Shown: positions 1 to 64,000 of the stretch, piece after piece
How positions within the stretch are numbered: position 1 is the stretch's first letter
How the letters are laid out: every line of letters starts with the position of its first letter
Assembly: GCA_017553505.1 (NCBI GenBank)
Contig: JAFZLD010000025.1
Coordinates: forward strand, 1-64,000
Length of the DNA: 64,000 nucleotides
Source: Lachnospiraceae bacterium
GTDB lineage: Bacteria; Bacillota; Clostridia; Lachnospirales; Lachnospiraceae
Reading direction: 5' to 3'
Notes under the pieces: model-generated
What the model was told of the DNA's origin: nothing
Database searches by the model: none
Seen by the model: only the letters and a program-made list of their open reading frames with translations
Position numbers and translations under genes: made by a program

Positions 1-98
1 ACGTAAGACCCCTTGAAGACGACGAGGTAGATAGGGCCAAGGTGTAAGTACAGTAATGTACTCAGCTGATGGTTACTAATAGGTCGAGAGCTTCACTT
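1..98 (+). rRNA. 23S ribosomal RNA, 3' end (partial)
   Basis: The first ~98 bases match the conserved 3' end of bacterial 23S rRNA, including the block around GACGACGAGGTAGATAGGG and the terminal TACTAATAGGTCGAG segment. The 5' part lies before the window. The exact 3' end is estimated from the usual family ending. No complete 5S gene follows before the terminator at 212. Confidence 0.93.
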
Positions 99-149
99 GA
101 AGGTGAAAGTTATCCTAGGATTGAAAGTTCTTCTGTTTTGTATTAGGTA

Positions 150-195
150 GTCAAGGTGCATATAGCCAATTTCACAAAAGCGGGTAACCGCCATG
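150..195 (+). pseudogene. possible 5S rRNA remnant
   Basis: Where a 5S gene is expected after 23S, only about 114 bases separate the 23S end from the terminator. Within them, GGTGCATATAGCC (155-167) weakly resembles a 5S 5' end and GGGTAACCGCC (182-192) resembles a 5S 3' end. The conserved middle is absent. This could be an internally deleted 5S or chance resemblance. Confidence 0.25.
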
Positions 196-211
196 TTTGT
201 TTCTTTTTTGT

Positions 212-235
212 AAGACGCGAAAGCGTCTTTTTTTT
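212..235 (+). terminator. rho-independent terminator of the rRNA operon
   Basis: Stem AAGACGC (212-218), GAAA tetraloop and GCGTCTT (223-229) are followed by a run of T. It closes the rRNA transcript. Confidence 0.9.
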
Positions 236-394
236 ATTGGGAATCACTAATTGGTACTTTCAATTAGTATTAAAAAGTCGAAACCTTTAAATTTTAGGTT
301 AATTTTGATTTCTTACAATAATTCTATCGGAGCCTGACACTGTGGCTTGTTATGGAAATTAACCAAAAATTATCTACAAAATTCAGAATATTGT

Positions 395-422
395 TTGATT
401 TTTAGATACAATATGGTATAAT
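395..422 (+). promoter_or_regulatory. sigma-A type promoter of cheV
   Basis: TTGATT (395-400) and TATAAT (417-422) are separated by 16 bp. The -10 is perfect, and transcription would start about 45 bases before the cheV start codon. Confidence 0.6.
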
Positions 423-475
423 TTTCTTATATTTGAAAAGTAAAAATGTGCCCATGCACAGATAGGAGATATTGG

Positions 476-1375
476 ATGGATACTAAGATTCTTTTGGAGA
501 ACGGCACTAATGAATTGGAAGTTCTTGAATTTGTTCTTGATGATCATTCCTATGGTATCAACGTAGCCAAGATTAGAGAGATTATTCCCTACGCAGAGGT
601 TACTCCCGTACCTAATGCTCATCCCAGTATCGAAGGTATATTTATGCCGCGTGATACGATGATTACCGCAATCGATTTAAAGAATTGCTTACAGAGAGGT
701 AAATCTGAACCCGGCGGACTTTTCATCGTTACCAATTTCAATAAACTTGATATTGCATTCCATGTAGATCAGGTTCTTGGTATTCACAGAGTTTCATGGG
801 CAGATATTATTAAACCCGGCACTACAATTTCTACAACAGAAGAAGGCGTATCTACCGGTATCATAAAGATGAACGAAAAGCTTATAATCATTCTTGATTT
901 CGAGAAGATTGTAGCAGATATTAATCCCGAAACCGGTCTTAAGATGTCCGATATTGATGCAATCGGTGCAAGACCTCGTAACTCAATTCCGATTCTTATC
1001 GCAGAAGACTCTGTTCTTCTTAACAAGCTTATTGTTGATTCACTTAAGAAGGCAGGTTACGAGAACCTTATTCATACCGAGAACGGTCAGGAAGCTTACG
1101 ACGTTATCACAGACTGTAAGGCAAAAGGCACACTTAAAGAGCATGTACAGTGTATTGTAACCGATATTGAAATGCCTTTGATGGACGGTCACAGACTTAC
1201 AAAGCTTGTTAAGTCCGATGACGCTACCAAGGATATCCCGATAGTTATTTTCTCATCACTTGTTAATGAGGAAATGAGACGTAAGGGTGAGGCACTCGGT
1301 GCAGATGCTCAGTTGTCCAAGCCCGAAATCGGCAAGCTTGTTCAGATTATCGACGGACTCGTACTTAACAAATAA
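476..1375 (+). CDS. cheV: chemotaxis coupling protein CheV (CheW-REC)
   Basis: CheV links chemoreceptors to the CheA kinase and, through its receiver domain, takes part in adaptation. The 299-residue product has an N-terminal CheW-like domain (about 12-160) and a C-terminal response-regulator receiver domain (about 170-297). The receiver shows the acidic pocket in AEDS (about 174), phosphoacceptor Asp230 in TDIEMP and the conserved Lys282 in SKPE. An in-frame ATG lies upstream at 446, but AGGAG at 464-468 sits correctly before the ATG at 476, so I chose the latter. A strong promoter precedes it and a terminator follows, so it is probably monocistronic. No other chemotaxis or flagellar gene is in the window. 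Confidence 0.93.
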   Translation: MDTKILLENGTNELEVLEFVLDDHSYGINVAKIREIIPYAEVTPVPNAHPSIEGIFMPRDTMITAIDLKNCLQRGKSEPGGLFIVTNFNKLDIAFHVDQVLGIHRVSWADIIKPGTTISTTEEGVSTGIIKMNEKLIIILDFEKIVADINPETGLKMSDIDAIGARPRNSIPILIAEDSVLLNKLIVDSLKKAGYENLIHTENGQEAYDVITDCKAKGTLKEHVQCIVTDIEMPLMDGHRLTKLVKSDDATKDIPIVIFSSLVNEEMRRKGEALGADAQLSKPEIGKLVQIIDGLVLNK

Positions 1376-1387
1376 CAAAGTCCTTAA

Positions 1388-1416
1388 AAGGGCCGTGATT
1401 AACGGCCCTTTATTTA
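1388..1416 (+). terminator. terminator after cheV
   Basis: AAGGGCCGT (1388-1396) pairs with ACGGCCCTT (1402-1410) and is followed by a T-rich tail. Confidence 0.85.
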
Positions 1417-1439
1417 TGTAAGAAAATAGTGAGGTACAT

Positions 1440-2018
1440 ATGAATTTAGATGGGTATGATATGGTATTAATCGGCATAGGAGAAGAGTTTGAAGAAGCCC
1501 CCGATGCACTTGAAGCTTACAATAAGCTTTCAAAAGATCTGGAGGGGAAGAACTACTTCATAGTTTCCCTATGTATGGATGATGTAATTTACAAAAGCAA
1601 CTTGAATCAGGACAGAATAGTTACACCTCTCGGAGGCCGTAGAAAGAAACAGTGCCCCGACGCTTGTGAAAACGCTCTTTACGATTTGGACGTCGACAAA
1701 TGCCCTATTTGTGGCAAGGAACTGATATATAACAATATTCTTGCGGAGAATTATATAGAACAGGGTTATCTTCCTATGTGGGAGAAACATAAACTCTGGC
1801 TTACGGGAACGCTTAACAAGGCTCTGTACATAATGGAACTCGGTGTTTCCATGAGACTTCCGCAAGTGGTAAGATGGCCGTTTGAGAGAGTTGCATTGCT
1901 TAACAACAAGGCTTTCTTTTTACGAGTTAACGGAAAGCTTCCTCAGATTAATGCAGAACTTAAGGAAAAAGGAAAAGGTATCGGAGAAAATTCCGTAAAG
2001 TGGCTTATTGAGAATTAA
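1440..2018 (+). CDS. SIR2-like NAD-fold protein with zinc ribbon
   Basis: This is a 192-residue protein that I recognise only by general layout. The opening hydrophobic strand VLIGIG could be the start of a Rossmann-type fold. A CPDAC...CPICG stretch (about 79-101) supplies four cysteines in a zinc-ribbon arrangement. A later segment, MELGVSMRLPQVVRWPFE (about 136-153), resembles the small-domain exit of sirtuins, where a GxS...P pattern contacts NAD. Unlike true sirtuins it lacks a clear N-terminal GAG...S.GI motif, so deacylase activity is uncertain. GAGGT at 1431-1435 supports the ATG at 1440. It follows the cheV terminator, and the next gene has its own promoter-like site. It could instead be a structural zinc protein. 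Confidence 0.5.
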   Translation: MNLDGYDMVLIGIGEEFEEAPDALEAYNKLSKDLEGKNYFIVSLCMDDVIYKSNLNQDRIVTPLGGRRKKQCPDACENALYDLDVDKCPICGKELIYNNILAENYIEQGYLPMWEKHKLWLTGTLNKALYIMELGVSMRLPQVVRWPFERVALLNNKAFFLRVNGKLPQINAELKEKGKGIGENSVKWLIEN

Positions 2019-2036
2019 ATATGCCTATGATAAGAT
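2008..2036 (+). promoter_or_regulatory. candidate promoter of the acidic repeat protein operon
   Basis: TTGAGA (2008-2013) and TAAGAT (2031-2036) lie 17 bp apart. The -35 overlaps the 3' end of the preceding gene. It would drive the 2090-6778 gene run. Confidence 0.45.
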
Positions 2037-2089
2037 TATATTAACAAGTTAAAGCATTTACGCAATAAATAAATCTTCGGGGGATGTAT

Positions 2090-4735
2090 ATGAATAATGA
2101 GGATTATTTAGACAGCCTGTTGAGAGCGGCGGTTGCGGAAGACAACCCCAATTCCGCCATAAATAAGGTACGTAAAATCGAAAGCGAAATGCCCAAAGAA
2201 CAACCAATAGAGGAAACAACAGAAGCCGCGGATGAGGAATTGTCCGGGGCTATTGATGATTCTTTGACCGAGGAGTATGCAGAAGACATTCCGGCAGATA
2301 TTCCTGTGGATATTCCCGAGAACATAGCTGAGGAAGTTGTTGCTGTGGAAACGCCCGAGGAGCCGATAATCGAAGAACCTATTATAGAAGAGCCGGCAAC
2401 GGTAACAGAAGAAGTTCCGGTAGTGGTTACGGAAGAGATTCCGGTTGAAATACCCGCTGAAACGGTCGCAGAAGTGCCTTCAGAGGTTATGCCCGAAGAA
2501 ATCCCTGCTGAAGTACCCGAAGCCCCTGCAGAGGCTCCTACAGAGGCTGTCACTGATATACCCGCAGATGCTTTGGCTGACATTCCTGCTGATTTATTGG
2601 CAGATATTCCTACCGAGGATATTGCGGAGGTGCCCGCGGAAGATTTAGTCGTTGAACCTGTTGAAGAGATAGCGGCAGAAGCACTTGATATACCTGCAGA
2701 TGTGCTTGATACACCTGTGGAAACTCTTGATGCTCCGGCTGAAGAGATTACTGAAGCGCTTGCAGACCTTCCTGCAGAGGACAATCTTGAAGCCCTCGCA
2801 GACATACCTACAGAAGAAAGCGTTGAAGGAACAGAAGGACTCGATGGACTCGAGGGTCTTGAAAGTCTTGAAGGACTTGGAGATTTAGCTACAGATTTGA
2901 ATCTTGAAGGACTTTCTGATATCGCAGCCGATGTCGGTGCAGAAGTGCCTGCAGACATACCTTCAGATGAATCACTTGACGCACTGGGTGATATTCCCGC
3001 TGATTTGCTTGCAGATTTTCCGACAGAGGAAATTTCCGAAACACCTGCCGAGGAAGGCACTACTACGGAGGAAATTGCAACAGAAGAACCTATAGATATA
3101 CTCGGCGAAGCTCTTCCCGAGGAACCTGCTGCAGAGACTGAAGCCACTGAGCCGACCGATGAAGCCACAGGCGACATAGATTCTCTTTTAAGCAGCGACT
3201 TTGCGGGTGAAGTGGATATCGCCGACGTTAGTTCGCTTCTTGAAAGCGCAGAGGAATTTGCGGCCAAAGAAGCCGAAAGCACACAGAATCTTACGGATGA
3301 AAGCTCCGAAGCTCTCGATATGTCCGGCGAAGATATAGAGAAAATGTTAAGTGAAGCCGCTGACGTAAGTATCGACGAAGGTGCTCAGGAAGGCGAGATT
3401 GCGGTTGATCTTGATGACATAGCCTCCATGGAAGGCGAGCTTGGCATATATGACAAGAATGATATAACAGAAGGCCTTTCCGATGCGGAACTGGGTGGTG
3501 ACGGCGGAGAACTTGCCGAGATTTCAAGCCTCCTTGCCGCTATAGACAATAACGACGCAGGCGGATCCGACGATATGCTCGAGATGCTCAATGAAGCAGT
3601 CTCCAAGCAGGAAGCCGAGGACGAAGCAGCAGCTAAAGCCAAGGCAGAAGCCAGAGCAGAAGCGGAAGCTGCCGCAAGAGCCGAAGAAGCTTTAAACGGC
3701 GACAAAAAGTCCAAGAAAAAAGGCCTGTTCTCATTCCTTAAGAAAAAGGACAAAGAAGAAGCTCCCGCAGACCCCAACAAAAAGAAATCAAAATTCCAAA
3801 AGCTTCTTGATTTCTTAACTGCCGAGGACGAAGAAGAGGAAGCTCTTATTAAGCCTGTGGATGCGGCCGAAGGCGAAGCCGCAACCGGCGAGAACAAAGA
3901 AATCCTTGAAGAAATCGACAAAGAAGGCGACGACTCCAAGGGCAAGAAGAAGAAAAAGAAGAAAAAAGGCAAAAAAGGTAAAGACGAGGAAGGCGGAGAA
4001 GACAAGGGCGAAGGCGACGAAGACTCCGAAGAAGGTGGCGACAAGAAAGGCAAGAAAAAGAAAAAGCCTCCGAAAGAGAAGAAAGAGCGCAAGCCTCTCG
4101 AACTTGACATTGATACCGGCAAGCCTCTTTCCAAGCGTAATATTAAACTTGTGGCTGTACTTGCGGCAACGCTTCTTCTCGCTATAATTCTTGTATGTAC
4201 TTTAATTCCTAAGGTTATCGTTAACTCTACGGCCAGAAAAGCCTACTACAGAGGTGATTACGAGACCACATACAATTCTTTCTTTGGTGAAAAGAAGTTA
4301 AGCGACAGCGATGCGATTATATTCAAACGTTCCGAAATAGTGCTTAAGATGCTTCATAAGTATGACGCATTCAAGACATATTCAAAGATTGATATGCAGG
4401 CTGAGGCTCTCGATCAGTTGCTTCAGGCAGTTAACAATTACGAGCCATGGCTTATAGCGGCCGAAAGCTGCGGAGCCGCAGACGAGTTCAAGGAAGCTTA
4501 CAGTAAGTGTCTGGGTGCGCTCATAAGCAATTACGGACTTACCGAAGAAGCAGCCAAAGCAATTAATGCTTTGCCTACAGATCAGGAATATTCACTTATG
4601 GTGCATTCAATCGTCACGGGAACCGAGTACATCGATCCCACGGCACCGCTTCCGGCACCTTTTGTGGAACCTGAAAGCACCGTCATAGACGACAGCGACG
4701 GCGAAGGCGATATTTTGGACGAAGAAGGAAATTAA
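2090..4735 (+). CDS. large acidic Pro/Ala/Glu-repeat, single-pass membrane protein
   Basis: I do not recognise a named family for this 881-residue protein. After a short N-terminal segment (1-35) comes a long low-complexity acidic region (about 35-330) built from variants of an octapeptide such as ADIPADLL. Two serine/leucine-rich helical patches containing D-x-S-S-L-L follow (about 360-490), then a charged Ala/Glu/Lys helix and a lysine-rich tract (about 610-675). A single membrane segment (about 685-708) leads to a predicted extracytoplasmic domain of ~170 residues with TPR-like helices. Topology is probably N-in, so most of the protein would be a disordered cytoplasmic arm. GGGGG at 2079-2083 favours ATG 2090 over ATG 2084. 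Its stop codon abuts the hisH start. Confidence 0.75.
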   Translation: MNNEDYLDSLLRAAVAEDNPNSAINKVRKIESEMPKEQPIEETTEAADEELSGAIDDSLTEEYAEDIPADIPVDIPENIAEEVVAVETPEEPIIEEPIIEEPATVTEEVPVVVTEEIPVEIPAETVAEVPSEVMPEEIPAEVPEAPAEAPTEAVTDIPADALADIPADLLADIPTEDIAEVPAEDLVVEPVEEIAAEALDIPADVLDTPVETLDAPAEEITEALADLPAEDNLEALADIPTEESVEGTEGLDGLEGLESLEGLGDLATDLNLEGLSDIAADVGAEVPADIPSDESLDALGDIPADLLADFPTEEISETPAEEGTTTEEIATEEPIDILGEALPEEPAAETEATEPTDEATGDIDSLLSSDFAGEVDIADVSSLLESAEEFAAKEAESTQNLTDESSEALDMSGEDIEKMLSEAADVSIDEGAQEGEIAVDLDDIASMEGELGIYDKNDITEGLSDAELGGDGGELAEISSLLAAIDNNDAGGSDDMLEMLNEAVSKQEAEDEAAAKAKAEARAEAEAAARAEEALNGDKKSKKKGLFSFLKKKDKEEAPADPNKKKSKFQKLLDFLTAEDEEEEALIKPVDAAEGEAATGENKEILEEIDKEGDDSKGKKKKKKKKGKKGKDEEGGEDKGEGDEDSEEGGDKKGKKKKKPPKEKKERKPLELDIDTGKPLSKRNIKLVAVLAATLLLAIILVCTLIPKVIVNSTARKAYYRGDYETTYNSFFGEKKLSDSDAIIFKRSEIVLKMLHKYDAFKTYSKIDMQAEALDQLLQAVNNYEPWLIAAESCGAADEFKEAYSKCLGALISNYGLTEEAAKAINALPTDQEYSLMVHSIVTGTEYIDPTAPLPAPFVEPESTVIDDSDGEGDILDEEGN
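2280..3060 (+). repeat. in-gene degenerate octapeptide-coding repeats
   Basis: This stretch encodes repeated variants of (A/E)DIPA(D/E)(L/A)LA and EEPIIEEP. The DNA copies differ, so the repetition is kept mainly at protein level. The strong codon bias also leaves long open frames on the minus strand that are not genes. Confidence 0.75.
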
Positions 4736-5341
4736 ATGATAGCTATTATTGATTATGATGCGGGGAATATCATGAGCGTCGTGAAGGCGTTTCAGTATCT
4801 TAAGGAGGACGTGATTCTCACAAGAGACAGAGACGAGCTTTTAAAAGCTGACAAGCTTGTGCTTCCCGGGGTAGGGTGTTTTAAGGACGCAGTTGACAAT
4901 TTAAGAAAGTATGGCCTCGAGTCGGTCATTAAGGAGTGTGTTGCCGCAGGTAAGCCTTTCTTAGGTATATGCCTTGGTATGCAGCTTCTTTTTGAAGAAA
5001 GCGAAGAGAGCCCGGGAGTTAAGGGACTTGGCTTACTTCCCGGCAGATGTATTAAGATTCCGGAGGATAAAGGCTTAAAGGTTCCGCAGATAGGCTGGAA
5101 CTCCCTTGAGTTCCCGAATAAATCAAGACTCTTGGCAGGTCTTCCCGAAGGCGCTTTTGTATACTTCGTCCATTCATACTATATCTCGGCCAAAGAACCG
5201 ACTGATGTCTCCGCCACGACTGAGTACGGGGTAACCGTTCACGCAGCGTGCGAGAGAGACAACATTTTCGGATGCCAGTTCCATCCCGAGACGAGCTCGG
5301 ATGTGGGATTAAAGATACTTAAGAATTTTGCGGAGTTATAG
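4736..5341 (+). CDS. hisH: imidazole glycerol phosphate synthase, glutaminase subunit HisH
   Basis: HisH hydrolyses glutamine and channels ammonia to HisF for the fifth step of histidine synthesis, which also yields AICAR for purines. The 201-residue product is a class I glutamine amidotransferase with nucleophile Cys79 in GICLGMQ and the His183/Glu185 pair in FHPE, so the triad is complete. Length is normal for the family. The ATG starts one base after the preceding stop codon, which suggests translational coupling to the acidic repeat protein. hisF follows directly. No other his gene is present in the window. Confidence 0.95.
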
Positions 5342-5342
5342 T

Positions 5343-6113
5343 ATGTATACGAAGAGAATTATTCCTTGCCTTGATGTTAACAACGGACGAGTTGTCAAAG
5401 GCGTTAATTTTGTGAACTTGATAGATGCGGGCGACCCTGTAGAGCAGGCGGTTCTTTACGATCGTGAAGGTGCCGACGAGTTGGTGTTCCTAGATATTAC
5501 CGCATCAAGCGATAAGAGAGATACCGTGGTGGATATGGTAGAGAGAGTGGCGGAGAAGCTTTTCATTCCTTTTACCGTAGGCGGCGGTATCAGAACGGTA
5601 GACGATTTTAAAAAGATATTAAGAGCCGGAGCCGATAAGGTTGCGGTCAATTCTGCCGCGATTATGCACCCCGAGCTTATTTCCGAAGCTGCACTTAAGT
5701 TCGGAAGCCAATGCGTTGTAGTGGCAATCGATGCCAAGAGACGTGCCGACGGTTCCGGCTGGAACATATACAAAAACGGCGGAAGAGTCGACATGGGTAT
5801 AGATGCGATTGAGTGGGCGATTAAAGCTTATAATCTCGGTGCGGGCGAGATTCTTCTTACCAGCATGGACAGAGACGGTACCAAGAACGGCTTTGATAAT
5901 GAGCTTACAAGACTTGTGTCCGATTCGGTAAAGATTCCGGTAATTGCTTCGGGCGGAGCAGGATCCAAGAAGGACTTCTATGATACATTTACCGATGGTC
6001 ATGCAGACGCCGCACTTGCAGCTAGCCTGTTCCACTTCAAAGAACTTGCAATAGAAGATTTGAAGACATATTTAAGTGACATGGGAATCTCGGTAAGGAG
6101 GAAGCTTTCATGA
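5343..6113 (+). CDS. hisF: imidazole glycerol phosphate synthase, cyclase subunit HisF
   Basis: HisF condenses PRFAR with ammonia from HisH to give imidazole glycerol phosphate and AICAR. The 256-residue TIM barrel has catalytic Asp11 (IPCLDV) and Asp130 (VVAIDAK), and the two phosphate-binding half-barrel motifs GGGI and ASGGAG are visible. A TTG at 5328 is also in frame, but CGGAG at 5331-5335 lies seven bases before the ATG at 5343, which also gives the normal N-terminus. It overlaps ung by four bases (ATGA), so hisH-hisF-ung are probably co-translated. Confidence 0.95.
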
Positions 6114-6778
6114 TAGAGAATGAATGGCTCCCTTATCTTAAGCCTGAGTTTGCCAAGCCTTATTACAAGACACTTTACGAATTTGTGAAAGACGAATATA
6201 CGAATCACGTTATTTTTCCGCCTTCCGACAAGATTTTCTCGGCACTTGAACATACTTCGGTTAAGGATGTTAAGGTGGTAATAATCGGGCAGGATCCGTA
6301 TCATGAACCGGGGCAGGCACACGGAATGAGTTTCTCGGTACTTCCCGGAGTCAAGACACCGCCTTCGCTTCAGAATATGTACAAGGAGCTTAATACAGAA
6401 CTGGGCTGCTATATACCCAATAACGGATATCTGATTAAATGGGCTGACCAGGGGGTGCTTCTTTTGAACGCCGTATTGACCGTGAGAAGCGGTGCGGCCA
6501 ACTCTCATAAGGGAAAGGGCTGGGAACAGTTCACAGACGCCGTAATAAGGGCCGTAAACGCCCAGGACAGGCCGGTAGTGTATCTTTTATGGGGTTCGAA
6601 CGCAAGAGCCAAGAAAGCGCTCATAAATAATCCCAAGCACCTGGTGCTTGAAACGGTTCATCCGAGTCCGCTTTCTGCTTATAACGGTTTCTTTGGCTGC
6701 GGACACTTTAAAAAGGCCAATGAATTTCTGGAGAGTCACGGAATAGCACCGATAGACTGGCAGATAGAGAATATTTAG
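6110..6778 (+). CDS. ung: uracil-DNA glycosylase (family 1)
   Basis: The enzyme removes uracil from DNA at the start of base-excision repair. The 222-residue protein contains the water-activating motif [13 protein letters not shown] with Asp62 and the minor-groove motif HPSPLSAY with His184, both diagnostic of family 1 UDG. Length is normal. The start overlaps the hisF stop by four bases. A strong bidirectional terminator follows. Confidence 0.96.
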
Positions 6779-6784
6779 GTAACA

Positions 6785-6815
6785 AAAAAGCTTATGCGTA
6801 ATGCATAAGCTTTTT
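6785..6815. terminator. bidirectional terminator between ung and tRNA-Leu
   Basis: AAAAAGCTTATGC (6785-6797) pairs perfectly with GCATAAGCTTTTT (6803-6815) around a 5-base loop. A-run and T-run flanks let it serve ung on the plus strand and tRNA-Leu on the minus strand. Confidence 0.9.
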
Positions 6816-6819
6816 ATTA

Positions 6820-6902
6820 TGCCGGCGATGGGACTTGAACCCATACGTTGTTGCCAACAACAGATTTTGAGTCTGCCTCGTCTGCCATTCCGACACGCCG
6901 GC
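6820..6902 (-). tRNA. tRNA-Leu (anticodon CAA)
   Basis: On the minus strand the acceptor stem GCCGGCG pairs with CGCCGGC. The anticodon loop CTCAAAA gives CAA, which reads the UUG leucine codon. A long variable arm (TTGTTG-GCAA-CAAC) is typical of class II tRNAs, and GGTTCAAGTCC forms the T-loop region. The discriminator is A. CCA is not encoded and must be added after transcription. Confidence 0.93.
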
Positions 6903-6920
6903 GTCTTCGCGACAAAAAGA

Positions 6921-6949
6921 ATATTACCATAAACAGGCACTTGTTGCAA
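6921..6949 (-). promoter_or_regulatory. promoter of tRNA-Leu
   Basis: Reading the minus strand, TTGCAA (6944-6949) and TAATAT (6921-6926) are 17 bp apart. Transcription would start about 10 bases before the tRNA 5' end. Confidence 0.6.
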
Positions 6950-7104
6950 GTATTTATTACACATAAATTGAGACGGTTTGTTAACGCTTTTTTAAGGGAA
7001 ATGTGTAGAATGATTGACATAGGATATAACAATTTGTTGTAAGTCAATAATAAAATGTTATAAGAAAATTCTGAAAAATCAACGTTGTAAGTGGTTTTAC
7101 ATAC

Positions 7105-7147
7105 ACTATAACAATTATAGTAGCTTGCCTATAAGTATAGATTATAG
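7105..7147 (+). promoter_or_regulatory. candidate LysR-type binding sites upstream of MATE gene
   Basis: ACTATAA-CAA-TTATAGT (7105-7121) is a perfect inverted repeat that fits the LysR T-N11-A pattern. A second, looser inverted repeat pairs CTATAA (7129-7134) with TTATAG (7142-7147). Both lie upstream of the -35 at 7167. The neighbouring LysR gene is the natural candidate regulator. Confidence 0.4.
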
Positions 7148-7166
7148 CAAGATGTATATGTCTAAT

Positions 7167-7195
7167 TTGCTTTTACCGTAATAAGACCATAAAAT
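7167..7195 (+). promoter_or_regulatory. promoter of the MATE-lysR pair
   Basis: TTGCTT (7167-7172) and TAAAAT (7190-7195) are 17 bp apart. The predicted transcription start is near 7202, immediately before a leader hairpin. Confidence 0.5.
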
Positions 7196-7206
7196 ACTAC
7201 CATACA

Positions 7207-7232
7207 AAGCCTGTTACGCAGGCTTGTTGTTT
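7207..7232 (+). terminator. leader hairpin with T-rich tail before the MATE gene
   Basis: AAGCCTG (7207-7213) pairs with CAGGCTT (7219-7225) and is followed by GTTGTTTTT. Lying inside the predicted 5' leader, it could be a weak attenuator, or a terminator if an upstream transcript exists. Confidence 0.4.
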
Positions 7233-7266
7233 TTATCAGGATAAAAGGTTTCTTCAGAGGGGATTT

Positions 7267-8658
7267 ATGAATACAGAAAAAGAACGCGAACTGTTTGAAA
7301 ACTGTAGCGTTTCGAAGGCTATTTTTACCTTGGCTTTCCCTACGGTGGTCGGACAGATTATTTTAGTTATCTATAATATGGCAGATACATTTTATGTGGG
7401 TCTTACCGGTAATGATGCCATGCTTACGGCCGTTACGGTTTGCATGCCCGCATTTATGTTTTTGTCGGCCATTGCCAATCTTTTCGGCGTAGGCGGAGCC
7501 AGCGTAATTTCCAGGGCCATGGGTGCCAAGGACTGTAAAAAGGTCAAGAATGCTTCGTCTTATGCTTTCTACGGTTGTATTGTCGTAACACTCATTTATT
7601 CCGCACTTGCTTTTCTTTTTAAAGACTTCTTTGTAGATATTCTCGGTGGTACCAATCCTGAGGCTCACAGGAATGCGGTAGAGTACCTTATGGTCACCGT
7701 TATTCTGGGCGGCCTTGTTACTTCTTTGAACGTCTTTATGGCGCACCTTATTAGGTCTGAAGGAAGATCTGTTCACGCCAGCGTTGGTATAGCAATCGGC
7801 GGTCTTATGAACATCGCCCTCGATCCGTTGTTCATGTTCGTAATTCTTCCTGCAGGCAAAGAAGCCATGGGCGCCGCAATAGCAACCACACTTTCAAACG
7901 TTATCTCGCTTATATACTTTGTGGCGGTCTTAATTGTCATAAGAAAAAGGTCATCGCTGTATTTCGGATTTTCGTCCAAGATGCTTGACGATAATGTTCC
8001 CCGGGAGATATTTAACGCAGGCATTCCGGCTTGCGTGATGACACTTTTTGAAAACATTTCGTACGCAATACTTGATAACCTTATGTCGGTATGGGGCATT
8101 ACATATCAGGCAGGTATAGGCGTTGCCAAGAAGGTCAATATGCTTGCGCACTGCATAGTTCGAGGCATAGCACAAGGCTCACTTCCGCTTATAGGTTACA
8201 ATTTCGCTGCAGGTAATATCAAAAGAATGCGCAAGGCTTTCTTTTACTCAAGTTTTATAGCTGTAATAGTGGCAGGCGCGTGCATGGTTATCAGTCTTAT
8301 TTTTGCACGCCCGTTAATCGGTATATTCATTCACAGCGGTACCGATTCAATCAGATTCGGAAGCATATTCTTGCGAATCCTTTGTATAGGCGGACCTTTC
8401 TCGGCAGGTGCATATACGATTATCACTTTCTTTCAAGCAACGGGGGAGGGCAGAAAGTCGTTTATATTGGCACTTTTAAGAAAAGGTATTATAGACATAC
8501 CGCTTATGTTTATACTTAACATTTTCATACCTGTTTATGGTATAGTAATGGCAACACCGATTGCCGACGCAATTTGTTGTATAGCGGCCAATATAATGTT
8601 TGCGGCGTTTATACGTAAGCTTATGAAACCCGTGGCCAAAGAAGAAGTTACGGCATAG
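7267..8658 (+). CDS. MATE family multidrug/metabolite exporter
   Basis: This 463-residue integral membrane protein belongs to the multi-antimicrobial extrusion family, which exports cationic drugs or metabolites in exchange for Na+ or H+. It shows about twelve hydrophobic segments in two related halves. The N-terminal half begins with the typical AFPTVVGQIILVIYNMADTFYVG helix, and the second half carries IPACVMTLFENISYAILDNL. AGAGGGG (7256-7262) precedes the ATG. Only 22 bases separate it from the LysR gene, so the two are likely co-transcribed and functionally linked. The substrate cannot be inferred. Confidence 0.9.
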   Translation: MNTEKERELFENCSVSKAIFTLAFPTVVGQIILVIYNMADTFYVGLTGNDAMLTAVTVCMPAFMFLSAIANLFGVGGASVISRAMGAKDCKKVKNASSYAFYGCIVVTLIYSALAFLFKDFFVDILGGTNPEAHRNAVEYLMVTVILGGLVTSLNVFMAHLIRSEGRSVHASVGIAIGGLMNIALDPLFMFVILPAGKEAMGAAIATTLSNVISLIYFVAVLIVIRKRSSLYFGFSSKMLDDNVPREIFNAGIPACVMTLFENISYAILDNLMSVWGITYQAGIGVAKKVNMLAHCIVRGIAQGSLPLIGYNFAAGNIKRMRKAFFYSSFIAVIVAGACMVISLIFARPLIGIFIHSGTDSIRFGSIFLRILCIGGPFSAGAYTIITFFQATGEGRKSFILALLRKGIIDIPLMFILNIFIPVYGIVMATPIADAICCIAANIMFAAFIRKLMKPVAKEEVTA

Positions 8659-8680
8659 GTTAATACATTAAGAGGTTAAC

Positions 8681-9574
8681 ATGATAGACAACAGATTATT
8701 GTCACTTATCAAAATAGCGGAAACAGGGAGTTTTACAAAGGCTGCGGCCGAGCTTTCTTTGTCACAGCCGGCGGTGAGCCAGCATGTTAAGCAGTTGGAG
8801 AACAGCCTGGGAGTTAAGCTCTTTGACTACGCACATAACAAATTCAGCCTTACTCATGAGGGCGAGATAGTGGTGACTTACGCACGCAGAATGGCGGCTC
8901 TGTATTCTAAGATGGAAGAGGAACTTAAGAACGAAAAGGGCACCATGAGTTCTTTCAATGTAGGTATTACGCATACGGCTGAGTCAAGCGCCATAATCGA
9001 AGCATTGGCGGCTTATGCCAAGACTATAGACGGCCTTAATCTTAAGATATTTACGTACACAACGGACAAGCTCTATTCGAGCCTTAAGAATTACGAAGTG
9101 GACTTTGCTTTTGTGGAAGGCAAGACCAACGACCCCGAGCTTAAGTACGCAATGCTTGATACCGACTGCCTGGTGCTTGCGGTATCGCCGACACATAAGC
9201 TTGCTTCACAGAGCTTAATTACCATTAATCAGTTAAAAGAAGAAAAACTGATATTGAGACTTCCGAACTCCAACACGCGCAGCCTTTTTACAGCGTCACT
9301 TGAGAGCCAGAACCTAAATATTAACGATTTCAATATAGCAATGGAAATTGACAGTATTGCGACCATCAAGGACCTTATAAGACGCGACTTCGGTGTATCG
9401 GTACTAGCCAAGAGTGCTTGTATCGACGAAGCCAAGAAGGGTAAGCTTAAACTACTTCAGATAGAGAACTTGAGTATGATGCGAGAGATTAATATAGTAT
9501 ACCAAAAGGATTTCGAACATCCCGCAATAATAGATTCGATTGTTAAGGCATACAATGATATGAAGAACAGATAA
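8681..9574 (+). CDS. LysR family transcriptional regulator
   Basis: The 297-residue protein has the LysR winged helix-turn-helix at residues 1-60, with the signature GSFTKAAAELSLSQPAVSQHVKQLE, and a periplasmic-binding-protein-like effector domain from about 85 to 290. AAGAGG precedes the ATG at 8681. It sits just behind a MATE exporter and ahead of a terminator, so it probably controls the exporter and itself. Inverted repeats at 7105-7147 are candidate targets. The inducer is unknown. Confidence 0.92.
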   Translation: MIDNRLLSLIKIAETGSFTKAAAELSLSQPAVSQHVKQLENSLGVKLFDYAHNKFSLTHEGEIVVTYARRMAALYSKMEEELKNEKGTMSSFNVGITHTAESSAIIEALAAYAKTIDGLNLKIFTYTTDKLYSSLKNYEVDFAFVEGKTNDPELKYAMLDTDCLVLAVSPTHKLASQSLITINQLKEEKLILRLPNSNTRSLFTASLESQNLNINDFNIAMEIDSIATIKDLIRRDFGVSVLAKSACIDEAKKGKLKLLQIENLSMMREINIVYQKDFEHPAIIDSIVKAYNDMKNR

Positions 9575-9578
9575 AGAA

Positions 9579-9615
9579 AACGGCAAGCTACGATTAAGTA
9601 ACTTGCCGTTATATT
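9579..9615. terminator. bidirectional terminator between lysR and GH43 lipoprotein gene
   Basis: AACGGCAAG (9579-9587) pairs with CTTGCCGTT (9602-9610) with a 14-base loop between convergent genes. Confidence 0.8.
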
Positions 9616-9625
9616 ATGTCCTGAA

Positions 9626-11215
9626 TTATTTGTTGAACTGCCAGTCTTTAACTTCAAAGCCTTCACCATAGAAGACAAAGTATAAGAAGTGGACACCCGT
9701 AACTTCTTCACGAAGGTCGGCGGTGTATGTGGTAAACTCGCCCGTGCCTTCGATATCGATACGGCATACGTTGGGCTTGTTGGGAAAGTCGATTCTTAAA
9801 TAAATCGAGCCTTTGACGCCCTTGTCGGCCTTGGCTGTAACGGTAACTGACTTGGGTGCAACATCTGAGAAGTCTACGCCTGTTGTCTCGGTAAAGTCAC
9901 CGGTGTTAAGCTCGCCGAGAGCCATGTCTTTATAACCCAATGATTTATCAAGCGGAACGGAATTGGTGCCTACCATCTGAGATACGCAGACGCTGGAATT
10001 AACAGCATAAGCGTCCTTTAAGAATAACTGGTCGATGCCTTCTTTGGACTGTCGGATAAGCTTAATGGTGCCGTCGGGGTTAGTGGTTACTTCGTTAATG
10101 AATGTGGCGCGGTAGCCGTGCTCTAAGCCCATATGGCGCTCAAGGCAACGTGAGTGATAGCAGATGTACTGCTGACCGTTAAACTCAAATATAGCGTGAT
10201 GGTTGTTGCCATACAGACCGCAAGCAGTACCGGGATTCTCAAGAATCTTATTAACGTATGTGAAAGGTCCCATGGGAGAATCGCTCATCATGCAGGCAAT
10301 CTCACCGTTGGTGAAGCCGTACTTCTGAGTGCTCTCGGGAGATACGGTCCAGTTGGTGCAGTATGTGTAGTAGTATTTGTTGTTGTATTTGTGGATGCCG
10401 GAGTCTTCAAAAAGACAGGGAGCGTCGATGAGGACAGGGTCTGAAGCGAGATGAATCATGTCATTGGAAAGCTTGGCAACGCGTGCGGTTCCGGGGAATT
10501 CTTCCTTGCCCTGAGGAACACCGCCACCGAAATAAATATAAGCGGAACCGTCATCATCTACCAAAACAGCGGGGTCGAAGAGCCATAAAACTTTATCGCA
10601 GGTAGGCACATTTCTGTCGATTAAAGCCTTGCCGATGGGATCGACAAAAGGACCTGTGGGAGATTCGGCTTCAAGAACGCCGATGCCGCCACCGTTATCA
10701 GCAAAATATAAGAAGTACTTCATCTTGCCGTCAACTTCCTTCATGGCAGCTGCGGGAGCCCAGGAGTTATGAGCCCACTTGGCAATTCCGTCGCTTCCCG
10801 CAACAGGGATCTCGCCATGGTCGGTAAAGTTCTTAAAATCCTTGGTAGAGACTACATGAATTGTCTTAATCTTGTTGTAGGTGTTTTCTTTTAACTCGCC
10901 TTTTTCATCATATTCAAAAGCATCGGCGGTCATATAAATGTAGACTTCATCGCCTACCACCAAAGCAAAAGGATCAGCTCCGAATTCCTGAGTCATGATC
11001 GGATTGGTGTTGCCGCGAGTCTTATAACCTTTTGTAAGTTCAAAAATATCGTCCATAGTAACATCCTCTGAATCGGTTTGTATTTCTTCTTGTGAAACCA
11101 TTATATCACTTTTTGCGTCATTCTGCCCGGAAACCGAAGTCTGAGATGCTACGGAACAGGCGGAAAACGTTAATAACAGTGCCAAAGAAAGAGGTAGTGA
11201 AACGTTTTTATTCAT
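9626..11215 (-). CDS. GH43 family arabinoxylan-active lipoprotein with CBM6-like C-terminus
   Basis: This is a predicted surface-anchored glycoside hydrolase of family 43, probably an alpha-L-arabinofuranosidase or xylosidase acting on arabinoxylan. Residues 1-19 form a signal peptide ending in a lipobox with Cys20. The five-bladed propeller domain (about 70-400) has three candidate catalytic acids: Asp81 in GADPF, Asp214 in LFDPAV and Glu270 in FEDSG. The C-terminal ~100 residues look like a shortened CBM6-type beta sandwich. AGGAGG lies upstream of the start at 11215. It is divergent from the GH8 operon and shares the intergenic region holding the 21-bp direct repeats. Exact specificity cannot be read from sequence. 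Confidence 0.85.
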   Translation of the reverse strand: MNKNVSLPLSLALLLTFSACSVASQTSVSGQNDAKSDIMVSQEEIQTDSEDVTMDDIFELTKGYKTRGNTNPIMTQEFGADPFALVVGDEVYIYMTADAFEYDEKGELKENTYNKIKTIHVVSTKDFKNFTDHGEIPVAGSDGIAKWAHNSWAPAAAMKEVDGKMKYFLYFADNGGGIGVLEAESPTGPFVDPIGKALIDRNVPTCDKVLWLFDPAVLVDDDGSAYIYFGGGVPQGKEEFPGTARVAKLSNDMIHLASDPVLIDAPCLFEDSGIHKYNNKYYYTYCTNWTVSPESTQKYGFTNGEIACMMSDSPMGPFTYVNKILENPGTACGLYGNNHHAIFEFNGQQYICYHSRCLERHMGLEHGYRATFINEVTTNPDGTIKLIRQSKEGIDQLFLKDAYAVNSSVCVSQMVGTNSVPLDKSLGYKDMALGELNTGDFTETTGVDFSDVAPKSVTVTAKADKGVKGSIYLRIDFPNKPNVCRIDIEGTGEFTTYTADLREEVTGVHFLYFVFYGEGFEVKDWQFNK

Positions 11216-11284
11216 GTGCGGTTACCTCCTAATTGAACATAATATCAGAGGTTTCTTTTTTTGTCTTCCCTATTTTCATAATTG

Positions 11285-11316
11285 GCAAAATATGACAAGT
11301 TTTTGGCAAGGAGTAA
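11285..11316 (+). promoter_or_regulatory. 21-bp direct-repeat operator of the GH8 operon
   Basis: GCAAAATATGA (11285-11295) and GCAAGGAGTAA (11306-11316) start exactly 21 bp apart, each preceded by TTG. A -10-like TAAACT starts 36 bp after the second copy (11342-11347). An alternative promoter reading is TTGGCA (11303-11308) with GATAAT (11325-11330). The spacing matches AraC-type activator sites and three other promoters in this window. Confidence 0.6.
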
Positions 11317-11409
11317 AGAGATAAGATAATTTTGCTTGGTTTAAACTTGATTTACAATCGGTCTACGTATACGTTTTCGAAGACCGGCGAGAGGGAAGGG
11401 ATATTGTGT

Positions 11410-12540
11410 ATGGATATGCATAGTTACAGGAATGTTTTTGCGGAAGTCGGCTATACCGAGAATGAAATCGGAAACCGCCTTGAGGAAATTAAGAAAGAGT
11501 TTTTCTTTGGCGAAGACAGAGTATATTTTGAGACCGGAAGCGATATGGCTTATATCGTGGATACCGGTAATAATGATGCGCGTACAGAAGGTATGTCTTA
11601 CGGCATGATGATGTGCGTACAGCTTAATATGCATGAAGAGTTTGACCGTTTGTGGAAATGGGCCAAGACTTACATGTGGATGTCGGAAGGCGAGAATGAA
11701 GGTTATTTCGCCTGGTCCTGTGCACTTGACGGCAAGAAGAACGCATACGGTCCCGCGCCCGACGGTGAAGAGTATTTTGCGATGGCTCTTCTTTTTGCAT
11801 CTCACAGATGGGGTGACGGAGAAGGCATCTTTAATTACAGCAAGGAAGCTTGCGATATACTGACTGCCATGATTCATAAGGGAAGAGGCGACAGAGCCGG
11901 CGCTCCCATGATGAATGCGGATAATTATCAGATTTTGTTCGTGCCCGGCATCGGATTTACGGATCCTTCGTATCATCTTCCTCATTTCTACAAGTTATTT
12001 GCGGAGTGGGGTCCCGAGGCGGACAGAGAGTTCTGGAACAAGGCAAGCCTTGTGGCAAGAGATTATCTTGTGAAGGCATGTCATCCCGTGACCGGTTTTT
12101 CGGCTGAGTATGCAGAGTTTGACGGAAGCCCTCTTAAGATGAAGCTTCCCTGGAGCAAGGACCGTCACGACTGGTTCTATTCGGATTCTTACAGAACAGT
12201 TGCCAATATCGGTCTTGATTATGAATGGAACAAGATTGACGTAGGTCAGATTAAGGCTTGCGGCAATATTCAGAGAGCTCTTCTTGATGATATGAGAGCT
12301 GATACTTATCACATTTATGAAGTGGACGGAAGAGTTGCCGGCGAGAAGGCACTTCATCCTTACGGAATCACCGCAACGGTTGCGGAAAGCGTTCTTGGTT
12401 CCAAGCTTGATAATGTGGCAATCGAATGGGTTAAGAAGTTTTTTGAAATGCCCATGAGAAAAGGCGAAAGAAGATATTATGATAATTGCCTCTATGTTTT
12501 TGCATTCCTTGCATTAAGCGGCAATTACAGAATTTGGTAA
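11410..12540 (+). CDS. GH8 reducing-end xylose-releasing exo-oligoxylanase
   Basis: Family 8 enzymes of this subgroup (Rex) trim xylose from the reducing end of xylo-oligosaccharides by an inverting mechanism. The 376-residue product has the NDARTEGMSYGMMM block with catalytic Glu60 and the APDGEEYFAMALLFA block typical of the subgroup. Length is close to characterised Rex enzymes. There is no signal peptide, so it should act in the cytoplasm on imported oligosaccharides. An upstream in-frame TTG at 11332 exists, but a purine-rich GGGAAGGG site ending at 11400 supports ATG 11410, which also begins at the family N-terminus. It is first in an operon with the SGNH esterase and a GH43. Confidence 0.88.
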   Translation: MDMHSYRNVFAEVGYTENEIGNRLEEIKKEFFFGEDRVYFETGSDMAYIVDTGNNDARTEGMSYGMMMCVQLNMHEEFDRLWKWAKTYMWMSEGENEGYFAWSCALDGKKNAYGPAPDGEEYFAMALLFASHRWGDGEGIFNYSKEACDILTAMIHKGRGDRAGAPMMNADNYQILFVPGIGFTDPSYHLPHFYKLFAEWGPEADREFWNKASLVARDYLVKACHPVTGFSAEYAEFDGSPLKMKLPWSKDRHDWFYSDSYRTVANIGLDYEWNKIDVGQIKACGNIQRALLDDMRADTYHIYEVDGRVAGEKALHPYGITATVAESVLGSKLDNVAIEWVKKFFEMPMRKGERRYYDNCLYVFAFLALSGNYRIW

Positions 12541-12555
12541 AGGAAAGATTGAGAT

Positions 12556-14277
12556 ATGACAGAAGTTGTTAAAGGGGGAAACGGCGGGCCTAAGGCTCCC
12601 AAGGATCCTACCAAGAAACGTCCCGGATTTTGCATTATGCGTAATAAGAGAATATCGGCTTCACCGCAGCCTGACGGTACCGGTGTATGCTTCATATTCG
12701 AAAGCGACGGGAGATTGCTTGATTCCGCGCGTCTTGTAGGCGGAATTACGGATGAAAGTGTTATTGATTTACTTAAGACTGTTGAGTCTATGAAGAAACT
12801 TGTTCACTCTATCGGCGTTACAATTGAAAGCGACGACGGAGAGGACGTTAAGTTTGTATTCCAGATGTATGGCAAGACTAATCCTTACGTATCCGGCACC
12901 AGCATTGAGGCTACGGTAAGCGGAGACGGAATGGAGACGGTTATTCCTTTGTCTGAAGTTAACTGGTCAGATGATGACAATATTCCCGGTCAGATTAGAT
13001 TCCACTTTAAGAAAGGCGGAGATTTCGGTAACGTAACCGTTCGCTTTTACTTAAATGACGGATTTAGCGCTCCTGCCGAGGAAGATGAGACACCTGTAAG
13101 ATTCGATTCCCCTCAGTACAGAGCAATGATTGAGAAGTCTCTTATGAACAAGGGTAACAATGTTCGTATTAAGAGAGCTCTTGATAAGGCACGCAAGGGG
13201 CAGGACGTTACAATCGGCTTTATCGGCGGCTCCATTACTCAGGGCGCCGGCGCGGTTCCGATTAATACGGAGTGCTATGCTTACAAGACTTTTCAGGGAT
13301 TCTGTGATATTGCGGGCAGAGGATATGAAGATAATGTTCATTTTGTAAAGGGCGGTATCGGAGGAACTCCTTCCGAGCTCGGACTTTGCAGATATGAGAG
13401 AGATATATTGAGAAACGGTAAGGTTACGCCGGACGTTGTGGTTGTTGAGTTTGCCGTTAATGACGAGGGCGATGAGACTAAGGGCGAATGCTATGATTCT
13501 TTGGTTCGTAAGATTTACAACGGACCCGGTTCGCCTGCGGTTATATTGATTTTTGCAGTGTTCTCCAATGACTGGAATCTTCAGGACAGATTGAGCCCTG
13601 TCGGATTTGCGTACGATTTACCCATGGTCAGCACTTTAAACAGTGTGGTAGACCAGTTTGCACTTAAAGGTAACGATAGAGTGGTTAAGAAGAGTCAGTT
13701 CTTCTATGATTGCTATCATCCTACCAATATCGGCCACAGAATTATGGCAGACGGTATCATTAATCTGCTTAAGATTGCCGATGCAGAGCCTTGCGATGAT
13801 GCTGAAGTCAATATCAGTAGTATTAAGCCTCCCATTGGTGGAGAGTTTGAAAGCACATTGCTTTATGACAGAGCTTCCGAGGCTGATTATGTAAGTGTAG
13901 ATGCAGGTTCTTTTGCCGATACCGATGAAGTGATTCAGGCGGTTGAAATGGACCTTGATGTTACACATACCAAGGTTTACGTCAATAACTGGATGCATAA
14001 AGGCTCCAATCCCGATGCCACTCCTTTTTCCATGGATGTTGAGAGCTCGGCGCTCTTTATAGTAGTTAAGGATTCGGCAGATCCGGCGGATGGCACTGCT
14101 TCTGTATTTGTTGATGGCGAGAAAGTGTTGGATTACGACCCTCATGTTGTGGGTTGGTGCCACAGCAATGCGGTAATAGTATTCAGAGGCGGAGAGCTTA
14201 AGAAGAGACACATTGAGGTTGTGGTTAACGATCCGACCAAGAACTTTACGATTCTTGGATTTGGTATTGTCAGGTAG
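12556..14277 (+). CDS. SGNH/GDSL hydrolase, probable cytoplasmic xylo-oligosaccharide esterase
   Basis: The 573-residue protein has an N-terminal beta-rich region (about 25-180) and a central SGNH hydrolase domain (about 210-410). The active-site set is complete: Ser226 in GGSITQG, a glycine block in GGIGGTPSELG, Asn in VEFAVND, and Asp385/His388 in DCYHPTNIGH. The remaining ~170 residues form another beta-rich domain. With no signal peptide, it would act inside the cell, probably removing acetyl groups from imported xylo-oligosaccharides. That substrate is inferred from its place between GH8 and GH43 genes. Deacetylation of other sugars is possible. Confidence 0.8.
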   Translation: MTEVVKGGNGGPKAPKDPTKKRPGFCIMRNKRISASPQPDGTGVCFIFESDGRLLDSARLVGGITDESVIDLLKTVESMKKLVHSIGVTIESDDGEDVKFVFQMYGKTNPYVSGTSIEATVSGDGMETVIPLSEVNWSDDDNIPGQIRFHFKKGGDFGNVTVRFYLNDGFSAPAEEDETPVRFDSPQYRAMIEKSLMNKGNNVRIKRALDKARKGQDVTIGFIGGSITQGAGAVPINTECYAYKTFQGFCDIAGRGYEDNVHFVKGGIGGTPSELGLCRYERDILRNGKVTPDVVVVEFAVNDEGDETKGECYDSLVRKIYNGPGSPAVILIFAVFSNDWNLQDRLSPVGFAYDLPMVSTLNSVVDQFALKGNDRVVKKSQFFYDCYHPTNIGHRIMADGIINLLKIADAEPCDDAEVNISSIKPPIGGEFESTLLYDRASEADYVSVDAGSFADTDEVIQAVEMDLDVTHTKVYVNNWMHKGSNPDATPFSMDVESSALFIVVKDSADPADGTASVFVDGEKVLDYDPHVVGWCHSNAVIVFRGGELKKRHIEVVVNDPTKNFTILGFGIVR

Positions 14278-14294
14278 ATTGCGGAGTTAGACAG

Positions 14295-15836
14295 GTGAGA
14301 GAGTGTGATTTTAATCCAATAATTAAATCAGATTATCCGGACCCCGATGTTATTCGCGTGGGGGATACTTACTATATGCTCAGCACCACCATGCATTTTT
14401 TTCCGGGAGGTGCGTTGCTTAGGTCTTATGACCTTATTCACTGGGAGCCTATAGGACATCTTTTTGATTCTCTTGATGATACTCCGGAAGAGTGTCTGGA
14501 ACATGAATTTACAAATTACGGCCGCGGAATGTGGGCACCTTGCTTAAGATTCTGTAACGGAACTTTCTATGCAGTATTCGTAAGTCACGGCACCAAGAAG
14601 ACTTATCTTTTCAGAGCAAGCGATATTAACGGCCCCTGGAAGAAGAGCGTCATTAAGGGATACTATCATGATTGTTCCCTTCTTTTTGATGATGACGGCA
14701 GAATATATATAGTTTACGGTAACAGAGAGATTCATTTGACTGAGCTTGACAGTGAGCTTACGGGACCTAAGAGCGGTGGCCTTAATAAGGTTATTGCGGT
14801 TGACCCTGTTGACGGTCTCGGATATGAGGGTTCACATCTTTACAAGATTAACGGTAAGTATTACTTATTCCTGATTCACTGGGAAAAGCCGGGTATCGGA
14901 AGACGTTCGGAGGTATGCCTTTGCGCAGATTCGCTTGACGGTGAGTTTAAGGGCGGAGAAGTCCTTAATGACGATATGGGATTTTTCAATATGGGAGTTG
15001 CGCAGGGCGGTATTGTAGATACTCCTGCGGGTAAGTGGTATGCCATTTTGTTCAGAGATAACGGTGCAGTGGGACGTATTCCTGTTATTGTACCTGTAAC
15101 CTGGAAGAACGATTTCCCGGTGTTCGGTGTGGGCGGCAAGGTTCCTGCCAATATGGAAATTGCCAGCAGCCGTCCTTATTACAGATATGAGTCTGTGTAT
15201 ACTTCGGATTCTTTTAAATATGAGGATACGGAGGACGGACACCCCAAGCTTAAGGTTCAGTGGCAGTGGAATCATAAGCCTCATGATGAGTATTGGAGCA
15301 TACTTCCCGAGGGAGGTCTTAAGCTTAAGACAGATAAGCTTTCCATAAATGTTACGCATGCATGCAATACACTTACACAGCGTATGATGTATCCCAAGTG
15401 CGAAGCGGAAGTTACTGTTGACGCAAGCGGACTCAAGGAAGGCGATGTCGCAGGTATCTGTGCATTGCAGGGACTCTATGGACTTATCGGTATTACCAAG
15501 GAGACGGGCGAGTATTTCCTTGTTAAGATTGTAAGACCGGAGAAAGAACGCATGGACAACAGTAACGACTATATGCCGGGTATGGTAACCGAGAAGATTA
15601 AGCTTTCGGGACCGATTGTATCATTGTGCCTGAAGGCTGTATTTGAAGATATGCAGGATAAGCTCGATTTCTTTTACCTTAAGGACAGAAGATGGACCAA
15701 GGTAGGACCCGCGCATAATCTTAAGTTCAGACTGGATCATTTCTGCGGAGCAAGATTCGGACTTTTCGTGTATGCTACAAGAGAATGCGGCGGAAGCGCT
15801 GTGTTTACGAATTTTGAATACAGGTACAATACCTGA
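14295..15836 (+). CDS. GH43 beta-xylosidase / arabinofuranosidase, cytoplasmic
   Basis: This 513-residue enzyme has a GH43 propeller (about 5-300) and a C-terminal beta-sandwich domain (about 310-510) usual in two-domain xylosidases. Candidate catalytic base Asp16 lies in DYPDPDV and the general acid Glu178 in YEGSHLYK. It lacks a signal peptide and ends the GH8-esterase-GH43 operon, so it should cleave xylo- or arabinoxylo-oligosaccharides in the cytoplasm. The start is GTG at 14295, supported by GGAG at 14283-14286; no nearer ATG is in frame. It is closest in layout to GH43 subfamily 12, which includes both xylosidases and arabinofuranosidases. Confidence 0.85.
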   Translation: MRECDFNPIIKSDYPDPDVIRVGDTYYMLSTTMHFFPGGALLRSYDLIHWEPIGHLFDSLDDTPEECLEHEFTNYGRGMWAPCLRFCNGTFYAVFVSHGTKKTYLFRASDINGPWKKSVIKGYYHDCSLLFDDDGRIYIVYGNREIHLTELDSELTGPKSGGLNKVIAVDPVDGLGYEGSHLYKINGKYYLFLIHWEKPGIGRRSEVCLCADSLDGEFKGGEVLNDDMGFFNMGVAQGGIVDTPAGKWYAILFRDNGAVGRIPVIVPVTWKNDFPVFGVGGKVPANMEIASSRPYYRYESVYTSDSFKYEDTEDGHPKLKVQWQWNHKPHDEYWSILPEGGLKLKTDKLSINVTHACNTLTQRMMYPKCEAEVTVDASGLKEGDVAGICALQGLYGLIGITKETGEYFLVKIVRPEKERMDNSNDYMPGMVTEKIKLSGPIVSLCLKAVFEDMQDKLDFFYLKDRRWTKVGPAHNLKFRLDHFCGARFGLFVYATRECGGSAVFTNFEYRYNT

Positions 15837-15851
15837 TAATAAGATAAAGAA

Positions 15852-15886
15852 AACGCACTGGTGAATGGCTAGTGCGTTCTTTTTTT
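15852..15886. terminator. bidirectional terminator between GH43 and araC genes
   Basis: AACGCACT (15852-15859) pairs with AGTGCGTT (15871-15878) and is followed by a T-run on the plus strand. It overlaps the last codon of the minus-strand AraC gene. Confidence 0.8.
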
Positions 15887-16810
15887 GGAACCGCTGTTCT
15901 TGGAGCGGTATTCACTCGGTGTGCAGTTTTTCTGTTGTTTAAACAGGCGGTTGAAGGTGGAAATACTTGAGAAACCGGCCTGCATGGCAACTTCTGTAAT
16001 GGAGAAGTCGGGACTTGCGAGATAATCTTCCGCAACCTTGATACGTCTGAAAGTAAGGTAGTCGCAGAAGGTATATCCGGTATATTGCTTGAAAAGTCTC
16101 GAGAAATGGTACTTACTGAAACCAATCTGGTCCGCAACGTCTTCAAGGGATACGTCTTCCATGTAGTGGCTGTCGATATATTCGAGAGCCTGATTGAATT
16201 TCTGAACGTATTCCTTTTGCTTGTAAAGGCGGACGTTGGGGAAGAGCTCATCGGCGTTGTTGTGATTCTCGCCGATTTTCACAAACATGTTAAGTAAGAG
16301 CGATTGTATGGTGAGCTCTGCATAATCATTGTTATTAAAGTATTCGTTTCTTATCTGTAGCAATATTTGATAGATATCTTCGTATATCTTGGGGAAAGTT
16401 TCCTTAGTAATATGAAGCGGATGCGAAAGGATACTCTGTATTCCGGAGAAACCTTTGAGCCTGCTTATAAGCGTAATATTCATAAGGAAAATAAAACGCT
16501 TACCCCATTCGGGCGCGATTAACTCATGAACTTCACCGGGGGGAATAATAAGGATATCACCGGGATTGAGCCTGAAGTCCTCACCGTTAACCTTGGCATC
16601 GTAGAAGTTCTCGACAGGGGAGATTATCTCCATGGCGGTGTGCCAATGAGGGGCAAAAGAATAAGTCTGCTCATTCATCCAGATACGATGAGAGGTATTC
16701 TGCCAGAAATCGACAAGCTCTTCGGTATCATGAAGATTACGGGAGCCGTTCCAGTCGGCATTTATCTGATAGTAGTTAAAATTCTCTTTAAAATCGCTTT
16801 TTGTAGACAA
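15869..16810 (-). CDS. AraC family regulator of the xylan locus
   Basis: The 313-residue protein has an N-terminal cupin sugar-sensing domain with PHWHTAMEI and PGDILIIPPGEVHEL motifs. A C-terminal double helix-turn-helix (about 205-300) carries VADQIGFSKYHFSRLFKQYTG and VAMQAGFSSISTFNRLFK. A TTG start at 16810 is chosen because GGAGG (16817-16821) lies just before it; an upstream in-frame TTG at 16828 would overlap that site. It is divergent from the GH10 xylanase gene. Copies of a GCAA-N3-ATG-type element cover its own promoter and the GH10 promoter, so it is the natural candidate for the 21-bp direct-repeat regulon and for autoregulation. Confidence 0.9.
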   Translation of the reverse strand: MSTKSDFKENFNYYQINADWNGSRNLHDTEELVDFWQNTSHRIWMNEQTYSFAPHWHTAMEIISPVENFYDAKVNGEDFRLNPGDILIIPPGEVHELIAPEWGKRFIFLMNITLISRLKGFSGIQSILSHPLHITKETFPKIYEDIYQILLQIRNEYFNNNDYAELTIQSLLLNMFVKIGENHNNADELFPNVRLYKQKEYVQKFNQALEYIDSHYMEDVSLEDVADQIGFSKYHFSRLFKQYTGYTFCDYLTFRRIKVAEDYLASPDFSITEVAMQAGFSSISTFNRLFKQQKNCTPSEYRSKNSGSKKRTH

Positions 16811-16821
16811 AACTAACCTCC

Positions 16822-16867
16822 AAAGCAACGCGCAAACGGAAACGGAACTTGCGCGGGGTGTTGCTTT
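16822..16867 (-). promoter_or_regulatory. leader hairpin directly upstream of the araC ribosome site
   Basis: AAAGCAAC (16822-16829) pairs with GTTGCTTT (16860-16867), and GCGCAA (16830-16835) pairs with TTGCGC (16849-16854), leaving a 5-base bulge. In the minus-strand mRNA this strong hairpin ends next to the GGAGG ribosome site, so it could tune translation or transcript stability. Confidence 0.55.
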
Positions 16868-16903
16868 CGATTAAAAAACCCAAATGTCATCTTCTCAAGT
16901 TGG

Positions 16904-16932
16904 ATTATAGCAAAGAATGAGAAGTTTGAAAA
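16904..16932 (-). promoter_or_regulatory. promoter of the araC gene
   Basis: On the minus strand TTTTCA (16927-16932) and a perfect TATAAT (16904-16909) are 17 bp apart. Regulator-like sites at 16910-16920 and 16933-16943 flank the -35, which would fit self-repression. Confidence 0.55.
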
Positions 16933-16964
16933 GCAAGACATGAACAATTATAAGCAAAAAATGG
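16910..16964 (+). promoter_or_regulatory. triple GCAA-N3-ATGR operator between araC and GH10
   Basis: GCAAAGAATGA (16910-16920), GCAAGACATGA (16933-16943) and GCAAAAAATGG (16954-16964) are near-identical direct repeats. The last two start 21 bp apart. A -10-like TACAAT (16989-16994) starts exactly 35 bp after the last copy begins, as at the promoter near 32166. Confidence 0.65.
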
Positions 16965-16994
16965 TTGGTTTTATACAATTTTTATAAATACAAT
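16965..16994 (+). promoter_or_regulatory. promoter of the GH10 xylanase gene
   Basis: TTGGTT (16965-16970) and TACAAT (16989-16994) are 18 bp apart. The third operator copy ends one base before the -35, the placement expected for a class II activator. Confidence 0.5.
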
Positions 16995-17037
16995 GGTAAT
17001 ACACTCGTAAATTTGTGCAACTAAGGCAGGTAAAACT

Positions 17038-18459
17038 ATGATTAATAAAAAATGGAAATTTGCTTTATCACTTATGCTTTCGGCAAGCGTTCTTTTGACC
17101 GCATGCGGTGGTAAAGATGTACAGAGCGGCAATAATGAAACTTCGGCTTCGGTAAGCAGCATTGAAACATCAGTATCTTCGGCTTCCGAAGAGAAGACTG
17201 AGTCTTCAGAGAACGCGACGTCCGAGGCATCTGCAGAGGAAACTAAGACTGAGACTGCTGCGGAAGACCTTATTTTGAAGGATTGCGTAGAGAAGAATCT
17301 CGGTTGCTTTGTGGGATGTGCCGCTACGGAGAATGAACTCGCGGATCCCAAGGTATGGGACATTATTACCAAGCATTTCAATGCTATTACTTTCGGTAAC
17401 GAGCTTAAGCCCGATGCGTTGTTCAATTACAGCCTTTCTAAGCCTTCGGGCACAGAGACGGTTTCTTTTAACGGTGAAGACCTTCTTGTTCCGAAAATGG
17501 ACTATTCAAGAGCAGAGAGAATGCTTAAGAAGATCAAGAAGTGGAACGATGAAAATCCCGACAATACAATTAAGGTAAGAGGACATGTTCTTGTATGGCA
17601 TTCACAGACTCCCGAATGGTTTTTCCACGAGGACTATGACAAGTCTAAGCCCTATGTTGACAAGGACACCATGAACAAGCGCCTTGAGTGGTATATCTGC
17701 ACTGTGCTTACTCACTTTACCGGCGAGGACAGTGAGTGGAAGGGAATGTTCTACGGATGGGACGTTGTCAATGAGGCAATCAGTGACGCAACCTGCTCCT
17801 ACAGAAGCGACAATGAGAACCCCAATGAGAAGCTTTCCGAAGACAGACATGGCAGCAATTCAAGCTGGTGGCATGTCTATGAGAGCAACGAGTTCATCAT
17901 AAATGCGTTCAAGTATGCCAATAAATACGCACCCGCAGATCTGGAACTTTACTACAATGATTACAACGACTCGAACCTTGATAAGACACAGGGAATCGTT
18001 AAGCTTCTTCAGGCAGTTAAGGACGAGGAAGGTGAGCCCGGCGTCGGCACCAGAATTTCGGCGATGGGTATGCAGGGTCACTACGGAATGGAGAATCCTT
18101 CTTATAATAATATAGAAGCTGCAATTAAATCTTACTGCAAGGTAGTCGGACACGTTCAGATGACTGAAGTTGATATTTCGGCAAGCTCTGACTATACCGG
18201 CGACGCAAGTCAGAAAGACGAAGAGAACGAGAAGCTTAAGAAACGTTACAACATGATTAACTTCGCAATCACTGCAGCTATGAAGAAAGAAGAAGTTAAC
18301 TTCGACGGTATCACTTTCTGGGGAACGGTTGATCACTATTCATGGCTTCAGTCCCGCTCGAATGTAGGTGGCGGCAATACTACGGGACTTCCTCAGATGC
18401 CGTTGCTCTTTGATGAGAATTACGAGCCCAAGCCTTGCTTTTATGTGTTTGCCAAATAA
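17038..18459 (+). CDS. GH10 endo-1,4-beta-xylanase, lipoprotein
   Basis: This secreted, lipid-anchored xylanase would cut the xylan backbone at the cell surface. Residues 1-22 form a signal peptide with lipobox LLTAC and lipidated Cys23, followed by a Ser/Glu/Thr-rich linker to about residue 78. The GH10 barrel (about 85-470) carries the acid/base Glu246 in WDVVNEAI and the nucleophile Glu377 in MTEVDIS, plus the conserved RGHVLVWHSQTPEWF. No carbohydrate-binding module is attached. It is divergent from the AraC gene and has its own operator and promoter. No clear terminator separates it from the importer operon, so some read-through is possible. Confidence 0.95.
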   Translation: MINKKWKFALSLMLSASVLLTACGGKDVQSGNNETSASVSSIETSVSSASEEKTESSENATSEASAEETKTETAAEDLILKDCVEKNLGCFVGCAATENELADPKVWDIITKHFNAITFGNELKPDALFNYSLSKPSGTETVSFNGEDLLVPKMDYSRAERMLKKIKKWNDENPDNTIKVRGHVLVWHSQTPEWFFHEDYDKSKPYVDKDTMNKRLEWYICTVLTHFTGEDSEWKGMFYGWDVVNEAISDATCSYRSDNENPNEKLSEDRHGSNSSWWHVYESNEFIINAFKYANKYAPADLELYYNDYNDSNLDKTQGIVKLLQAVKDEEGEPGVGTRISAMGMQGHYGMENPSYNNIEAAIKSYCKVVGHVQMTEVDISASSDYTGDASQKDEENEKLKKRYNMINFAITAAMKKEEVNFDGITFWGTVDHYSWLQSRSNVGGGNTTGLPQMPLLFDENYEPKPCFYVFAK

Positions 18460-18496
18460 GCAAAATGTGCATATCTTGCATCTTTTATACAAAAAA

Positions 18497-18528
18497 GCAA
18501 ATTTTGAGAAAAAAAAAGCACAATATCA
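18497..18528 (+). promoter_or_regulatory. 21-bp direct-repeat operator of the importer operon
   Basis: GCAAATTTTGA (18497-18507) and GCACAATATCA (18518-18528) start exactly 21 bp apart, each after an A-run. A weak -10-like TAATCT (18553-18558) starts 35 bp after the second copy, matching the geometry at the GH10 and adaptor promoters. Confidence 0.55.
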
Positions 18529-18543
18529 CAAGAAGAAATTTAC

Positions 18544-18555
18544 TAAAACGTTTAA
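18544..18555 (+). promoter_or_regulatory. candidate cre/LacI-type palindrome in the importer promoter
   Basis: TAAAACGTTTAA contains the perfect palindrome AAACGTTT, the core seen in LacI-family and CcpA operators. It overlaps the proposed -10 at 18553, a position expected for catabolite repression. Chance occurrence in AT-rich DNA cannot be excluded. Confidence 0.35.
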
Positions 18556-18623
18556 TCTTTTGTGTATAAGTGACATAATGCGTTTGTAATTATGTACAAT
18601 TTTACACCTTTTCGGAGGAAGAT

Positions 18624-21572
18624 ATGAGTAAAAACCTGAAAACCCTTCTGACAGTTCTTTCAATTGTTGCGGCAATAGTCGTACTTTGCGTTCTTTTGTC
18701 TTTACGCGGAGTTAAGAATTATTCCGACAAGTATGAAGGCGTTGATTTAGACAAGAATGTAGTCGGATTGGAGAGAACCGGTACCTACAAGGGCTATCTT
18801 AACAGCCACGCCGGTGCCAAGGAGCCCCAGAAGACTATTGATGTGGATCTTTATAATTATGAAGCGGACGGCAACGTATCCGTTTACACCAATTTCCACG
18901 ATGAGGCCAAGTGCCTTTTCACAGATATCGAATCTGTGGTTACATATACTATAGATGTTCCCGAAGCGGGTTTTTACAATGTATATATGGAGTACCTTAT
19001 CACCGAGTCCAGAGGCGTTGCCGCAGAGCGTGCTTTCTACATTAACGGTGAGCTTCCTTTTGACGATGCATTAAATCTTAACTTCACACGTATTTGGACT
19101 GACGGCGGCGAGAAGCGTGTCGATAACCAGGGCAACGAAATCCGTCCCACTCAGGTTGAAGCTTACGACTGGCAGTCATCTTATTTCTCCGACAAGCTCG
19201 GATATGAAATGAATCCCTTCAAGTTCTATTTTGAAAAAGGCGAGAACACAATTACCATTAACGCTATCAACGAGCCTATGGTAATCAGAAAACTTCAGGT
19301 TGTTCCCGTTGTACATATCGATACTTATGAAGAGTATATTGCAAAGCAGCCTACAAATGCTCCTTCCACAGGAGATTTCCAGACTGTTATTCAGGGTGAG
19401 GAATCAACATTCCGTTCTGAGTCTTCACTCTATGCCAAGTACGACAGATCTTCACCTACCACACAGCCCAACAGTGTAACTACCACAGTTCTTAACTACG
19501 TCGGCGGTGATGCATGGAAGACTACCGGTCAGTGGATTGAATGGGAATTCGAGGTTCCTCAGGATGGTTTCTACAACATCATGGTTAAGGGACGTCAGAA
19601 CTACCAGAGAGGTTCCGTTTCCAACCGTAAGATTTATATCGACGGTAAGGTTCCTTTTGAAGAGATGCAGGAGATTTCCTTCGAGTATGCCAACGACTGG
19701 ATTTGCAGAGATGTTGCCGATGCTGATGGCAACCCTTACAACTTCTACCTTACAAAGGGTAAGCACACCATCAGACTTGAAGCTACACTCGGTGGCGTAG
19801 GACCTATCCTTTCAGACCTTGAAGAATCTACCTACAGACTTAATCAGATTTACAGAAAGCTTCTTGTATATACCGGAGCTAACCCCGATAAATACCGTGA
19901 TTACAGAATCAATACCAACTATCCCGAAATCATGGAAGCTCTCGATCTTGAATACAGAAAGTTATACAAGATTGTAGATGACATGGTTGCTTACTCGGGA
20001 CAGAAGGCCGATCAGATTGCAACCGCTCAGACCGTTGCCACCCAGCTCGAAAGATTCTGCAAGAGACCTCAGAAGATTACAGTAGAGTTCATTACATTTA
20101 AAGATAACATTACGTCACTTGGTACCGCTCAGCTTAATATGAGTGAGACCAAGCTTGATATCGACTACATCACCGTATCCGGTACAGAAGCCAATGTTAA
20201 GCATGAGAAGGCTAATTTCTTTACCAAGTCATGGCACGAGATTAAATCCTTCGTAGCTTCCTTCTTTGTAGATTACAACGCTGTCGGCGACGTATACGAA
20301 GGCAAGGAAGAAGAAATAGTTAAGGTATGGGTACTTACCGGTCGTGACCAGGGTACCATCCTTAAGGCGATGATTGACGATGACTTTATCCCCAACAGCG
20401 GAATTAAGGTTAACGTTGAAGTTATTACTCAGGATGCATTGCTTAATGCGGTACTTGCAGGCCGCGGACCTAACGTAGTTCTTTCCGTTGGATCCAATGT
20501 TCCTGTTGACTACGCACTCCGCGGAGCTTCCGTAGATATTACGCAGTTCCCTGATTACAAAGAAGTATTATCGCATTATTCACCCAGCTCATACGAGCAG
20601 TACAGACTTGACGATCACATCTACGGCGTACCCGAGACTCAGACCTTCACCGTTATGTTCTATCGTAAGGACGTACTTGATGAGCTTGGACTTAAAGTTC
20701 CCAACACCTGGAAAGAATTCATCGAGATTCTTCCTACCATTCAGGGTAACAACTTATCTGTAGGTATTCCTACAGCAGCCGGTTCCAGCAGTGCAGGTTC
20801 CGCAGCTACAGTTACCATGAGTAACATGCCTGACCTTAACATGTACTTCTCACTTCTTTTCCAGTACGGTGGAGATATGTACAATGAGGCAGGTAACAAG
20901 ACCACAGTAGATACCGAAGAAGCTATTAAAGCATTCGACGATTACGTTAAGTACTTTAATGACTACGGCCTTCCTACAATTTACGACTTTGTAAGCCGTT
21001 TCCGTTCCGGTGAGATGCCTATCGGTATTCAGGCATACTCCGCATACAACACTCTTATGGTATCAGCACCTGAGATCAGAGGACTTTGGGACTTCACCCT
21101 TATCCCCGGTACCGAGAAGGTTGATGAGAACGGTAACACATATATCGATCGTTCCGACTTTATAGCCGGTGCGGCTACCATGATGATTGAGACTGACAAC
21201 GAAAGCATCAAGCAGAAGTCATGGGAGTTCATGAAGTGGTGGGCATCACCCGATGTACAGGTTCGTTTCGGACGTGAAATCGAAGCACTTCTTGGTTCGT
21301 CGGCACGTTATGCAACTGCTAATAGAGATGCGTTCTCAAGACTTTCCTGGAGCGTTGATGATATTAAGGTATTAAACGATCAGTGGGATCAGACAGTCGG
21401 AATCAGAGAGGTTCCCGGCGGATACTATACAGGTCGTCACATCTCCAACGCAATCAGAAAGTGTATCAACGATAAAGACGACTCACGTGAGACCATTATC
21501 GACTACGCTGTTAAGATTGATGAAGAGATTATCAAGAAGCGTAAAGAATTTGGCTTGAGTATAGATTATTAA
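18624..21572 (+). CDS. oversized ABC importer solute-binding protein with two CBM-like domains
   Basis: At 982 residues this is about twice the usual size of a sugar-binding protein. An N-terminal hydrophobic helix (about 8-28) lacks a convincing lipobox and probably anchors it. Two related beta-sandwich units follow (about 55-235 and 255-415); both contain a GFYNV/I-M segment and an (I)YI(N/D)G(E/K)(L/V)PF(D/E) segment, suggesting carbohydrate-binding-module duplication. After a helical spacer, the family 1 solute-binding fold occupies about 565-960 and shows the typical FYRKDVLDELGLKVPNTWKEF motif. Two permease genes follow, so it should deliver carbohydrate, probably xylo-oligosaccharide, to them. 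CGGAGGA precedes the ATG. Confidence 0.82.
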   Translation: MSKNLKTLLTVLSIVAAIVVLCVLLSLRGVKNYSDKYEGVDLDKNVVGLERTGTYKGYLNSHAGAKEPQKTIDVDLYNYEADGNVSVYTNFHDEAKCLFTDIESVVTYTIDVPEAGFYNVYMEYLITESRGVAAERAFYINGELPFDDALNLNFTRIWTDGGEKRVDNQGNEIRPTQVEAYDWQSSYFSDKLGYEMNPFKFYFEKGENTITINAINEPMVIRKLQVVPVVHIDTYEEYIAKQPTNAPSTGDFQTVIQGEESTFRSESSLYAKYDRSSPTTQPNSVTTTVLNYVGGDAWKTTGQWIEWEFEVPQDGFYNIMVKGRQNYQRGSVSNRKIYIDGKVPFEEMQEISFEYANDWICRDVADADGNPYNFYLTKGKHTIRLEATLGGVGPILSDLEESTYRLNQIYRKLLVYTGANPDKYRDYRINTNYPEIMEALDLEYRKLYKIVDDMVAYSGQKADQIATAQTVATQLERFCKRPQKITVEFITFKDNITSLGTAQLNMSETKLDIDYITVSGTEANVKHEKANFFTKSWHEIKSFVASFFVDYNAVGDVYEGKEEEIVKVWVLTGRDQGTILKAMIDDDFIPNSGIKVNVEVITQDALLNAVLAGRGPNVVLSVGSNVPVDYALRGASVDITQFPDYKEVLSHYSPSSYEQYRLDDHIYGVPETQTFTVMFYRKDVLDELGLKVPNTWKEFIEILPTIQGNNLSVGIPTAAGSSSAGSAATVTMSNMPDLNMYFSLLFQYGGDMYNEAGNKTTVDTEEAIKAFDDYVKYFNDYGLPTIYDFVSRFRSGEMPIGIQAYSAYNTLMVSAPEIRGLWDFTLIPGTEKVDENGNTYIDRSDFIAGAATMMIETDNESIKQKSWEFMKWWASPDVQVRFGREIEALLGSSARYATANRDAFSRLSWSVDDIKVLNDQWDQTVGIREVPGGYYTGRHISNAIRKCINDKDDSRETIIDYAVKIDEEIIKKRKEFGLSIDY

Positions 21573-21587
21573 GGCAGGAGAGTGCAG

Positions 21588-22526
21588 ATGAAAGAGTTTT
21601 TCAGTAAATATATTACATTACGAAAACACAATATGCAGGTTGCCTGGAAGAAGGCAAAGAGAAGCAAGAACTGCTACCTCTTCCTTTTACCCTTCGCAGT
21701 ACTGTTTGCGATGTTTTATATCTTCCCTGTTGTGGCTTCGATTTATTTCAGCTTTACTTACTACAACATTTTGGAAGCTCCGAGATTTCTCGGATTTACC
21801 AACTACATTAACCTGATACTTCAGGACGACGTTTTCCTTATCGGTCTTAAGAATACGCTTCTTATAGCGATAGTTACGGGACCTCTCGGATACATCATGT
21901 CATTCCTTTTTGCATGGCTTATCAACGAGCTTCCCAGAATGGTTCGTTCCGTTGCGGTTATCATATTCTATGCACCCTCAATCGCAGGTACATGTTACAC
22001 GATTTTCTCGATTTTCTTCAGAGGCGACGCTTACGGATATGTAAATGCATTCTTACAGAATATTGGTTTAATTGACACTCCCATCCTTTGGCTGATTAAC
22101 CCTCAGTACATGTTACCGATTTGTATGGTGGTTATTCTTTGGATGAGTCTTGGTACAGGATTCCTTTCCTTCGTAGCAGGTCTTCAGGGTATCGACGGTT
22201 CTCAGTACGAAGCCGGTTATATGGACGGTATCAAGAACCGTTGGCAGGAACTTTGGTACATAACACTTCCCAACATGAAGCCCATGCTTTTGTTCGGTGC
22301 CGTTATGACCATTACACAGTCCTTCGGTGTCTGCGATGTAACAATGGCACTTTGCGGATACCCCAGTACCGACTACGCAGCACGTACGATTGTAACTCAC
22401 CTTTTCGACTACGGTTATTCAAGATTCGAAATGGGTTATGCATGTGCAATAGCAACCATTTTGTTCTTAATGATGATTTTATGTAATAAAGCAATTCAGA
22501 GTCTGTTAAGAAGAGTAGGAACCTGA
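21588..22526 (+). CDS. carbohydrate ABC transporter permease (MalF-like), importer 1
   Basis: The 312-residue membrane protein has six hydrophobic segments. The cytoplasmic EAA-type loop, EAGYMDGIKNRWQELWYITLP (about 207-227), contacts the ATPase. GGAG at 21577-21580 is only one base from an in-frame GTG at 21582 but seven from ATG 21588, so the ATG is chosen. It forms a heterodimer with the next gene product, which starts two bases after this stop. No ATPase gene of the sugar-import type is nearby. Confidence 0.92.
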   Translation: MKEFFSKYITLRKHNMQVAWKKAKRSKNCYLFLLPFAVLFAMFYIFPVVASIYFSFTYYNILEAPRFLGFTNYINLILQDDVFLIGLKNTLLIAIVTGPLGYIMSFLFAWLINELPRMVRSVAVIIFYAPSIAGTCYTIFSIFFRGDAYGYVNAFLQNIGLIDTPILWLINPQYMLPICMVVILWMSLGTGFLSFVAGLQGIDGSQYEAGYMDGIKNRWQELWYITLPNMKPMLLFGAVMTITQSFGVCDVTMALCGYPSTDYAARTIVTHLFDYGYSRFEMGYACAIATILFLMMILCNKAIQSLLRRVGT

Positions 22527-22527
22527 C

Positions 22528-23427
22528 ATGAGTAAAAGAAAAAAGATAGAAGTTGAAAAAGAATATAAGAAGCCGATGATAAAGAGAAGAAAGCCCAACC
22601 GCTCAATTGCCGGTGACGTACTTCTTTATATCTTCCTTATCATCATGGCTTACATTATGGCTTTCCCGATTATCTTCGCGGTGAGCAACGCGCTTAAACC
22701 CTTGGACGAATTGTTCAGATTCCCTCCGAGAATATTTGCGCAGCATCCCACCATGGACAACTTTTCAGACTTGTTCATAACAATGGGTAAATCGTGGGTA
22801 TCATTTTCAAGATACCTCTTCAATACGGTATTTATTACTTTCGTAGGTACAGCAGGACACCTAATCATCGCATCCATGGCATCCTTCGTACTTGCCAAGT
22901 ATGAATTCCCCGGTGGAAAAGGATTCTTCAAACTTGCCACAACCGCTCTTATGTTTACAGGTTGGGCAACACAGATTCCTAACTACCTTATCCTTAACTG
23001 GCTTGGCTGGATTGATACATATTGGGCAATCATCATTCCCGCATTTGCAGCACCCATCGGTCTTTTCCTTATGAAGCAGTTCATGGAAGGACTTCCCACT
23101 TCACTTATTGAAGCGGCCAAGATTGACGGTGCAAGCGAGTGGAGAGTATTCTCTAACATCGTAATGCCTAACGTTAAGCCCGCTTGGATGACACTTATCA
23201 TCTTTTCAGTTCAAAGACTTTGGAACGACAGAGCAGCAACATATATCTATTCGGAAGAGAAGAAGACCCTTGTTTATGCTCTTAACCAGATCGGTCTCGG
23301 CGGTATCGCCCGTACCGGTCAGCAGGCTGCAGTACTTGTAGTTGTTATGATAGTTCCGATTATTATATTCGTCTTCTCCGAGAGCCAGATTCTTGAAACA
23401 ATGGCAAGCTCGGGACTTAAAGACTGA
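22528..23427 (+). CDS. carbohydrate ABC transporter permease (MalG-like), importer 1
   Basis: This is the second permease half, 299 residues, with six predicted membrane helices after a basic N-terminal tail. The EAA loop reads EAAKIDGASEWRVFSNIVMPNV (about 190-211 region) and matches the CUT1 family consensus. It starts one base after the previous stop codon. A small gap then leads to the NHL/TPR gene, and all appear to belong to one transcript. Confidence 0.92.
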   Translation: MSKRKKIEVEKEYKKPMIKRRKPNRSIAGDVLLYIFLIIMAYIMAFPIIFAVSNALKPLDELFRFPPRIFAQHPTMDNFSDLFITMGKSWVSFSRYLFNTVFITFVGTAGHLIIASMASFVLAKYEFPGGKGFFKLATTALMFTGWATQIPNYLILNWLGWIDTYWAIIIPAFAAPIGLFLMKQFMEGLPTSLIEAAKIDGASEWRVFSNIVMPNVKPAWMTLIIFSVQRLWNDRAATYIYSEEKKTLVYALNQIGLGGIARTGQQAAVLVVVMIVPIIIFVFSESQILETMASSGLKD

Positions 23428-23461
23428 TTTGGAAATATTCGAGACGGGATGGAGACATTTT

Positions 23462-24982
23462 ATGAAAAAACTGTTTGTAAGAATCGGAGCCATGGCTCTT
23501 GCAAGTGCGGTACTTGCCGGTTCTGTTAGCTTAAGTTCATATGCGGTAGATCGAAGCTATTCCTACAACTACGACTACTGGGGAGATGTTCAGGATTCTC
23601 CCGACTTTTATGAGCCTTGTAAGACATTTACCTGGAAGGATTTAAATCTTGACAAGAAAATTTCCAATCCTCAGGGTCTTACCGCAGATGGAGATTTTCT
23701 CTATCTTTGCGATTCAGGTAACAACAGAATCATTAAGATGAAGAGAAACACAAGAGAAAGCCTTGAAGTAGTAGAAATTTACGATCATTTCAATGGTAAG
23801 AGTTCAGATAACACATTTAATACTCCTACCGATCTTGCAATTTCCGAGGACGGTAATATCTTTATTGCCGATAAGGGTAATGCGAGAATCGTTAAGGTGG
23901 ACAAAGATTTTAATTATTTGATGGAATTTGGAAAGCCCAATGATTCATCTATTGATAAGGATCTTGCTTTTGCGCCCACAAAGCTTGTTGTTGATACCGC
24001 AGAGCGTGTTTATGCCGTTGCGGCAGGTATTAACAAAGGTTTGCTTAAATATGAGAGCGACGGAACATTCACCAACTTCCACGGAGCACCGCCTGCATCT
24101 TATAACTTTGTAGATTATATCTGGAAAAAATTTGCATCTCAGGAACAGCTCATGAAGATGGAATCTTTCGTTCCTACAGAGTACAGCAACTGCTATATCA
24201 ATGAAGATGGATTCATCTATGCTGTTGCAGGTTCTGTTGCCGAAGAAGATTTAAAGGGCTCCACTGTTCAGAACGTAAGACTTCTTAACCTTTTAGGTTC
24301 AGATATCTTAGTAAGAAACGGTGTATATTATGACGGTAAGTACCCTGTATACGGTGACCTTTACATGGGTTCCGGCGGAGGTATGACAGGCCCTTCTCAG
24401 TTTATAGATGTTACTTCTTTCCCCAATGAAGTATTTGTATGTCTTGATAAGAACAGAGGACGTCTTTTCTCTTATGACAATCAGGGACGACTTTTATTCT
24501 GCTGTGGCGGTAACGGTAACATGGACGGTTACTTCAGAAACCCCATCGCACTCGATCATATAGGCTATGACATTTACGTTTTGGACCAGCTTGACTGTGC
24601 CATAACCGTATTTACACTTACAAATTTCGGCGAGCTTGTATTCACAGCAATGGAAGACTTTGATGCCGGCAGATATAACGAATCTCTTGAAAGCTGGAAT
24701 CAGGTTATCAAGTATGACGGTAACTATGATTTGGCTTACATCGGAATCGGTCGTGCATACTTAAGACAGAAAGAATACAAGACCGCAATGGAGTATTTCA
24801 AGCTTAAATACGATGCTGAGAACTACTCGAAGGCTTACAGACAATATCGTAAGATTTGGGTAGAAGAGAACATAGTTGTAATTGTAATCGTGCTTCTTGT
24901 TCTTTTCCTTGTTCCCATGATTATCGGTAAGATTAAGTCGATTAAATACGAATTTGCAACCGCAGATATTTTTAAAGTATAA
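23462..24982 (+). CDS. extracytoplasmic NHL-repeat/TPR protein with C-terminal membrane anchor
   Basis: The 506-residue protein has a signal peptide (1-28, ending near SYA). A beta-propeller-like region (about 55-390) contains NHL repeats such as PTDLAISEDGNIFIADKGNARI. Two TPR helical pairs (about 395-460) are followed by a C-terminal hydrophobic anchor (about 470-490). Topology puts propeller and TPR outside the membrane. I do not know a defined function. Its place between importer permeases, YIP1 and DUF5696 genes suggests a scaffold or sensor for the transport complex. ATG 23462 is chosen over an upstream in-frame start at 23393 because it gives a proper signal peptide and follows GGAG. 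Confidence 0.75.
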   Translation: MKKLFVRIGAMALASAVLAGSVSLSSYAVDRSYSYNYDYWGDVQDSPDFYEPCKTFTWKDLNLDKKISNPQGLTADGDFLYLCDSGNNRIIKMKRNTRESLEVVEIYDHFNGKSSDNTFNTPTDLAISEDGNIFIADKGNARIVKVDKDFNYLMEFGKPNDSSIDKDLAFAPTKLVVDTAERVYAVAAGINKGLLKYESDGTFTNFHGAPPASYNFVDYIWKKFASQEQLMKMESFVPTEYSNCYINEDGFIYAVAGSVAEEDLKGSTVQNVRLLNLLGSDILVRNGVYYDGKYPVYGDLYMGSGGGMTGPSQFIDVTSFPNEVFVCLDKNRGRLFSYDNQGRLLFCCGGNGNMDGYFRNPIALDHIGYDIYVLDQLDCAITVFTLTNFGELVFTAMEDFDAGRYNESLESWNQVIKYDGNYDLAYIGIGRAYLRQKEYKTAMEYFKLKYDAENYSKAYRQYRKIWVEENIVVIVIVLLVLFLVPMIIGKIKSIKYEFATADIFKV

Positions 24983-25002
24983 AAGATAACGGAGAAATCA
25001 GC

Positions 25003-25659
25003 ATGTTTGCTTCATTATTCAGTAAGGAAAAATGGCAGCGCTATATAAAAAGCCTTAAGTTTGCATTGTACTGCACCACGCATCCCATTGACGGATTCTG
25101 GGATTTGACCCATGAAAGACGCGGTACTTATGCGGCCGCCAATACAATTTTATTTTTAACTATTCTTACGCGTATACTTAGATTAAGATATACAAGTTTT
25201 ATCTTTATTCAGGTATATTGGGAAGATCTTAATATCTTAACCTATGTGGCAAGTATTCTGATTCCCTTGGGCTTGTTTGTAGTAGGTAACTGGGCGCTCA
25301 CAACGTTGTTTGACGGTAAAGGACGCCTCGGGCAAGTATACATGGCTACGTGTTATGCACTTACCCCTTACATTCTTATAAACGTTCCCTTGATGATTTT
25401 CAGTAATTTCATCACGACCGAGGAAGCTCAGTTTTACTCGGTTGTCGGCATGATAGCACTGATATGGGTGGCTTTCATAGGAATTTTGGGCATGAGCCAG
25501 GTTCACGAATATTCTTTCGGTAAGAACATTCTTTTCCTGGTTGCCACAGTATTTGCAATGCTTGTTATGATATTCCTTTTGATGTTGTTCTTCAGCATGA
25601 TATCTCAAGGTGTTGCATACTTTGTATCCATTGCCAAAGAATTGCTGTATCGAATGTAA
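25003..25659 (+). CDS. YIP1 family integral membrane protein
   Basis: This is a 218-residue membrane protein with five or so hydrophobic helices and the Yip1-domain pattern, including HPIDGFWDLTHERRG near the N-terminus. Bacterial YIP1-domain proteins have no well-defined role. It lies between the NHL/TPR gene and the DUF5696 gene with gaps of about 20 bases, so co-transcription with the importers is likely. GGAGAA precedes the ATG. Confidence 0.75.
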   Translation: MFASLFSKEKWQRYIKSLKFALYCTTHPIDGFWDLTHERRGTYAAANTILFLTILTRILRLRYTSFIFIQVYWEDLNILTYVASILIPLGLFVVGNWALTTLFDGKGRLGQVYMATCYALTPYILINVPLMIFSNFITTEEAQFYSVVGMIALIWVAFIGILGMSQVHEYSFGKNILFLVATVFAMLVMIFLLMLFFSMISQGVAYFVSIAKELLYRM

Positions 25660-25682
25660 ACTTTTAAGAAATTGGAGTTGTC

Positions 25683-28289
25683 ATGAGCAAATATAATCCT
25701 ATCAGTGAAGAAAGAAAACAAGAGATAAAGATGAACATCATCAAGGAACTTAAAGCCTTGATTTTCCCCACAATTATGCTCCTTATTTTTGCGGGACTTG
25801 TAATCTTTATCATGAAATATCAAAGTACCGAGAAGGAAGAAGACCCGGTAGAGGTTAGAGCTTATACAGGCGATGATAAGACTATTGTCATGGAGAATAA
25901 GAGCCTCAAGTTTGAAATGGATCCCAAGCTTACAACTTTTGACCTTACGGTTAAGAGTTCGGGCAAGGTATGGCATTCGACTCCCGTAGATGCTGCAGAC
26001 GATGCGCTTGCAATTCTCGAAGAGAAGAATAAACTTCAGTCTACAGTTTTACTTACTTACGGAACAGATGCCGGTCTTGATACTACATATGACAGTTATT
26101 CCTTAAGTGCCTCTAACGGTATTTATGAGATTACAACAGGCGATGACTTTGTGCAGGTTGATTACTCAATCGGTAAGGTTGCCAAGGAGTTCGTAATTCC
26201 CCCTGCAATCTTAGCTTCCAGACTCGATGAGCTTTGCAGCACAATGTCTGTATCAGATAGAGAAAACGTAAAACAGTTATACAAGAAGCTTGATATTAAC
26301 AAGCTTAGTGCGGCAGATAAGAAAAACAAGGATTCTCTTCTTGAAGCATATCCCATTCTTGAAACAGAAGTAATTTACGTACTTCGTGAAGGCCAGAAGG
26401 ATAGTGCAAAGGCTCACTTACAGAAAGTGTTTGAAGAAGCCGGCTATACATATGAAGAATACATTGAAGACAAAGAGTTAAGTACTCTTGAAGCCACCAA
26501 CAGCAATCCTGTATTTAACGTATCTGTTATCTATAGACTTGACGGTGACGATCTTGTGGTAGACGTTCCGCTTTCATCAATCGACAGCCCTTCTTCTTAT
26601 CCTGTAACCAATGTTTGTGTACTTCCTTACTTTGGCGCGGGCAACACAGAAGAGGACGGTTATGTGCTTGTTCCCGAAGGTGGCGGTTCCATCATGAACT
26701 TTAACAACGGTAAATCTTCGCAGGCTATTTACTACTCCAACCTTTACGGATGGGATATGGCCATCGAAAGAAAAGACGTCGTTCATACCACTATTGCCAA
26801 TATGAACGTATTCGGTATCTCCGATAAGAAAGATTCCTTTATATGTGTTGTTGAAGGCGGTGCATCATATGCAGCTATTCGCGCCGATATAAGCGGAAGA
26901 GCATCAAGCTACAACTATGTGAATGCTGTATATACCGTTAAGCCCAGAGAAAAGTTCGATTTGGGCTCTAATTCAAACAAAGACGTTTATGTATATCTTG
27001 AGAACCTTCCCGAAGAAACACTTTCTCAGAGATACAGTTTTGTAGATTCCGGAAGCTATGTGGATATGGCCAAGGATTACAGAAGTTACCTTTTGAACAA
27101 ATATCCCGAATACATGACTAAGGTTACAGACAGCAATACACCTGTAGCGGTAGAAGTAGTCGGAGCTGTTGATAAGGTTAAGCAGATTGTTGGTATTCCT
27201 GTATCACGTCCGCTTCCACTTACCACTTATGATGAGGCCGAAGAACTCCTTTCAGAGCTTAAAGAAGACGGAATAGATAATCTTTCCGTTAAGTACTCCG
27301 GATGGTGTAACGGCGGTGTTAAACAGAAATACTTAAAGAATATTAAGAAGGTTTCGGCTCTTGGCTCTTACTCAGACTTAAAGAACCTTACAGCCAAGGC
27401 TCAAGAGATGGGCATCAGCCTTTATCTTGACGGTATGGTTCAGTATGAGAAAGATTCCAATATCTTTAACGGATTCTTCTCTTACAGAGATGCAGCGAAG
27501 TTCTTAAGCCGCAAGAGAGCAGAACTTTACGAATATAGTGCTATTACTTATACCGCCAGAGAGGGTCTTGACAGCTACTTCCTGTTACACGGAGACATTA
27601 TTCCTTCGCTTATGGGTAAGTTATCCGCAACAGCATCCAAGTACAATGCAAATGTTTCATTCCTTGATGTTGGTAAAGATCTTTCTTCTGACTATTGGAG
27701 AAAAGACTATACTTCAAGAGAAGAAGCTTTGAATCTTCAGGTAGAAGAACTTAAGAAGATTAAGGAAAGCGGTCAGAAGGTTATGATCAACAGCGGTAAC
27801 GCTTATGCGCTTCCTTATGCAGACTTTATTACAAACATGGATTTAAAGGGTAGTGAATATACTATTCTTGATGCAACAGTTCCTTTCTATCAGATAGCTA
27901 TTCATGGTTATAAGGATTACACCGGTCAGCCCATTAACGTATGCGGTAATCAGGAGGAAGAACTTCTGACTTCCGCAGAATATGGCGCAGGTCTTTCCTT
28001 TACATTTATGAAAGAGTCATCTTTCACACTTCAGAAGACTCTTTATACCAAGTACTATGGTTCAGACTTTGCAGAGTGGGAAGAGGAGATGAAGTCCATC
28101 TACTCACGCTACAATGCAGAACTCGGACACACATTCAAACAGGAAATCAAAGATCATGTTATGATCAACAACGATGTAAGAATGACCGTTTATGAAGACG
28201 GTACCAAGGTATATGTCAACTACGGTTACGAAGCATTCAACTATAACGGAGTAAAGATTCCCGCCAGAGATTATCTGGTAGTTAGATAG
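25683..28289 (+). CDS. DUF5696-type membrane-anchored, glycosidase-like protein
   Basis: The 868-residue product has a single N-terminal membrane helix (about 27-46) and a large extracytoplasmic part. A beta-rich domain (about 55-430) resembles the N-terminal sandwich of GH31/GH36-type glycosidases. A probable TIM barrel (about 480-780) carries acidic strand ends such as LYLDGM and SFLDVGKD. The layout recalls the DUF5696 family seen next to carbohydrate importers in other Firmicutes; that family link is from memory and not tested. Catalytic activity is unproven. It could process oligosaccharides before import or merely bind them. GGAG at 25673-25676 precedes the ATG. Confidence 0.65.
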   Translation: MSKYNPISEERKQEIKMNIIKELKALIFPTIMLLIFAGLVIFIMKYQSTEKEEDPVEVRAYTGDDKTIVMENKSLKFEMDPKLTTFDLTVKSSGKVWHSTPVDAADDALAILEEKNKLQSTVLLTYGTDAGLDTTYDSYSLSASNGIYEITTGDDFVQVDYSIGKVAKEFVIPPAILASRLDELCSTMSVSDRENVKQLYKKLDINKLSAADKKNKDSLLEAYPILETEVIYVLREGQKDSAKAHLQKVFEEAGYTYEEYIEDKELSTLEATNSNPVFNVSVIYRLDGDDLVVDVPLSSIDSPSSYPVTNVCVLPYFGAGNTEEDGYVLVPEGGGSIMNFNNGKSSQAIYYSNLYGWDMAIERKDVVHTTIANMNVFGISDKKDSFICVVEGGASYAAIRADISGRASSYNYVNAVYTVKPREKFDLGSNSNKDVYVYLENLPEETLSQRYSFVDSGSYVDMAKDYRSYLLNKYPEYMTKVTDSNTPVAVEVVGAVDKVKQIVGIPVSRPLPLTTYDEAEELLSELKEDGIDNLSVKYSGWCNGGVKQKYLKNIKKVSALGSYSDLKNLTAKAQEMGISLYLDGMVQYEKDSNIFNGFFSYRDAAKFLSRKRAELYEYSAITYTAREGLDSYFLLHGDIIPSLMGKLSATASKYNANVSFLDVGKDLSSDYWRKDYTSREEALNLQVEELKKIKESGQKVMINSGNAYALPYADFITNMDLKGSEYTILDATVPFYQIAIHGYKDYTGQPINVCGNQEEELLTSAEYGAGLSFTFMKESSFTLQKTLYTKYYGSDFAEWEEEMKSIYSRYNAELGHTFKQEIKDHVMINNDVRMTVYEDGTKVYVNYGYEAFNYNGVKIPARDYLVVR

Positions 28290-28325
28290 TAGATATACCA
28301 AATTTGTGAGAGGTAAGTTTTTATT

Positions 28326-29234
28326 ATGAAGAAACAAAAAAACAAATTAGCGGGTCTTCAGAAGAGAAAAGCGATAGCGGGTTATCTGTTCATACTTCCT
28401 TTTATACTCGGTTTCCTGCTTTTTATGCTCAAGCCTATGTTTCAGTCATTATACATGAGCTTTAGCAATGTTAAACTCGGCGCCGGCTCGGTTGAAATGG
28501 AGTGGATCGGACTTAAGAACTATTACGATGCGTTCCGTACCGACCCCGATTATATGAGAATGCTTGGAGAGACACTCGGGCAGATGGTTCTTTATTCATT
28601 CGGTATCATCGTCTTCAGTTTCTTTGTTGCATTGATTCTTAATCAGGAGTTTAGAGGCCGTGCTCTTGTAAGAGCTGTGTTCTTCCTTCCGGTTATTATT
28701 TCATCAGGTGTTATTTTGGGACTCGAAGAAAATAACTCCCTTATGGCTACTATTGCGACTACAGTTGATGCTTCGGTATCTAATATAGATATTACCGCAA
28801 GCTTGCAGGACGTATTGAGAACTGCAGGTGTCGGAGTCAGAGCGTATGAGTGGGTATTTGAAATAATTGCCAATATTTATGATATTGCCATTGCATCAGG
28901 TATTCAGATTATCATCTTCCTGTCAGGACTTCAGACAATCTCAAGCAGTATGTATGAGGCTGCTGATATTGAGGGATGTACTAAGTGGGAGAGCCTTTGG
29001 AAGATTACATTTCCCATGATCAGTTCAATCTTCTTAGTAAACTGGATTTATACCGTTGTTGACTATAGTATGAGATCTGACAATGACGTTATGGATAAGA
29101 TACAGACGGTACTTACCGTTCAGCTTAACTATGGTCTGTCTTCAGCGATGGCCTGGGCATACTTCGTAATAGTTACGGCATTTATAGGAATTACATCCTT
29201 CTTCATTTCTAAGGGGGTTTACTACTATGACTAA
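28326..29234 (+). CDS. carbohydrate ABC transporter permease (LplB/MalF-like), importer 2
   Basis: The 302-residue permease has six membrane helices and the EAA loop EAADIEGCTKWESLWKITFP (about 216-235). An extra segment of about 50 residues between helices (about 135-185, LEENNSLM...VGVRAYEWV) distinguishes it from the importer 1 permease. It overlaps the next permease gene by eight bases, a sign of tight coupling. With its partner it forms a second importer in the same operon. Confidence 0.9.
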   Translation: MKKQKNKLAGLQKRKAIAGYLFILPFILGFLLFMLKPMFQSLYMSFSNVKLGAGSVEMEWIGLKNYYDAFRTDPDYMRMLGETLGQMVLYSFGIIVFSFFVALILNQEFRGRALVRAVFFLPVIISSGVILGLEENNSLMATIATTVDASVSNIDITASLQDVLRTAGVGVRAYEWVFEIIANIYDIAIASGIQIIIFLSGLQTISSSMYEAADIEGCTKWESLWKITFPMISSIFLVNWIYTVVDYSMRSDNDVMDKIQTVLTVQLNYGLSSAMAWAYFVIVTAFIGITSFFISKGVYYYD

Positions 29235-30243
29235 AAAAGTAAAAGTTCAAAAATACAGTACCTACTGGGACAGAAATAAAAAGTCCGGCGGATACCTCTT
29301 TAGAAAAGATGTTACCAATGTATTGGTAAAGTTTTGCAGATTCATACTTTTATTCGGACTTTGCTTCCTGATTCTTATTCCTTTGTTTAATAAGATTTCG
29401 GTAAGCTTCATGAAGCAGGAAGATTTATACAATCCTATAGTTGTATCGGTTCCCCTTCATTTTACGGGTGAGAACTATCAGCTTGCAGCCAAAATCATGA
29501 AATATGGTGTAGGTCTTAAGAACTCAATCATATTCTCATTGGCACTTTCGGTTATACAGACTGCAATGTGTACAATAGTTGGTTACGGATTTGCACGATT
29601 TAAATTCCCGCTTAAGAAGATGTGGTTTGCATTCGTACTTGCGATGATTATCATTCCTCCGCAGGCATTTTCAAGCTCACTTTATCTTCACTTTAACATG
29701 TGGGATTTCCTTGGTATCGTTAAGCTTATCAAGGGACAGGGCATTAACCTTCGAGGCAGTGCCATTCCTTATTTCATGATGAGTTTCACTTGCTGTGGAC
29801 TTAAGAACGGCTTATATATTTACCTTGTAAGACAGTTCTTCAGAAATATTCCTATCGACCTTGAAGAGGCTGCTTATGTAGACGGTTGCGGTATGATGAA
29901 GACCTTTGTACGTATCATGCTTCCCGAAGCTAAGCCTATTATTACATCATGCTTCCTTTTCTCACTTGTATGGCAGTGGACAGACGGTTTCTACTCCAAG
30001 CTTTTCCTTGGTAACAATATCTTGGTAAGTACAGAATTATCAAGACTTGTGGATAGCTTGGGTGTATACGTAGCCAGAGAGATGGGCGGCGGTGCCAATG
30101 CACAGGTCGGTGTATCAACTCAGTACTCCAACGCTATACTTGCAACAGGTACTTTGATGATTGTTTTCCCTATACTTGTGGTATATCTCTTCGCACAGAG
30201 AGCGTTCGTAGAAAGTATCTCAAGTACAGGTATAAAAATGTAA
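29227..30243 (+). CDS. carbohydrate ABC transporter permease (MalG-like), importer 2
   Basis: This is the 338-residue second half of importer 2, with six helices and the EAA loop EEAAYVDGCGMMKTFVRIMLPE (about 217-238). The N-terminal basic region is longer than in the importer 1 homologue. The start overlaps the upstream permease. A 160-base gap follows, containing a promoter for the binding-protein gene, so the binding protein can be made in excess. Confidence 0.9.
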   Translation: MTKKVKVQKYSTYWDRNKKSGGYLFRKDVTNVLVKFCRFILLFGLCFLILIPLFNKISVSFMKQEDLYNPIVVSVPLHFTGENYQLAAKIMKYGVGLKNSIIFSLALSVIQTAMCTIVGYGFARFKFPLKKMWFAFVLAMIIIPPQAFSSSLYLHFNMWDFLGIVKLIKGQGINLRGSAIPYFMMSFTCCGLKNGLYIYLVRQFFRNIPIDLEEAAYVDGCGMMKTFVRIMLPEAKPIITSCFLFSLVWQWTDGFYSKLFLGNNILVSTELSRLVDSLGVYVAREMGGGANAQVGVSTQYSNAILATGTLMIVFPILVVYLFAQRAFVESISSTGIKM

Positions 30244-30357
30244 CAAAAAAATCGTTTTTTGGCTTCCATATTTATCCAGTATGTAGTAAAATGATTAGGT
30301 AATCGTTTAAGTTTGTATGTATTATGCATTGACGTTGGCACTCCCGGAAGAGTTTAA

Positions 30358-30386
30358 TTGTCAACATTGATGCTATAGTATATAGA
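30358..30386 (+). promoter_or_regulatory. internal promoter before the second solute-binding protein
   Basis: TTGTCA (30358-30363) and TATAGA (30381-30386) are 17 bp apart, just upstream of a strong AGGAGG ribosome site. No 21-bp direct repeat is evident here. Confidence 0.45.
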
Positions 30387-30405
30387 TAATAGGAGGAAAA
30401 ATACT

Positions 30406-31872
30406 ATGAGAAAGCCTATGGCAAAGAAGGTTTTAGCAGCTTCTATGGCAGCCGCTATGACCATGAGTTTTGCAGCTTGTGAAAAGGCACCCGCTTCTGT
30501 TTCCGAGTCTGCAGCACCCGCTTCAACCGAGCCTGAAGTATCAGCATCCGTTGAAGAAGAAGTTAGCCCTTATACCGTATTAAAGGACGCTAACGGCAAC
30601 ACCTACGATCTTGGCGGTGTTGAAATTATTATTCGTGACTGGTTCTCCAATGCTGAGAGACAGGAAGCTAAGACTGAGTACGAAGAAGCTCAGTACGCTT
30701 ACCAGGATTGGATCCAGGAAACTTACAACTTCAAAATTCACGCAGAAACCATCGGTGACTGGGGAACAGTAGCTCAGGACTTCGTTGATTACGCTACAGC
30801 AGGCGGCGACGACAAGAACTACGTATTCACCCTTCACTCAGGTGATGGCACACTTCTTTCAGCGATCGACAATGGTCTTGTTTATGACCTTTCTACTCTT
30901 GATTGCCTTGACTTCTCTGAAGCAAAGTGGGCTAACGGCGTTCACAAACTTTATACCGTTAACGGCGGTATCTATGCATTCCGTGCAGGTTATGCAGAGC
31001 CCAGAACCGGTTTATACTTCAACAAGAAGATCTTAAGAGAAGCCGGTGTTGATCCTGATTCTATTTACGATATGCAGAAGAATGATACCTGGACATGGGC
31101 AGCATTCGAAGAGATCCTTGAGAAGGTTCAGCAGGATACCGATAACGATGGTACCATCGATATCTGGGGTCTTGGTGTTAACGAAGGCGTTATGGTTACA
31201 GCAGCTGTATTCTCTAACGGCGGTAAGTACGTTGATCAGGATGCTAACGGCAAGTACACCTATGAATTCGAATCTCCCGAAACTCTTGAAGCTCTTGAAT
31301 GGGTTCGTGATATCTTCTCCAAGTATGACTGGAATGGTCCTGTAGACGATGAAGGAAATACTGCATGGGATTACTATCAGGGTCAGTTCCAGAACGGCGG
31401 ATGCGCATTCGTATGCGATCAGCAGTACTGTGCAGCTCCCGGTAACCTCTTCTACGAGCAGCCTGAGACAGAAGATGGTCTTGGCTTCGTAATGTTCCCG
31501 AAGGGACCTAAGGGTAAGCTTGTTCAGACCGCACAGGATAATGTTTGCATTATCCCTGCTTGCTACGATGCTGACAGAGCTTGGAAGTGTGCATTTGCAT
31601 ACAGCCTTTACAACGAGCTTGTTCCCGGTTATGAAGATTACAACCCTTACGTAAATACCACACGTACCGGTAACTTCGACCAGAGAGCATGTGAGGAAAC
31701 TATTCCGCTTATGTCTAAGAACTCTGACATTCAGTTAGAAGCAGTTATCCCTAACCTTGATATGGGAGCTCCTTTCCAGTGGAAGTTTGGTCCTGATATG
31801 GGTCCTGTTTCCGAAGTCTTAGATGGATGCCGCGACATGTACAAGCAGTACATCGAGGAAGCTAACCAGTAA
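30406..31872 (+). CDS. extracellular solute-binding lipoprotein, importer 2
   Basis: The 488-residue protein has a signal peptide with lipobox SFAAC and lipidated Cys25, then an Ala/Ser/Glu-rich linker to about residue 55. The family 1 solute-binding fold contains GLYFNKKILREAGVDPDSI and a calcium-site-like DTDNDGTIDIWG loop. It follows two permease genes and most likely supplies importer 2. The substrate is probably an arabinoxylan-derived oligosaccharide, inferred only from context. A strong terminator follows. Confidence 0.9.
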   Translation: MRKPMAKKVLAASMAAAMTMSFAACEKAPASVSESAAPASTEPEVSASVEEEVSPYTVLKDANGNTYDLGGVEIIIRDWFSNAERQEAKTEYEEAQYAYQDWIQETYNFKIHAETIGDWGTVAQDFVDYATAGGDDKNYVFTLHSGDGTLLSAIDNGLVYDLSTLDCLDFSEAKWANGVHKLYTVNGGIYAFRAGYAEPRTGLYFNKKILREAGVDPDSIYDMQKNDTWTWAAFEEILEKVQQDTDNDGTIDIWGLGVNEGVMVTAAVFSNGGKYVDQDANGKYTYEFESPETLEALEWVRDIFSKYDWNGPVDDEGNTAWDYYQGQFQNGGCAFVCDQQYCAAPGNLFYEQPETEDGLGFVMFPKGPKGKLVQTAQDNVCIIPACYDADRAWKCAFAYSLYNELVPGYEDYNPYVNTTRTGNFDQRACEETIPLMSKNSDIQLEAVIPNLDMGAPFQWKFGPDMGPVSEVLDGCRDMYKQYIEEANQ

Positions 31873-31897
31873 GATATTGGTTTAACTAAATAATACT

Positions 31898-31930
31898 AAA
31901 GGACGATGTTTTCCGGGCATCGTCCTTTTT
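31898..31930 (+). terminator. terminator after the importer locus
   Basis: AAAGGACGATG (31898-31908) pairs with CATCGTCCTTT (31918-31928) followed by T-rich sequence. It separates the importer genes from the adaptor/FtsX operon. Confidence 0.9.
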
Positions 31931-32204
31931 CTTTGCGCTTTTTTCGAAAAGGGGAGATTTTGCATATAAGAAAACCGTTTTACCTTTGATGCAATTATAT
32001 TAAACATAATTGGGCACTATAGGAAACTTAAAATTGCATAAGAAATTATTCTTCGCAATTTCTCGTGCATTTTTCTTTACTAATTAACACCTGATTTTTG
32101 GTCAATTTAGCACAATTTTGCTTAAAAAAAGCAAAAAGTAATAGGAATTATGCATTACCATAAAGTACAATGTCTTTTGTAGCTTGAAATATTGGAGATT
32201 TACT
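31931..32204 (+). other. regulatory intergenic region upstream of the adaptor/FtsX operon
   Basis: No gene is visible. Apart from the operator and -10 listed separately, TTTTGCTT (32116-32123) and AAGCAAAA (32129-32136) form a perfect inverted repeat with a 5-base spacer that overlaps the second operator copy. The rest is AT-rich and unremarkable. Confidence 0.6.
32110..32141 (+). promoter_or_regulatory. 21-bp direct-repeat operator of the adaptor/FtsX operon
   Basis: GCACAATTTTG (32110-32120) and GCAAAAAGTAA (32131-32141) start exactly 21 bp apart. A -10-like TACAAT (32166-32171) starts 35 bp after the second copy begins and has no good -35, as expected for an activator-dependent promoter. 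Confidence 0.6.
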
Positions 32205-33287
32205 ATGAAAAAACGAATTAAATTATGTGCAGTTTTGCTTGTTGCATCGACCCTTGCATTGTCTGCATGTACTAAAGAAGAAGAGGTTCCTCTTGTAATA
32301 GTCGATTCAGAAGATGATGTAATGTCTTTTAATCTTATACCTGTTACATACGATGATGTTGTACAGAATGGAAAGATTGATTGTACTTACGTTCAGACCA
32401 ATTCCCAAGAGGTTTCTTTTGACCAAACCGGCAAATACGTGGATAAAGTATATGTCAAGGAAGGAGAGAAAGTTAAGAAGGGTACGCTTTTGTGCGAACT
32501 TTCCTCTGATTCCCTGCAAAAATCCATCGATGAATTAACATACAAGATTAAGAGAAATGAACTTTTGCTGGGATATTCAGAAACCAATGAGCAGCTTGCG
32601 ATTCAGGACAGATGGGTGGCAAGAGTAGGCAGTATGTATGATACCGACGAAAAGGCCAAGGAAGATGTTGCTGAGATTCAGAAGTCATATGCCAGAGAGC
32701 GAGAGCTGATTAACGATTCCCTTGAATTTGACAGACAAGAGCTTTCCAAGAAGCAGAAGGAACTTCGCGCCAGCAGGCTCTATGCCAAGATGGACGGTAA
32801 AGTTTACAAGCTTAAGCAGAATCTTGAGGGTTCCACATCCAAGGCAGGTACTGTAATTATGACAATAGTTGACGATACCAACTGTCTTTTCTCGTCAACA
32901 GCAATAGAATACAAGAACCTGTTCAAAGAAGGAACTGCTGTTGATATGAAGATTATATATTCAAACGCAGCCGGTGATTATCTTGTAATGCCTTACAACA
33001 TGAGTGAATGGGACGATCAGATGCTTTTCAGCGTATACGACGGTCCCGATAATTCGGAAATCGAAATGGGTGTTATGGGCACCATATCCGTTGAGATTGA
33101 CAAGAAAGAACATGTTTTATCTGTTCCCAAGGACACGGTTCATTTGGCGGGTGACAAGGCATTTGTTTATACATTATCTGATGAGAATGTCAGAGAAATT
33201 AGATACATTGAGGTTGGACTTATGGGTGATGAGAGGGTCGAAGTTCTCAGCGGTCTTACCGAAGGAGAAAAGGTATTAAAGAAATGA
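32205..33287 (+). CDS. HlyD/RND-type adaptor lipoprotein of an ABC exporter
   Basis: The 360-residue adaptor has a signal peptide with lipobox ALSAC (Cys22). A split lipoyl/barrel-sandwich domain follows, with half-motifs near KVYVKEGEKVKKGTLL (about 84-99) and YAKMDGKVYKLKQNLEGSTSKAGTVIM. A coiled-coil hairpin (about 105-190) lies between them. The C-terminal barrel ends in LSGLTEGEKVLKK, typical of MacA-like proteins. In Gram-positive cells such adaptors cap MacB/FtsX permeases. ATG 32205 is chosen over an earlier in-frame start because TTGGAG precedes it and it begins the signal peptide. It overlaps the next adaptor gene by four bases. Confidence 0.87.
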   Translation: MKKRIKLCAVLLVASTLALSACTKEEEVPLVIVDSEDDVMSFNLIPVTYDDVVQNGKIDCTYVQTNSQEVSFDQTGKYVDKVYVKEGEKVKKGTLLCELSSDSLQKSIDELTYKIKRNELLLGYSETNEQLAIQDRWVARVGSMYDTDEKAKEDVAEIQKSYARERELINDSLEFDRQELSKKQKELRASRLYAKMDGKVYKLKQNLEGSTSKAGTVIMTIVDDTNCLFSSTAIEYKNLFKEGTAVDMKIIYSNAAGDYLVMPYNMSEWDDQMLFSVYDGPDNSEIEMGVMGTISVEIDKKEHVLSVPKDTVHLAGDKAFVYTLSDENVREIRYIEVGLMGDERVEVLSGLTEGEKVLKK

Positions 33288-35392
33288 GAATTAAGAAATC
33301 AGTTATAGCATTGCTTATAATGACGCTCGTTCTTCAGACATTGGCATGCTGTGGGGATAAAAAGGACGAGACTGAAGGAATAGAACTCGTCGAGCCGGTC
33401 GGAGTTACGGCCAATTATGCAGTAGCCTCCAGACAGGATCTTGTATCGTACAAGACCTATGGTGGCAAGGTTGTACCGAGAGTAACGGAGATTGCTTTTT
33501 CCACCAATCAGAAATTTGAAAAATACGGAATTCTCCCCGGCAATCAGGCGAGTAAGGGGGACACTGTTATCTATGCTTCCACAGAGGAAATAGATAAGAA
33601 GATTAAAGCTCTCAAGGAAAAAATCGCGGCCAACGATGAGGCTTATGAAGAAGCCATTCAGGATATTTACGATAAGACTTACTACGAAACAGAGGGTTCT
33701 ATCGGTTATTATGAGCAAATAGTTAAGAATATTGAAGCCTTGAGCGGTGAAGAGAGAAAGGCTTATGAAAGCAAAGGTGAATATACCAAGTATAAAGGCC
33801 TTCTTGCCAGGTCGGTCGCTGAAGTTCAGAAACGTCAAGAAAGGGCCAAGGAAACCAAGGAACTCTATGAGCTTGACAGAGATTACGATAATCTTTGCTT
33901 AAAGCAGCTTAATACCGAGCGCAAGAACGTTCTTGCCAATGCCAAAGAAAGCGGAACGGTAGTGGCAATCGGAGTGTATGATTGGGGCAATTACATTAAC
34001 AAGGATGTATCTGTTGCCGCAACAGGAGATTTTAGCGACTTAAGAATCAGATGCGAAATGGTATACAAGAGCGAGATTAAGCGCGCTGTTGAATACTATG
34101 CGGTTATAAATGGCGAGAAATACGAAGTTGAGTATGTTGAACCCGAAGCTTCGGAAACAGGAGTAACGACCACAATGGAGACAAGCACCGGTTACTCAAC
34201 TTTCCTGATAAAGGATGATAGCGGAACTGTTAAGGCCGGCGATTTTGCAACGGTAGTAGTAGTCAGCAACAGACGCGAAGGCGCTCTTTGTATCCCGACT
34301 GATGCCATTAAGTCTGATACAGACGGCGCATTTGTATATCTTTACGAAGGCGATGAAAAGACTTCGTATACACCTATTAAGATAGGTATTAAGAACGGCT
34401 TCTACACAGAAGTGTTATCAGGACTTTCTGAAGGCGATAAAGTAGTTTCTGAGTTTAAGGTCAAGGAAAAAGCCAAGACTCAGGAAGTTACAAAGGGTAA
34501 GATCTGCGTTCAGTTTAGCGAGACAGGATACATATTCTATCCTAAGAACGAGTATATTAACAACACAGTGGAGTATGGTGTGACATACATTACCGAACTG
34601 TGTGTTAAGCGCTATGAAAGAGTTGAAAAGGGTCAGGTGCTTGCAAAGATTCGCGTCGCAGGTGATGACATCAATCTAAAGCGTAACGAAAGAAAGCTCC
34701 AAAGAGCCAAGGAAGATCTGGCAGAGCTTGAAAAAGATAAAGAAAAGAATGAAAAGCTTATTAAAATTAAAAATGAGACCATCAAAGATCTCGAAGAATT
34801 AATAAGCGACATAAAGAGTGATGCCGGCAAGACCGTTATTAAAGCGCCTTTTGCAGGAATCATCACTTCGGTCAATACTTTTGAAGAGGGCGACATCCTT
34901 CAAAAAGATCAGACAGTTTGTACTTTGGCAGATGAGAACAACTGCTATGTTGTATTGGAAGATAAAGCCGGACAGATTACATACGGTAATACGGCAATTG
35001 TTACTTACGACGATGAAGACGGTAATTCTGCGGAAGCTGTAGGTGAAGTTGTTATGGTATCCAACTGCGCATTAAGCCAGGCACTCAATACCGGTTACAA
35101 TCTTATAAAGGTTTCCAAAGAGGATTTTGCCAAGATGGCGGCATCCAACAGAGGCTATGACGGATGGTGGATGAGAAGTCACTTTAATGTATCTGTAGAG
35201 GTGCGTTCGATGGATAATGTAGTATTGATACCTAAGAGCGCGGTTACGGTTGAAAACGGAGTGACCTACGTTACCATACTTGATGAAAATAATAAGCCTA
35301 CCCTCAAGAGCTTTATTGCCGGTGGCAGCGATAACTTTAATTACTGGGTTGTAGACGGGCTTTCGGAAGGAACAAAGATATGCTTGGAATAA
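33284..35392 (+). CDS. double-length adaptor lipoprotein (two HlyD-type units in tandem)
   Basis: At 702 residues this is roughly twice a normal adaptor. Following a signal peptide with lipobox TLAC (Cys22), unit 1 (about 40-390) has a lipoyl half, a coiled-coil hairpin and a barrel ending in LSGLSEGDKVV. Unit 2 (about 395-702) repeats the order, with a lipoyl half near ELCVKRYERVEKGQVLAKI, a long charged coiled coil (about 465-510), IKAPFAGIITSVNTFEEGD, and a final LSEGTKICLE. Each unit ends with the same G-L-S-E-G motif. It overlaps both neighbouring genes, so the three are tightly coupled. Confidence 0.82.
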   Translation: MRIKKSVIALLIMTLVLQTLACCGDKKDETEGIELVEPVGVTANYAVASRQDLVSYKTYGGKVVPRVTEIAFSTNQKFEKYGILPGNQASKGDTVIYASTEEIDKKIKALKEKIAANDEAYEEAIQDIYDKTYYETEGSIGYYEQIVKNIEALSGEERKAYESKGEYTKYKGLLARSVAEVQKRQERAKETKELYELDRDYDNLCLKQLNTERKNVLANAKESGTVVAIGVYDWGNYINKDVSVAATGDFSDLRIRCEMVYKSEIKRAVEYYAVINGEKYEVEYVEPEASETGVTTTMETSTGYSTFLIKDDSGTVKAGDFATVVVVSNRREGALCIPTDAIKSDTDGAFVYLYEGDEKTSYTPIKIGIKNGFYTEVLSGLSEGDKVVSEFKVKEKAKTQEVTKGKICVQFSETGYIFYPKNEYINNTVEYGVTYITELCVKRYERVEKGQVLAKIRVAGDDINLKRNERKLQRAKEDLAELEKDKEKNEKLIKIKNETIKDLEELISDIKSDAGKTVIKAPFAGIITSVNTFEEGDILQKDQTVCTLADENNCYVVLEDKAGQITYGNTAIVTYDDEDGNSAEAVGEVVMVSNCALSQALNTGYNLIKVSKEDFAKMAASNRGYDGWWMRSHFNVSVEVRSMDNVVLIPKSAVTVENGVTYVTILDENNKPTLKSFIAGGSDNFNYWVVDGLSEGTKICLE

Positions 35393-38178
35393 TGCTTGAA
35401 AAAATGTGGCATAAGAAGTGGATGAATGTATGCCTTCTTTTGGGATGCATCCTGCTTACCGCCACCGTTGTAAGTTTCCCTATTTACAGAGCGGCTGCTT
35501 ACAATAGAATGATTAATGATGAATTCGAAAATTACATATCCACCGAAGGCAGATGGCCCACCATGATCAGTGCAACCGTAGTTTCCAGAAAGGAAAAGGG
35601 CGGTTCCACACTTAAGAAGATGGATGAATTTCCCGGGGGTTTTTATGATCGTTTAAAGGTCAAAGAAACCTATACATTCTGCGAACTTTCTTTGTCATCA
35701 ACGCCCATAAGCTCGGAAACGGGTCGAGGCGATGCCAAGGCGTTATCTATTAAGCTTGCCGCTATAGGCGATATGACCGATCATATCAAGCTTCTTGCAG
35801 GCGAATTGTACTCAGAGGCAGGTAAGACCGAGGACGGGGCTATCGAAGTACTTATCAGCCAGTCTTGTATGGTTGACAAAGGACTGCTTATCAATGAATA
35901 TTTTACTTTTGACGATATCAAAGCTCCTGACGGAAAGGCTCTCAGAGTATATGTTAAAGGTGTATATGACTCGGCGGATGAGCTTAACTATTTCTGGCAG
36001 ATAAAGCCTGAGAAGTTAAACGATACTATTCTTTGCCGCGAGGATGTGTTCAGAAGCACATTTATGGGCGATAACGTAGGCAGGTATACCATTACCAGCT
36101 ATATTGTACCGATGTTTGATTACGAGTCGGTCAAGGCTACGGATGTAGACAGAATCTACGCCGACACCAAGTATTACATGGAAGAAAGTCCGTTTAAGAG
36201 CGTTCTTAAGGATGCGCCTTACGTTAAGATTTTCGACGATTACAATAAGAAACTTACCAGAATTTCCGCAACGCTTATTATCTTACAGGTTCCTGTGCTC
36301 GCAATGCTTGCCGCATTCCTGTTCATGATTTCGGGACAGATGTACGAGATGGAGAAGAGCGAGATTTCTGTTATCAAGAGCCGTGGTAGTTCGAGCGGTC
36401 AGATTATCAGACTTTACTTCTATCAGGGACTTGTGTTAACACTTACGGGAGCTGTTATAGGTATGCCGCTCGGTGCTTTGTTTGCCAAGGTACTCGGCTC
36501 GACCAGAAACTTCCTTGAGTTTGATTTTTCGCAGTCACTTAATGTTTCATATACCAAGGAATCACTTATTTATGCTTTGGCGGCAATTGCCGTATGCCTC
36601 TTAAGCATCACGATTCCTTCCTTCAAACACAGCAAGGTTACAATCGTTAACTTAAAGCAGAGTAACGCTTTGAAAAAGAAGAGCTGGTGGGAGAAGCTGT
36701 TTATCGATATTTTGCTTCTTGGCGTATCACTTTACGGTTTCTACAGCTTTAACAAGAATATGAAAGACCTTTCCGGTGCGGTTATGTCCGGTGAGAGTCT
36801 CGATCCGCTTCTTTATATCAGTTCCTCACTGTTTATAGTGGGTGCGGGCATGTTCTTCTTACGTATTCAGCCTCACCTTGTATCGCTTGTTTATAAGATC
36901 GGTAAAAAGTGGTGGGGACCTGCGAGTCACGTTTCGTTCATGGAGAATATTAAGAACGGACGTAAGCAGCAGCTGATTATGTTGTTCCTTATTATGACTA
37001 TTTCGCTTGGTATGTATCATGCGACGGTAGCGCGTACTATTCTTGACAATGCTGTTGAGAACACCGAATATCTTGATGCAACCGACGTTATTATCAAGGA
37101 AGTATGGACGGAGATTACGGATAGATACGGTTCTTATACCGGCGACTATATTGTGCCTGATTACTCCAAGTACAATACGCTTACAGCGGCTAAGAGCTAT
37201 ACAAGAGTATTCAATGAAGCAAAAGGCCGTGTAGGCAGCAACTCCGATGCCATTTCTACACAGATTCTTGGTATCAACACCAAGGAATTCGGTGCGCAGA
37301 CCATGGTCAGCAAGGAATTTCTTGAAAAGCACTATTATGAGTATTTAAATGACCTTGCGGTTGTTGAGGACGGTGTACTTCTTTCCAGAAACTTCAACAC
37401 TAAAATGGGTTATAATGTCGGTGATTCCATTATTTTCAGTAATTCCAAGAAAAAGCCGGCTACATGTAAGATAGTAGGTTTCTTTGACTATTTCCCGAGT
37501 TATGCACCTATGACTAACGGACTTAATCCCGACGGAACCGCCTTTTCCAAAGAAAACTACCTTATAGTTGCCAATTATGACTACCTTGCCAAGAAATGGG
37601 GCACATACCCTTACGAAGTATGGATAAAGCTCAATGATGACGCTACTGCCATGGACGTGTATAATTGGGTTAATGAGCAGAAATTAAGCGTCAAGAAATA
37701 TGAGAACCGCGAACTTGATTTGAAGGCAACCATGGGAGATCCGCTTCTTCAGGGTACCAACGGTGTGCTGACGATGGGCTTTGTGGTAACAATTGTTCTT
37801 TGTGCTGTCGGTTATCTGATTTACTGGGTAATGTCCATAAGAGAAAGAGAGCTTATATTCGGTGTATTGAGAGCTACAGGCTTCCACAAGGGCGAGATTT
37901 TCCATATGCTCCTAAACGAGCAGGTATTCTCCGGTGTGCTTTCGATATTTGCGGGTATCGGAATCGGTAAGCTTACATCCAAGCTTTTCGTGCCGATACT
38001 TCAGCAGGCATATTCCTCGGAGAATCAGGCACTTCCCATGAGACTGATTACAGTAGCTTCCGATATGTACAGATTATACGGAGTAATTGCAGCTGTAATG
38101 ATTGCGGTACTTTTGGTACTTGTATTTATCCTCTTTAGAATGAATGTTACAAAGGCTCTTAAGTTAGGTGAAGAATAA
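35380..38178 (+). CDS. FtsX-family ABC permease with duplicated transmembrane domain
   Basis: The 932-residue permease begins with a membrane helix (about 15-35) and a large extracytoplasmic domain. Three or four helices with the FtsX signature follow (about 295-415, including KSEISVIKSRGSSSGQI). A second extracytoplasmic domain comes next, and a closing FtsX unit ends the protein (about 790-925, RERELIFGVLRATGFHKGEI). Two FtsX units in one chain suit a mechanotransmission-type exporter. GGAAGGA precedes the ATG, which lies inside the adaptor gene. Two LolD-type ATPase genes follow. The exported substrate is unknown. Confidence 0.87.
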   Translation: MLGIMLEKMWHKKWMNVCLLLGCILLTATVVSFPIYRAAAYNRMINDEFENYISTEGRWPTMISATVVSRKEKGGSTLKKMDEFPGGFYDRLKVKETYTFCELSLSSTPISSETGRGDAKALSIKLAAIGDMTDHIKLLAGELYSEAGKTEDGAIEVLISQSCMVDKGLLINEYFTFDDIKAPDGKALRVYVKGVYDSADELNYFWQIKPEKLNDTILCREDVFRSTFMGDNVGRYTITSYIVPMFDYESVKATDVDRIYADTKYYMEESPFKSVLKDAPYVKIFDDYNKKLTRISATLIILQVPVLAMLAAFLFMISGQMYEMEKSEISVIKSRGSSSGQIIRLYFYQGLVLTLTGAVIGMPLGALFAKVLGSTRNFLEFDFSQSLNVSYTKESLIYALAAIAVCLLSITIPSFKHSKVTIVNLKQSNALKKKSWWEKLFIDILLLGVSLYGFYSFNKNMKDLSGAVMSGESLDPLLYISSSLFIVGAGMFFLRIQPHLVSLVYKIGKKWWGPASHVSFMENIKNGRKQQLIMLFLIMTISLGMYHATVARTILDNAVENTEYLDATDVIIKEVWTEITDRYGSYTGDYIVPDYSKYNTLTAAKSYTRVFNEAKGRVGSNSDAISTQILGINTKEFGAQTMVSKEFLEKHYYEYLNDLAVVEDGVLLSRNFNTKMGYNVGDSIIFSNSKKKPATCKIVGFFDYFPSYAPMTNGLNPDGTAFSKENYLIVANYDYLAKKWGTYPYEVWIKLNDDATAMDVYNWVNEQKLSVKKYENRELDLKATMGDPLLQGTNGVLTMGFVVTIVLCAVGYLIYWVMSIRERELIFGVLRATGFHKGEIFHMLLNEQVFSGVLSIFAGIGIGKLTSKLFVPILQQAYSSENQALPMRLITVASDMYRLYGVIAAVMIAVLLVLVFILFRMNVTKALKLGEE

Positions 38179-38864
38179 TGAGTAATGAAAGCGTAATAAA
38201 GGTAGACGGCGTAACTAGAGTCTTCCCGGTTCCGGGAGGCGAGTTTACGGCTCTTAAAGGAATAAACGCAGAGGTGCCGGCAGGTACTTTTGCCATACTT
38301 AAAGGACGTTCCGGTTCCGGTAAGACTACTCTTATGAACATTATCGGCACACTTGACGATCCTACGGACGGTGCGGTTTATCTTAACGGAACCCCCATCA
38401 AGAACATGTCCGAGCATGAGCGCGAGAATTTAAGAAGACGTGACTGCGGCTTTGTATTCCAGTCGGTTTCACTTATTCCTTCACTTAATGCGTTCCAGAA
38501 CGTAGAGTTCTCCATGCGCATGGCAGGCATCAAGCCGTCCAAAGAAAGAGATAAGCGCGTTGAAGAATGCTTAAGACTTGTAGGACTCGGAAATCGTATG
38601 AACCACATGCCTTCCGAAATGTCGGGTGGTGAGCAGCAGAGAGTTGCGATTGCACGTTCTTTTGCCCACAGTCCCAAGTTAATACTTGCCGACGAGCCTA
38701 CTGCGGAGCTTGATTCACAGATGGCTGCCAAGGTTACCGAGATATTTAAGGAAATGACCAGAAAAGAAGGCATCACAATCCTAATGACCACACACGACGT
38801 AGGTCTTATGGGTGCGGCCGATATGATAATAGAACTTGAAAACGGGGTGAGAATAAATGGCTGA
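38178..38864 (+). CDS. ABC exporter ATPase 1 (LolD/MacB type)
   Basis: This is a 228-residue nucleotide-binding protein with Walker A GRSGSGKTT (about 38-46), signature [14 protein letters not shown] (about 146-159), Walker B LILADEPT and the switch His in TTHD. The family couples ATP hydrolysis to FtsX-type permeases that do not open a classical channel. The start overlaps the permease stop codon, and it overlaps the second ATPase gene by eight bases. It probably forms a heterodimer with that product. Confidence 0.92.
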   Translation: MSNESVIKVDGVTRVFPVPGGEFTALKGINAEVPAGTFAILKGRSGSGKTTLMNIIGTLDDPTDGAVYLNGTPIKNMSEHERENLRRRDCGFVFQSVSLIPSLNAFQNVEFSMRMAGIKPSKERDKRVEECLRLVGLGNRMNHMPSEMSGGEQQRVAIARSFAHSPKLILADEPTAELDSQMAAKVTEIFKEMTRKEGITILMTTHDVGLMGAADMIIELENGVRING

Positions 38865-39735
38865 TGAAATGATTCGGGCTGACGGCCTCGTAAAGATTTA
38901 TAAGACCAAGGAAACGGAAGTACTTGCCCTTCAGGGACTCGACCTTACGGTTGAAACCGGTGAGCTTACAGCTATAATCGGTAACTCGGGTTCGGGTAAA
39001 TCTACTTTCCTTAACATGATTGGCGGTCTTGATAAGCCCAGCGCCGGTTCACTTTTTGTAGACGGTAAGAACTTATTTACCATGTCTGAGAAGGAACTCG
39101 TGCTTTATAAGCGTGACACTGTCGGTTTTGTATGGCAGAACAACGGACGTAATATGTTGCCCTTCCTGTCGGCGCTTGAAAATGTTATGATGCCTATGAA
39201 CTTATCAAGCACCAAGCACAAGCATGACAAGGCTATCGAGCTTCTTGAAATGGTGGGTATGAGCCACAAGAAGAACAGCCGTATGAACATGTTATCCGGT
39301 GGTGAACAGCAGCGTGTGGCCATTGCAATTGCGCTTGCCAATTCGCCTAAGTTACTGCTTGCCGATGAGCCTACGGGTTCTGTAGACTTTAAGACAGCAG
39401 ATTACATTTTTGATGTATTTACAGAGCTTAACAGGAACGGTCAGACCATTCTTATCGTTACTCACGATATTGCCCTTTCCAAGAAGGTTAAGCGTGTTAT
39501 TGCCATAAGAGACGGTAAGATAAGTTCCGAGCGTGTACTCAAGGAAGAGTTTGCGGACAGACTCAAAGAATCCAATATCGACTGGCGCGAGATTGATTCT
39601 CAGGAAGAGTATGTGGTACTTGACCGTGCAAATCGTCTGCAGATTCCTCATGAACTGATTGAGAAATTAGGCCTTACGGATAATAAGGTTAAGATCTCTT
39701 ACAGAGATAATGAGATAGTAATACAGAAGCCATAA
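38857..39735 (+). CDS. ABC exporter ATPase 2 with C-terminal AbrB-like tail
   Basis: The 292-residue protein has a complete ABC ATPase domain (1-225) with Walker [10 protein letters not shown], signature [14 protein letters not shown], Walker [13 protein letters not shown] and switch THD. Beyond it lies an extra ~60-residue tail. Residues about 252-290 contain the pattern [20 protein letters not shown], followed by a short two-strand end, which matches the swapped-hairpin AbrB/SpoVT fold. Such tails usually dimerise or bind DNA. It is the last export gene before a GH43 gene 37 bases downstream in the same direction with no terminator between. Confidence 0.88.
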
Positions 39736-39772
39736 TGACGGCTGAATTTTTGTGATAATAAGGAGAAGATGA

Positions 39773-41341
39773 ATGTCAGTAGCTAAAAACCCTATTTTGG
39801 CCGGATTTTACCCCGACCCTTCAATTTGTGCGGTAAATGATGATTTTTACCTCGTAAATTCTTCTTTTGCATACTTCCCGGGACTTCCGGTTATGCATAG
39901 TAAGGATTTGGCTCATTGGGAGCAGATCGGTAATGTTCTTGACCGCCCTTCGCAGTTGCCTTTGCAGGATGCGGGTGTGTCGAGAGGTCTTTTTGCGCCC
40001 ACAATCCGTTACAATGACGGATTATTCTACGTTATTTGCACCAATGTTTCTTTTGGCGGAAATTTCGTGGTAACTGCCGAGAACCCTGAGGGACCCTGGA
40101 GCGAGCCTCACTATATCGAAGGGGCAGATGGTATCGATCCGAGCCTTTTCTTTGACGAAGACGGGAAGTGCTATTATATCGGAACCCATGCCAATGTAGA
40201 CGGTTGCAGATATGACGGAGATTATTATATCTACATTCAGGAATTTGATTATAAAGAGTTTAAGCTTGTAGGTAAGCGTGTAGAGGCTTGGAATGGCGCT
40301 TTGAGAGGCGTACACTGGCCTGAAGGCCCTCATCTTTATAAGATAGGTGATTGGTACTACATAATCCATGCAGAGGGCGGTACGGGTCCCGAGCACGCTA
40401 TTTCGGTAGCGCGTTCCAAGGACGTATTCGGTCCTTATGAAGGCTGTCCGAGAAACCCTATTTTTACACACAGACACTTAGGAAAGATTTATCCTATTCA
40501 GTATGTGGGACACGGCGACCTTGTGCAGGCAGTTAACGGTGACTGGTACATGGTTATGCTTGCCGTAAGACCTACCAGGGGCTTTACCACTATGGGCAGA
40601 GAGACTTTCCTTGCAAGAGTAATCTTTGAGGATGAATGGCCTGTAGTTAACCCGGGCCTTGGTGTGTTGTCGGATAATCTTAATATAAGACTTGATGAGT
40701 GGAAGCCTGAACTTCCCGAGACAACATGGCCTAATGTCAGCAAGAAATATGAATTCAAAGAAATGAAATCCTTCGGCCCCGAGTTTATGACTTTGAGAGC
40801 ACCGCTTACTGACTCTGTTAAATTCGACGAAGATGGTTTATTATTGAAATGTGGCACCGATAATCTTTCGGGAACGGGAGTACCTTCTTATGTGTGCATA
40901 AGACAGGATTCCAAGTTCTTTGAAGCAAGAGCCACACTTTATACAGACAATCTTATGATGGGCACCAGAGCGGGTCTTTGCTTATTCCAGAGCGAAGGTT
41001 TCCATGTTCGTTTCGAAATTACGGAGAACAGAGGACGTGTTGTTCTTGTCAACAATGGCAAAGAAGAACTTATTGCAGAGGATGCTTTAAGAGAAAGCCC
41101 TGCTACCATAATCATGAAGGTTTCCGGAACCTCTTTGTCTGTATATTCTCTTAATGACAGAGGCATGCAGCCGTTTGTAAGAGATTTGGATATTTCTTCT
41201 CTTTCTACCGAGGTTGCCGGCGGTTTTGTAGGATGTACCGTAGGTATATTCGCTACAGACGGTGACGACAGAGAAGAGCCTGTATTTGCAAGATTCAAAT
41301 CTTTCTCATACGAGCGTTTCGAGCCCGTGATTAAGGACTAA
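39773..41341 (+). CDS. GH43 beta-xylosidase (XynB/subfamily 11 type)
   Basis: This 522-residue enzyme should release xylose from the non-reducing end of xylo-oligosaccharides. The N-terminal propeller (1-300) has the catalytic base in GFYPDPSI (Asp15), a second acid in DGIDPSLFFDEDG and the general acid Glu in WPEGPHLYK. The C-terminal beta-sandwich (about 325-520) is the standard GH43 C2 domain. There is no signal peptide, so it is cytoplasmic. AAGGAG precedes the ATG. It sits in the middle of the operon that starts with the adaptor genes, giving a physical link between export and xylan use. Confidence 0.92.
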   Translation: MSVAKNPILAGFYPDPSICAVNDDFYLVNSSFAYFPGLPVMHSKDLAHWEQIGNVLDRPSQLPLQDAGVSRGLFAPTIRYNDGLFYVICTNVSFGGNFVVTAENPEGPWSEPHYIEGADGIDPSLFFDEDGKCYYIGTHANVDGCRYDGDYYIYIQEFDYKEFKLVGKRVEAWNGALRGVHWPEGPHLYKIGDWYYIIHAEGGTGPEHAISVARSKDVFGPYEGCPRNPIFTHRHLGKIYPIQYVGHGDLVQAVNGDWYMVMLAVRPTRGFTTMGRETFLARVIFEDEWPVVNPGLGVLSDNLNIRLDEWKPELPETTWPNVSKKYEFKEMKSFGPEFMTLRAPLTDSVKFDEDGLLLKCGTDNLSGTGVPSYVCIRQDSKFFEARATLYTDNLMMGTRAGLCLFQSEGFHVRFEITENRGRVVLVNNGKEELIAEDALRESPATIIMKVSGTSLSVYSLNDRGMQPFVRDLDISSLSTEVAGGFVGCTVGIFATDGDDREEPVFARFKSFSYERFEPVIKD

Positions 41342-41366
41342 ACTTTTGGGAGGGTTATGTTTAGAT

Positions 41367-42323
41367 ATGTTACCTGCAAGATTTCATCTGCCCGGACTTA
41401 GATATAATTATCCGCTTAATATGTTTTGGGTGAGCTTACTTGAGGAGCATCCGGAATATTTCAGAGAGGGAGTTGAGATAGGCTCTTTCTTTGGCGTATT
41501 CCCTATGGCACTTTGGAACGGAGGAAGACTTACTCCGGCGTACGACCAGTGCGATAAGGCCTTTGTGGAAGGCGTTATTAAGGCGGTTAACGATAAGGGT
41601 ATTCCCGTAAGATATACATTTACGAACCCGCTTTTAAATGAGCATGACTGTGAGGATCCTTACTGTAATTATCTTATGCAGGCTGCCGATAACGGGATGA
41701 ATGAGGTTATGATTTTCTCACCCATACTTGAGAAATATCTTCGTGAGAAATATCCGAATTTCGCTTACAACAGTTCTACCTGTAAGGAAATCAAGGATGT
41801 TGACGAGATTAACCGCGAGATGGAGCGAGACTACAAGTACGTAGTGCTTGATTATAACTTCAACAATAAGTGGGATATCTTAGATAAGATTGAGCGCAAG
41901 GACAAGCTTGAAGTATTGGTTAATACTTTATGCGAGCCCGGTTGTAAGCGTCGCGGTGAGCACTACAGACAGATTGCCAAGGATCAGAAGACCATGCTTC
42001 TTAATCGTACGCTTCCCGCAGATAAGCAGATTCCGATTAAGCATTGGCATTGCGATTACGGCGAGTATAATTGCGTACACACGATTCAGGATTATCCTAC
42101 ATTTATCTCACCCGAGGATATCTGGGAGAAGTACATTCCCGCAGGTATCAATAACTTTAAGATTGAAGGAAGAACAGGTAATCTGTTCTCGCTTATCGAT
42201 ACATACTGCTTCTTTATGCTTAAGCCCGAGAAGGCCGGAGAGGCAAGATTATTGCTTCTTCGTAATCTTGAAAAGGCTCACGTTATTACGGTTTCAAGAC
42301 CCCGTCCGGGTCAGTGGCCTTAA
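41367..42323 (+). CDS. U32-peptidase-like TIM-barrel protein, first copy
   Basis: The 318-residue protein resembles the U32 collection of TIM-barrel proteins. It has HLPGLRYNYPLN at the start, a central conserved CEPGC (about 192) followed by a CDYGEYNC cluster, and an IEGRTGN segment near 270 like the KIEGR motif of U32. Some U32 proteins use four cysteines to hold an iron-sulfur cluster, and here two cysteine pairs could do so. ATG 41367 lies 12 bases after GGAGGG; the in-frame TTG at 41346 overlaps that site and is less likely. A paralogue follows immediately. No function can be assigned with confidence. Confidence 0.55.
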   Translation: MLPARFHLPGLRYNYPLNMFWVSLLEEHPEYFREGVEIGSFFGVFPMALWNGGRLTPAYDQCDKAFVEGVIKAVNDKGIPVRYTFTNPLLNEHDCEDPYCNYLMQAADNGMNEVMIFSPILEKYLREKYPNFAYNSSTCKEIKDVDEINREMERDYKYVVLDYNFNNKWDILDKIERKDKLEVLVNTLCEPGCKRRGEHYRQIAKDQKTMLLNRTLPADKQIPIKHWHCDYGEYNCVHTIQDYPTFISPEDIWEKYIPAGINNFKIEGRTGNLFSLIDTYCFFMLKPEKAGEARLLLLRNLEKAHVITVSRPRPGQWP

Positions 42324-42344
42324 TGCGTGAAAGAGGGATTTTTT

Positions 42345-43238
42345 ATGGCTAAGAACGTGTATTGGCATTTGCCCGGGTTTTGCGTTCATTTCTATTTGAA
42401 CCAGATTATCATTAATCTCATGAAGGAATATCCGGACAAGTTCAGAGACGGGTATACTGTCGGAAGCGTGTACGGCACTTTCCCCGGAGCTATCTGGAAC
42501 GGCGGAAGAGCGGTTATCGGATGTATGCCTCAGAGTAATATGAAGGCGATTTTAGATACGTACGAGAGATTTGACGCGCCTGTCAGATTTACGTGGACCA
42601 ATTCGCTTATTGAGGAAGAACACGTAACCGATACCTACTGCAATCTTATAATGAGACTTGCGGATAACGGCAAGAATCAGGTGTTATGCAATTCACAGGT
42701 ACTTGAGGATTATCTGAGGAACAAGTATCCGGGATTTGAGTATATTTCTTCGACCACTAAGCGTATTAAGACTCTTAAAGAACTTCAGGCTGAGCTTGAG
42801 AAAGACTACTTTATGGCGGTTCTTGATTACGATCTTAATCACGATAAGAAAGTGTTAAGCGAGCTTGAGCCTCAGGCTTCGAGGATTGAGATACTGGTGG
42901 ATGAAGTATGTTTCCCCAAATGTCCGAAACGTACACAGCACTATCTTACAGAGTCTCGTCAGCAACTGGAATTTGATAAGGGTGCACCTTTCCCGTGCCC
43001 CAATTATAAGAAGGCGCCTTCTTTTGCAGATGCAATGAAGAGACCTGCGTTTATTTCAAATGACGAGATAGGCGAATACATCGATAAGGGATTCGTCAAT
43101 TTCAAGCTTGTGGGAAGAGGCCTCCCGGAGTCGCTTGTTATCGATTCTTATATGTATTATCTTGTGAGGGATGACGAGCGCGACTTCATAAGAGAGAAGC
43201 TTACGAGTGCACTTAACAGAATAAGAAATTCAAGATAA
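42345..43238 (+). CDS. U32-peptidase-like TIM-barrel protein, second copy
   Basis: This 297-residue paralogue of the preceding gene has the same order of motifs: HLPGFCVHFYLNQ, AIWNGGRAV, an RFTWTNSLI strand, CFPKC (about 192) and NFKLVGRGLP in place of the IEGR motif. It keeps the first cysteine pair but only one cysteine of the second, so cluster binding, if any, may differ. ATG 42345 follows GAGGG with seven bases between. The gene ends the operon at a terminator. The pair may act as a heterodimer, which is an inference from adjacency and divergence. Confidence 0.55.
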   Translation: MAKNVYWHLPGFCVHFYLNQIIINLMKEYPDKFRDGYTVGSVYGTFPGAIWNGGRAVIGCMPQSNMKAILDTYERFDAPVRFTWTNSLIEEEHVTDTYCNLIMRLADNGKNQVLCNSQVLEDYLRNKYPGFEYISSTTKRIKTLKELQAELEKDYFMAVLDYDLNHDKKVLSELEPQASRIEILVDEVCFPKCPKRTQHYLTESRQQLEFDKGAPFPCPNYKKAPSFADAMKRPAFISNDEIGEYIDKGFVNFKLVGRGLPESLVIDSYMYYLVRDDERDFIREKLTSALNRIRNSR

Positions 43239-43243
43239 GAAAG

Positions 43244-43272
43244 AGCGGTGATTTTATTTCACCGCTTTTTTA
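43244..43272 (+). terminator. terminator of the adaptor-FtsX-xylosidase operon
   Basis: AGCGGTGA (43244-43251) pairs with TCACCGCT (43259-43266), followed by six T. It is the first clear terminator after 32205. Confidence 0.85.
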
Positions 43273-43301
43273 AAGCGTATATTTATGGTACACTTAGGAG
43301 T

Positions 43302-43643
43302 ATGAAAAAGAAAGAAAACAAACTCGATTGCAAGACTATCGAGAAGAAAATTCCACAGTATTTAAACGATGAACTTTCGGCGACGGAGTTGCGTTCATTT
43401 CTTGAGCACATCAATGAATGCGCCGATTGCAAAGAGGAACTGACCATAAGATATATGGTTTCGGAAGGTCTTGATAAGGCTGAGATTAACAACGAGTACA
43501 ACCTGCTTAAGGGACTCGAAGAGAAGATCAAGGGCTCATACAAGAGAATTCGAAATTATGACATTGGTGTCTTCTTTGTGTCGTTCTTGATTTTTTTGAC
43601 TGTCGGATTTGTGATTCTTGCAATTGTTTTTGCGATTATATAA
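43302..43643 (+). CDS. small zf-HC2 anti-sigma-like membrane protein
   Basis: The 113-residue protein has an N-terminal cytoplasmic domain with the zinc-binding HINECADC pattern (H-x3-C-x2-C, about residues 37-44) seen in anti-sigma factors, and one C-terminal membrane helix (about 88-110). No sigma-factor gene adjoins it. AGGAG at 43296-43300 lies only one base before the ATG, which is unusually tight, and no other in-frame start is near. The polA gene begins 12 bases after the stop. Confidence 0.7.
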   Translation: MKKKENKLDCKTIEKKIPQYLNDELSATELRSFLEHINECADCKEELTIRYMVSEGLDKAEINNEYNLLKGLEEKIKGSYKRIRNYDIGVFFVSFLIFLTVGFVILAIVFAII

Positions 43644-43655
43644 AGGGGAACGGGT

Positions 43656-46250
43656 TTGAAACTATTACTTGTTGACGGATATTCAATACTTAACAGAGGC
43701 TTCTACGGCCTCCCGCTTTTAAGCAACAAAGACGGAATCTATACCAACGCGGTGCTTGGTTTTCTTAATATTCTTTTCAAGGTGACCGAAGATGAGAAGC
43801 CTGATTATCTTACGGTTGCTTTTGATGTTCATGCTCCCACATTCAGACATAAGATGTACGAAGGCTATAAGGGTACCAGAAAGCCTATGCCTGAGGAACT
43901 TAAGATGCAGCTTCCAATTATCAGGGAGGTGCTTTCTTCGATGCAGGTCAATATTGTGGAGATGGAAGGTTACGAGGCTGACGATTTGCTGGGAACTTTG
44001 GCAGGTCAGGCGGAGCGTGCGGGTCTTGATGTGACGCTTCTTTCGGGTGACAGAGATCTGCTTCAGATTGCATCCGAGAAGATTAAGATTTCCATTCCCA
44101 AGACTACCGGCGGTAAGACCGAGACTTTTAATTACTATGCGTCTGATGTGGCTCGTGAATACGGAGTGACACCGCTTGAGTTTATAGAGGTTAAGGCTCT
44201 CCAGGGGGACTCTTCCGACAATATTCCCGGTGTATCTAAAGTAGGTCCCAAGACCGCGACGGAGCTTATTGCGACTTATCATTCGCTTGAGAATTTATAC
44301 GATCATATTGATGAGATTACCAAGAAAGCGCTGCACGAGAATCTTGTCAATGACAAAGAAATGGCTTTCTTTAGCCGAACACTCTCAAGAATTGAGGTTA
44401 ATGCGCCGATTGAGCTTAATCTTGAAGCGTCGAAGTTTGAGAAGATGCTCAATGATGCGTCAATGGACGTGTTACTTAAATATAACTTAAAGAGTGTCAT
44501 CACCAAGCTTGAAAACATCGGCGGCAGTGATGCCTCTGCGGTCAAAGAAAACCGCATGGAAGAATTCAATTTCGAAGTAGTGAAGGACTTTAACAAGACT
44601 GAAGAGATTATTTCAAAGGTGACAAAAGCGGGGGAAGTCGGTATAGCGGCTACGGATACCGGCGTAGCGCTTGCTTTGGCCGGCAATACGTATTTTGTAA
44701 GATTCTATGGCTTTGTAAATAAAGATTATATGCAGAATGCAGTTGTGAACGCGTTAAAGGGCGACATGCGTGTCACAACACTTGGGATAAAAGATGTATA
44801 CGATTATACGGGCGACTACAGACCCGGCTTTGAAGATTGCGAGATTCTTGCGTATTTAATAGATCCGCTTAAGGGCGAGTACCCGGTTACATATCTTAGC
44901 GAGCGTTATCTTAACAAGTTCTTTGGCGACGAGAAGGAACTGGTTAAAGATGCGGAGAAGTACGCGGCTGTTAAGGCTTCAATCAGCGCGGAACTTTTCA
45001 AGGTTCTAGAGGCGGAAGTGGACAAGCTTAATATGCTTAAGCTTTACAGGGATGTCGAGATGCCCCTTTCTTACGTGTTATATTCGATGGAGCGGGAAGG
45101 CGTACTTGTAGACAGAAAAGCGCTCAAGGAATACAGCGACAAATGTCTTGAAGGCATCGCTCGCCTTGAAAAGAAAATTTATGAAGAAGCGGGAACTGAA
45201 TTCAATATTAATTCTCCCAAGCAGCTCGGCGAGATCCTTTTTGAAAAACTGCAGCTTCCGGGCGGCAAGAAGACCAAGTCCGGTTACTCAACGGCGGCAG
45301 ATGTGTTGGAGAAGCTTTCGGTTGATTATCCTATAGTCAACGACATTCTGGAATACAGAACTCTTTCCAAACTCAATTCGACATACGCCGAGGGTCTGCA
45401 GAATTACATAAGCGAAGACGGAAGAATTCATGCGCACTTTAACCAGACCATCACTGCAACGGGACGTTTAAGCTCTACGGATCCCAACCTTCAGAATATT
45501 CCTATCAGAACTGAACTTGGACGTGAGCTCAGAAAGGTATTCTATCCCAAGGACGGATTTACATTTGTGGATGCCGACTATTCGCAGATTGAATTAAGAC
45601 TCATGGCTCACATGTCCGGTGATGAGAAGATGATTCAGGCTTTCAAGGAAGGCAAGGACATTCACCGAAGCACCGCATCGCATGTATTCAATACTCCTTT
45701 TGACGAGGTTACCGCCGAGCAGCGTCGAAGCGCCAAGGCAGTTAACTTCGGTATTATTTACGGAATCAGCGATTTCGGTTTGAGCCGCGACATCGGAATA
45801 GACATGAAGTCCGCCAAGAAGTACAAAGAAGACTACTTCGGCAATTTCCCCAAGATTAAGAAATACTTGGACGATACGGTTAAAAAGGCCAAAGAAGATG
45901 GATTTACCACCACACTTTTCGGACGAATCAGACCGATCCCCGAACTTAAGTCGAGCAATTTCATGCAGCGTTCTTTTGGCGAGAGAGTTGCGATGAATGC
46001 GCCGCTTCAGGGCACTGCAGCCGATATCATGAAGATTGCGATGATAAATATCTTCAATCGCATGAAGGCTGAGAACCTTGAATCGAAGATGCTTATTCAG
46101 GTGCACGATGAAGTGCTTATAGAGACCAAATTGTCGGAGAAAGATACTGTTATGAAGCTTGTATCCGAGGAAATGGAGAAGGCGGCTTCTTTGTCCGTAG
46201 ACCTTCTTGCGGAGGCTCACGACGGTGCAACCTGGTACGATGCCAAATAA
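43656..46250 (+). CDS. polA: DNA polymerase I
   Basis: PolA fills gaps and removes RNA primers. The 864-residue product has the 5' nuclease domain (1-290, with EADDLLGTLA and GDSSDNIPGV), a central exonuclease-like domain (about 300-460) and the polymerase domain (about 480-864). The polymerase carries DADYSQIELR (motif A), RRSAKAVNFGIIYG (motif B) and QVHDE (motif C). The central domain lacks the DxE motif needed for proofreading (ATDTGVAL in its place), as in many Firmicutes. Translation appears to start at TTG 43656 after an AGGGGA site. It is followed by coaE. Confidence 0.95.
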   Translation: MKLLLVDGYSILNRGFYGLPLLSNKDGIYTNAVLGFLNILFKVTEDEKPDYLTVAFDVHAPTFRHKMYEGYKGTRKPMPEELKMQLPIIREVLSSMQVNIVEMEGYEADDLLGTLAGQAERAGLDVTLLSGDRDLLQIASEKIKISIPKTTGGKTETFNYYASDVAREYGVTPLEFIEVKALQGDSSDNIPGVSKVGPKTATELIATYHSLENLYDHIDEITKKALHENLVNDKEMAFFSRTLSRIEVNAPIELNLEASKFEKMLNDASMDVLLKYNLKSVITKLENIGGSDASAVKENRMEEFNFEVVKDFNKTEEIISKVTKAGEVGIAATDTGVALALAGNTYFVRFYGFVNKDYMQNAVVNALKGDMRVTTLGIKDVYDYTGDYRPGFEDCEILAYLIDPLKGEYPVTYLSERYLNKFFGDEKELVKDAEKYAAVKASISAELFKVLEAEVDKLNMLKLYRDVEMPLSYVLYSMEREGVLVDRKALKEYSDKCLEGIARLEKKIYEEAGTEFNINSPKQLGEILFEKLQLPGGKKTKSGYSTAADVLEKLSVDYPIVNDILEYRTLSKLNSTYAEGLQNYISEDGRIHAHFNQTITATGRLSSTDPNLQNIPIRTELGRELRKVFYPKDGFTFVDADYSQIELRLMAHMSGDEKMIQAFKEGKDIHRSTASHVFNTPFDEVTAEQRRSAKAVNFGIIYGISDFGLSRDIGIDMKSAKKYKEDYFGNFPKIKKYLDDTVKKAKEDGFTTTLFGRIRPIPELKSSNFMQRSFGERVAMNAPLQGTAADIMKIAMINIFNRMKAENLESKMLIQVHDEVLIETKLSEKDTVMKLVSEEMEKAASLSVDLLAEAHDGATWYDAK

Positions 46251-46263
46251 AGAGAGCGTAACT

Positions 46264-46872
46264 ATGAAAGTAATCGGTGTAACAGGAGGCGTAGGTTCGG
46301 GCAAGTCCCTGATACTTAGCTTCCTTAAAGATAATTACAATTGCGAAATCATAATGGCTGACGACCTTGCCAAGGACTTATGTCGCAAGGGAGAACTTTG
46401 TTACAAGCCGCTTGTTAAGCTTTTGGGCAAGAGCGCACTCGGACCGGATAAAGAAATTGACAAGCGTGTCATGGCACAGATGATTTTTAACGACGATGAT
46501 TTAAGAGTAAAGGTTAACGGAATTATTCATCCGGGAGTTAAAAAATTTATTCTTGAAAGAATCGCGTATTTACGGGCAAAAGAAGAGATAGATTTTCTTT
46601 TTATAGAAGCGGCTCTGTTAATTGAGGACGGATATAAGGACATTGTGGACGAACTGTGGTATATTTATACTAATGAGGCAGTGAGGCGGGAGCGCCTGAA
46701 AGCGTCGAGGGGATATTCGGATGAGAAAATCGACGATATTATGGCGAGTCAGCTGAGCGAGGAAGAGTTCAGAAGCAACTCTGATTTTGAGATTGATAAT
46801 TCCGGGGACTGTGAGGTTAGCTACAGACAAATACGCGAAAGGTTAGGGGAACCGTATGGACAACCAGAATAA
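46264..46872 (+). CDS. coaE: dephospho-CoA kinase
   Basis: CoaE phosphorylates dephospho-CoA in the last step of coenzyme A synthesis. The 202-residue product has the P-loop GGVGSGKS (8-15), the DDLAKDL segment after the first beta-alpha unit and the lid region. Longer in-frame starts run into polA; ATG 46264, 14 bases after the polA stop, gives the family N-terminus. The 3' end overlaps the next gene by 17 bases. Confidence 0.93.
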   Translation: MKVIGVTGGVGSGKSLILSFLKDNYNCEIIMADDLAKDLCRKGELCYKPLVKLLGKSALGPDKEIDKRVMAQMIFNDDDLRVKVNGIIHPGVKKFILERIAYLRAKEEIDFLFIEAALLIEDGYKDIVDELWYIYTNEAVRRERLKASRGYSDEKIDDIMASQLSEEEFRSNSDFEIDNSGDCEVSYRQIRERLGEPYGQPE

Positions 46873-48808
46873 AGCAAAATATGTTTTCGGACTTGATATC
46901 GGTACCAGAAGTGTCGTAGGAACGGTGGGTTATTTTGACGATGACCGTTTTAAAGTTGTGTGTCAGCGTTCAATCGAGCATGAGACCCGCTCCATGATAG
47001 ACGGACAGATTCACGATATCCCGAGAGTCGCAACGACCATTAAGGAAGTCAAGGAACAGTGCGAGGCAGTTATCGGAGAGCCGCTCACTCATGTATGTAT
47101 TGCTGCTGCAGGTCGTGTACTTAAGACAGTTAAGACTCACGTTGACATGATTTTCGAAGAAGAACGCGAGACCAAGCCCGAAGATGTTACAAACCTTCAG
47201 CTTCTCGGTGTTGAGAAGGCCTACAAGGAATTCCAGTCAGGCAATAATACCGACATTAAGTTTTATTGTGTAGGCTATTCTGTTATCAAATATTTCATGG
47301 ACAAGCTCCCCATCCTTAATCTTGTGGGACATAAGGCCAAGCATATTTCGGCCGACATGATAGCAACATTCCTTCCCGACGATGTTGTGGACGGTCTTTA
47401 TAAGGCTGTTGATTTTGCGGGACTTGAAGTGCTTAATCTTACGCTCGAGCCTATTGCGGCTATGTCGGTTGCCATTCCCGAGCGTTTCAGAATGCTTAAC
47501 CTTGCACTTGTAGACGTAGGTGCAGGTACAAGCGATATTTCCATTACCGATGCCGGAAGTATTATCGGCTACGGTATGATTCCTATGGCCGGCGATGCTC
47601 TTACGGATGAGCTTGCAAGGCATTATCTTGCAGATTTTTACCAGGCAGAGAAGATTAAGAGAACTGCAGGCAGATCTGAAGAAATCGAATTCGAAGATAT
47701 CATGGGCATTAAGCAGACCATTACCAGCGAGGATGCCGCACAGGCTATGGCCGGTAAGATAGATGAGATGACCACATATGTAGCCGACGAGATTAAGCAT
47801 CTTAACGGAGACAAGCCTGTAAGCGCTGTATTCGTAGTCGGCGGTGGCGGTCTTGCCAAGGGCTATACCGATGCGCTTGCGGATAAGTTAGGCCTCATGC
47901 ACGAAAGAGTTGCTCTTCGAGGCAGTGACGTGCTCGGTAAGATTGATTTCGAAGAAGAAGACCTTTCCAAGTCACCTTTGATGGTTACCCCTATCGGTAT
48001 CTGTCTTAACTATTATGAGAATAATAATAACCTCATTTACGTGTTCTTTAACGGCACAAGAATGAAGCTTTACGATAACGGCCACGTAGCAGTGGTTGAT
48101 GTTGCCATGCAGGCAGGTTTCCCCAATGACGGATTATTCCCCAAGCGCGGCAAGGCACTTTCTTTTTCCGTTAACGGTAAGTCTAAGATTATTAAGGGTG
48201 AGCTCGGCGAGTCGGCTATGATTACAGTCAACGGCGAGCCTGCTGATATTACTACCAAGGTTAGCTCCAATGACAGAGTTGTCATAATTGAATCTACCGC
48301 GGGTATGAAGGCTAAGTCTAAGATTTCAGACCTTCCCGAGTTCAAAGAAGGCTTGAAGCTTCTCGTGGACGGTCAGGTGGTTGAATTCACGAGACCTGTT
48401 TTTGCTAACGGTCAGACTGTTACACCTGCATACGAGATTAACGAAGGCGACCATATTGAGGTTCTCGATACCTGTACTAAAGAACAACTCATGGAAGTCC
48501 TCGATACCAATGACGCAAGCAAGGTTGATACAGTGAACGTTTCCAAGGTGGAAGATAAGCCTACGGAAGCAGACGCCGTACAGAAAGAAAAGCAGAAGGG
48601 TGCCGTAATTACCGTCATGGTTAACGGCAGTCCCGTAACTCTTAAAGGCAAGTATTATTACATTTTCATCGATGTATTCGACTACATCGACTTTGATTTA
48701 AACGATCCCAAAGGAAAGAGCATCGTAACCCTCCACAACGGCGAGAATGCCAAGTACATGGAACCGCTCAATGACGGTGACGTGCTCGAGATTTACTGGA
48801 AGGATTGA
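46856..48808 (+). CDS. FtsA/actin-like ATPase family protein with long C-terminal extension
   Basis: The N-terminal ~390 residues form an actin-fold ATPase of the FtsA/PilM group. They contain the phosphate-1 loop GLDIGTRSVVG (about 12-22), LALVDVGAGTSDISI as phosphate 2 (about 216-230) and FVVGGGGLAKGY as the adenosine motif. Unlike normal FtsA (~420 residues) it continues to 650 residues. The extension has two or three beta-grasp-like segments ending in glycine-aspartate turns such as INEGDHIEV and LNDGDVLEIYW. The typical amphipathic C-terminal helix of FtsA is absent. It overlaps coaE. A role in cell division is uncertain. Confidence 0.75.
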   Translation: MDNQNKAKYVFGLDIGTRSVVGTVGYFDDDRFKVVCQRSIEHETRSMIDGQIHDIPRVATTIKEVKEQCEAVIGEPLTHVCIAAAGRVLKTVKTHVDMIFEEERETKPEDVTNLQLLGVEKAYKEFQSGNNTDIKFYCVGYSVIKYFMDKLPILNLVGHKAKHISADMIATFLPDDVVDGLYKAVDFAGLEVLNLTLEPIAAMSVAIPERFRMLNLALVDVGAGTSDISITDAGSIIGYGMIPMAGDALTDELARHYLADFYQAEKIKRTAGRSEEIEFEDIMGIKQTITSEDAAQAMAGKIDEMTTYVADEIKHLNGDKPVSAVFVVGGGGLAKGYTDALADKLGLMHERVALRGSDVLGKIDFEEEDLSKSPLMVTPIGICLNYYENNNNLIYVFFNGTRMKLYDNGHVAVVDVAMQAGFPNDGLFPKRGKALSFSVNGKSKIIKGELGESAMITVNGEPADITTKVSSNDRVVIIESTAGMKAKSKISDLPEFKEGLKLLVDGQVVEFTRPVFANGQTVTPAYEINEGDHIEVLDTCTKEQLMEVLDTNDASKVDTVNVSKVEDKPTEADAVQKEKQKGAVITVMVNGSPVTLKGKYYYIFIDVFDYIDFDLNDPKGKSIVTLHNGENAKYMEPLNDGDVLEIYWKD

Positions 48809-48827
48809 TTCCGGAGGTTAGTAACAC

Positions 48828-49625
48828 ATGAGATTTTGCAGTATCGCAAGCGGCTCAAGCGGTAATTGTATTTACGTTGGGTCCGATACGGCTAGTATAT
48901 TGGTAGACGCGGGTATAAGTGCCAAGAAAACAATCGAAGGTCTTCGGGGGCTTGATGTGGCTCCCGAGGACATCGATGCTATATTTGTAACACACGAGCA
49001 CAGCGACCATATTAAGGGTATAAGTGTTCTTGCGAGGAAATATAATATACCGATCTATGCCACAAACGGCACCATTCAGGGAATCAAGAGTGCATCGGGG
49101 TCTAAGCCCATAGACGATGCGCTCTTCAATATTGTTAAGAGTGACACATCTGTCAGTATAAAGGACTTATTGATTAATCCCATGCATATTTCTCACGATG
49201 CAGCGGATCCTGTTGCTTACAGAGTCTTCTGCGAGGGCAAGAAAGCGGCGGTCATCACCGACCTTGGTAATTACGACGATTACACCATAGAATGCTTACG
49301 AGGCATGGATATACTGATGGCTGAGGCTAATCACGACGTAAGAATGCTTCAGGTAGGCCCTTATCCTTATTATCTTAAACAGCGTATTCTTTCGGACAGA
49401 GGACATCTTTCCAACGACAATTCGGGTAGAATGATATCAAGTCTTCTTCACGACGAGATGAAAGCAGTTATTTTGGGACATTTGAGTCTTGAAAATAACC
49501 TTCCCGAACTTGCTTACGAAACGGTCAGACTTGAAATCGAAGCGGCGGACAACAAATATCACGGAGGCGATTTCCCTATTTTAGTTGCAAAAAGAGATTG
49601 CCCTATGGCGCCGATTGAAATATAA
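48828..49625 (+). CDS. MBL-fold hydrolase of the YycJ/WalJ type
   Basis: The 265-residue metallo-beta-lactamase-fold protein starts with MRFCSIASGSSGNC, typical of YycJ, and has the metal ligands THEHSDH (about 55-61). WalJ-like proteins are DNA exonucleases linked to cell-wall and DNA-repair control. The usual walRK two-component genes are not adjacent here. CCGGAGG precedes the ATG. The gene lies between the FtsA-like and ACT genes in the same direction. Confidence 0.88.
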   Translation: MRFCSIASGSSGNCIYVGSDTASILVDAGISAKKTIEGLRGLDVAPEDIDAIFVTHEHSDHIKGISVLARKYNIPIYATNGTIQGIKSASGSKPIDDALFNIVKSDTSVSIKDLLINPMHISHDAADPVAYRVFCEGKKAAVITDLGNYDDYTIECLRGMDILMAEANHDVRMLQVGPYPYYLKQRILSDRGHLSNDNSGRMISSLLHDEMKAVILGHLSLENNLPELAYETVRLEIEAADNKYHGGDFPILVAKRDCPMAPIEI

Positions 49626-49655
49626 TTGCAAGAAAAGCTTACAAAGGGAGACAAC

Positions 49656-49928
49656 ATGAAGAAGACTATTATTACCGTAGTCGGTAAAGACACCGTTGGT
49701 ATTATTGCCAAGACCTGTACATATCTTGCCGACAACAACATTAATATTTTGGATATTTCCCAGACTATCGTTCAGGATTACTTCAACATGATGATGATTG
49801 TTGACATGAACAAGACCGACAAGAAATTCGGCACCATAGCAGATGAACTCGACGCACTCGGCAAGGAGATCGGCGTAATCATCAAGTGTCAGCAGGAAGA
49901 CATCTTTAATTCCATGCACAGAATTTAA
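49656..49928 (+). CDS. ACT domain protein (UPF0237)
   Basis: This is a 90-residue stand-alone ACT domain with the start MKKTIITVVGKDTVGIIAKT, similar to GcvR-like amino-acid sensors. The in-frame TTG at 49626 is rejected in favour of ATG 49656 after AAAGGGAG. It is 15 bases upstream of the UPF0210 gene. This pairing is common in Firmicutes and suggests one functional unit, possibly a ligand-sensing partner. Confidence 0.9.
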   Translation: MKKTIITVVGKDTVGIIAKTCTYLADNNINILDISQTIVQDYFNMMMIVDMNKTDKKFGTIADELDALGKEIGVIIKCQQEDIFNSMHRI

Positions 49929-49943
49929 GCGAGGTTACCGTCA

Positions 49944-51308
49944 ATGATTAATATATTCGAGGTCAAAGAGACCAACGAAATGATTGAAAAAGAAAACCTT
50001 GATGTGCGCACCATCACCATGGGTATCAGCCTTCTTGACTGTATCGATTCCGATGTGGATGCACTGTGCGACAAGGTTTATAAGAAGATTACCGACAAGG
50101 CTCGTAACCTTGTTAAAGTGGGAGAGGAAATCTCTCATGAATTCGGTATACCGATAGTAAATAAGCGTATTTCCGTAACTCCCATATCACTCATCGGTGC
50201 CTCTGCATGTAAGAGCATTGATGACTATGTTAAGGTGGCCAAGACTCTTGACAAGGCAGCTACAGACGTGGGCGTTAACCTTCTCGGCGGATTCAGCGCT
50301 CTTGTTTCCAAGGGTATGACTCCTTCGGAAGAACTTCTTATTCGTTCCATTCCCAAAGCACTCAAAGAAACCGGACGCGTATGTTCCTCCGTTAATGTAG
50401 GTTCCACCAAGACCGGCATCAACATGGACGCTGTACGCCTCATGGGTGAAATTATCAAAGAAACAGCCGAACTTACCAAGGACAATGACAGTGCCGGTTG
50501 TATGAAACTTGTAGTATTCTGTAACGCTCCCGATGACAATCCTTTCATGGCCGGAGCATTTCACGGTGTTACCGAAGCCGATTGTATTATCAATGTCGGC
50601 GTAAGCGGCCCCGGCGTAGTTAAGAACGCGCTTGAATCCGTACGCGGAGCAGACTTTGAAACTCTCTGCGAGACTATCAAGAAGACAGCATTCAAGGTTA
50701 CCAGAGTAGGCCAGCTTGTTGCAAGAGAAGCTTCCAAGGCTCTTAATGTACCTTTCGGAATTATGGACCTTTCTTTGGCACCTACACCTGCAATCGGAGA
50801 TTCGGTGGCAGATATCCTCTGCGAAATCGGTCTTGAACATGCAGGCGCTCCCGGTACTACGGCTGCACTTGCGCTTCTTAACGATCAGGTTAAGAAGGGT
50901 GGCGTAATGGCATCTTCTTATGTAGGCGGCCTCAGCGGTGCATTCATCCCCGTAAGTGAAGACCAGGGTATGATTAATGCGGTTCAGGCCGGCGCACTTA
51001 CACTTGAGAAGCTTGAGGCAATGACATGTGTATGTTCCGTAGGACTTGATATGATAGCCATCCCCGGAGATACCAAGGCTACCACAATTTCAGGTATCAT
51101 CGCTGACGAGATGGCCATCGGTATGGTCAATCAGAAGACCACCGCGGTTCGTCTTATCCCCGCAGTAGGTAAGAAAGAAGGCGACGTGGTAGAATTCGGC
51201 GGACTCTTTGGATATGCACCCGTAATGCCCGTTAATTCATTCTCCTGTGACGCATTTGTAAATCGTAAGGGACGTATTCCCGCACCGATTCACAGCTTTA
51301 AGAACTAA
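49944..51308 (+). CDS. UPF0210 (DUF711) family protein
   Basis: The 454-residue product belongs to the conserved UPF0210 family, with motifs such as [17 protein letters not shown] and a glycine-rich end. The fold is related to glycyl-radical enzymes of the PFL type, but no radical motif is evident. Function is unknown. Linkage to the ACT protein is typical. A strong terminator follows. Confidence 0.9.
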
Positions 51309-51327
51309 ATATTTAAGTATATTAAGA

Positions 51328-51365
51328 AAGCCTGCCGCGGCGTTAAAACCGTGACAGGCTTTTTA
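51328..51365. terminator. bidirectional terminator between UPF0210 and tmcAL genes
   Basis: AAAGCCTG (51328-51335) pairs with CAGGCTTT (51354-51361) between convergent genes, followed by T-rich sequence. Confidence 0.85.
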
Positions 51366-52556
51366 TTATTTATCTTTAACTATAATTAGCTGCTTGGAAT
51401 ACTCAGGAGTCTCAATACCTTTGTTCTTGTCGTACAAAGTCGAAGCGAAGAGTTCTTCATCAAGCATTTCTTTGGTGGCTGCGTCAAGATTGTCGTATAC
51501 GGCGGGAACCTTTGAAATAATCGTAAGCCCCGAAGAATCGGAAATCTTGGTAAGAAGAGCGGAAGAAGCTTCTCTGAAACCAAGTAACCTTATGCCGGTA
51601 AGCTTAAACAGCCTTTCTTTGTGGAAAACACTGCTTCCCTGAAGCCTTAACATTATATGAAGAATCGACCTGGATACTCTTGAATAGGTGTAATTCTTGG
51701 CCTTAACTTCCTCGGCAAACGTAGTGAAATTCTTAAACGTTGGAAGCAAGTTCTTGATTCTGTCAGCAAGATCGGGACTAAGTTCAAGAATACTGCTGTA
51801 ATTATCCTGCTGCGTTATGAGTGAATAAAACAGCACTCCGGAAACAGCATTGGGGCCGATGGGACGCTCCATAATAGATAGGAAGTCATACGGCAGGAAT
51901 TTCTTGGCAGAGGTTCCGCCACCGGTCAAAATAGCCTTTCTCAGAGCTGTGGCGCTTAAAAATTCGGCATTCTCATCAAAAGCAGCATCTTCGTAAGACT
52001 GTCCCTCGCGCTTCAATGTATACGGCACGATATTACTGTGCAAACGGTTAATGGCCATAATGTATTCTAAAGCCAGTACATTGTTAGGCTGATTGAGGAT
52101 AAATTCATATTCCGGAAAAAGAATGCATCTTGCCTTGGGATAGGTGTTTCCTTCTTTTAAAAGCCTTTGAATTGCAGGAGACTCAACAGAACCCTCGGTC
52201 ATAAGTTTCTGCGCGCATTCTTTTAACAAGGTAATGTCGCCACACTCGGAACCAAAGCACAGATAATCCACGCAATTAAGCTTATTTAAGATATACACGG
52301 CACCGAGAGAAAATAAATCAGCACTGCCGCAGGCATACGAAAGCGGCAAAAGAAAGACTGCGTCGGCACCGTTCTCAAGAGCATGACGAGCACGAATTTC
52401 TTTGGAATATATGGCAGGCTCTCCGCGCTGCACAAAATCGCCGCTCATTAGACAGATGATATAATCGACACCGAGTTCTTCACGGATCTTTTCAAACTGA
52501 TATTTGTGTCCGGTGTGAAATGGATTGTATTCGCATATAACGGCAGCAATGCTCAT
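51366..52556 (-). CDS. tmcAL: tRNA(Met) cytidine acetate ligase
   Basis: TmcAL activates acetate with ATP to form N4-acetylcytidine at the wobble position of elongator tRNA-Met. The 396-residue protein has the nucleotidyltransferase motif NPFHTGH (His14/His17), a SGDFVQRGEPA block near 40 and a C-terminal tRNA-binding region. Length is normal. GGAGG (52566-52570) precedes the ATG on the minus strand. It is next to pta, so both neighbours deal with acetyl units, but they are transcribed in opposite directions. Confidence 0.93.
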   Translation of the reverse strand: MSIAAVICEYNPFHTGHKYQFEKIREELGVDYIICLMSGDFVQRGEPAIYSKEIRARHALENGADAVFLLPLSYACGSADLFSLGAVYILNKLNCVDYLCFGSECGDITLLKECAQKLMTEGSVESPAIQRLLKEGNTYPKARCILFPEYEFILNQPNNVLALEYIMAINRLHSNIVPYTLKREGQSYEDAAFDENAEFLSATALRKAILTGGGTSAKKFLPYDFLSIMERPIGPNAVSGVLFYSLITQQDNYSSILELSPDLADRIKNLLPTFKNFTTFAEEVKAKNYTYSRVSRSILHIMLRLQGSSVFHKERLFKLTGIRLLGFREASSALLTKISDSSGLTIISKVPAVYDNLDAATKEMLDEELFASTLYDKNKGIETPEYSKQLIIVKDK

Positions 52557-52585
52557 TAATACTTACCTCCGAGTGGTTTGATAAA

Positions 52586-52614
52586 AGTTTAACACATTGT
52601 TTTGTATTTAACAA
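52586..52614 (-). promoter_or_regulatory. promoter of tmcAL
   Basis: Reading the minus strand, TTGTTA (52609-52614) and TAAACT (52586-52591) lie 17 bp apart. Confidence 0.45.
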
Positions 52615-52622
52615 TCATAGAT

Positions 52623-52640
52623 TGTACTTAATTTAGTACA
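52623..52640. promoter_or_regulatory. inverted repeat between tmcAL and pta
   Basis: TGTACT-TAATTT-AGTACA is a perfect 6-bp inverted repeat lying between the divergent promoters. It could be an operator for either gene; no matching regulator is known. Confidence 0.3.
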
Positions 52641-52754
52641 TTCACAGGTATTGTGGAAGTGCTTACATTCGACTATAATCCAATAATGAGAGAAGAGTGT
52701 ATACAAGATACACATTATAGGTTTTTTATGTACAGATAAAAGATTGTTATATTA

Positions 52755-52783
52755 TTGACAACCTTTCGACACATATTAACACT
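52755..52783 (+). promoter_or_regulatory. weak candidate promoter of pta
   Basis: A perfect TTGACA (52755-52760) is followed by only a poor -10 at 17 bp (AACACT). An AGGAGG ribosome site follows at 52796. The true start could differ. Confidence 0.3.
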
Positions 52784-52807
52784 CATTTTTATCAGGAGGA
52801 TATATAT

Positions 52808-53809
52808 ATGTCTTACATCGACGCAATTAAGAAAAAAGCAAAAATTGACAAGAAGACCATTGTGCTTCCCGAGTCCAATGACAAGCGTGTGCTCATCGCT
52901 GCGGCACATATTATAGAGGAAGGCATTGCGGACATCATCATGGTAGGTGATGAAGAAAAGATTATGGATGGCGCAGGCTGGCTTGAAGTAGATCTTTCCG
53001 GTGTTAAGGTTGTCAATCCCAAGACTACGGACAAATTTGACGAATACGCCAATCTTTTATACGAGACACGTAAGGCTAAGGGCATGACAGAGGAGAAGGC
53101 AAGAGAGATTCTTTTGACAGATTATCTTACCTTCGGTGTAATCATGGTTAAGGCCAATGACGCAGACGGTATGGTTGCAGGATGTTGCCACGCTACCGCA
53201 GATACTTTAAGACCCGCACTTCAGATTCTTCATACGGCTCCCGGCGTTAAGCTTGTGTCCGGTTTCTTTATCCTTGATGTGCCGGATTGCAAGTATGGTG
53301 AGAACGGAACTTTCCTTTTCGCAGACTGCGGACTTAACCAGGATCCCAATGCTGAGGAACTTGCGGCTATCGCAGATACCAGTGCCAAGAGCTTTAAGAC
53401 TTTGGTAGGTGCTAAGCCCATTATCGCAATGCTTTCTCACTCCACCAAGGGCAGTGCCAAGCATGCACTTGTAGATAAGGTTGTTGAGGCTACCAACATT
53501 GCTCACGAGCAGTATCCTTCACTTTGCCTCGATGGTGAGCTTCAGCTTGATGCGGCTATCGTTCCTCAGGTTGCCAAGTCCAAGGCGCCCGGCTCAGAAG
53601 TTGCAGGTCACGCCAATGTTCTTGTATTCCCTAACCTTGATGCAGGTAACATCGGTTACAAGCTTGTGCAGAGACTTGGTAAGGCAGAAGCTTACGGACC
53701 TATGCTTCAGGGTATTGCCAAGCCCGTTAACGATCTTTCCCGCGGATGCTCATGGGAAGATATTGTAGGTGTAGTTGCACTTACAGCCGTTCAGGCACAA
53801 TTAAATTAA
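52808..53809 (+). CDS. pta: phosphate acetyltransferase
   Basis: Pta interconverts acetyl-CoA and acetyl phosphate. The 333-residue short-form enzyme shows the conserved VLPESNDKRVLIAA start, MVAGCCHATADTLRPALQI and the C-terminal PVNDLSRG motif. AGGAGG precedes the ATG. Acetate kinase (ackA) usually follows pta in this group, but here the next gene is yceD after 64 bases, with its own promoter. Acetate kinase must be encoded elsewhere, or another kinase is used. Confidence 0.95.
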   Translation: MSYIDAIKKKAKIDKKTIVLPESNDKRVLIAAAHIIEEGIADIIMVGDEEKIMDGAGWLEVDLSGVKVVNPKTTDKFDEYANLLYETRKAKGMTEEKAREILLTDYLTFGVIMVKANDADGMVAGCCHATADTLRPALQILHTAPGVKLVSGFFILDVPDCKYGENGTFLFADCGLNQDPNAEELAAIADTSAKSFKTLVGAKPIIAMLSHSTKGSAKHALVDKVVEATNIAHEQYPSLCLDGELQLDAAIVPQVAKSKAPGSEVAGHANVLVFPNLDAGNIGYKLVQRLGKAEAYGPMLQGIAKPVNDLSRGCSWEDIVGVVALTAVQAQLN

Positions 53810-53817
53810 AAATCCTA

Positions 53818-53846
53818 TTGACATTTCATCCCGACATAGATATAAT
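53818..53846 (+). promoter_or_regulatory. perfect consensus sigma-A promoter before yceD
   Basis: TTGACA (53818-53823) and TATAAT (53841-53846) are exactly 17 bp apart, matching the consensus at every position. The leader would be about 20 bases. Confidence 0.9.
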
Positions 53847-53873
53847 CTCTTGAGTGTGGATAGGAGTGAGAGT

Positions 53874-54395
53874 ATGTTAATTAACCTAACTGAGTACTTT
53901 GAAGTTCAGGGTAAACATGCTGAAATCGAAGTTCCTTATGAAGCGAAGACTTTTAATGACGGATTTAAAGATTACGACATTAAATCTCGTGAGAACTTAA
54001 AGCTTTCGATAGACAATATCGGAGACGGTAAGCTCGAGATTAAGGGTAATATGAACGTAGTACTGGCCGGTGAGTGCAGTCGATGCCTCGAGCCTGTAGA
54101 TGTTCCGGTTTCTTTATCCTTTGAAATTTCCGTAGTGAAGCCTGACGGTTATCATGAAATTGATGAAGATGAGCAGTACTTCATGAACGGTTACGAATTG
54201 GATGCCGAAACTCTTATCGACAATGAAATGATTATGAGCCTGCCTATGAAGGTTTTGTGTAAGGAGACATGCAAGGGATTGTGTCCCGTCTGCGGCAAGA
54301 ACCGAAATTTAGGTGAGTGCGGATGTGATACTTTTATCCCGGACCCCCGCATGGCAGCAATAAGTGATATTTTTAACGCGATTAAGGAGGTGTAA
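53874..54395 (+). CDS. YceD/DUF177 family protein
   Basis: The 173-residue protein has the four-cysteine zinc motif of DUF177: CSRC near 67-70 and CKETCKGLCPVCG near 127-139. The family is almost always next to rpmF and is linked to 23S rRNA processing or accumulation in some organisms. An in-frame TTG at 53850 lies upstream, but AGGAG (53862-53866) points to ATG 53874. rpmF starts two bases after this stop. Confidence 0.9.
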   Translation: MLINLTEYFEVQGKHAEIEVPYEAKTFNDGFKDYDIKSRENLKLSIDNIGDGKLEIKGNMNVVLAGECSRCLEPVDVPVSLSFEISVVKPDGYHEIDEDEQYFMNGYELDAETLIDNEMIMSLPMKVLCKETCKGLCPVCGKNRNLGECGCDTFIPDPRMAAISDIFNAIKEV

Positions 54396-54397
54396 AG

Positions 54398-54577
54398 ATG
54401 TCTATTTGTCCCAAGAATAAATCTTCCAAAGGCAGAAGAGATAAGAGAAGAGCAAACTGGAAGATGAGCGCACCCACATTAGTAAAGTGCTCCAAGTGCG
54501 GCGCCCTTATGATGCCCCACAGAGTTTGCAAGGCTTGCGGTTCCTACAATAAGAAAGAAATCGTAACTGCTGACTAA
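54398..54577 (+). CDS. rpmF: 50S ribosomal protein L32
   Basis: The 59-residue product MSICPKNKSSKGRRDKRRAN... has the L32 start and a zinc-ribbon pair CSKC (31-34) and CKAC (44-47), so it is the zinc-containing (C+) form. AAGGAGG ends just before the yceD stop and serves this ATG. Its conserved place between yceD and plsX supports the call. Confidence 0.95.
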   Translation: MSICPKNKSSKGRRDKRRANWKMSAPTLVKCSKCGALMMPHRVCKACGSYNKKEIVTAD

Positions 54578-54591
54578 TATTTAGCCTTTAC

Positions 54592-54627
54592 AAAGGATTC
54601 CACCGATTTCGGGGAGTCCTTTTTTTC
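54592..54627 (+). terminator. terminator after rpmF
   Basis: AAAGGATTCC (54592-54601) pairs with GGAGTCCTTT (54613-54622), with one G-T wobble, then a T-run. It would lower read-through into plsX. Confidence 0.8.
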
Positions 54628-54656
54628 TTGCTTTTTTTACGATACTTAGGTATAGT
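54628..54656 (+). promoter_or_regulatory. promoter of plsX
   Basis: TTGCTT (54628-54633) and TATAGT (54651-54656) are 17 bp apart, directly after the rpmF terminator. Confidence 0.5.
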
Positions 54657-54704
54657 AAAAGAAGCGATTTTTTATATTCATAAGAACTATGAAAGGGAAT
54701 TCGT

Positions 54705-55715
54705 ATGGCTGAACTTATAAAGGTCTGCGTAGACGCTATGGGCGGCGACAATGCTCCTTCCGAGATTGTTAAAGGTGCCATAGATGCAGTTAATGAATGC
54801 GACAAGATTAAGTTATATCTGGTAGGTCAGGAGGCGGCAGTTAAGCCTGAACTTTCCAAGTATACATATGATTCGGAACGTGTTGAAGTAATCAATGCGG
54901 AAGAAATTATCGATCCCAATGAACCTCCGGTTCTTGCCATCCGTAAGAAGAAAGACTCTTCGATAGTCAAGGGCCTTGAAATGACACGTGACGGTGTATG
55001 CGATGCTTTTGTATCTGCAGGAAGCACCGGCGCTGTTTTGGTAGGCGGTCAGGTTATAGTCGGACGTATTAAGGGCGTTGAGAGACCCCCGCTTGCTCCG
55101 CTTATTCCTACGACTGACGGAGTAGCACTTCTTATAGACTGCGGTGCCAATGTCGATGCGCGTGCCAGCCACCTTGTTCAATTCGCCAAGATGGGTTCCG
55201 TATATATGGAGAACGTAGTGGGTGTTAAGAATCCCCGCGTAGCCATCGTTAATATCGGTGCCGAGGAAGAAAAGGGTAACGCATTGGTTAAGGAGACATA
55301 TCCTTTACTTAAGAACTGTCCCGACATCAATTTTGTAGGCAGTATCGAAGCACGCGATATTCCCAAGGGCAATGCCGATGTTGTGGTATGCGAGGCATTT
55401 ACCGGTAACGTTATTCTTAAGATGTACGAAGGCGTTGCGGATGCTCTTATAAGTGTTATTAAGAAGAGCTTATTATCAAGCCTTAAGACCAAAATCGGCG
55501 CACTTCTTATTAAGAAGGATTTAAAGAAGACGCTTAAGGGATTTTCGCTTGAAGATTACGGCGGAGCACCGCTTCTCGGACTTAACGGACTTGTTATCAA
55601 GACTCACGGAAGTTCCAAGGCTATCGAGATTAAGAATTCCGTTTTGCAGGCAGTAGTATTCAAAGAACAAAGCATCAATGAAAAATTCACCGAAAAGCTT
55701 AAGTCTGCAGATTAA
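54705..55715 (+). CDS. plsX: phosphate acyltransferase PlsX
   Basis: PlsX makes acyl phosphate from acyl-ACP for phospholipid synthesis. The 336-residue product starts with CVDAMGGDNAPSEIVKGA and has the SAGSTGAVLVGG and TDGVALLIDCGAN motifs of the family. GAAAGGGA precedes the ATG. acpP follows, then rnc and smc, in the order common in Clostridia. Confidence 0.95.
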   Translation: MAELIKVCVDAMGGDNAPSEIVKGAIDAVNECDKIKLYLVGQEAAVKPELSKYTYDSERVEVINAEEIIDPNEPPVLAIRKKKDSSIVKGLEMTRDGVCDAFVSAGSTGAVLVGGQVIVGRIKGVERPPLAPLIPTTDGVALLIDCGANVDARASHLVQFAKMGSVYMENVVGVKNPRVAIVNIGAEEEKGNALVKETYPLLKNCPDINFVGSIEARDIPKGNADVVVCEAFTGNVILKMYEGVADALISVIKKSLLSSLKTKIGALLIKKDLKKTLKGFSLEDYGGAPLLGLNGLVIKTHGSSKAIEIKNSVLQAVVFKEQSINEKFTEKLKSAD

Positions 55716-55739
55716 TTGTCAGGAAGTTGGAAGATATTT

Positions 55740-55973
55740 ATGGAAGAAGAAATTTTAAGACAGATTATCGCTGAGGTGATGAAAGTAGACCCCCGCGAAA
55801 TCGATGAAGATACAACTCTTATTGAGGATCTCGGAGCCGATTCTTTGGACATCATGAGAATCATCATTAACATAGAAGAACGGTTCAGCCTCAAACTTCC
55901 CGGAAATGCGGTCAATGAACTTCTTACTCCGGCAGATGCAATTAAAATGATTAAAAAAGTAAAGAAAGCGTAA
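55740..55973 (+). CDS. acpP: acyl carrier protein
   Basis: This is a 77-residue ACP with phosphopantetheine attachment at Ser35 in LGADSLDIM. The in-frame TTG at 55716 would add eight unusual residues; ATG 55740 gives the normal start. The last codons are part of a hairpin with T-rich tail, so the message may end partly here. Confidence 0.93.
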   Translation: MEEEILRQIIAEVMKVDPREIDEDTTLIEDLGADSLDIMRIIINIEERFSLKLPGNAVNELLTPADAIKMIKKVKKA

Positions 55974-55988
55974 GCTTTCTTTATTTTG
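55961..55988 (+). terminator. hairpin at the acpP stop codon
   Basis: AAAGAAAGC (55961-55969) pairs perfectly with GCTTTCTTT (55974-55982) around GTAA, followed by ATTTTG. The acpP stop codon lies in the loop. It may act as a partial terminator before rnc. Confidence 0.6.
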
Positions 55989-56021
55989 CGAGAACCCTTA
56001 CAAATATACGAAAGGTAACTT

Positions 56022-56732
56022 ATGAACTCACAGGAAGCGATTGAGAGCATTGAGCGTGAAATAGGCTATACCTTTAATAACAAGGAATTACTCCTTGAAG
56101 CGCTCACACACAGTTCTTATACCAACGAAATGAAGATCAATAAGCGCAATCACTATGAGCGCCTTGAGTTTCTAGGTGATGCCGTTTTGGAACTTTTGTC
56201 GAGCGAATTTCTTTTTGCAAGATTTCCCGATGTTCCCGAAGGCGGACTATCCAAGAAACGAGCTTCCATGGTATGCGAGCAATCCCTTGCGATATGCGCA
56301 AGAAGCATGAATCTCGGCGACTACCTTTTCTTTGGCAAAGGCGAAGAAGCGGCAGGCGGTCGTAACAAAGATTCTATCCTTGCGGATGTTACGGAGGCGG
56401 TACTCGGTGCCATTTATCTGGACGGCGGTCTTGAGCGTGCGCGCGACTATGTCAACAGACATGTTCTTTATGAGCTCAAGGAAGATGAGCTTTTTGTGGA
56501 CAGCAAGACTATCCTGCAGGAGAAAGTTCAGCATTTTAACGAGGGCAGCGTCCTTGAATATACGGTAATCAAGGAGTCGGGCCCTGAGCACGCCAAGATT
56601 TTTACGGTTCAGGTAAGTCTTGACGGCAAGCCCTTAGCTGAGGGTGAAGGTCACACCAAGAAATCAGCTCAGCAGGAAGCAGCTAAGGCTGCAATTCCCG
56701 TAGTCGAAAAATACGATTGGAAGACAGTTTAA
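56022..56732 (+). CDS. rnc: ribonuclease III
   Basis: RNase III cleaves double-stranded RNA, including rRNA precursors. The 236-residue enzyme has the signature ERLEFLGDAVLEL (46-58) with metal-binding Glu49 and Asp53, a second acidic site in DVTEAVLGAIYLDGG, and a C-terminal double-stranded RNA-binding domain (about 160-230). CGAAAGG precedes the ATG. smc starts two bases after the stop. Confidence 0.96.
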   Translation: MNSQEAIESIEREIGYTFNNKELLLEALTHSSYTNEMKINKRNHYERLEFLGDAVLELLSSEFLFARFPDVPEGGLSKKRASMVCEQSLAICARSMNLGDYLFFGKGEEAAGGRNKDSILADVTEAVLGAIYLDGGLERARDYVNRHVLYELKEDELFVDSKTILQEKVQHFNEGSVLEYTVIKESGPEHAKIFTVQVSLDGKPLAEGEGHTKKSAQQEAAKAAIPVVEKYDWKTV

Positions 56733-56733
56733 A

Positions 56734-59700
56734 ATGTATTTAAAAAGTATCGAAGTACACGGATTTAAATCCTTTGCAAATAAAATACTCTTTAATTTCG
56801 AAGAAGGTATCACGGGTATAGTGGGCCCCAACGGTTCCGGTAAGAGTAACGTTGCCGATGCCGTAAGATGGGTTCTTGGTGAGCAGCGTATCAAGCAGCT
56901 CCGCGGTGCCTCTATGCAGGACGTTATTTTCTCGGGTACAGAACTTCGAAAGCCCATGAGCTACGCATATGTAGCCATCACTCTTGACAATTCGGATCAC
57001 AAACTCGCCATAGATTACGATGAAGTAACCGTTGCCAGACGTATCTATCGTTCCGGTGAGAGTGAGTATCTTATTAACGGCACAGTCTGCCGTCTTAAAG
57101 ACGTCAATGAACTTTTCTACGACACAGGTATAGGTAAGGAAGGCTATTCCATCATCGGACAGGGCCAGATTGACAAGATCCTTTCCGGCAAGCCCGAGGA
57201 TCGTCGTGAGCTTTTTGACGAAGCCGCAGGTATTGTTAAGTTTAAGCACCGCAAGGAAACCGCAGTTAAGAAACTTGAATCCGAAGAGGCTAACCTTGTA
57301 CGTGTTAAGGACATCCTTGCCGAGCTTGAAAAGCAGGTAGGTCCCCTTGAAAAGCAGGCTGAAGTAGCCAAGATTTACCTTAAGAAAAAGGAAGAACTCA
57401 AGTCTTTGGACGTTAACGTATTCCTTCTTGAGAATAACCGTCTCAAAGAGCAGCTTGATTCCGTTCTTGAAAAGTCCCGCATTGCTACCGACGAGTACGA
57501 CGAGACCAATGCCCGTTTCGAGAACACCAAGAACGAATACGAGCAGATTGAAGAAGAAATCGCAATCTTAAATGACAAGATTGAAACCGCAAGAGCAGAC
57601 CTCTCCAACACCAACGTTTTAAGAGAAAAACTCGAAGGCGAAATCCTTGTATTAAAAGAACAGATTAAGTCAGGCAAGGTCAATGAAGAGAACTTACGCG
57701 AGCGTCTGGTTGTAATCAATCGCGACCGTGAGTCTCGTGAGAAAAACCGCGACGAAGTTCTCAAAGAAAAGAAAGTTAACGATGAACAGATGGCTTCCCT
57801 CGTCGAAAGCAAGAACGAGGCTCAGGAGCTTCTTTCGAATGTTCAGAAACAGATAGAAGAATTAACCGCCAAGATCGAAGACGGTAAAAACACCATTATA
57901 GGCGAGCTCAATCACCGTGCCACCATCAAGGCCGAAATCGGTCGTTATGACACGATGAAAGAGCAGATCAATATCCGTAAGGCAGAGCTTAATTCCAAGC
58001 TCCTTGCGGCCAAGTCCGATGAGGTTAAGCAGGACGAAGACATCAAGAAATTCCTTGAAGAACAGGAAGCAATCGATGCTGAAATCGCCGAGATGAACGA
58101 GACCCTCAAGAAGGGCGAAAGCACTGTTGAAGGCATCCGTTCCACCCTTTCCGACAAGGACAAGGAATTAAGAGAGATTCAGACTCTTTACACTCAGGAT
58201 AAGTCCAAGCTCGAAGCGCTCACTAACATTACCGAACGTTATGAAGGTTACGGCGGCAGTGTCAAGAAAGTCATGGAGCAGAAGGATACCACAAAGGGTA
58301 TCATCGGTGTGGTTGCCGACATCATCAAGGTTGAAGAGAAATACGAGACTGCCATCGAGACAGCACTCGGCGGTAACATCCAGAACATCGTTACCGATGA
58401 CGAGAACACCGTTAAGAAGATGATTGCATTCCTTAAGAAGAATCGTTTAGGACGTGCCACCTTCTTACCCCTTACCGGTATTGCCAAGCCTCAGGAGTTT
58501 AAGACTCCCGAAGTTCTCAAGGAAAAAGGCGTAATCGGCATGGCCGACGAGCTCGTATCCACAGACAAGAAATACGCTAACGTAGCCAAGGCTATGCTCG
58601 GCCGTATCGTAGTAGTAGATAACGTCGACAACGCTATAGCAATATTCAAAAAGTTCGAGCAGGGCGTTCGAATGGTTACCCTAGAAGGCGAATTGTTCGT
58701 ACCCGGCGGTGCAATTTCCGGCGGTGCCTTCAAGAACTCCTCCAATCTCTTAAGCCGTCGCCGTGAGATTGAAGAACTTGAGAAGAAGATCAAAGAATAT
58801 AAACAGCAGATTGCCGACACAGAGAAGGAAATCGAAGAGTTAAAGCAGAAGCGTAACAAGCTTCGCATGGACAACGAATCCTTAAAGGTCGACATTCAGA
58901 AGAAATATATCGAGCAGAACACCGCTCTCTTAAATGTAGAGAAGGCCAAGGAGAAAAAGAACGAGGCCATTTTAGGTTCCGTTAACCTCCGCAACGAAGG
59001 CGTTGAGATTGAAGAACAGCTCAAAGAAATCGACCTTCGCAAAGAAGAAATTATCAAGACTTTGTCCGATTCCGAAACTCTCGAGAAAGATTTGACCAAG
59101 AAAATCGCCGAGGACTCTTCGGAACTTGACTTAATAAGAGAGAGAGAAAGCGAATACTCCACAGACCTCACCAGGTGGGATCTTGAAGTTAACAAGATGC
59201 TTCAGAAGCAGGATTTCGTTAACCAGAACTTACATCGTATCGAGGACGAAATCAGCCGCTTTGTAATCGATGCCCGTGAACTCGAGGATAAGATTACCAA
59301 GGGCGAAGAAGAAATGGCTCTCAAGGAATCCAACATTTCCGAAATTGAGAAGACTATTGTCGAAAGCCACTCTTCTCAGGATAAGAAACAGACAGAACTT
59401 ACCGAAGACATCAACAAGCGCGACATCCTTAACGAGAAGCAGAAATCCTTCTTTAAGACCAGAGAAGAGATTTCAGACCGCATCTCAGCCCTCGACAAGG
59501 AAATCTACAGGCTCAACGCTCAGAAAGAGAAATTCGAAGAAGCAATCGAGACCCAGATTTCTTACATGTGGGAAGAATACGAGATTACTCTTTCCGATGC
59601 CGGTTCTTTAAGAGACGAGTCCATGACCGACCTTACCGGTATGAAGAAAGAAATCAGCAAGGTTAAGGACGCCATTAAGAAACTCGGTGACGTTAACGTT

Positions 59701-60294
59701 AACGCTATCGAAGACTACAGAAACTTAATGGAGCGTTACACCTTCCTTAAGACTCAGCATGACGACCTTGTAGAGGCCAAGGAAACCTTACAGGGCATTA
59801 TTACCGAACTTGACGAAGCAATGCGTAAGCAGTTCGCCGAAAGCTTCAAAGACATCAACGAAGAATTCGACAAAGTATTCAAAGAACTCTTCGGAGGCGG
59901 TAAAGGAACCCTTGAACTCATCGAGGAAGAAGACATTCTCGAGGCAGGTATTCGTATCATCGCTCAGCCCCCGGGAAAGAAACTTCAGAACATGATGCAG
60001 CTTTCCGGTGGTGAGAAGGCACTTACGGCGATAGCACTTCTTTTTGCAATACAGAACCTTAAGCCTTCACCTTTCTGTCTTCTTGACGAAATTGAGGCGG
60101 CGCTTGACGAAAGCAACGTAGATCGCTTCGCCAAGTACCTCCATAAGCTTACCAAGCACACCCAGTTCATCGTAATCACCCATAGACGCGGTACCATGCA
60201 GAAGGCTGACCGTCTCTACGGTATTACCATGCAGGAGAAGGGTGTATCTGCACTTGTAAGTGTTAATTTGATTGATAAGGATTTGGATGATTAA
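56734..60294 (+). CDS. smc: chromosome segregation protein SMC
   Basis: SMC dimers compact and organise the chromosome together with ScpA and ScpB. The 1186-residue chain has Walker A GPNGSGKSN (31-39), a long coiled coil (about 170-500), the hinge (about 510-680), a return coiled coil and the C-terminal head with LSGGEKALTAIALLFAI and Walker B CLLDEIEAALDESN. Length is standard. rnc and ftsY flank it as in Bacillus and Clostridia, and its stop shares a base with the ftsY start. Confidence 0.97.
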   Translation: MYLKSIEVHGFKSFANKILFNFEEGITGIVGPNGSGKSNVADAVRWVLGEQRIKQLRGASMQDVIFSGTELRKPMSYAYVAITLDNSDHKLAIDYDEVTVARRIYRSGESEYLINGTVCRLKDVNELFYDTGIGKEGYSIIGQGQIDKILSGKPEDRRELFDEAAGIVKFKHRKETAVKKLESEEANLVRVKDILAELEKQVGPLEKQAEVAKIYLKKKEELKSLDVNVFLLENNRLKEQLDSVLEKSRIATDEYDETNARFENTKNEYEQIEEEIAILNDKIETARADLSNTNVLREKLEGEILVLKEQIKSGKVNEENLRERLVVINRDRESREKNRDEVLKEKKVNDEQMASLVESKNEAQELLSNVQKQIEELTAKIEDGKNTIIGELNHRATIKAEIGRYDTMKEQINIRKAELNSKLLAAKSDEVKQDEDIKKFLEEQEAIDAEIAEMNETLKKGESTVEGIRSTLSDKDKELREIQTLYTQDKSKLEALTNITERYEGYGGSVKKVMEQKDTTKGIIGVVADIIKVEEKYETAIETALGGNIQNIVTDDENTVKKMIAFLKKNRLGRATFLPLTGIAKPQEFKTPEVLKEKGVIGMADELVSTDKKYANVAKAMLGRIVVVDNVDNAIAIFKKFEQGVRMVTLEGELFVPGGAISGGAFKNSSNLLSRRREIEELEKKIKEYKQQIADTEKEIEELKQKRNKLRMDNESLKVDIQKKYIEQNTALLNVEKAKEKKNEAILGSVNLRNEGVEIEEQLKEIDLRKEEIIKTLSDSETLEKDLTKKIAEDSSELDLIRERESEYSTDLTRWDLEVNKMLQKQDFVNQNLHRIEDEISRFVIDARELEDKITKGEEEMALKESNISEIEKTIVESHSSQDKKQTELTEDINKRDILNEKQKSFFKTREEISDRISALDKEIYRLNAQKEKFEEAIETQISYMWEEYEITLSDAGSLRDESMTDLTGMKKEISKVKDAIKKLGDVNVNAIEDYRNLMERYTFLKTQHDDLVEAKETLQGIITELDEAMRKQFAESFKDINEEFDKVFKELFGGGKGTLELIEEEDILEAGIRIIAQPPGKKLQNMMQLSGGEKALTAIALLFAIQNLKPSPFCLLDEIEAALDESNVDRFAKYLHKLTKHTQFIVITHRRGTMQKADRLYGITMQEKGVSALVSVNLIDKDLDD

Positions 60295-61250
60295 TGGCTG
60301 ATAAGGAGAAAAAAGAAAAAACAGGTTTTTTTGCCAAGTTAAAATCGGGACTTTCCAAGACCAGAAGCGGTTTTGTAAGCGGCATGGATTCAATCTTCAA
60401 AGGCTTTAAGTCTATTGACGAAGAGTTTTATGAAGAACTTGAAGAAATGCTTGTTATGGGCGACGTAGGCATCAACACAACGGAAGAGTTGATTGATGAG
60501 CTCAAAGAATCGGTTAAGAAGAACCACGTTCATGAGCCCGCCGAGTGCCGAGACCTTTTGATTGATTTAATTAAAGAAAAAATGCTTCCGCCGGAAGATG
60601 TGTATTCTTTTACCGACGAGAGAACCGTCATCATGGTGGTAGGCGTTAACGGAGTAGGCAAGACTACAACCGTAGGTAAGCTTGCGGGTCGTATGAAAGA
60701 ATCCGGCAAGAAAGTTTTGGTAGCTGCCGCAGATACCTTCAGAGCCGCCGCCAATGAACAGCTTACCAAATGGGCGGAGAGAGCCGGCGTAGATATAGTT
60801 TCTTCAAGAGAAGGCACAGACCCCGCAAGTGTTGTTTATGACGCTTGTACAGCTGCCAAGGCCAGAAATGTGGATGTTCTGCTATGTGATACTGCAGGAC
60901 GACTTCACAACAAGAAGAATCTTATGGACGAACTTGCCAAGATGAACAGAGTTGTGGACAGAGAGTATCCCGGTGCCAAGCGCGAGACATGGGTAGTACT
61001 TGATGCAACCACAGGCCAGAACGCTCTCCATCAGGCAAGAGAATTTAATGAAGCTGCCAATCTTAACGGAATAGTATTAACCAAGATGGACGGTACTGCC
61101 AAGGGCGGAATCGCCATTGCGATAGCAAGTGAGTTAAATATTCCGGTGAAATATATAGGTGTGGGTGAGGGTATTGATGACCTTCAGAAATTTGATGCAG
61201 ACGAATTTGTAAATGCTTTATTTGATAACGGTGATACCGGGGAGGATTAA
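60294..61250 (+). CDS. ftsY: signal recognition particle receptor FtsY
   Basis: FtsY is the SRP receptor GTPase that guides ribosomes to the membrane. The 318-residue product has a short N-terminal basic region, the four-helix N domain (about 20-100) and the G domain with GVNGVGKTTT (about 119-128), DTAGR and TKMDGTAKGG. The acidic A domain found in Escherichia coli is absent, as usual in Firmicutes. The start overlaps the smc stop. Confidence 0.96.
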   Translation: MADKEKKEKTGFFAKLKSGLSKTRSGFVSGMDSIFKGFKSIDEEFYEELEEMLVMGDVGINTTEELIDELKESVKKNHVHEPAECRDLLIDLIKEKMLPPEDVYSFTDERTVIMVVGVNGVGKTTTVGKLAGRMKESGKKVLVAAADTFRAAANEQLTKWAERAGVDIVSSREGTDPASVVYDACTAAKARNVDVLLCDTAGRLHNKKNLMDELAKMNRVVDREYPGAKRETWVVLDATTGQNALHQAREFNEAANLNGIVLTKMDGTAKGGIAIAIASELNIPVKYIGVGEGIDDLQKFDADEFVNALFDNGDTGED

Positions 61251-61256
61251 CAGAGA

Positions 61257-62474
61257 ATGGATGAGTTGACACTTAAGAACTTTGAGGCGGCTTCCGAGAA
61301 AGTCAAAGAAGTCACCCTTGACACCAAGCTTGTATACAGCGACTATTTCAGTATAAAGACCGGCAATAAGGTCTATCTTAAGCCTGAAAACATGCAGTTT
61401 ACCGGCGCGTACAAGGTTAGAGGCGCATATTATAAGATGAGCACTCTTTCCGACGATGAGCGTAAGAAAGGTATTATTACCGCTTCCGCAGGTAACCATG
61501 CACAGGGCGTTGCTTATGCGGCTAAATGTTACGGTGTTAAGGCAGTTATTGTAATGCCTACCACAACACCTCTTATTAAGGTCAACCGTACCAAGAGTTA
61601 CGGCGCAGAAGTTGTTCTTTACGGAGACGTATACGACGAGGCTTGCCAGAAGGCATATGAACTCGCCGATGAGAAGGGTTATACCTTTATTCATCCTTTT
61701 GATGATTTCGGCGTTGCTACAGGACAGGGCTCCATCGCTATGGAAATTGTCAAGGAGCTTCCCCTTGTTGATTATATTCTGGTACCCATCGGAGGTGGCG
61801 GACTTGCAACAGGTGTTTCCACCCTTGCCAAGATGCTTAATCCCAAGATTAAAGTTATCGGCGTAGAGCCCGAAGGTGCAGCTTGTCTTAAGGCTTCAAT
61901 AGAGGCCGGCAAGGTTGTTACCCTTGATAAGGTTAACACCATCGCAGACGGTACAGCTGTTAAGACTCCCGGCTCCAAGCTTTTCCCTTATCTTCAGAAG
62001 AACCTTGATTCCATCATCACAGTTCCCGACGAAGACCTTGTTGTTGCATTCCTTGACATGGTAGAGAATCACAAGATGGTAGTAGAGAATTCAGGCCTTC
62101 TTTCTGTAGCAGCATTGAGACAGCTTGATGTTAAGGACAAGAAGGTTGTATGTATTCTTTCCGGCGGTAACATGGACGTTATTACAATGTCATCCGTTGT
62201 TTCGCAGGGACTTATTTTAAGAGACAGAATCTTTACCGTATCCGTTTTACTTCCCGACAAGCCCGGTCAGCTTTCAAAGGTTGCCGATGTAATTGCCAAG
62301 CAAAACGGTAACGTAATCAAGCTTGAACACAACCAGTTTGTATCCATCAACAGAAATGCAGCCGTTGAACTTCGTATAACTCTCGAAGCTTTCGGAACCG
62401 AGCACAAAGAAACTATTATCAAGAAACTTGAAGAAGAAGGCTACAAGCCCAGAGTCGTACGCACCAACATTTAA
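61257..62474 (+). CDS. ilvA: threonine ammonia-lyase (biosynthetic/catabolic type, one ACT domain)
   Basis: The PLP enzyme deaminates threonine to 2-oxobutanoate. The 405-residue product has the Schiff-base Lys53 in FTGAYKVRGAY, the glycine loop GGGGLATG, and a C-terminal ACT domain (about 325-402, FTVSVLLPDKPGQLSKVAD). This single-ACT layout matches the 400-residue class found in Firmicutes. GGGGAGG (61239-61245) precedes the ATG. It sits between ftsY and a small AraC gene. Confidence 0.93.
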   Translation: MDELTLKNFEAASEKVKEVTLDTKLVYSDYFSIKTGNKVYLKPENMQFTGAYKVRGAYYKMSTLSDDERKKGIITASAGNHAQGVAYAAKCYGVKAVIVMPTTTPLIKVNRTKSYGAEVVLYGDVYDEACQKAYELADEKGYTFIHPFDDFGVATGQGSIAMEIVKELPLVDYILVPIGGGGLATGVSTLAKMLNPKIKVIGVEPEGAACLKASIEAGKVVTLDKVNTIADGTAVKTPGSKLFPYLQKNLDSIITVPDEDLVVAFLDMVENHKMVVENSGLLSVAALRQLDVKDKKVVCILSGGNMDVITMSSVVSQGLILRDRIFTVSVLLPDKPGQLSKVADVIAKQNGNVIKLEHNQFVSINRNAAVELRITLEAFGTEHKETIIKKLEEEGYKPRVVRTNI

Positions 62475-62480
62475 TAAGCC

Positions 62481-63314
62481 ATGTACAAAAAACAAGGTTA
62501 TTTAACCAAGGAATTTAAGATATTCCACATTAAGGATAAAACCGATAAGACCTTTGATTTCCACTATCATGATTTCTACAAGATAATAGTGTTTATTAAA
62601 GGCGACGTAATGTACAGTATCGAGGGTAAGAATTACGAGCTTAAGCCTCAGGACATAGTGCTTGTCCAGAAGAACGAGATACATAAGCCCGTAATCAATC
62701 CCGAGGTAGAATACGAAAGGATTGTGCTTTATTTGTCACAGTCCTTTTTGATTAAAGAACCCGTCTTCATGGAATGCTTCAACGCGGAAAAAGAAACTCA
62801 TACCAATGTTATGAGCGTATCCGACATCGATTTTTCCAAGGTCAAGAATGCTTTGGAACAGTCGGTTAAGTACATTTCTTCCGGTGAGTTTGCAGGCGAG
62901 CTTAAGGGCAAATGCGAGCTTATGAAGGCACTCCTGGTCATCAATGAATCGGTTCACAACAACGGTTTGCTTTTTGAGGGACGCGTTTCTTACGATAAGC
63001 GAATCCTTGAGGTGTGCGATTACATAGACAATCATATTAAAGAAGACTTGTCGGTTGAAGCTCTTTGCAACAAATTCTATATCAGCAAGTATTATTTCAT
63101 GCACAAGTTCAAAGAATACACCGGCGTTACCGTTCACAGCTACATTCTTGAAAAAAGAATCCAGCACGTAGGAAGACTTGCCGATGCAGGCTGGAAGGTT
63201 ACTGCAGCTTGTGCTGAAGCGGGATTTAAAGATTACTCTACATATCTTAGAGCCAAAAAGAGACTTTCATCACGCCTCGTAGGAGCCGGAGATGCCGATA
63301 AAACCGAGGAATAA
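62481..63314 (+). CDS. AraC family regulator
   Basis: The 277-residue protein has an N-terminal cupin domain with FDFHYHDFYKIIVF and LKPQDIVLVQKNEIHKP, and a C-terminal double helix-turn-helix (about 175-265) with LCNKFYISKYYFMHKFKEYTG. No clear ribosome site lies before the ATG, which starts six bases after ilvA, so translation is probably coupled to it. It may sense an amino acid or sugar; the target is not apparent. Confidence 0.88.
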   Translation: MYKKQGYLTKEFKIFHIKDKTDKTFDFHYHDFYKIIVFIKGDVMYSIEGKNYELKPQDIVLVQKNEIHKPVINPEVEYERIVLYLSQSFLIKEPVFMECFNAEKETHTNVMSVSDIDFSKVKNALEQSVKYISSGEFAGELKGKCELMKALLVINESVHNNGLLFEGRVSYDKRILEVCDYIDNHIKEDLSVEALCNKFYISKYYFMHKFKEYTGVTVHSYILEKRIQHVGRLADAGWKVTAACAEAGFKDYSTYLRAKKRLSSRLVGAGDADKTEE

Positions 63315-63325
63315 CTCGGTTTTAT
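63300..63325 (+). terminator. terminator overlapping the end of the araC-type gene
   Basis: AAAACCGAG (63300-63308) pairs with CTCGGTTTT (63315-63323) and runs into a T-rich tail. The stop codon of the regulator is in the loop. Confidence 0.8.
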
Positions 63326-63367
63326 TCTTTCTTTACAAACTTTTCACAAACTGTAAAGTAAAAACAC

Positions 63368-63396
63368 TTGACAACACATATTTCTTGGGGTAATAT
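63368..63396 (+). promoter_or_regulatory. promoter of ylxM-ffh
   Basis: TTGACA (63368-63373) and TAATAT (63391-63396) are 17 bp apart. Transcription would start about 20 bases before the ylxM ATG. Confidence 0.75.
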
Positions 63397-63422
63397 ATGC
63401 AAGGTGCGTAATGAGGTGTTCT

Positions 63423-63764
63423 ATGGAAAGAATTATCGAACGCGGTTTGCTGTATGATTTTTACGGTGAACTTCTTACGAAACATCAGCAGGAGATTTAC
63501 TCCGAGATAGTCTTTAACGACTTATCCTTAAGCGAGCTATCCGAAGCTGAAGGAATATCAAGACAAGGTGTTTTCGATCTTATCAAGAGATGTGACAAGC
63601 TTCTTGAAGGCTATGAAGAGAAGCTTAAGCTTATTGAGAAGTTTAACCTTATCAAATCCGAGGTTAAAGATTTAAACGCCGTAATCGATGCGGAGCAGGG
63701 AATTGACCCTAAGGTTAAGGACAAGCTTCGTGACGGATTAAGAAATATAGTTAAGGAATTGTAA
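63423..63764 (+). CDS. ylxM: YlxM family putative helix-turn-helix protein
   Basis: This is a 113-residue UPF0122 protein with a sigma-70 region-4-like helix-turn-helix (LSELSEAEGISRQGVFDLIKR). YlxM modulates the SRP pathway in some Firmicutes and is nearly always upstream of ffh. GAGGTG precedes ATG 63423; an earlier in-frame start at 63411 is less likely because it would overlap that site. Confidence 0.92.
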   Translation: MERIIERGLLYDFYGELLTKHQQEIYSEIVFNDLSLSELSEAEGISRQGVFDLIKRCDKLLEGYEEKLKLIEKFNLIKSEVKDLNAVIDAEQGIDPKVKDKLRDGLRNIVKEL

Positions 63765-63767
63765 TAG

Positions 63768-64000
63768 ATGGCTTTTGAAAGCTTAACAGAGAAACTTCAA
63801 AACGTTTTTAAAGCATTAAGAGGCAAAGGCCGCCTTTCCGAAGAAGACGTTAAGACCGCTCTTAAAGAAGTCAAGATGGCACTCCTTGAAGCCGACGTTA
63901 ACTTCAAGGTAGTTAAGCAGTTTATTAACAGCGTAACGGAGCGTGCCGTAGGTCAGGACGTTTTGGATGGCATTAATCCGGGCCAGATGGTCATTAAGAT
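63768..64000 (+). CDS. ffh: signal recognition particle protein Ffh (5' part)
   Basis: The reading frame starting MAFESLTEKLQNVFKALRGK encodes the N-terminal helical domain of Ffh, including RLSEEDVKTALKEVKMALLEADVN. It runs to the window end without a stop. It begins three bases after ylxM. The G and M domains lie outside the window. Confidence 0.95.
   Translation, partial: MAFESLTEKLQNVFKALRGKGRLSEEDVKTALKEVKMALLEADVNFKVVKQFINSVTERAVGQDVLDGINPGQMVIK

Follow-up and report, generated by a model that had tools for sequence, protein, structure and literature searches.

A predicted tandem operator for an AraC-family activator of xylan use in a Lachnospiraceae bacterium

We analysed a 64 kb stretch of Lachnospiraceae DNA (64,000 nucleotides, hereafter the window) in which four promoters next to xylan genes carry a tandem repeat. 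These repeats are likely the operator through which an AraC-family protein activates xylan genes, with the AraC encoded at 15869-16810 as its proposed binder and class II activation as the probable mode of action. At the level of the DNA, the predicted operator is defined by its half-site spacing, its distance to the -10 hexamer, its conservation and its neighbouring genes.

Direct reading of the window revealed same-orientation half-site pairs starting at 11285/11306, 16933/16954, 18497/18518 and 32110/32131, each exactly 21 bp apart. All four pairs lie where a preliminary description of this DNA had placed them, as do the -10-like hexamers it had listed. On the forward strand, the first operator (11285..11316) is followed by TAAACT (11342..11347), which starts 36 bp after the second copy and is off the +35 rule of the other three. 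Its proposed targets are genes for GH8, a GDSL esterase and GH43 (11410..15836, forward strand; Pfam, with the operon assumed from gene spacing). The second operator (16933..16964, forward strand), with TACAAT at +35 (16989..16994), precedes a GH10 xylanase gene as proposed target (17038..18459, forward strand; Pfam). The third (18497..18528, forward strand) has TAATCT at +35 (18553..18558, three mismatches to TATAAT) and stands before solute-binding protein and ABC genes; proposed targets are a solute-binding protein, two permeases, NHL, Yip1 and DUF5696 proteins, two further permeases and a second solute-binding protein (18624..31872, forward strand; Pfam). The fourth (32110..32141, forward strand), again with TACAAT at +35 (32166..32171), is located upstream of genes for two HlyD-like adaptors, an FtsX permease, two ABC ATPases, GH43 and two unassigned proteins, all proposed as targets (32205..43238, forward strand; Pfam and NCBIfam).

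Of the four pairs, two fit the consensus first given for these repeats, GCAA-N3-RTGA. When loosened, this pattern matched 11285 and 16933, which are two of its four matches in the genome, but missed 18497 and 32110, and was therefore rejected as a search pattern. A revised consensus was derived from 29 hand-assembled sites (four from the window and 25 from relatives, near-duplicates and regions without a dyad excluded) and reads GCAAnnnnTGA-N10-GCAnnAnnT-N5-G, with a -10 hexamer that in most cases follows the second G at a distance of 35 bp. The GCA of the second copy has G in 28, C in 29 and A in 29 of the 29 sites, followed by A at +5 (24/29), T at +8 (29/29) and G at +14 (28/29). TAnnnT with at most two mismatches to TATAAT was found at +35 in 24 of the 29 sites, the runner-up being +38 (8/29). 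Both the -10 position and the G at +14 fall outside the 35 columns used to pick the relatives' sites. Within the window, 16933 and 32110 carry such a hexamer at +35, whereas 18497 has three mismatches and 11285 its hexamer at +36. A -10 at +35 puts the -35 slot at about +12 to +17, and visual inspection of the four window promoters showed no TTGACA-like -35 box there apart from the conserved G at +14. Two same-orientation half-sites lie about two helical turns apart (21 bp in all four promoters), and the downstream one adjoins the -35 slot at a set distance from the -10. As far as sequence can tell, this spacing and placement support the AraC-type class II activator promoter that had been suggested for the four pairs.

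AT-rich intergenic DNA could yield GCA pairs at 21 bp by chance, from which the good ones were then picked. We scanned both strands of the 64 kb with a 65-column (65 bp) matrix built from 21 rows of relatives' promoters and none from the window. The four sites ranked 1-4, with scores of 36.2 (18497), 28.1 (16933), 27.0 (32110) and 19.7 (11285, the weakest), followed by the next match at 12.4. The maximum in 100 Markov-simulated windows was 15.9, and with 200 column-permuted matrices the top score never exceeded 19.0 and the fourth-highest never exceeded 7.4. A 35-column matrix of 13 relatives-only sites, chosen from regions where the pair had been seen, placed two of the four sites first and second (28.3 and 24.9), a match inside an ORF at 54357 third, and 11285 and 32110 fourth and fifth (15.0 each). 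The best score of this matrix in 40 simulated windows averaged 13.1 and peaked at 21.8, which makes the two 15.0 sites borderline on it. Nor are 21-bp pairs as common in simulated DNA, as a chance origin would have it: of 24 regions upstream of araC orthologues, 19 carry GCA-21-GCA on the strand directed away from araC and none carries it on the opposite strand, versus a mean of 1.9 and a maximum of 7 in 100 simulations. The 24 regions include the window and some near-duplicates; same-species duplicates, incomplete loci and two further regions (L045, L046) were left out. We rejected chance on the 65-column simulations, and together with the strain and orthologue comparisons below they leave it hardly any credence; 11285 alone is the largest remaining doubt in this respect.

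Conservation in related genomes, by which the preliminary description proposed to judge the element, was observed both in the strain G007 and before orthologous promoters. Compared with G007, 4 of 88 half-site positions are changed (two of the 22 bases at 11285), as are 2 of the 120 positions from the dyads to the -10, and all 40 linker positions are identical; elsewhere in these intergenic regions 223 of 715 positions differ, a value inflated by the inclusion of end gaps. At the GH10 and solute-binding protein promoters conservation continues toward the start codon, which leaves the downstream limit of the footprint blurred there. Strain YSD2013 shows 97-100% identity over the compared proteins. 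Dyads scoring 25.5 precede the GH8 orthologues of G006 and G012, 12 of 14 close orthologues of the solute-binding protein have the dyad (window counted), and it lies upstream of HlyD orthologues in five further genomes (scores 19-26). No dyad scoring at least 12 was found in 10 of 16 GH8 rows and 10 of 16 GH10 rows. Partial or distant rows were excluded from this comparison, namely L134 and L141-L143 out of 24 for the solute-binding protein and L158 and L161-L163 out of 20 for GH10.

We then scanned the whole genome with a model trained on relatives only (R1). Its two best matches were 16933 (first) and 18497 (second), both in the window. Outside the window R1 gave nine matches, seven of them upstream of plausible xylan or pentose genes: GH10-CBM9, GH11-deacetylase, CBM6/CBM2, MATE-arabinofuranosidase, an esterase, transketolase and GH43. 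The remaining two (contigs C5 and C7) are not upstream of relevant genes. Four of the seven unlinked sites are strong on the 65-column matrix (18.7-27.2, with 0 at 16 or above in 100 simulated windows). The esterase (13.6), transketolase (13.8) and C23 GH43 (12.2) sites, as well as a C19 GH43 site (6.1), score low on this matrix, and their assignment leans on gene function. For other genus members a second model (R2) pointed to GH115 twice, UxuA twice, GH3 and an ABC permease, with gene contexts read at 10 of 16 stretches; two more R2 stretches (L238, L239) had no site of at least 8 on the 65-column matrix, and R2 also matches inside ORFs (C1:109496, C7:15009, C8:66933). Given the conservation in relatives and the seven of nine outside matches, the earlier proposal that the element defines a xylan regulon is supported at the sequence level, and the predicted regulon extends beyond the window.

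The proposed binder is encoded on the reverse strand (15869..16810). It comprises a cupin-like N-terminal domain (PF02311, 30.9 bits versus a cut-off of 21.1) and a C-terminal domain with two helix-turn-helix motifs, where PF00165 in two stretches and PF12833 exceed their cut-offs and residues 201-310 match SoxS, RamA, Rob and MarA chains. Among the 25 of 32 NCBIfam matches listed, all below cut-off, there was no named equivalog (AraC, MelR, RhaS, ChbR or others), and no receiver domain was among the Pfam families found (E up to 1e-5). A third, 23-bp-offset copy had been ascribed to araC's own promoter. Such a copy (GCAAAGAATGA, 16910..16920, forward strand) does exist and starts 23 bp before the 16933 dyad, but it faces GH10, and we rejected it as an element of the araC promoter. 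Its 11 bases are identical in G007 (0/11 differ), and no clear counterpart was seen by eye in the regions of distant relatives. A conserved autoregulatory dyad facing araC was likewise rejected, none being consistent in the 24 regions; a single half-site facing araC, GCAATATTTAC, is exact in 8 of 24 relatives, present with one change in 10 of 24 and absent from the window.

How closely do operator and AraC travel together? In a family-wide motif search of 160 genomes, which was insensitive (32 candidates per genome scored under strict filters; 6 genomes with a site and 21 with an AraC match), four of six places other than our own, in other genera, lie within ~7 kb of a full-length AraC relative of 37-41% identity. 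Within the genus co-occurrence is mixed: sites occur in each of the 15 genomes that carry a close AraC, and of the three members without one (G005, G006, G012) one has no sites and two do, namely G006 and G012, whose best AraC is only 44% and 39% identical, respectively. In addition, a more distant AraC group (37-47%) has nearly the same dyad adjacent in 12 of 22 regions, which means that the element is not tied to a single protein. With both observations in mind, we infer the identity of the binder. Its naming as this AraC is supported by the linkage in 19 of 24 regions and four of six places in other genera, but not by the sites of G006 and G012. Sequence data make it the most likely candidate.

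Another AraC-type protein, such as a 37%-identical paralogue on contig C8, might bind a genuine operator while the neighbouring AraC is local or unrelated. The genome holds 23 AraC-domain matches, the sites in G006 and G012 would be accounted for, the C8 paralogue and the window AraC have nearly the same first recognition helix, and the 35-column matrix scores 19.5 at L199:10940, ~4 kb from this paralogue. However, its second recognition helix differs (SLSSFIRMFK versus SISTFNRLFK), no site of at least 8 on the 65-column matrix occurs in the 11 kb around it, and orthologues of the window AraC adjoin the dyad in 19 of 24 regions. We regard a different binder as unlikely. Still less probable is a repressor that sits at the promoter and departs when xylo-oligosaccharide is present. 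A second half-site by the -35 slot would suit repression too, but promoters lacking a recognizable TTGACA-like box would be weak unaided, and the four single-component AraC-family regulators of Caldicellulosiruptor, with tandem sites upstream of promoter elements, are read as activators in the portion of the work considered (PMC8579813).

For the preferred reading, an AraC activator, we infer activation over repression as well as the inducer. Two same-orientation half-sites 21 bp apart span two helical turns, with the downstream copy adjoining the -35 slot of a promoter without recognizable -35 box and the -10 usually 35 bp past the start of that copy. A dimer of AraC 15869-16810, its N-terminal domain presumably occupied by an oligosaccharide from xylan, would bind both copies and recruit RNA polymerase (class II activation). 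The operator would control the four window promoters, at least four unlinked strong-site promoters and probably three or four weaker ones. With several unlinked promoters under one operator, this AraC would regulate xylan use across the genome.

Class II activation is known from E. coli AraC at araI1-araI2, where tandem same-orientation half-sites lie 21 bp apart and the downstream one is at -35. The window system shares this spacing, the -35 placement and a protein with a cupin-like domain and two helix-turn-helix motifs. In contrast, its half-site sequence is different, no looping operator is shown, and it is proposed for several unlinked polysaccharide operons rather than for arabinose. AraC-family sugar regulators of Caldicellulosiruptor are likewise described, in the part considered, with tandem repeats separated by large spacers ahead of promoter elements and with regulons from comparative genomics, and they are read as activators; unlike in our proposal, XynR (LacI family) and AraR are the xylan master regulators there, and AraC types at xylan loci are described as local (PMC8579813). 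XydR of Clostridium cellulolyticum resembles the window AraC in placing an AraC-type DNA-binding domain over hemicellulase and CBM6 genes but is a two-component response regulator, and the examined portion of the table listing its shared upstream sequences does not contain the dyad (PMC3572039). Closer in taxonomy, Roseburia xylan loci list AraC with GH8, GH43, GH115 and ABC genes, and the section concerned gives no operator or regulon for these AraC genes (PMC5320581). A xylan-cluster motif has been published for Clostridium phytofermentans (PMC5171806, Fig. 4d). Our literature search on the half-site and class II terms found no paper.

More tentatively, Lachnospiraceae might have a single xylan operator in common that at least two clades of AraC proteins recognize, their two modules being cross-wired via a near-identical 21-bp dyad. 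Clade 1, with AraC 15869-16810, would serve xylo-oligosaccharide uptake, xylanases and the HlyD/FtsX export operon, clade 2 would stand beside GH67, GH3 and GH2, and an export machine would be built into Gram-positive xylan degradation. We consider this possible rather than probable.

By breaking down xylan, Lachnospiraceae of the rumen and gut make an important contribution to the energy obtained from plant fibre. The relevant sections of published accounts of such xylan loci name AraC regulators and do not give an operator. The proposed control of this rumen bacterium's xylan genes appears to be of a classical kind. Once tested, the operator would let the xylan gene set of an uncultured species be read from sequence, with its unlinked xylanases and also with genes whose role is unknown, for instance those of the HlyD/FtsX operon.

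The preliminary description listed nine copies of a short element in the window, all of which were found in the sequence where it had placed them, and its observation of pairs starting 21 bp apart was right. Such dyads of same-orientation half-sites precede the genes for GH8 (11285/11306), GH10 (16933/16954), a solute-binding protein (18497/18518) and HlyD-like adaptors (32110/32131). Weight matrices were trained only on dyads from other species, located before genes beside relatives of the AraC-family regulator at 15869-16810 (-). With a 35-column matrix (13 sites; both strands of the 64 kb scanned), 16933 and 18497 ranked first and second (28.3 and 24.9), followed by a match inside an ORF at 54357 (15.8) and by 32110 and 11285 in fourth and fifth place (15.0 each). 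Since the best scores of 40 simulated windows averaged 13.1 and reached 21.8, these last two sites are borderline on this matrix. A 65-column matrix with added orthologous promoters and 30 further downstream bases (21 rows, window rows excluded) ranked the four window sites 1-4 (36.2, 28.1, 27.0 and 19.7), ahead of a fifth match at 12.4. Simulated DNA did not match them (best of 100 simulations 15.9 versus 19.7 for the lowest window site), and 200 column-permuted matrices gave best scores of at most 19.0 and fourth-best scores of at most 7.4. Since orthologues of these promoters are among the training sequences, this ranking tests conservation as well as chance.

Compared with strain G007, the window differs at 4/88 half-site positions, 0/40 linker positions and 2/120 positions up to the -10, and at 223/715 positions elsewhere in these intergenic regions, a count inflated by end gaps. 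Conservation extends on towards the start codon in the GH10 promoter and in that of the solute-binding protein. Across the genus, 68 regions upstream of HlyD, GH8, solute-binding and GH10 relatives were scanned for the dyad. Dyads scoring at least 22 precede 12 of the 14 solute-binding orthologues (66-100%); the two without one begin 29 and 47 bp past a GH10 gene, and nothing above 8.9 was detected for the six paralogues (29-41%). Among HlyD relatives, 8 of 16 carry a dyad of at least 14.9 (5 of 13 when the species group of the window is left out; L099 is weak, 9.8), which matters because 32110 fits the originally proposed consensus worst. The corresponding numbers were 5 of 16 for GH8 (at least 14.9; L113 12.4) and 5 of 16 for GH10 (at least 22; L150 12.3). 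A second motif model, whose training includes the window sites, revealed sites directly after GH8 in G003, G010 (twice) and G011; the site in G010 locus L008 lies before a GH43.

Taken over 29 sites, the first copy has the form GCAA-N4-TGA, and the second, counted from its G, is GCA with A at +5 in 24 sites, T at +8 in all 29 and G at +14 in 28. In 24 of the 29, a hexamer TAnnnT with at most two mismatches to TATAAT begins at +35 (next offset, 8), in support of the proposed fixed distance to the -10; two of the four window sites are of this type. The site-picking matrix ends at +12, so G+14 and the -10 were observed independently of it. A -35 box 17 bp before the +35 hexamer would occupy +12 to +17, the end of the second half-site, where no TTGACA-like box is seen by eye and only G+14 is conserved. 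In the class II arrangement of E. coli AraC, the second half-site lies at -35. By analogy, dyad and -10 have the layout expected of a class II AraC-type activator.

On the strand leading away from araC, GCA-21-GCA occurred in 19 of 24 upstream regions of close AraC relatives, a count that takes in the window and near-duplicates (simulated mean 1.9, maximum 7); for a 37-47% group the figure was 12 of 22 regions (mean 2.1, maximum 6). By eye, the recognition segments closely resemble one another in most members of the two groups (exceptions are, for example, L038, L039 and L041). Within the genus, a close AraC is present in 15 genomes, and each of these has sites, many directly adjoining araC; of the three genomes without it, G005 has no site, and G006 and G012 do. 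In 160 genomes from across the family, each from a different genus, an AraC match (E <= 1e-60) was obtained in 21 and the dyad (E <= 0.001) in six, our genome included. At four of the six dyad places in the other five genomes, a full-length AraC relative (37-41%) lies within ~7 kb; the fifth is near two AraCs of 24-25%, and the 12 kb read around the sixth contain none. A 37%-identical paralogue on contig C8 of the same genome differs in the second recognition segment; around it the 65-column matrix yields no match of at least 8, and the 35-column matrix gives one of 19.5 at a distance of ~4 kb. Judged from sequence, this co-occurrence is good linkage, not proof, and the window AraC is a likely candidate regulator. 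A 43%-identical AraC of the 37-47% group lies with nearly the same 21-bp dyad at L030:1803-16284; since it adjoins GH67, GH3, GH2, an esterase and an ABC transporter, nearly the same operator serves a second xylan module. In addition, a single half-site, GCAATATTTAC, faces araC exactly in 8 of 24 relatives (L010, L011, L013, L018, L042, L053-L055), and in 10 if one change is allowed (L050, L057). Absent from this place in the window, it possibly serves autoregulation.

The genome holding the window comprises 3.13 Mb in 28 contigs, and the AraC of a near relative, Lachnospiraceae bacterium YSD2013, is 99% identical. The xylan locus runs from GH43-CBM6 (-) over GH8, a GDSL esterase and GH43 to AraC (-) and GH10, continues with a 982-aa solute-binding protein, ABC permeases, NHL, Yip1, DUF5696, further permeases and a second solute-binding protein, and goes on to two HlyD-like adaptors, an FtsX permease, two ABC ATPases and another GH43. 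GH43-CBM6 (9626-11215) is divergent from GH8 and shares its intergenic region; no strong dyad facing it was among the top matrix matches listed. The 982-aa protein (18624-21572) has its binding domain at ~575-881, and its first 570 residues gave no Pfam match at E <= 1e-5. In this Gram-positive bacterium, the putative HlyD-HlyD-FtsX-ABC-ABC export operon (32205-39735), MacB/Lol-like in parts, carries the same xylan operator and is followed by a GH43. Two neighbouring proteins (41346-42323, 325 aa; 42327-43238, 303 aa) look mutually related by eye and had no Pfam/NCBIfam match at the thresholds used; relatives of the pair (56-61%) occur in loci L009, L016 and L017.

Elsewhere in the genome, a motif model built from relatives only gave 11 matches at E <= 10, its two best in the window and nine outside. 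Of these nine, seven fall between genes, upstream of plausible targets: GH43, a CBM6/CBM2 protein, a putative esterase, transketolase, a GH11-polysaccharide deacetylase, a MATE transporter followed by an alpha-L-arabinofuranosidase (presumably GH51), and a 1606-aa GH10-CBM9 xylanase. The other two (C5, C7) have no such gene downstream. On the 65-column matrix without window rows, GH10-CBM9 (27.2), MATE (23.5), CBM6/CBM2 (21.2) and GH11 (18.7) scored well; transketolase (13.8), the esterase (13.6) and the C19 GH43 (6.1) were weak. The second model put the four window sites on top, added a GH43 on C23 (12.2 on the 65-column matrix) and also matched inside ORFs (C1:109496, C7:15009, C8:66933). 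GH43 has seven matches in the genome (E <= 1e-10), and of the four that lie beyond the window, two have one of these weak sites upstream. Within the genus, the second model detected sites at E <= 0.02 in 17 of 18 genomes, our own included. Ten downstream genes were scanned at unlinked places: GH115 (twice), UxuA (twice), GH3 and an ABC permease are consistent with xylan use, whereas no obvious role in it is apparent for a TPP enzyme, DUF3169 and GH77, and one fragment gave no result.

In the accessible parts of the literature, including PMC8579813, PMC10766802, PMC5171806, PMC5320581 and PMC3572039, we found no operator or regulon for a Lachnospiraceae AraC xylan regulator. A figure of PMC5171806 presents the motif of a xylan-specific start-site cluster, a possible earlier sighting of the same element. 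The preliminary interpretation was largely right, but its consensus needed correcting to GCAAnnnnTGA-N10-GCAnnAnnT-N5-G and its AraC regulator is likely rather than proven; the regulon is even broader than proposed. Control by the dyad would belong to an already well-known kind of regulation, of which this instance is new.
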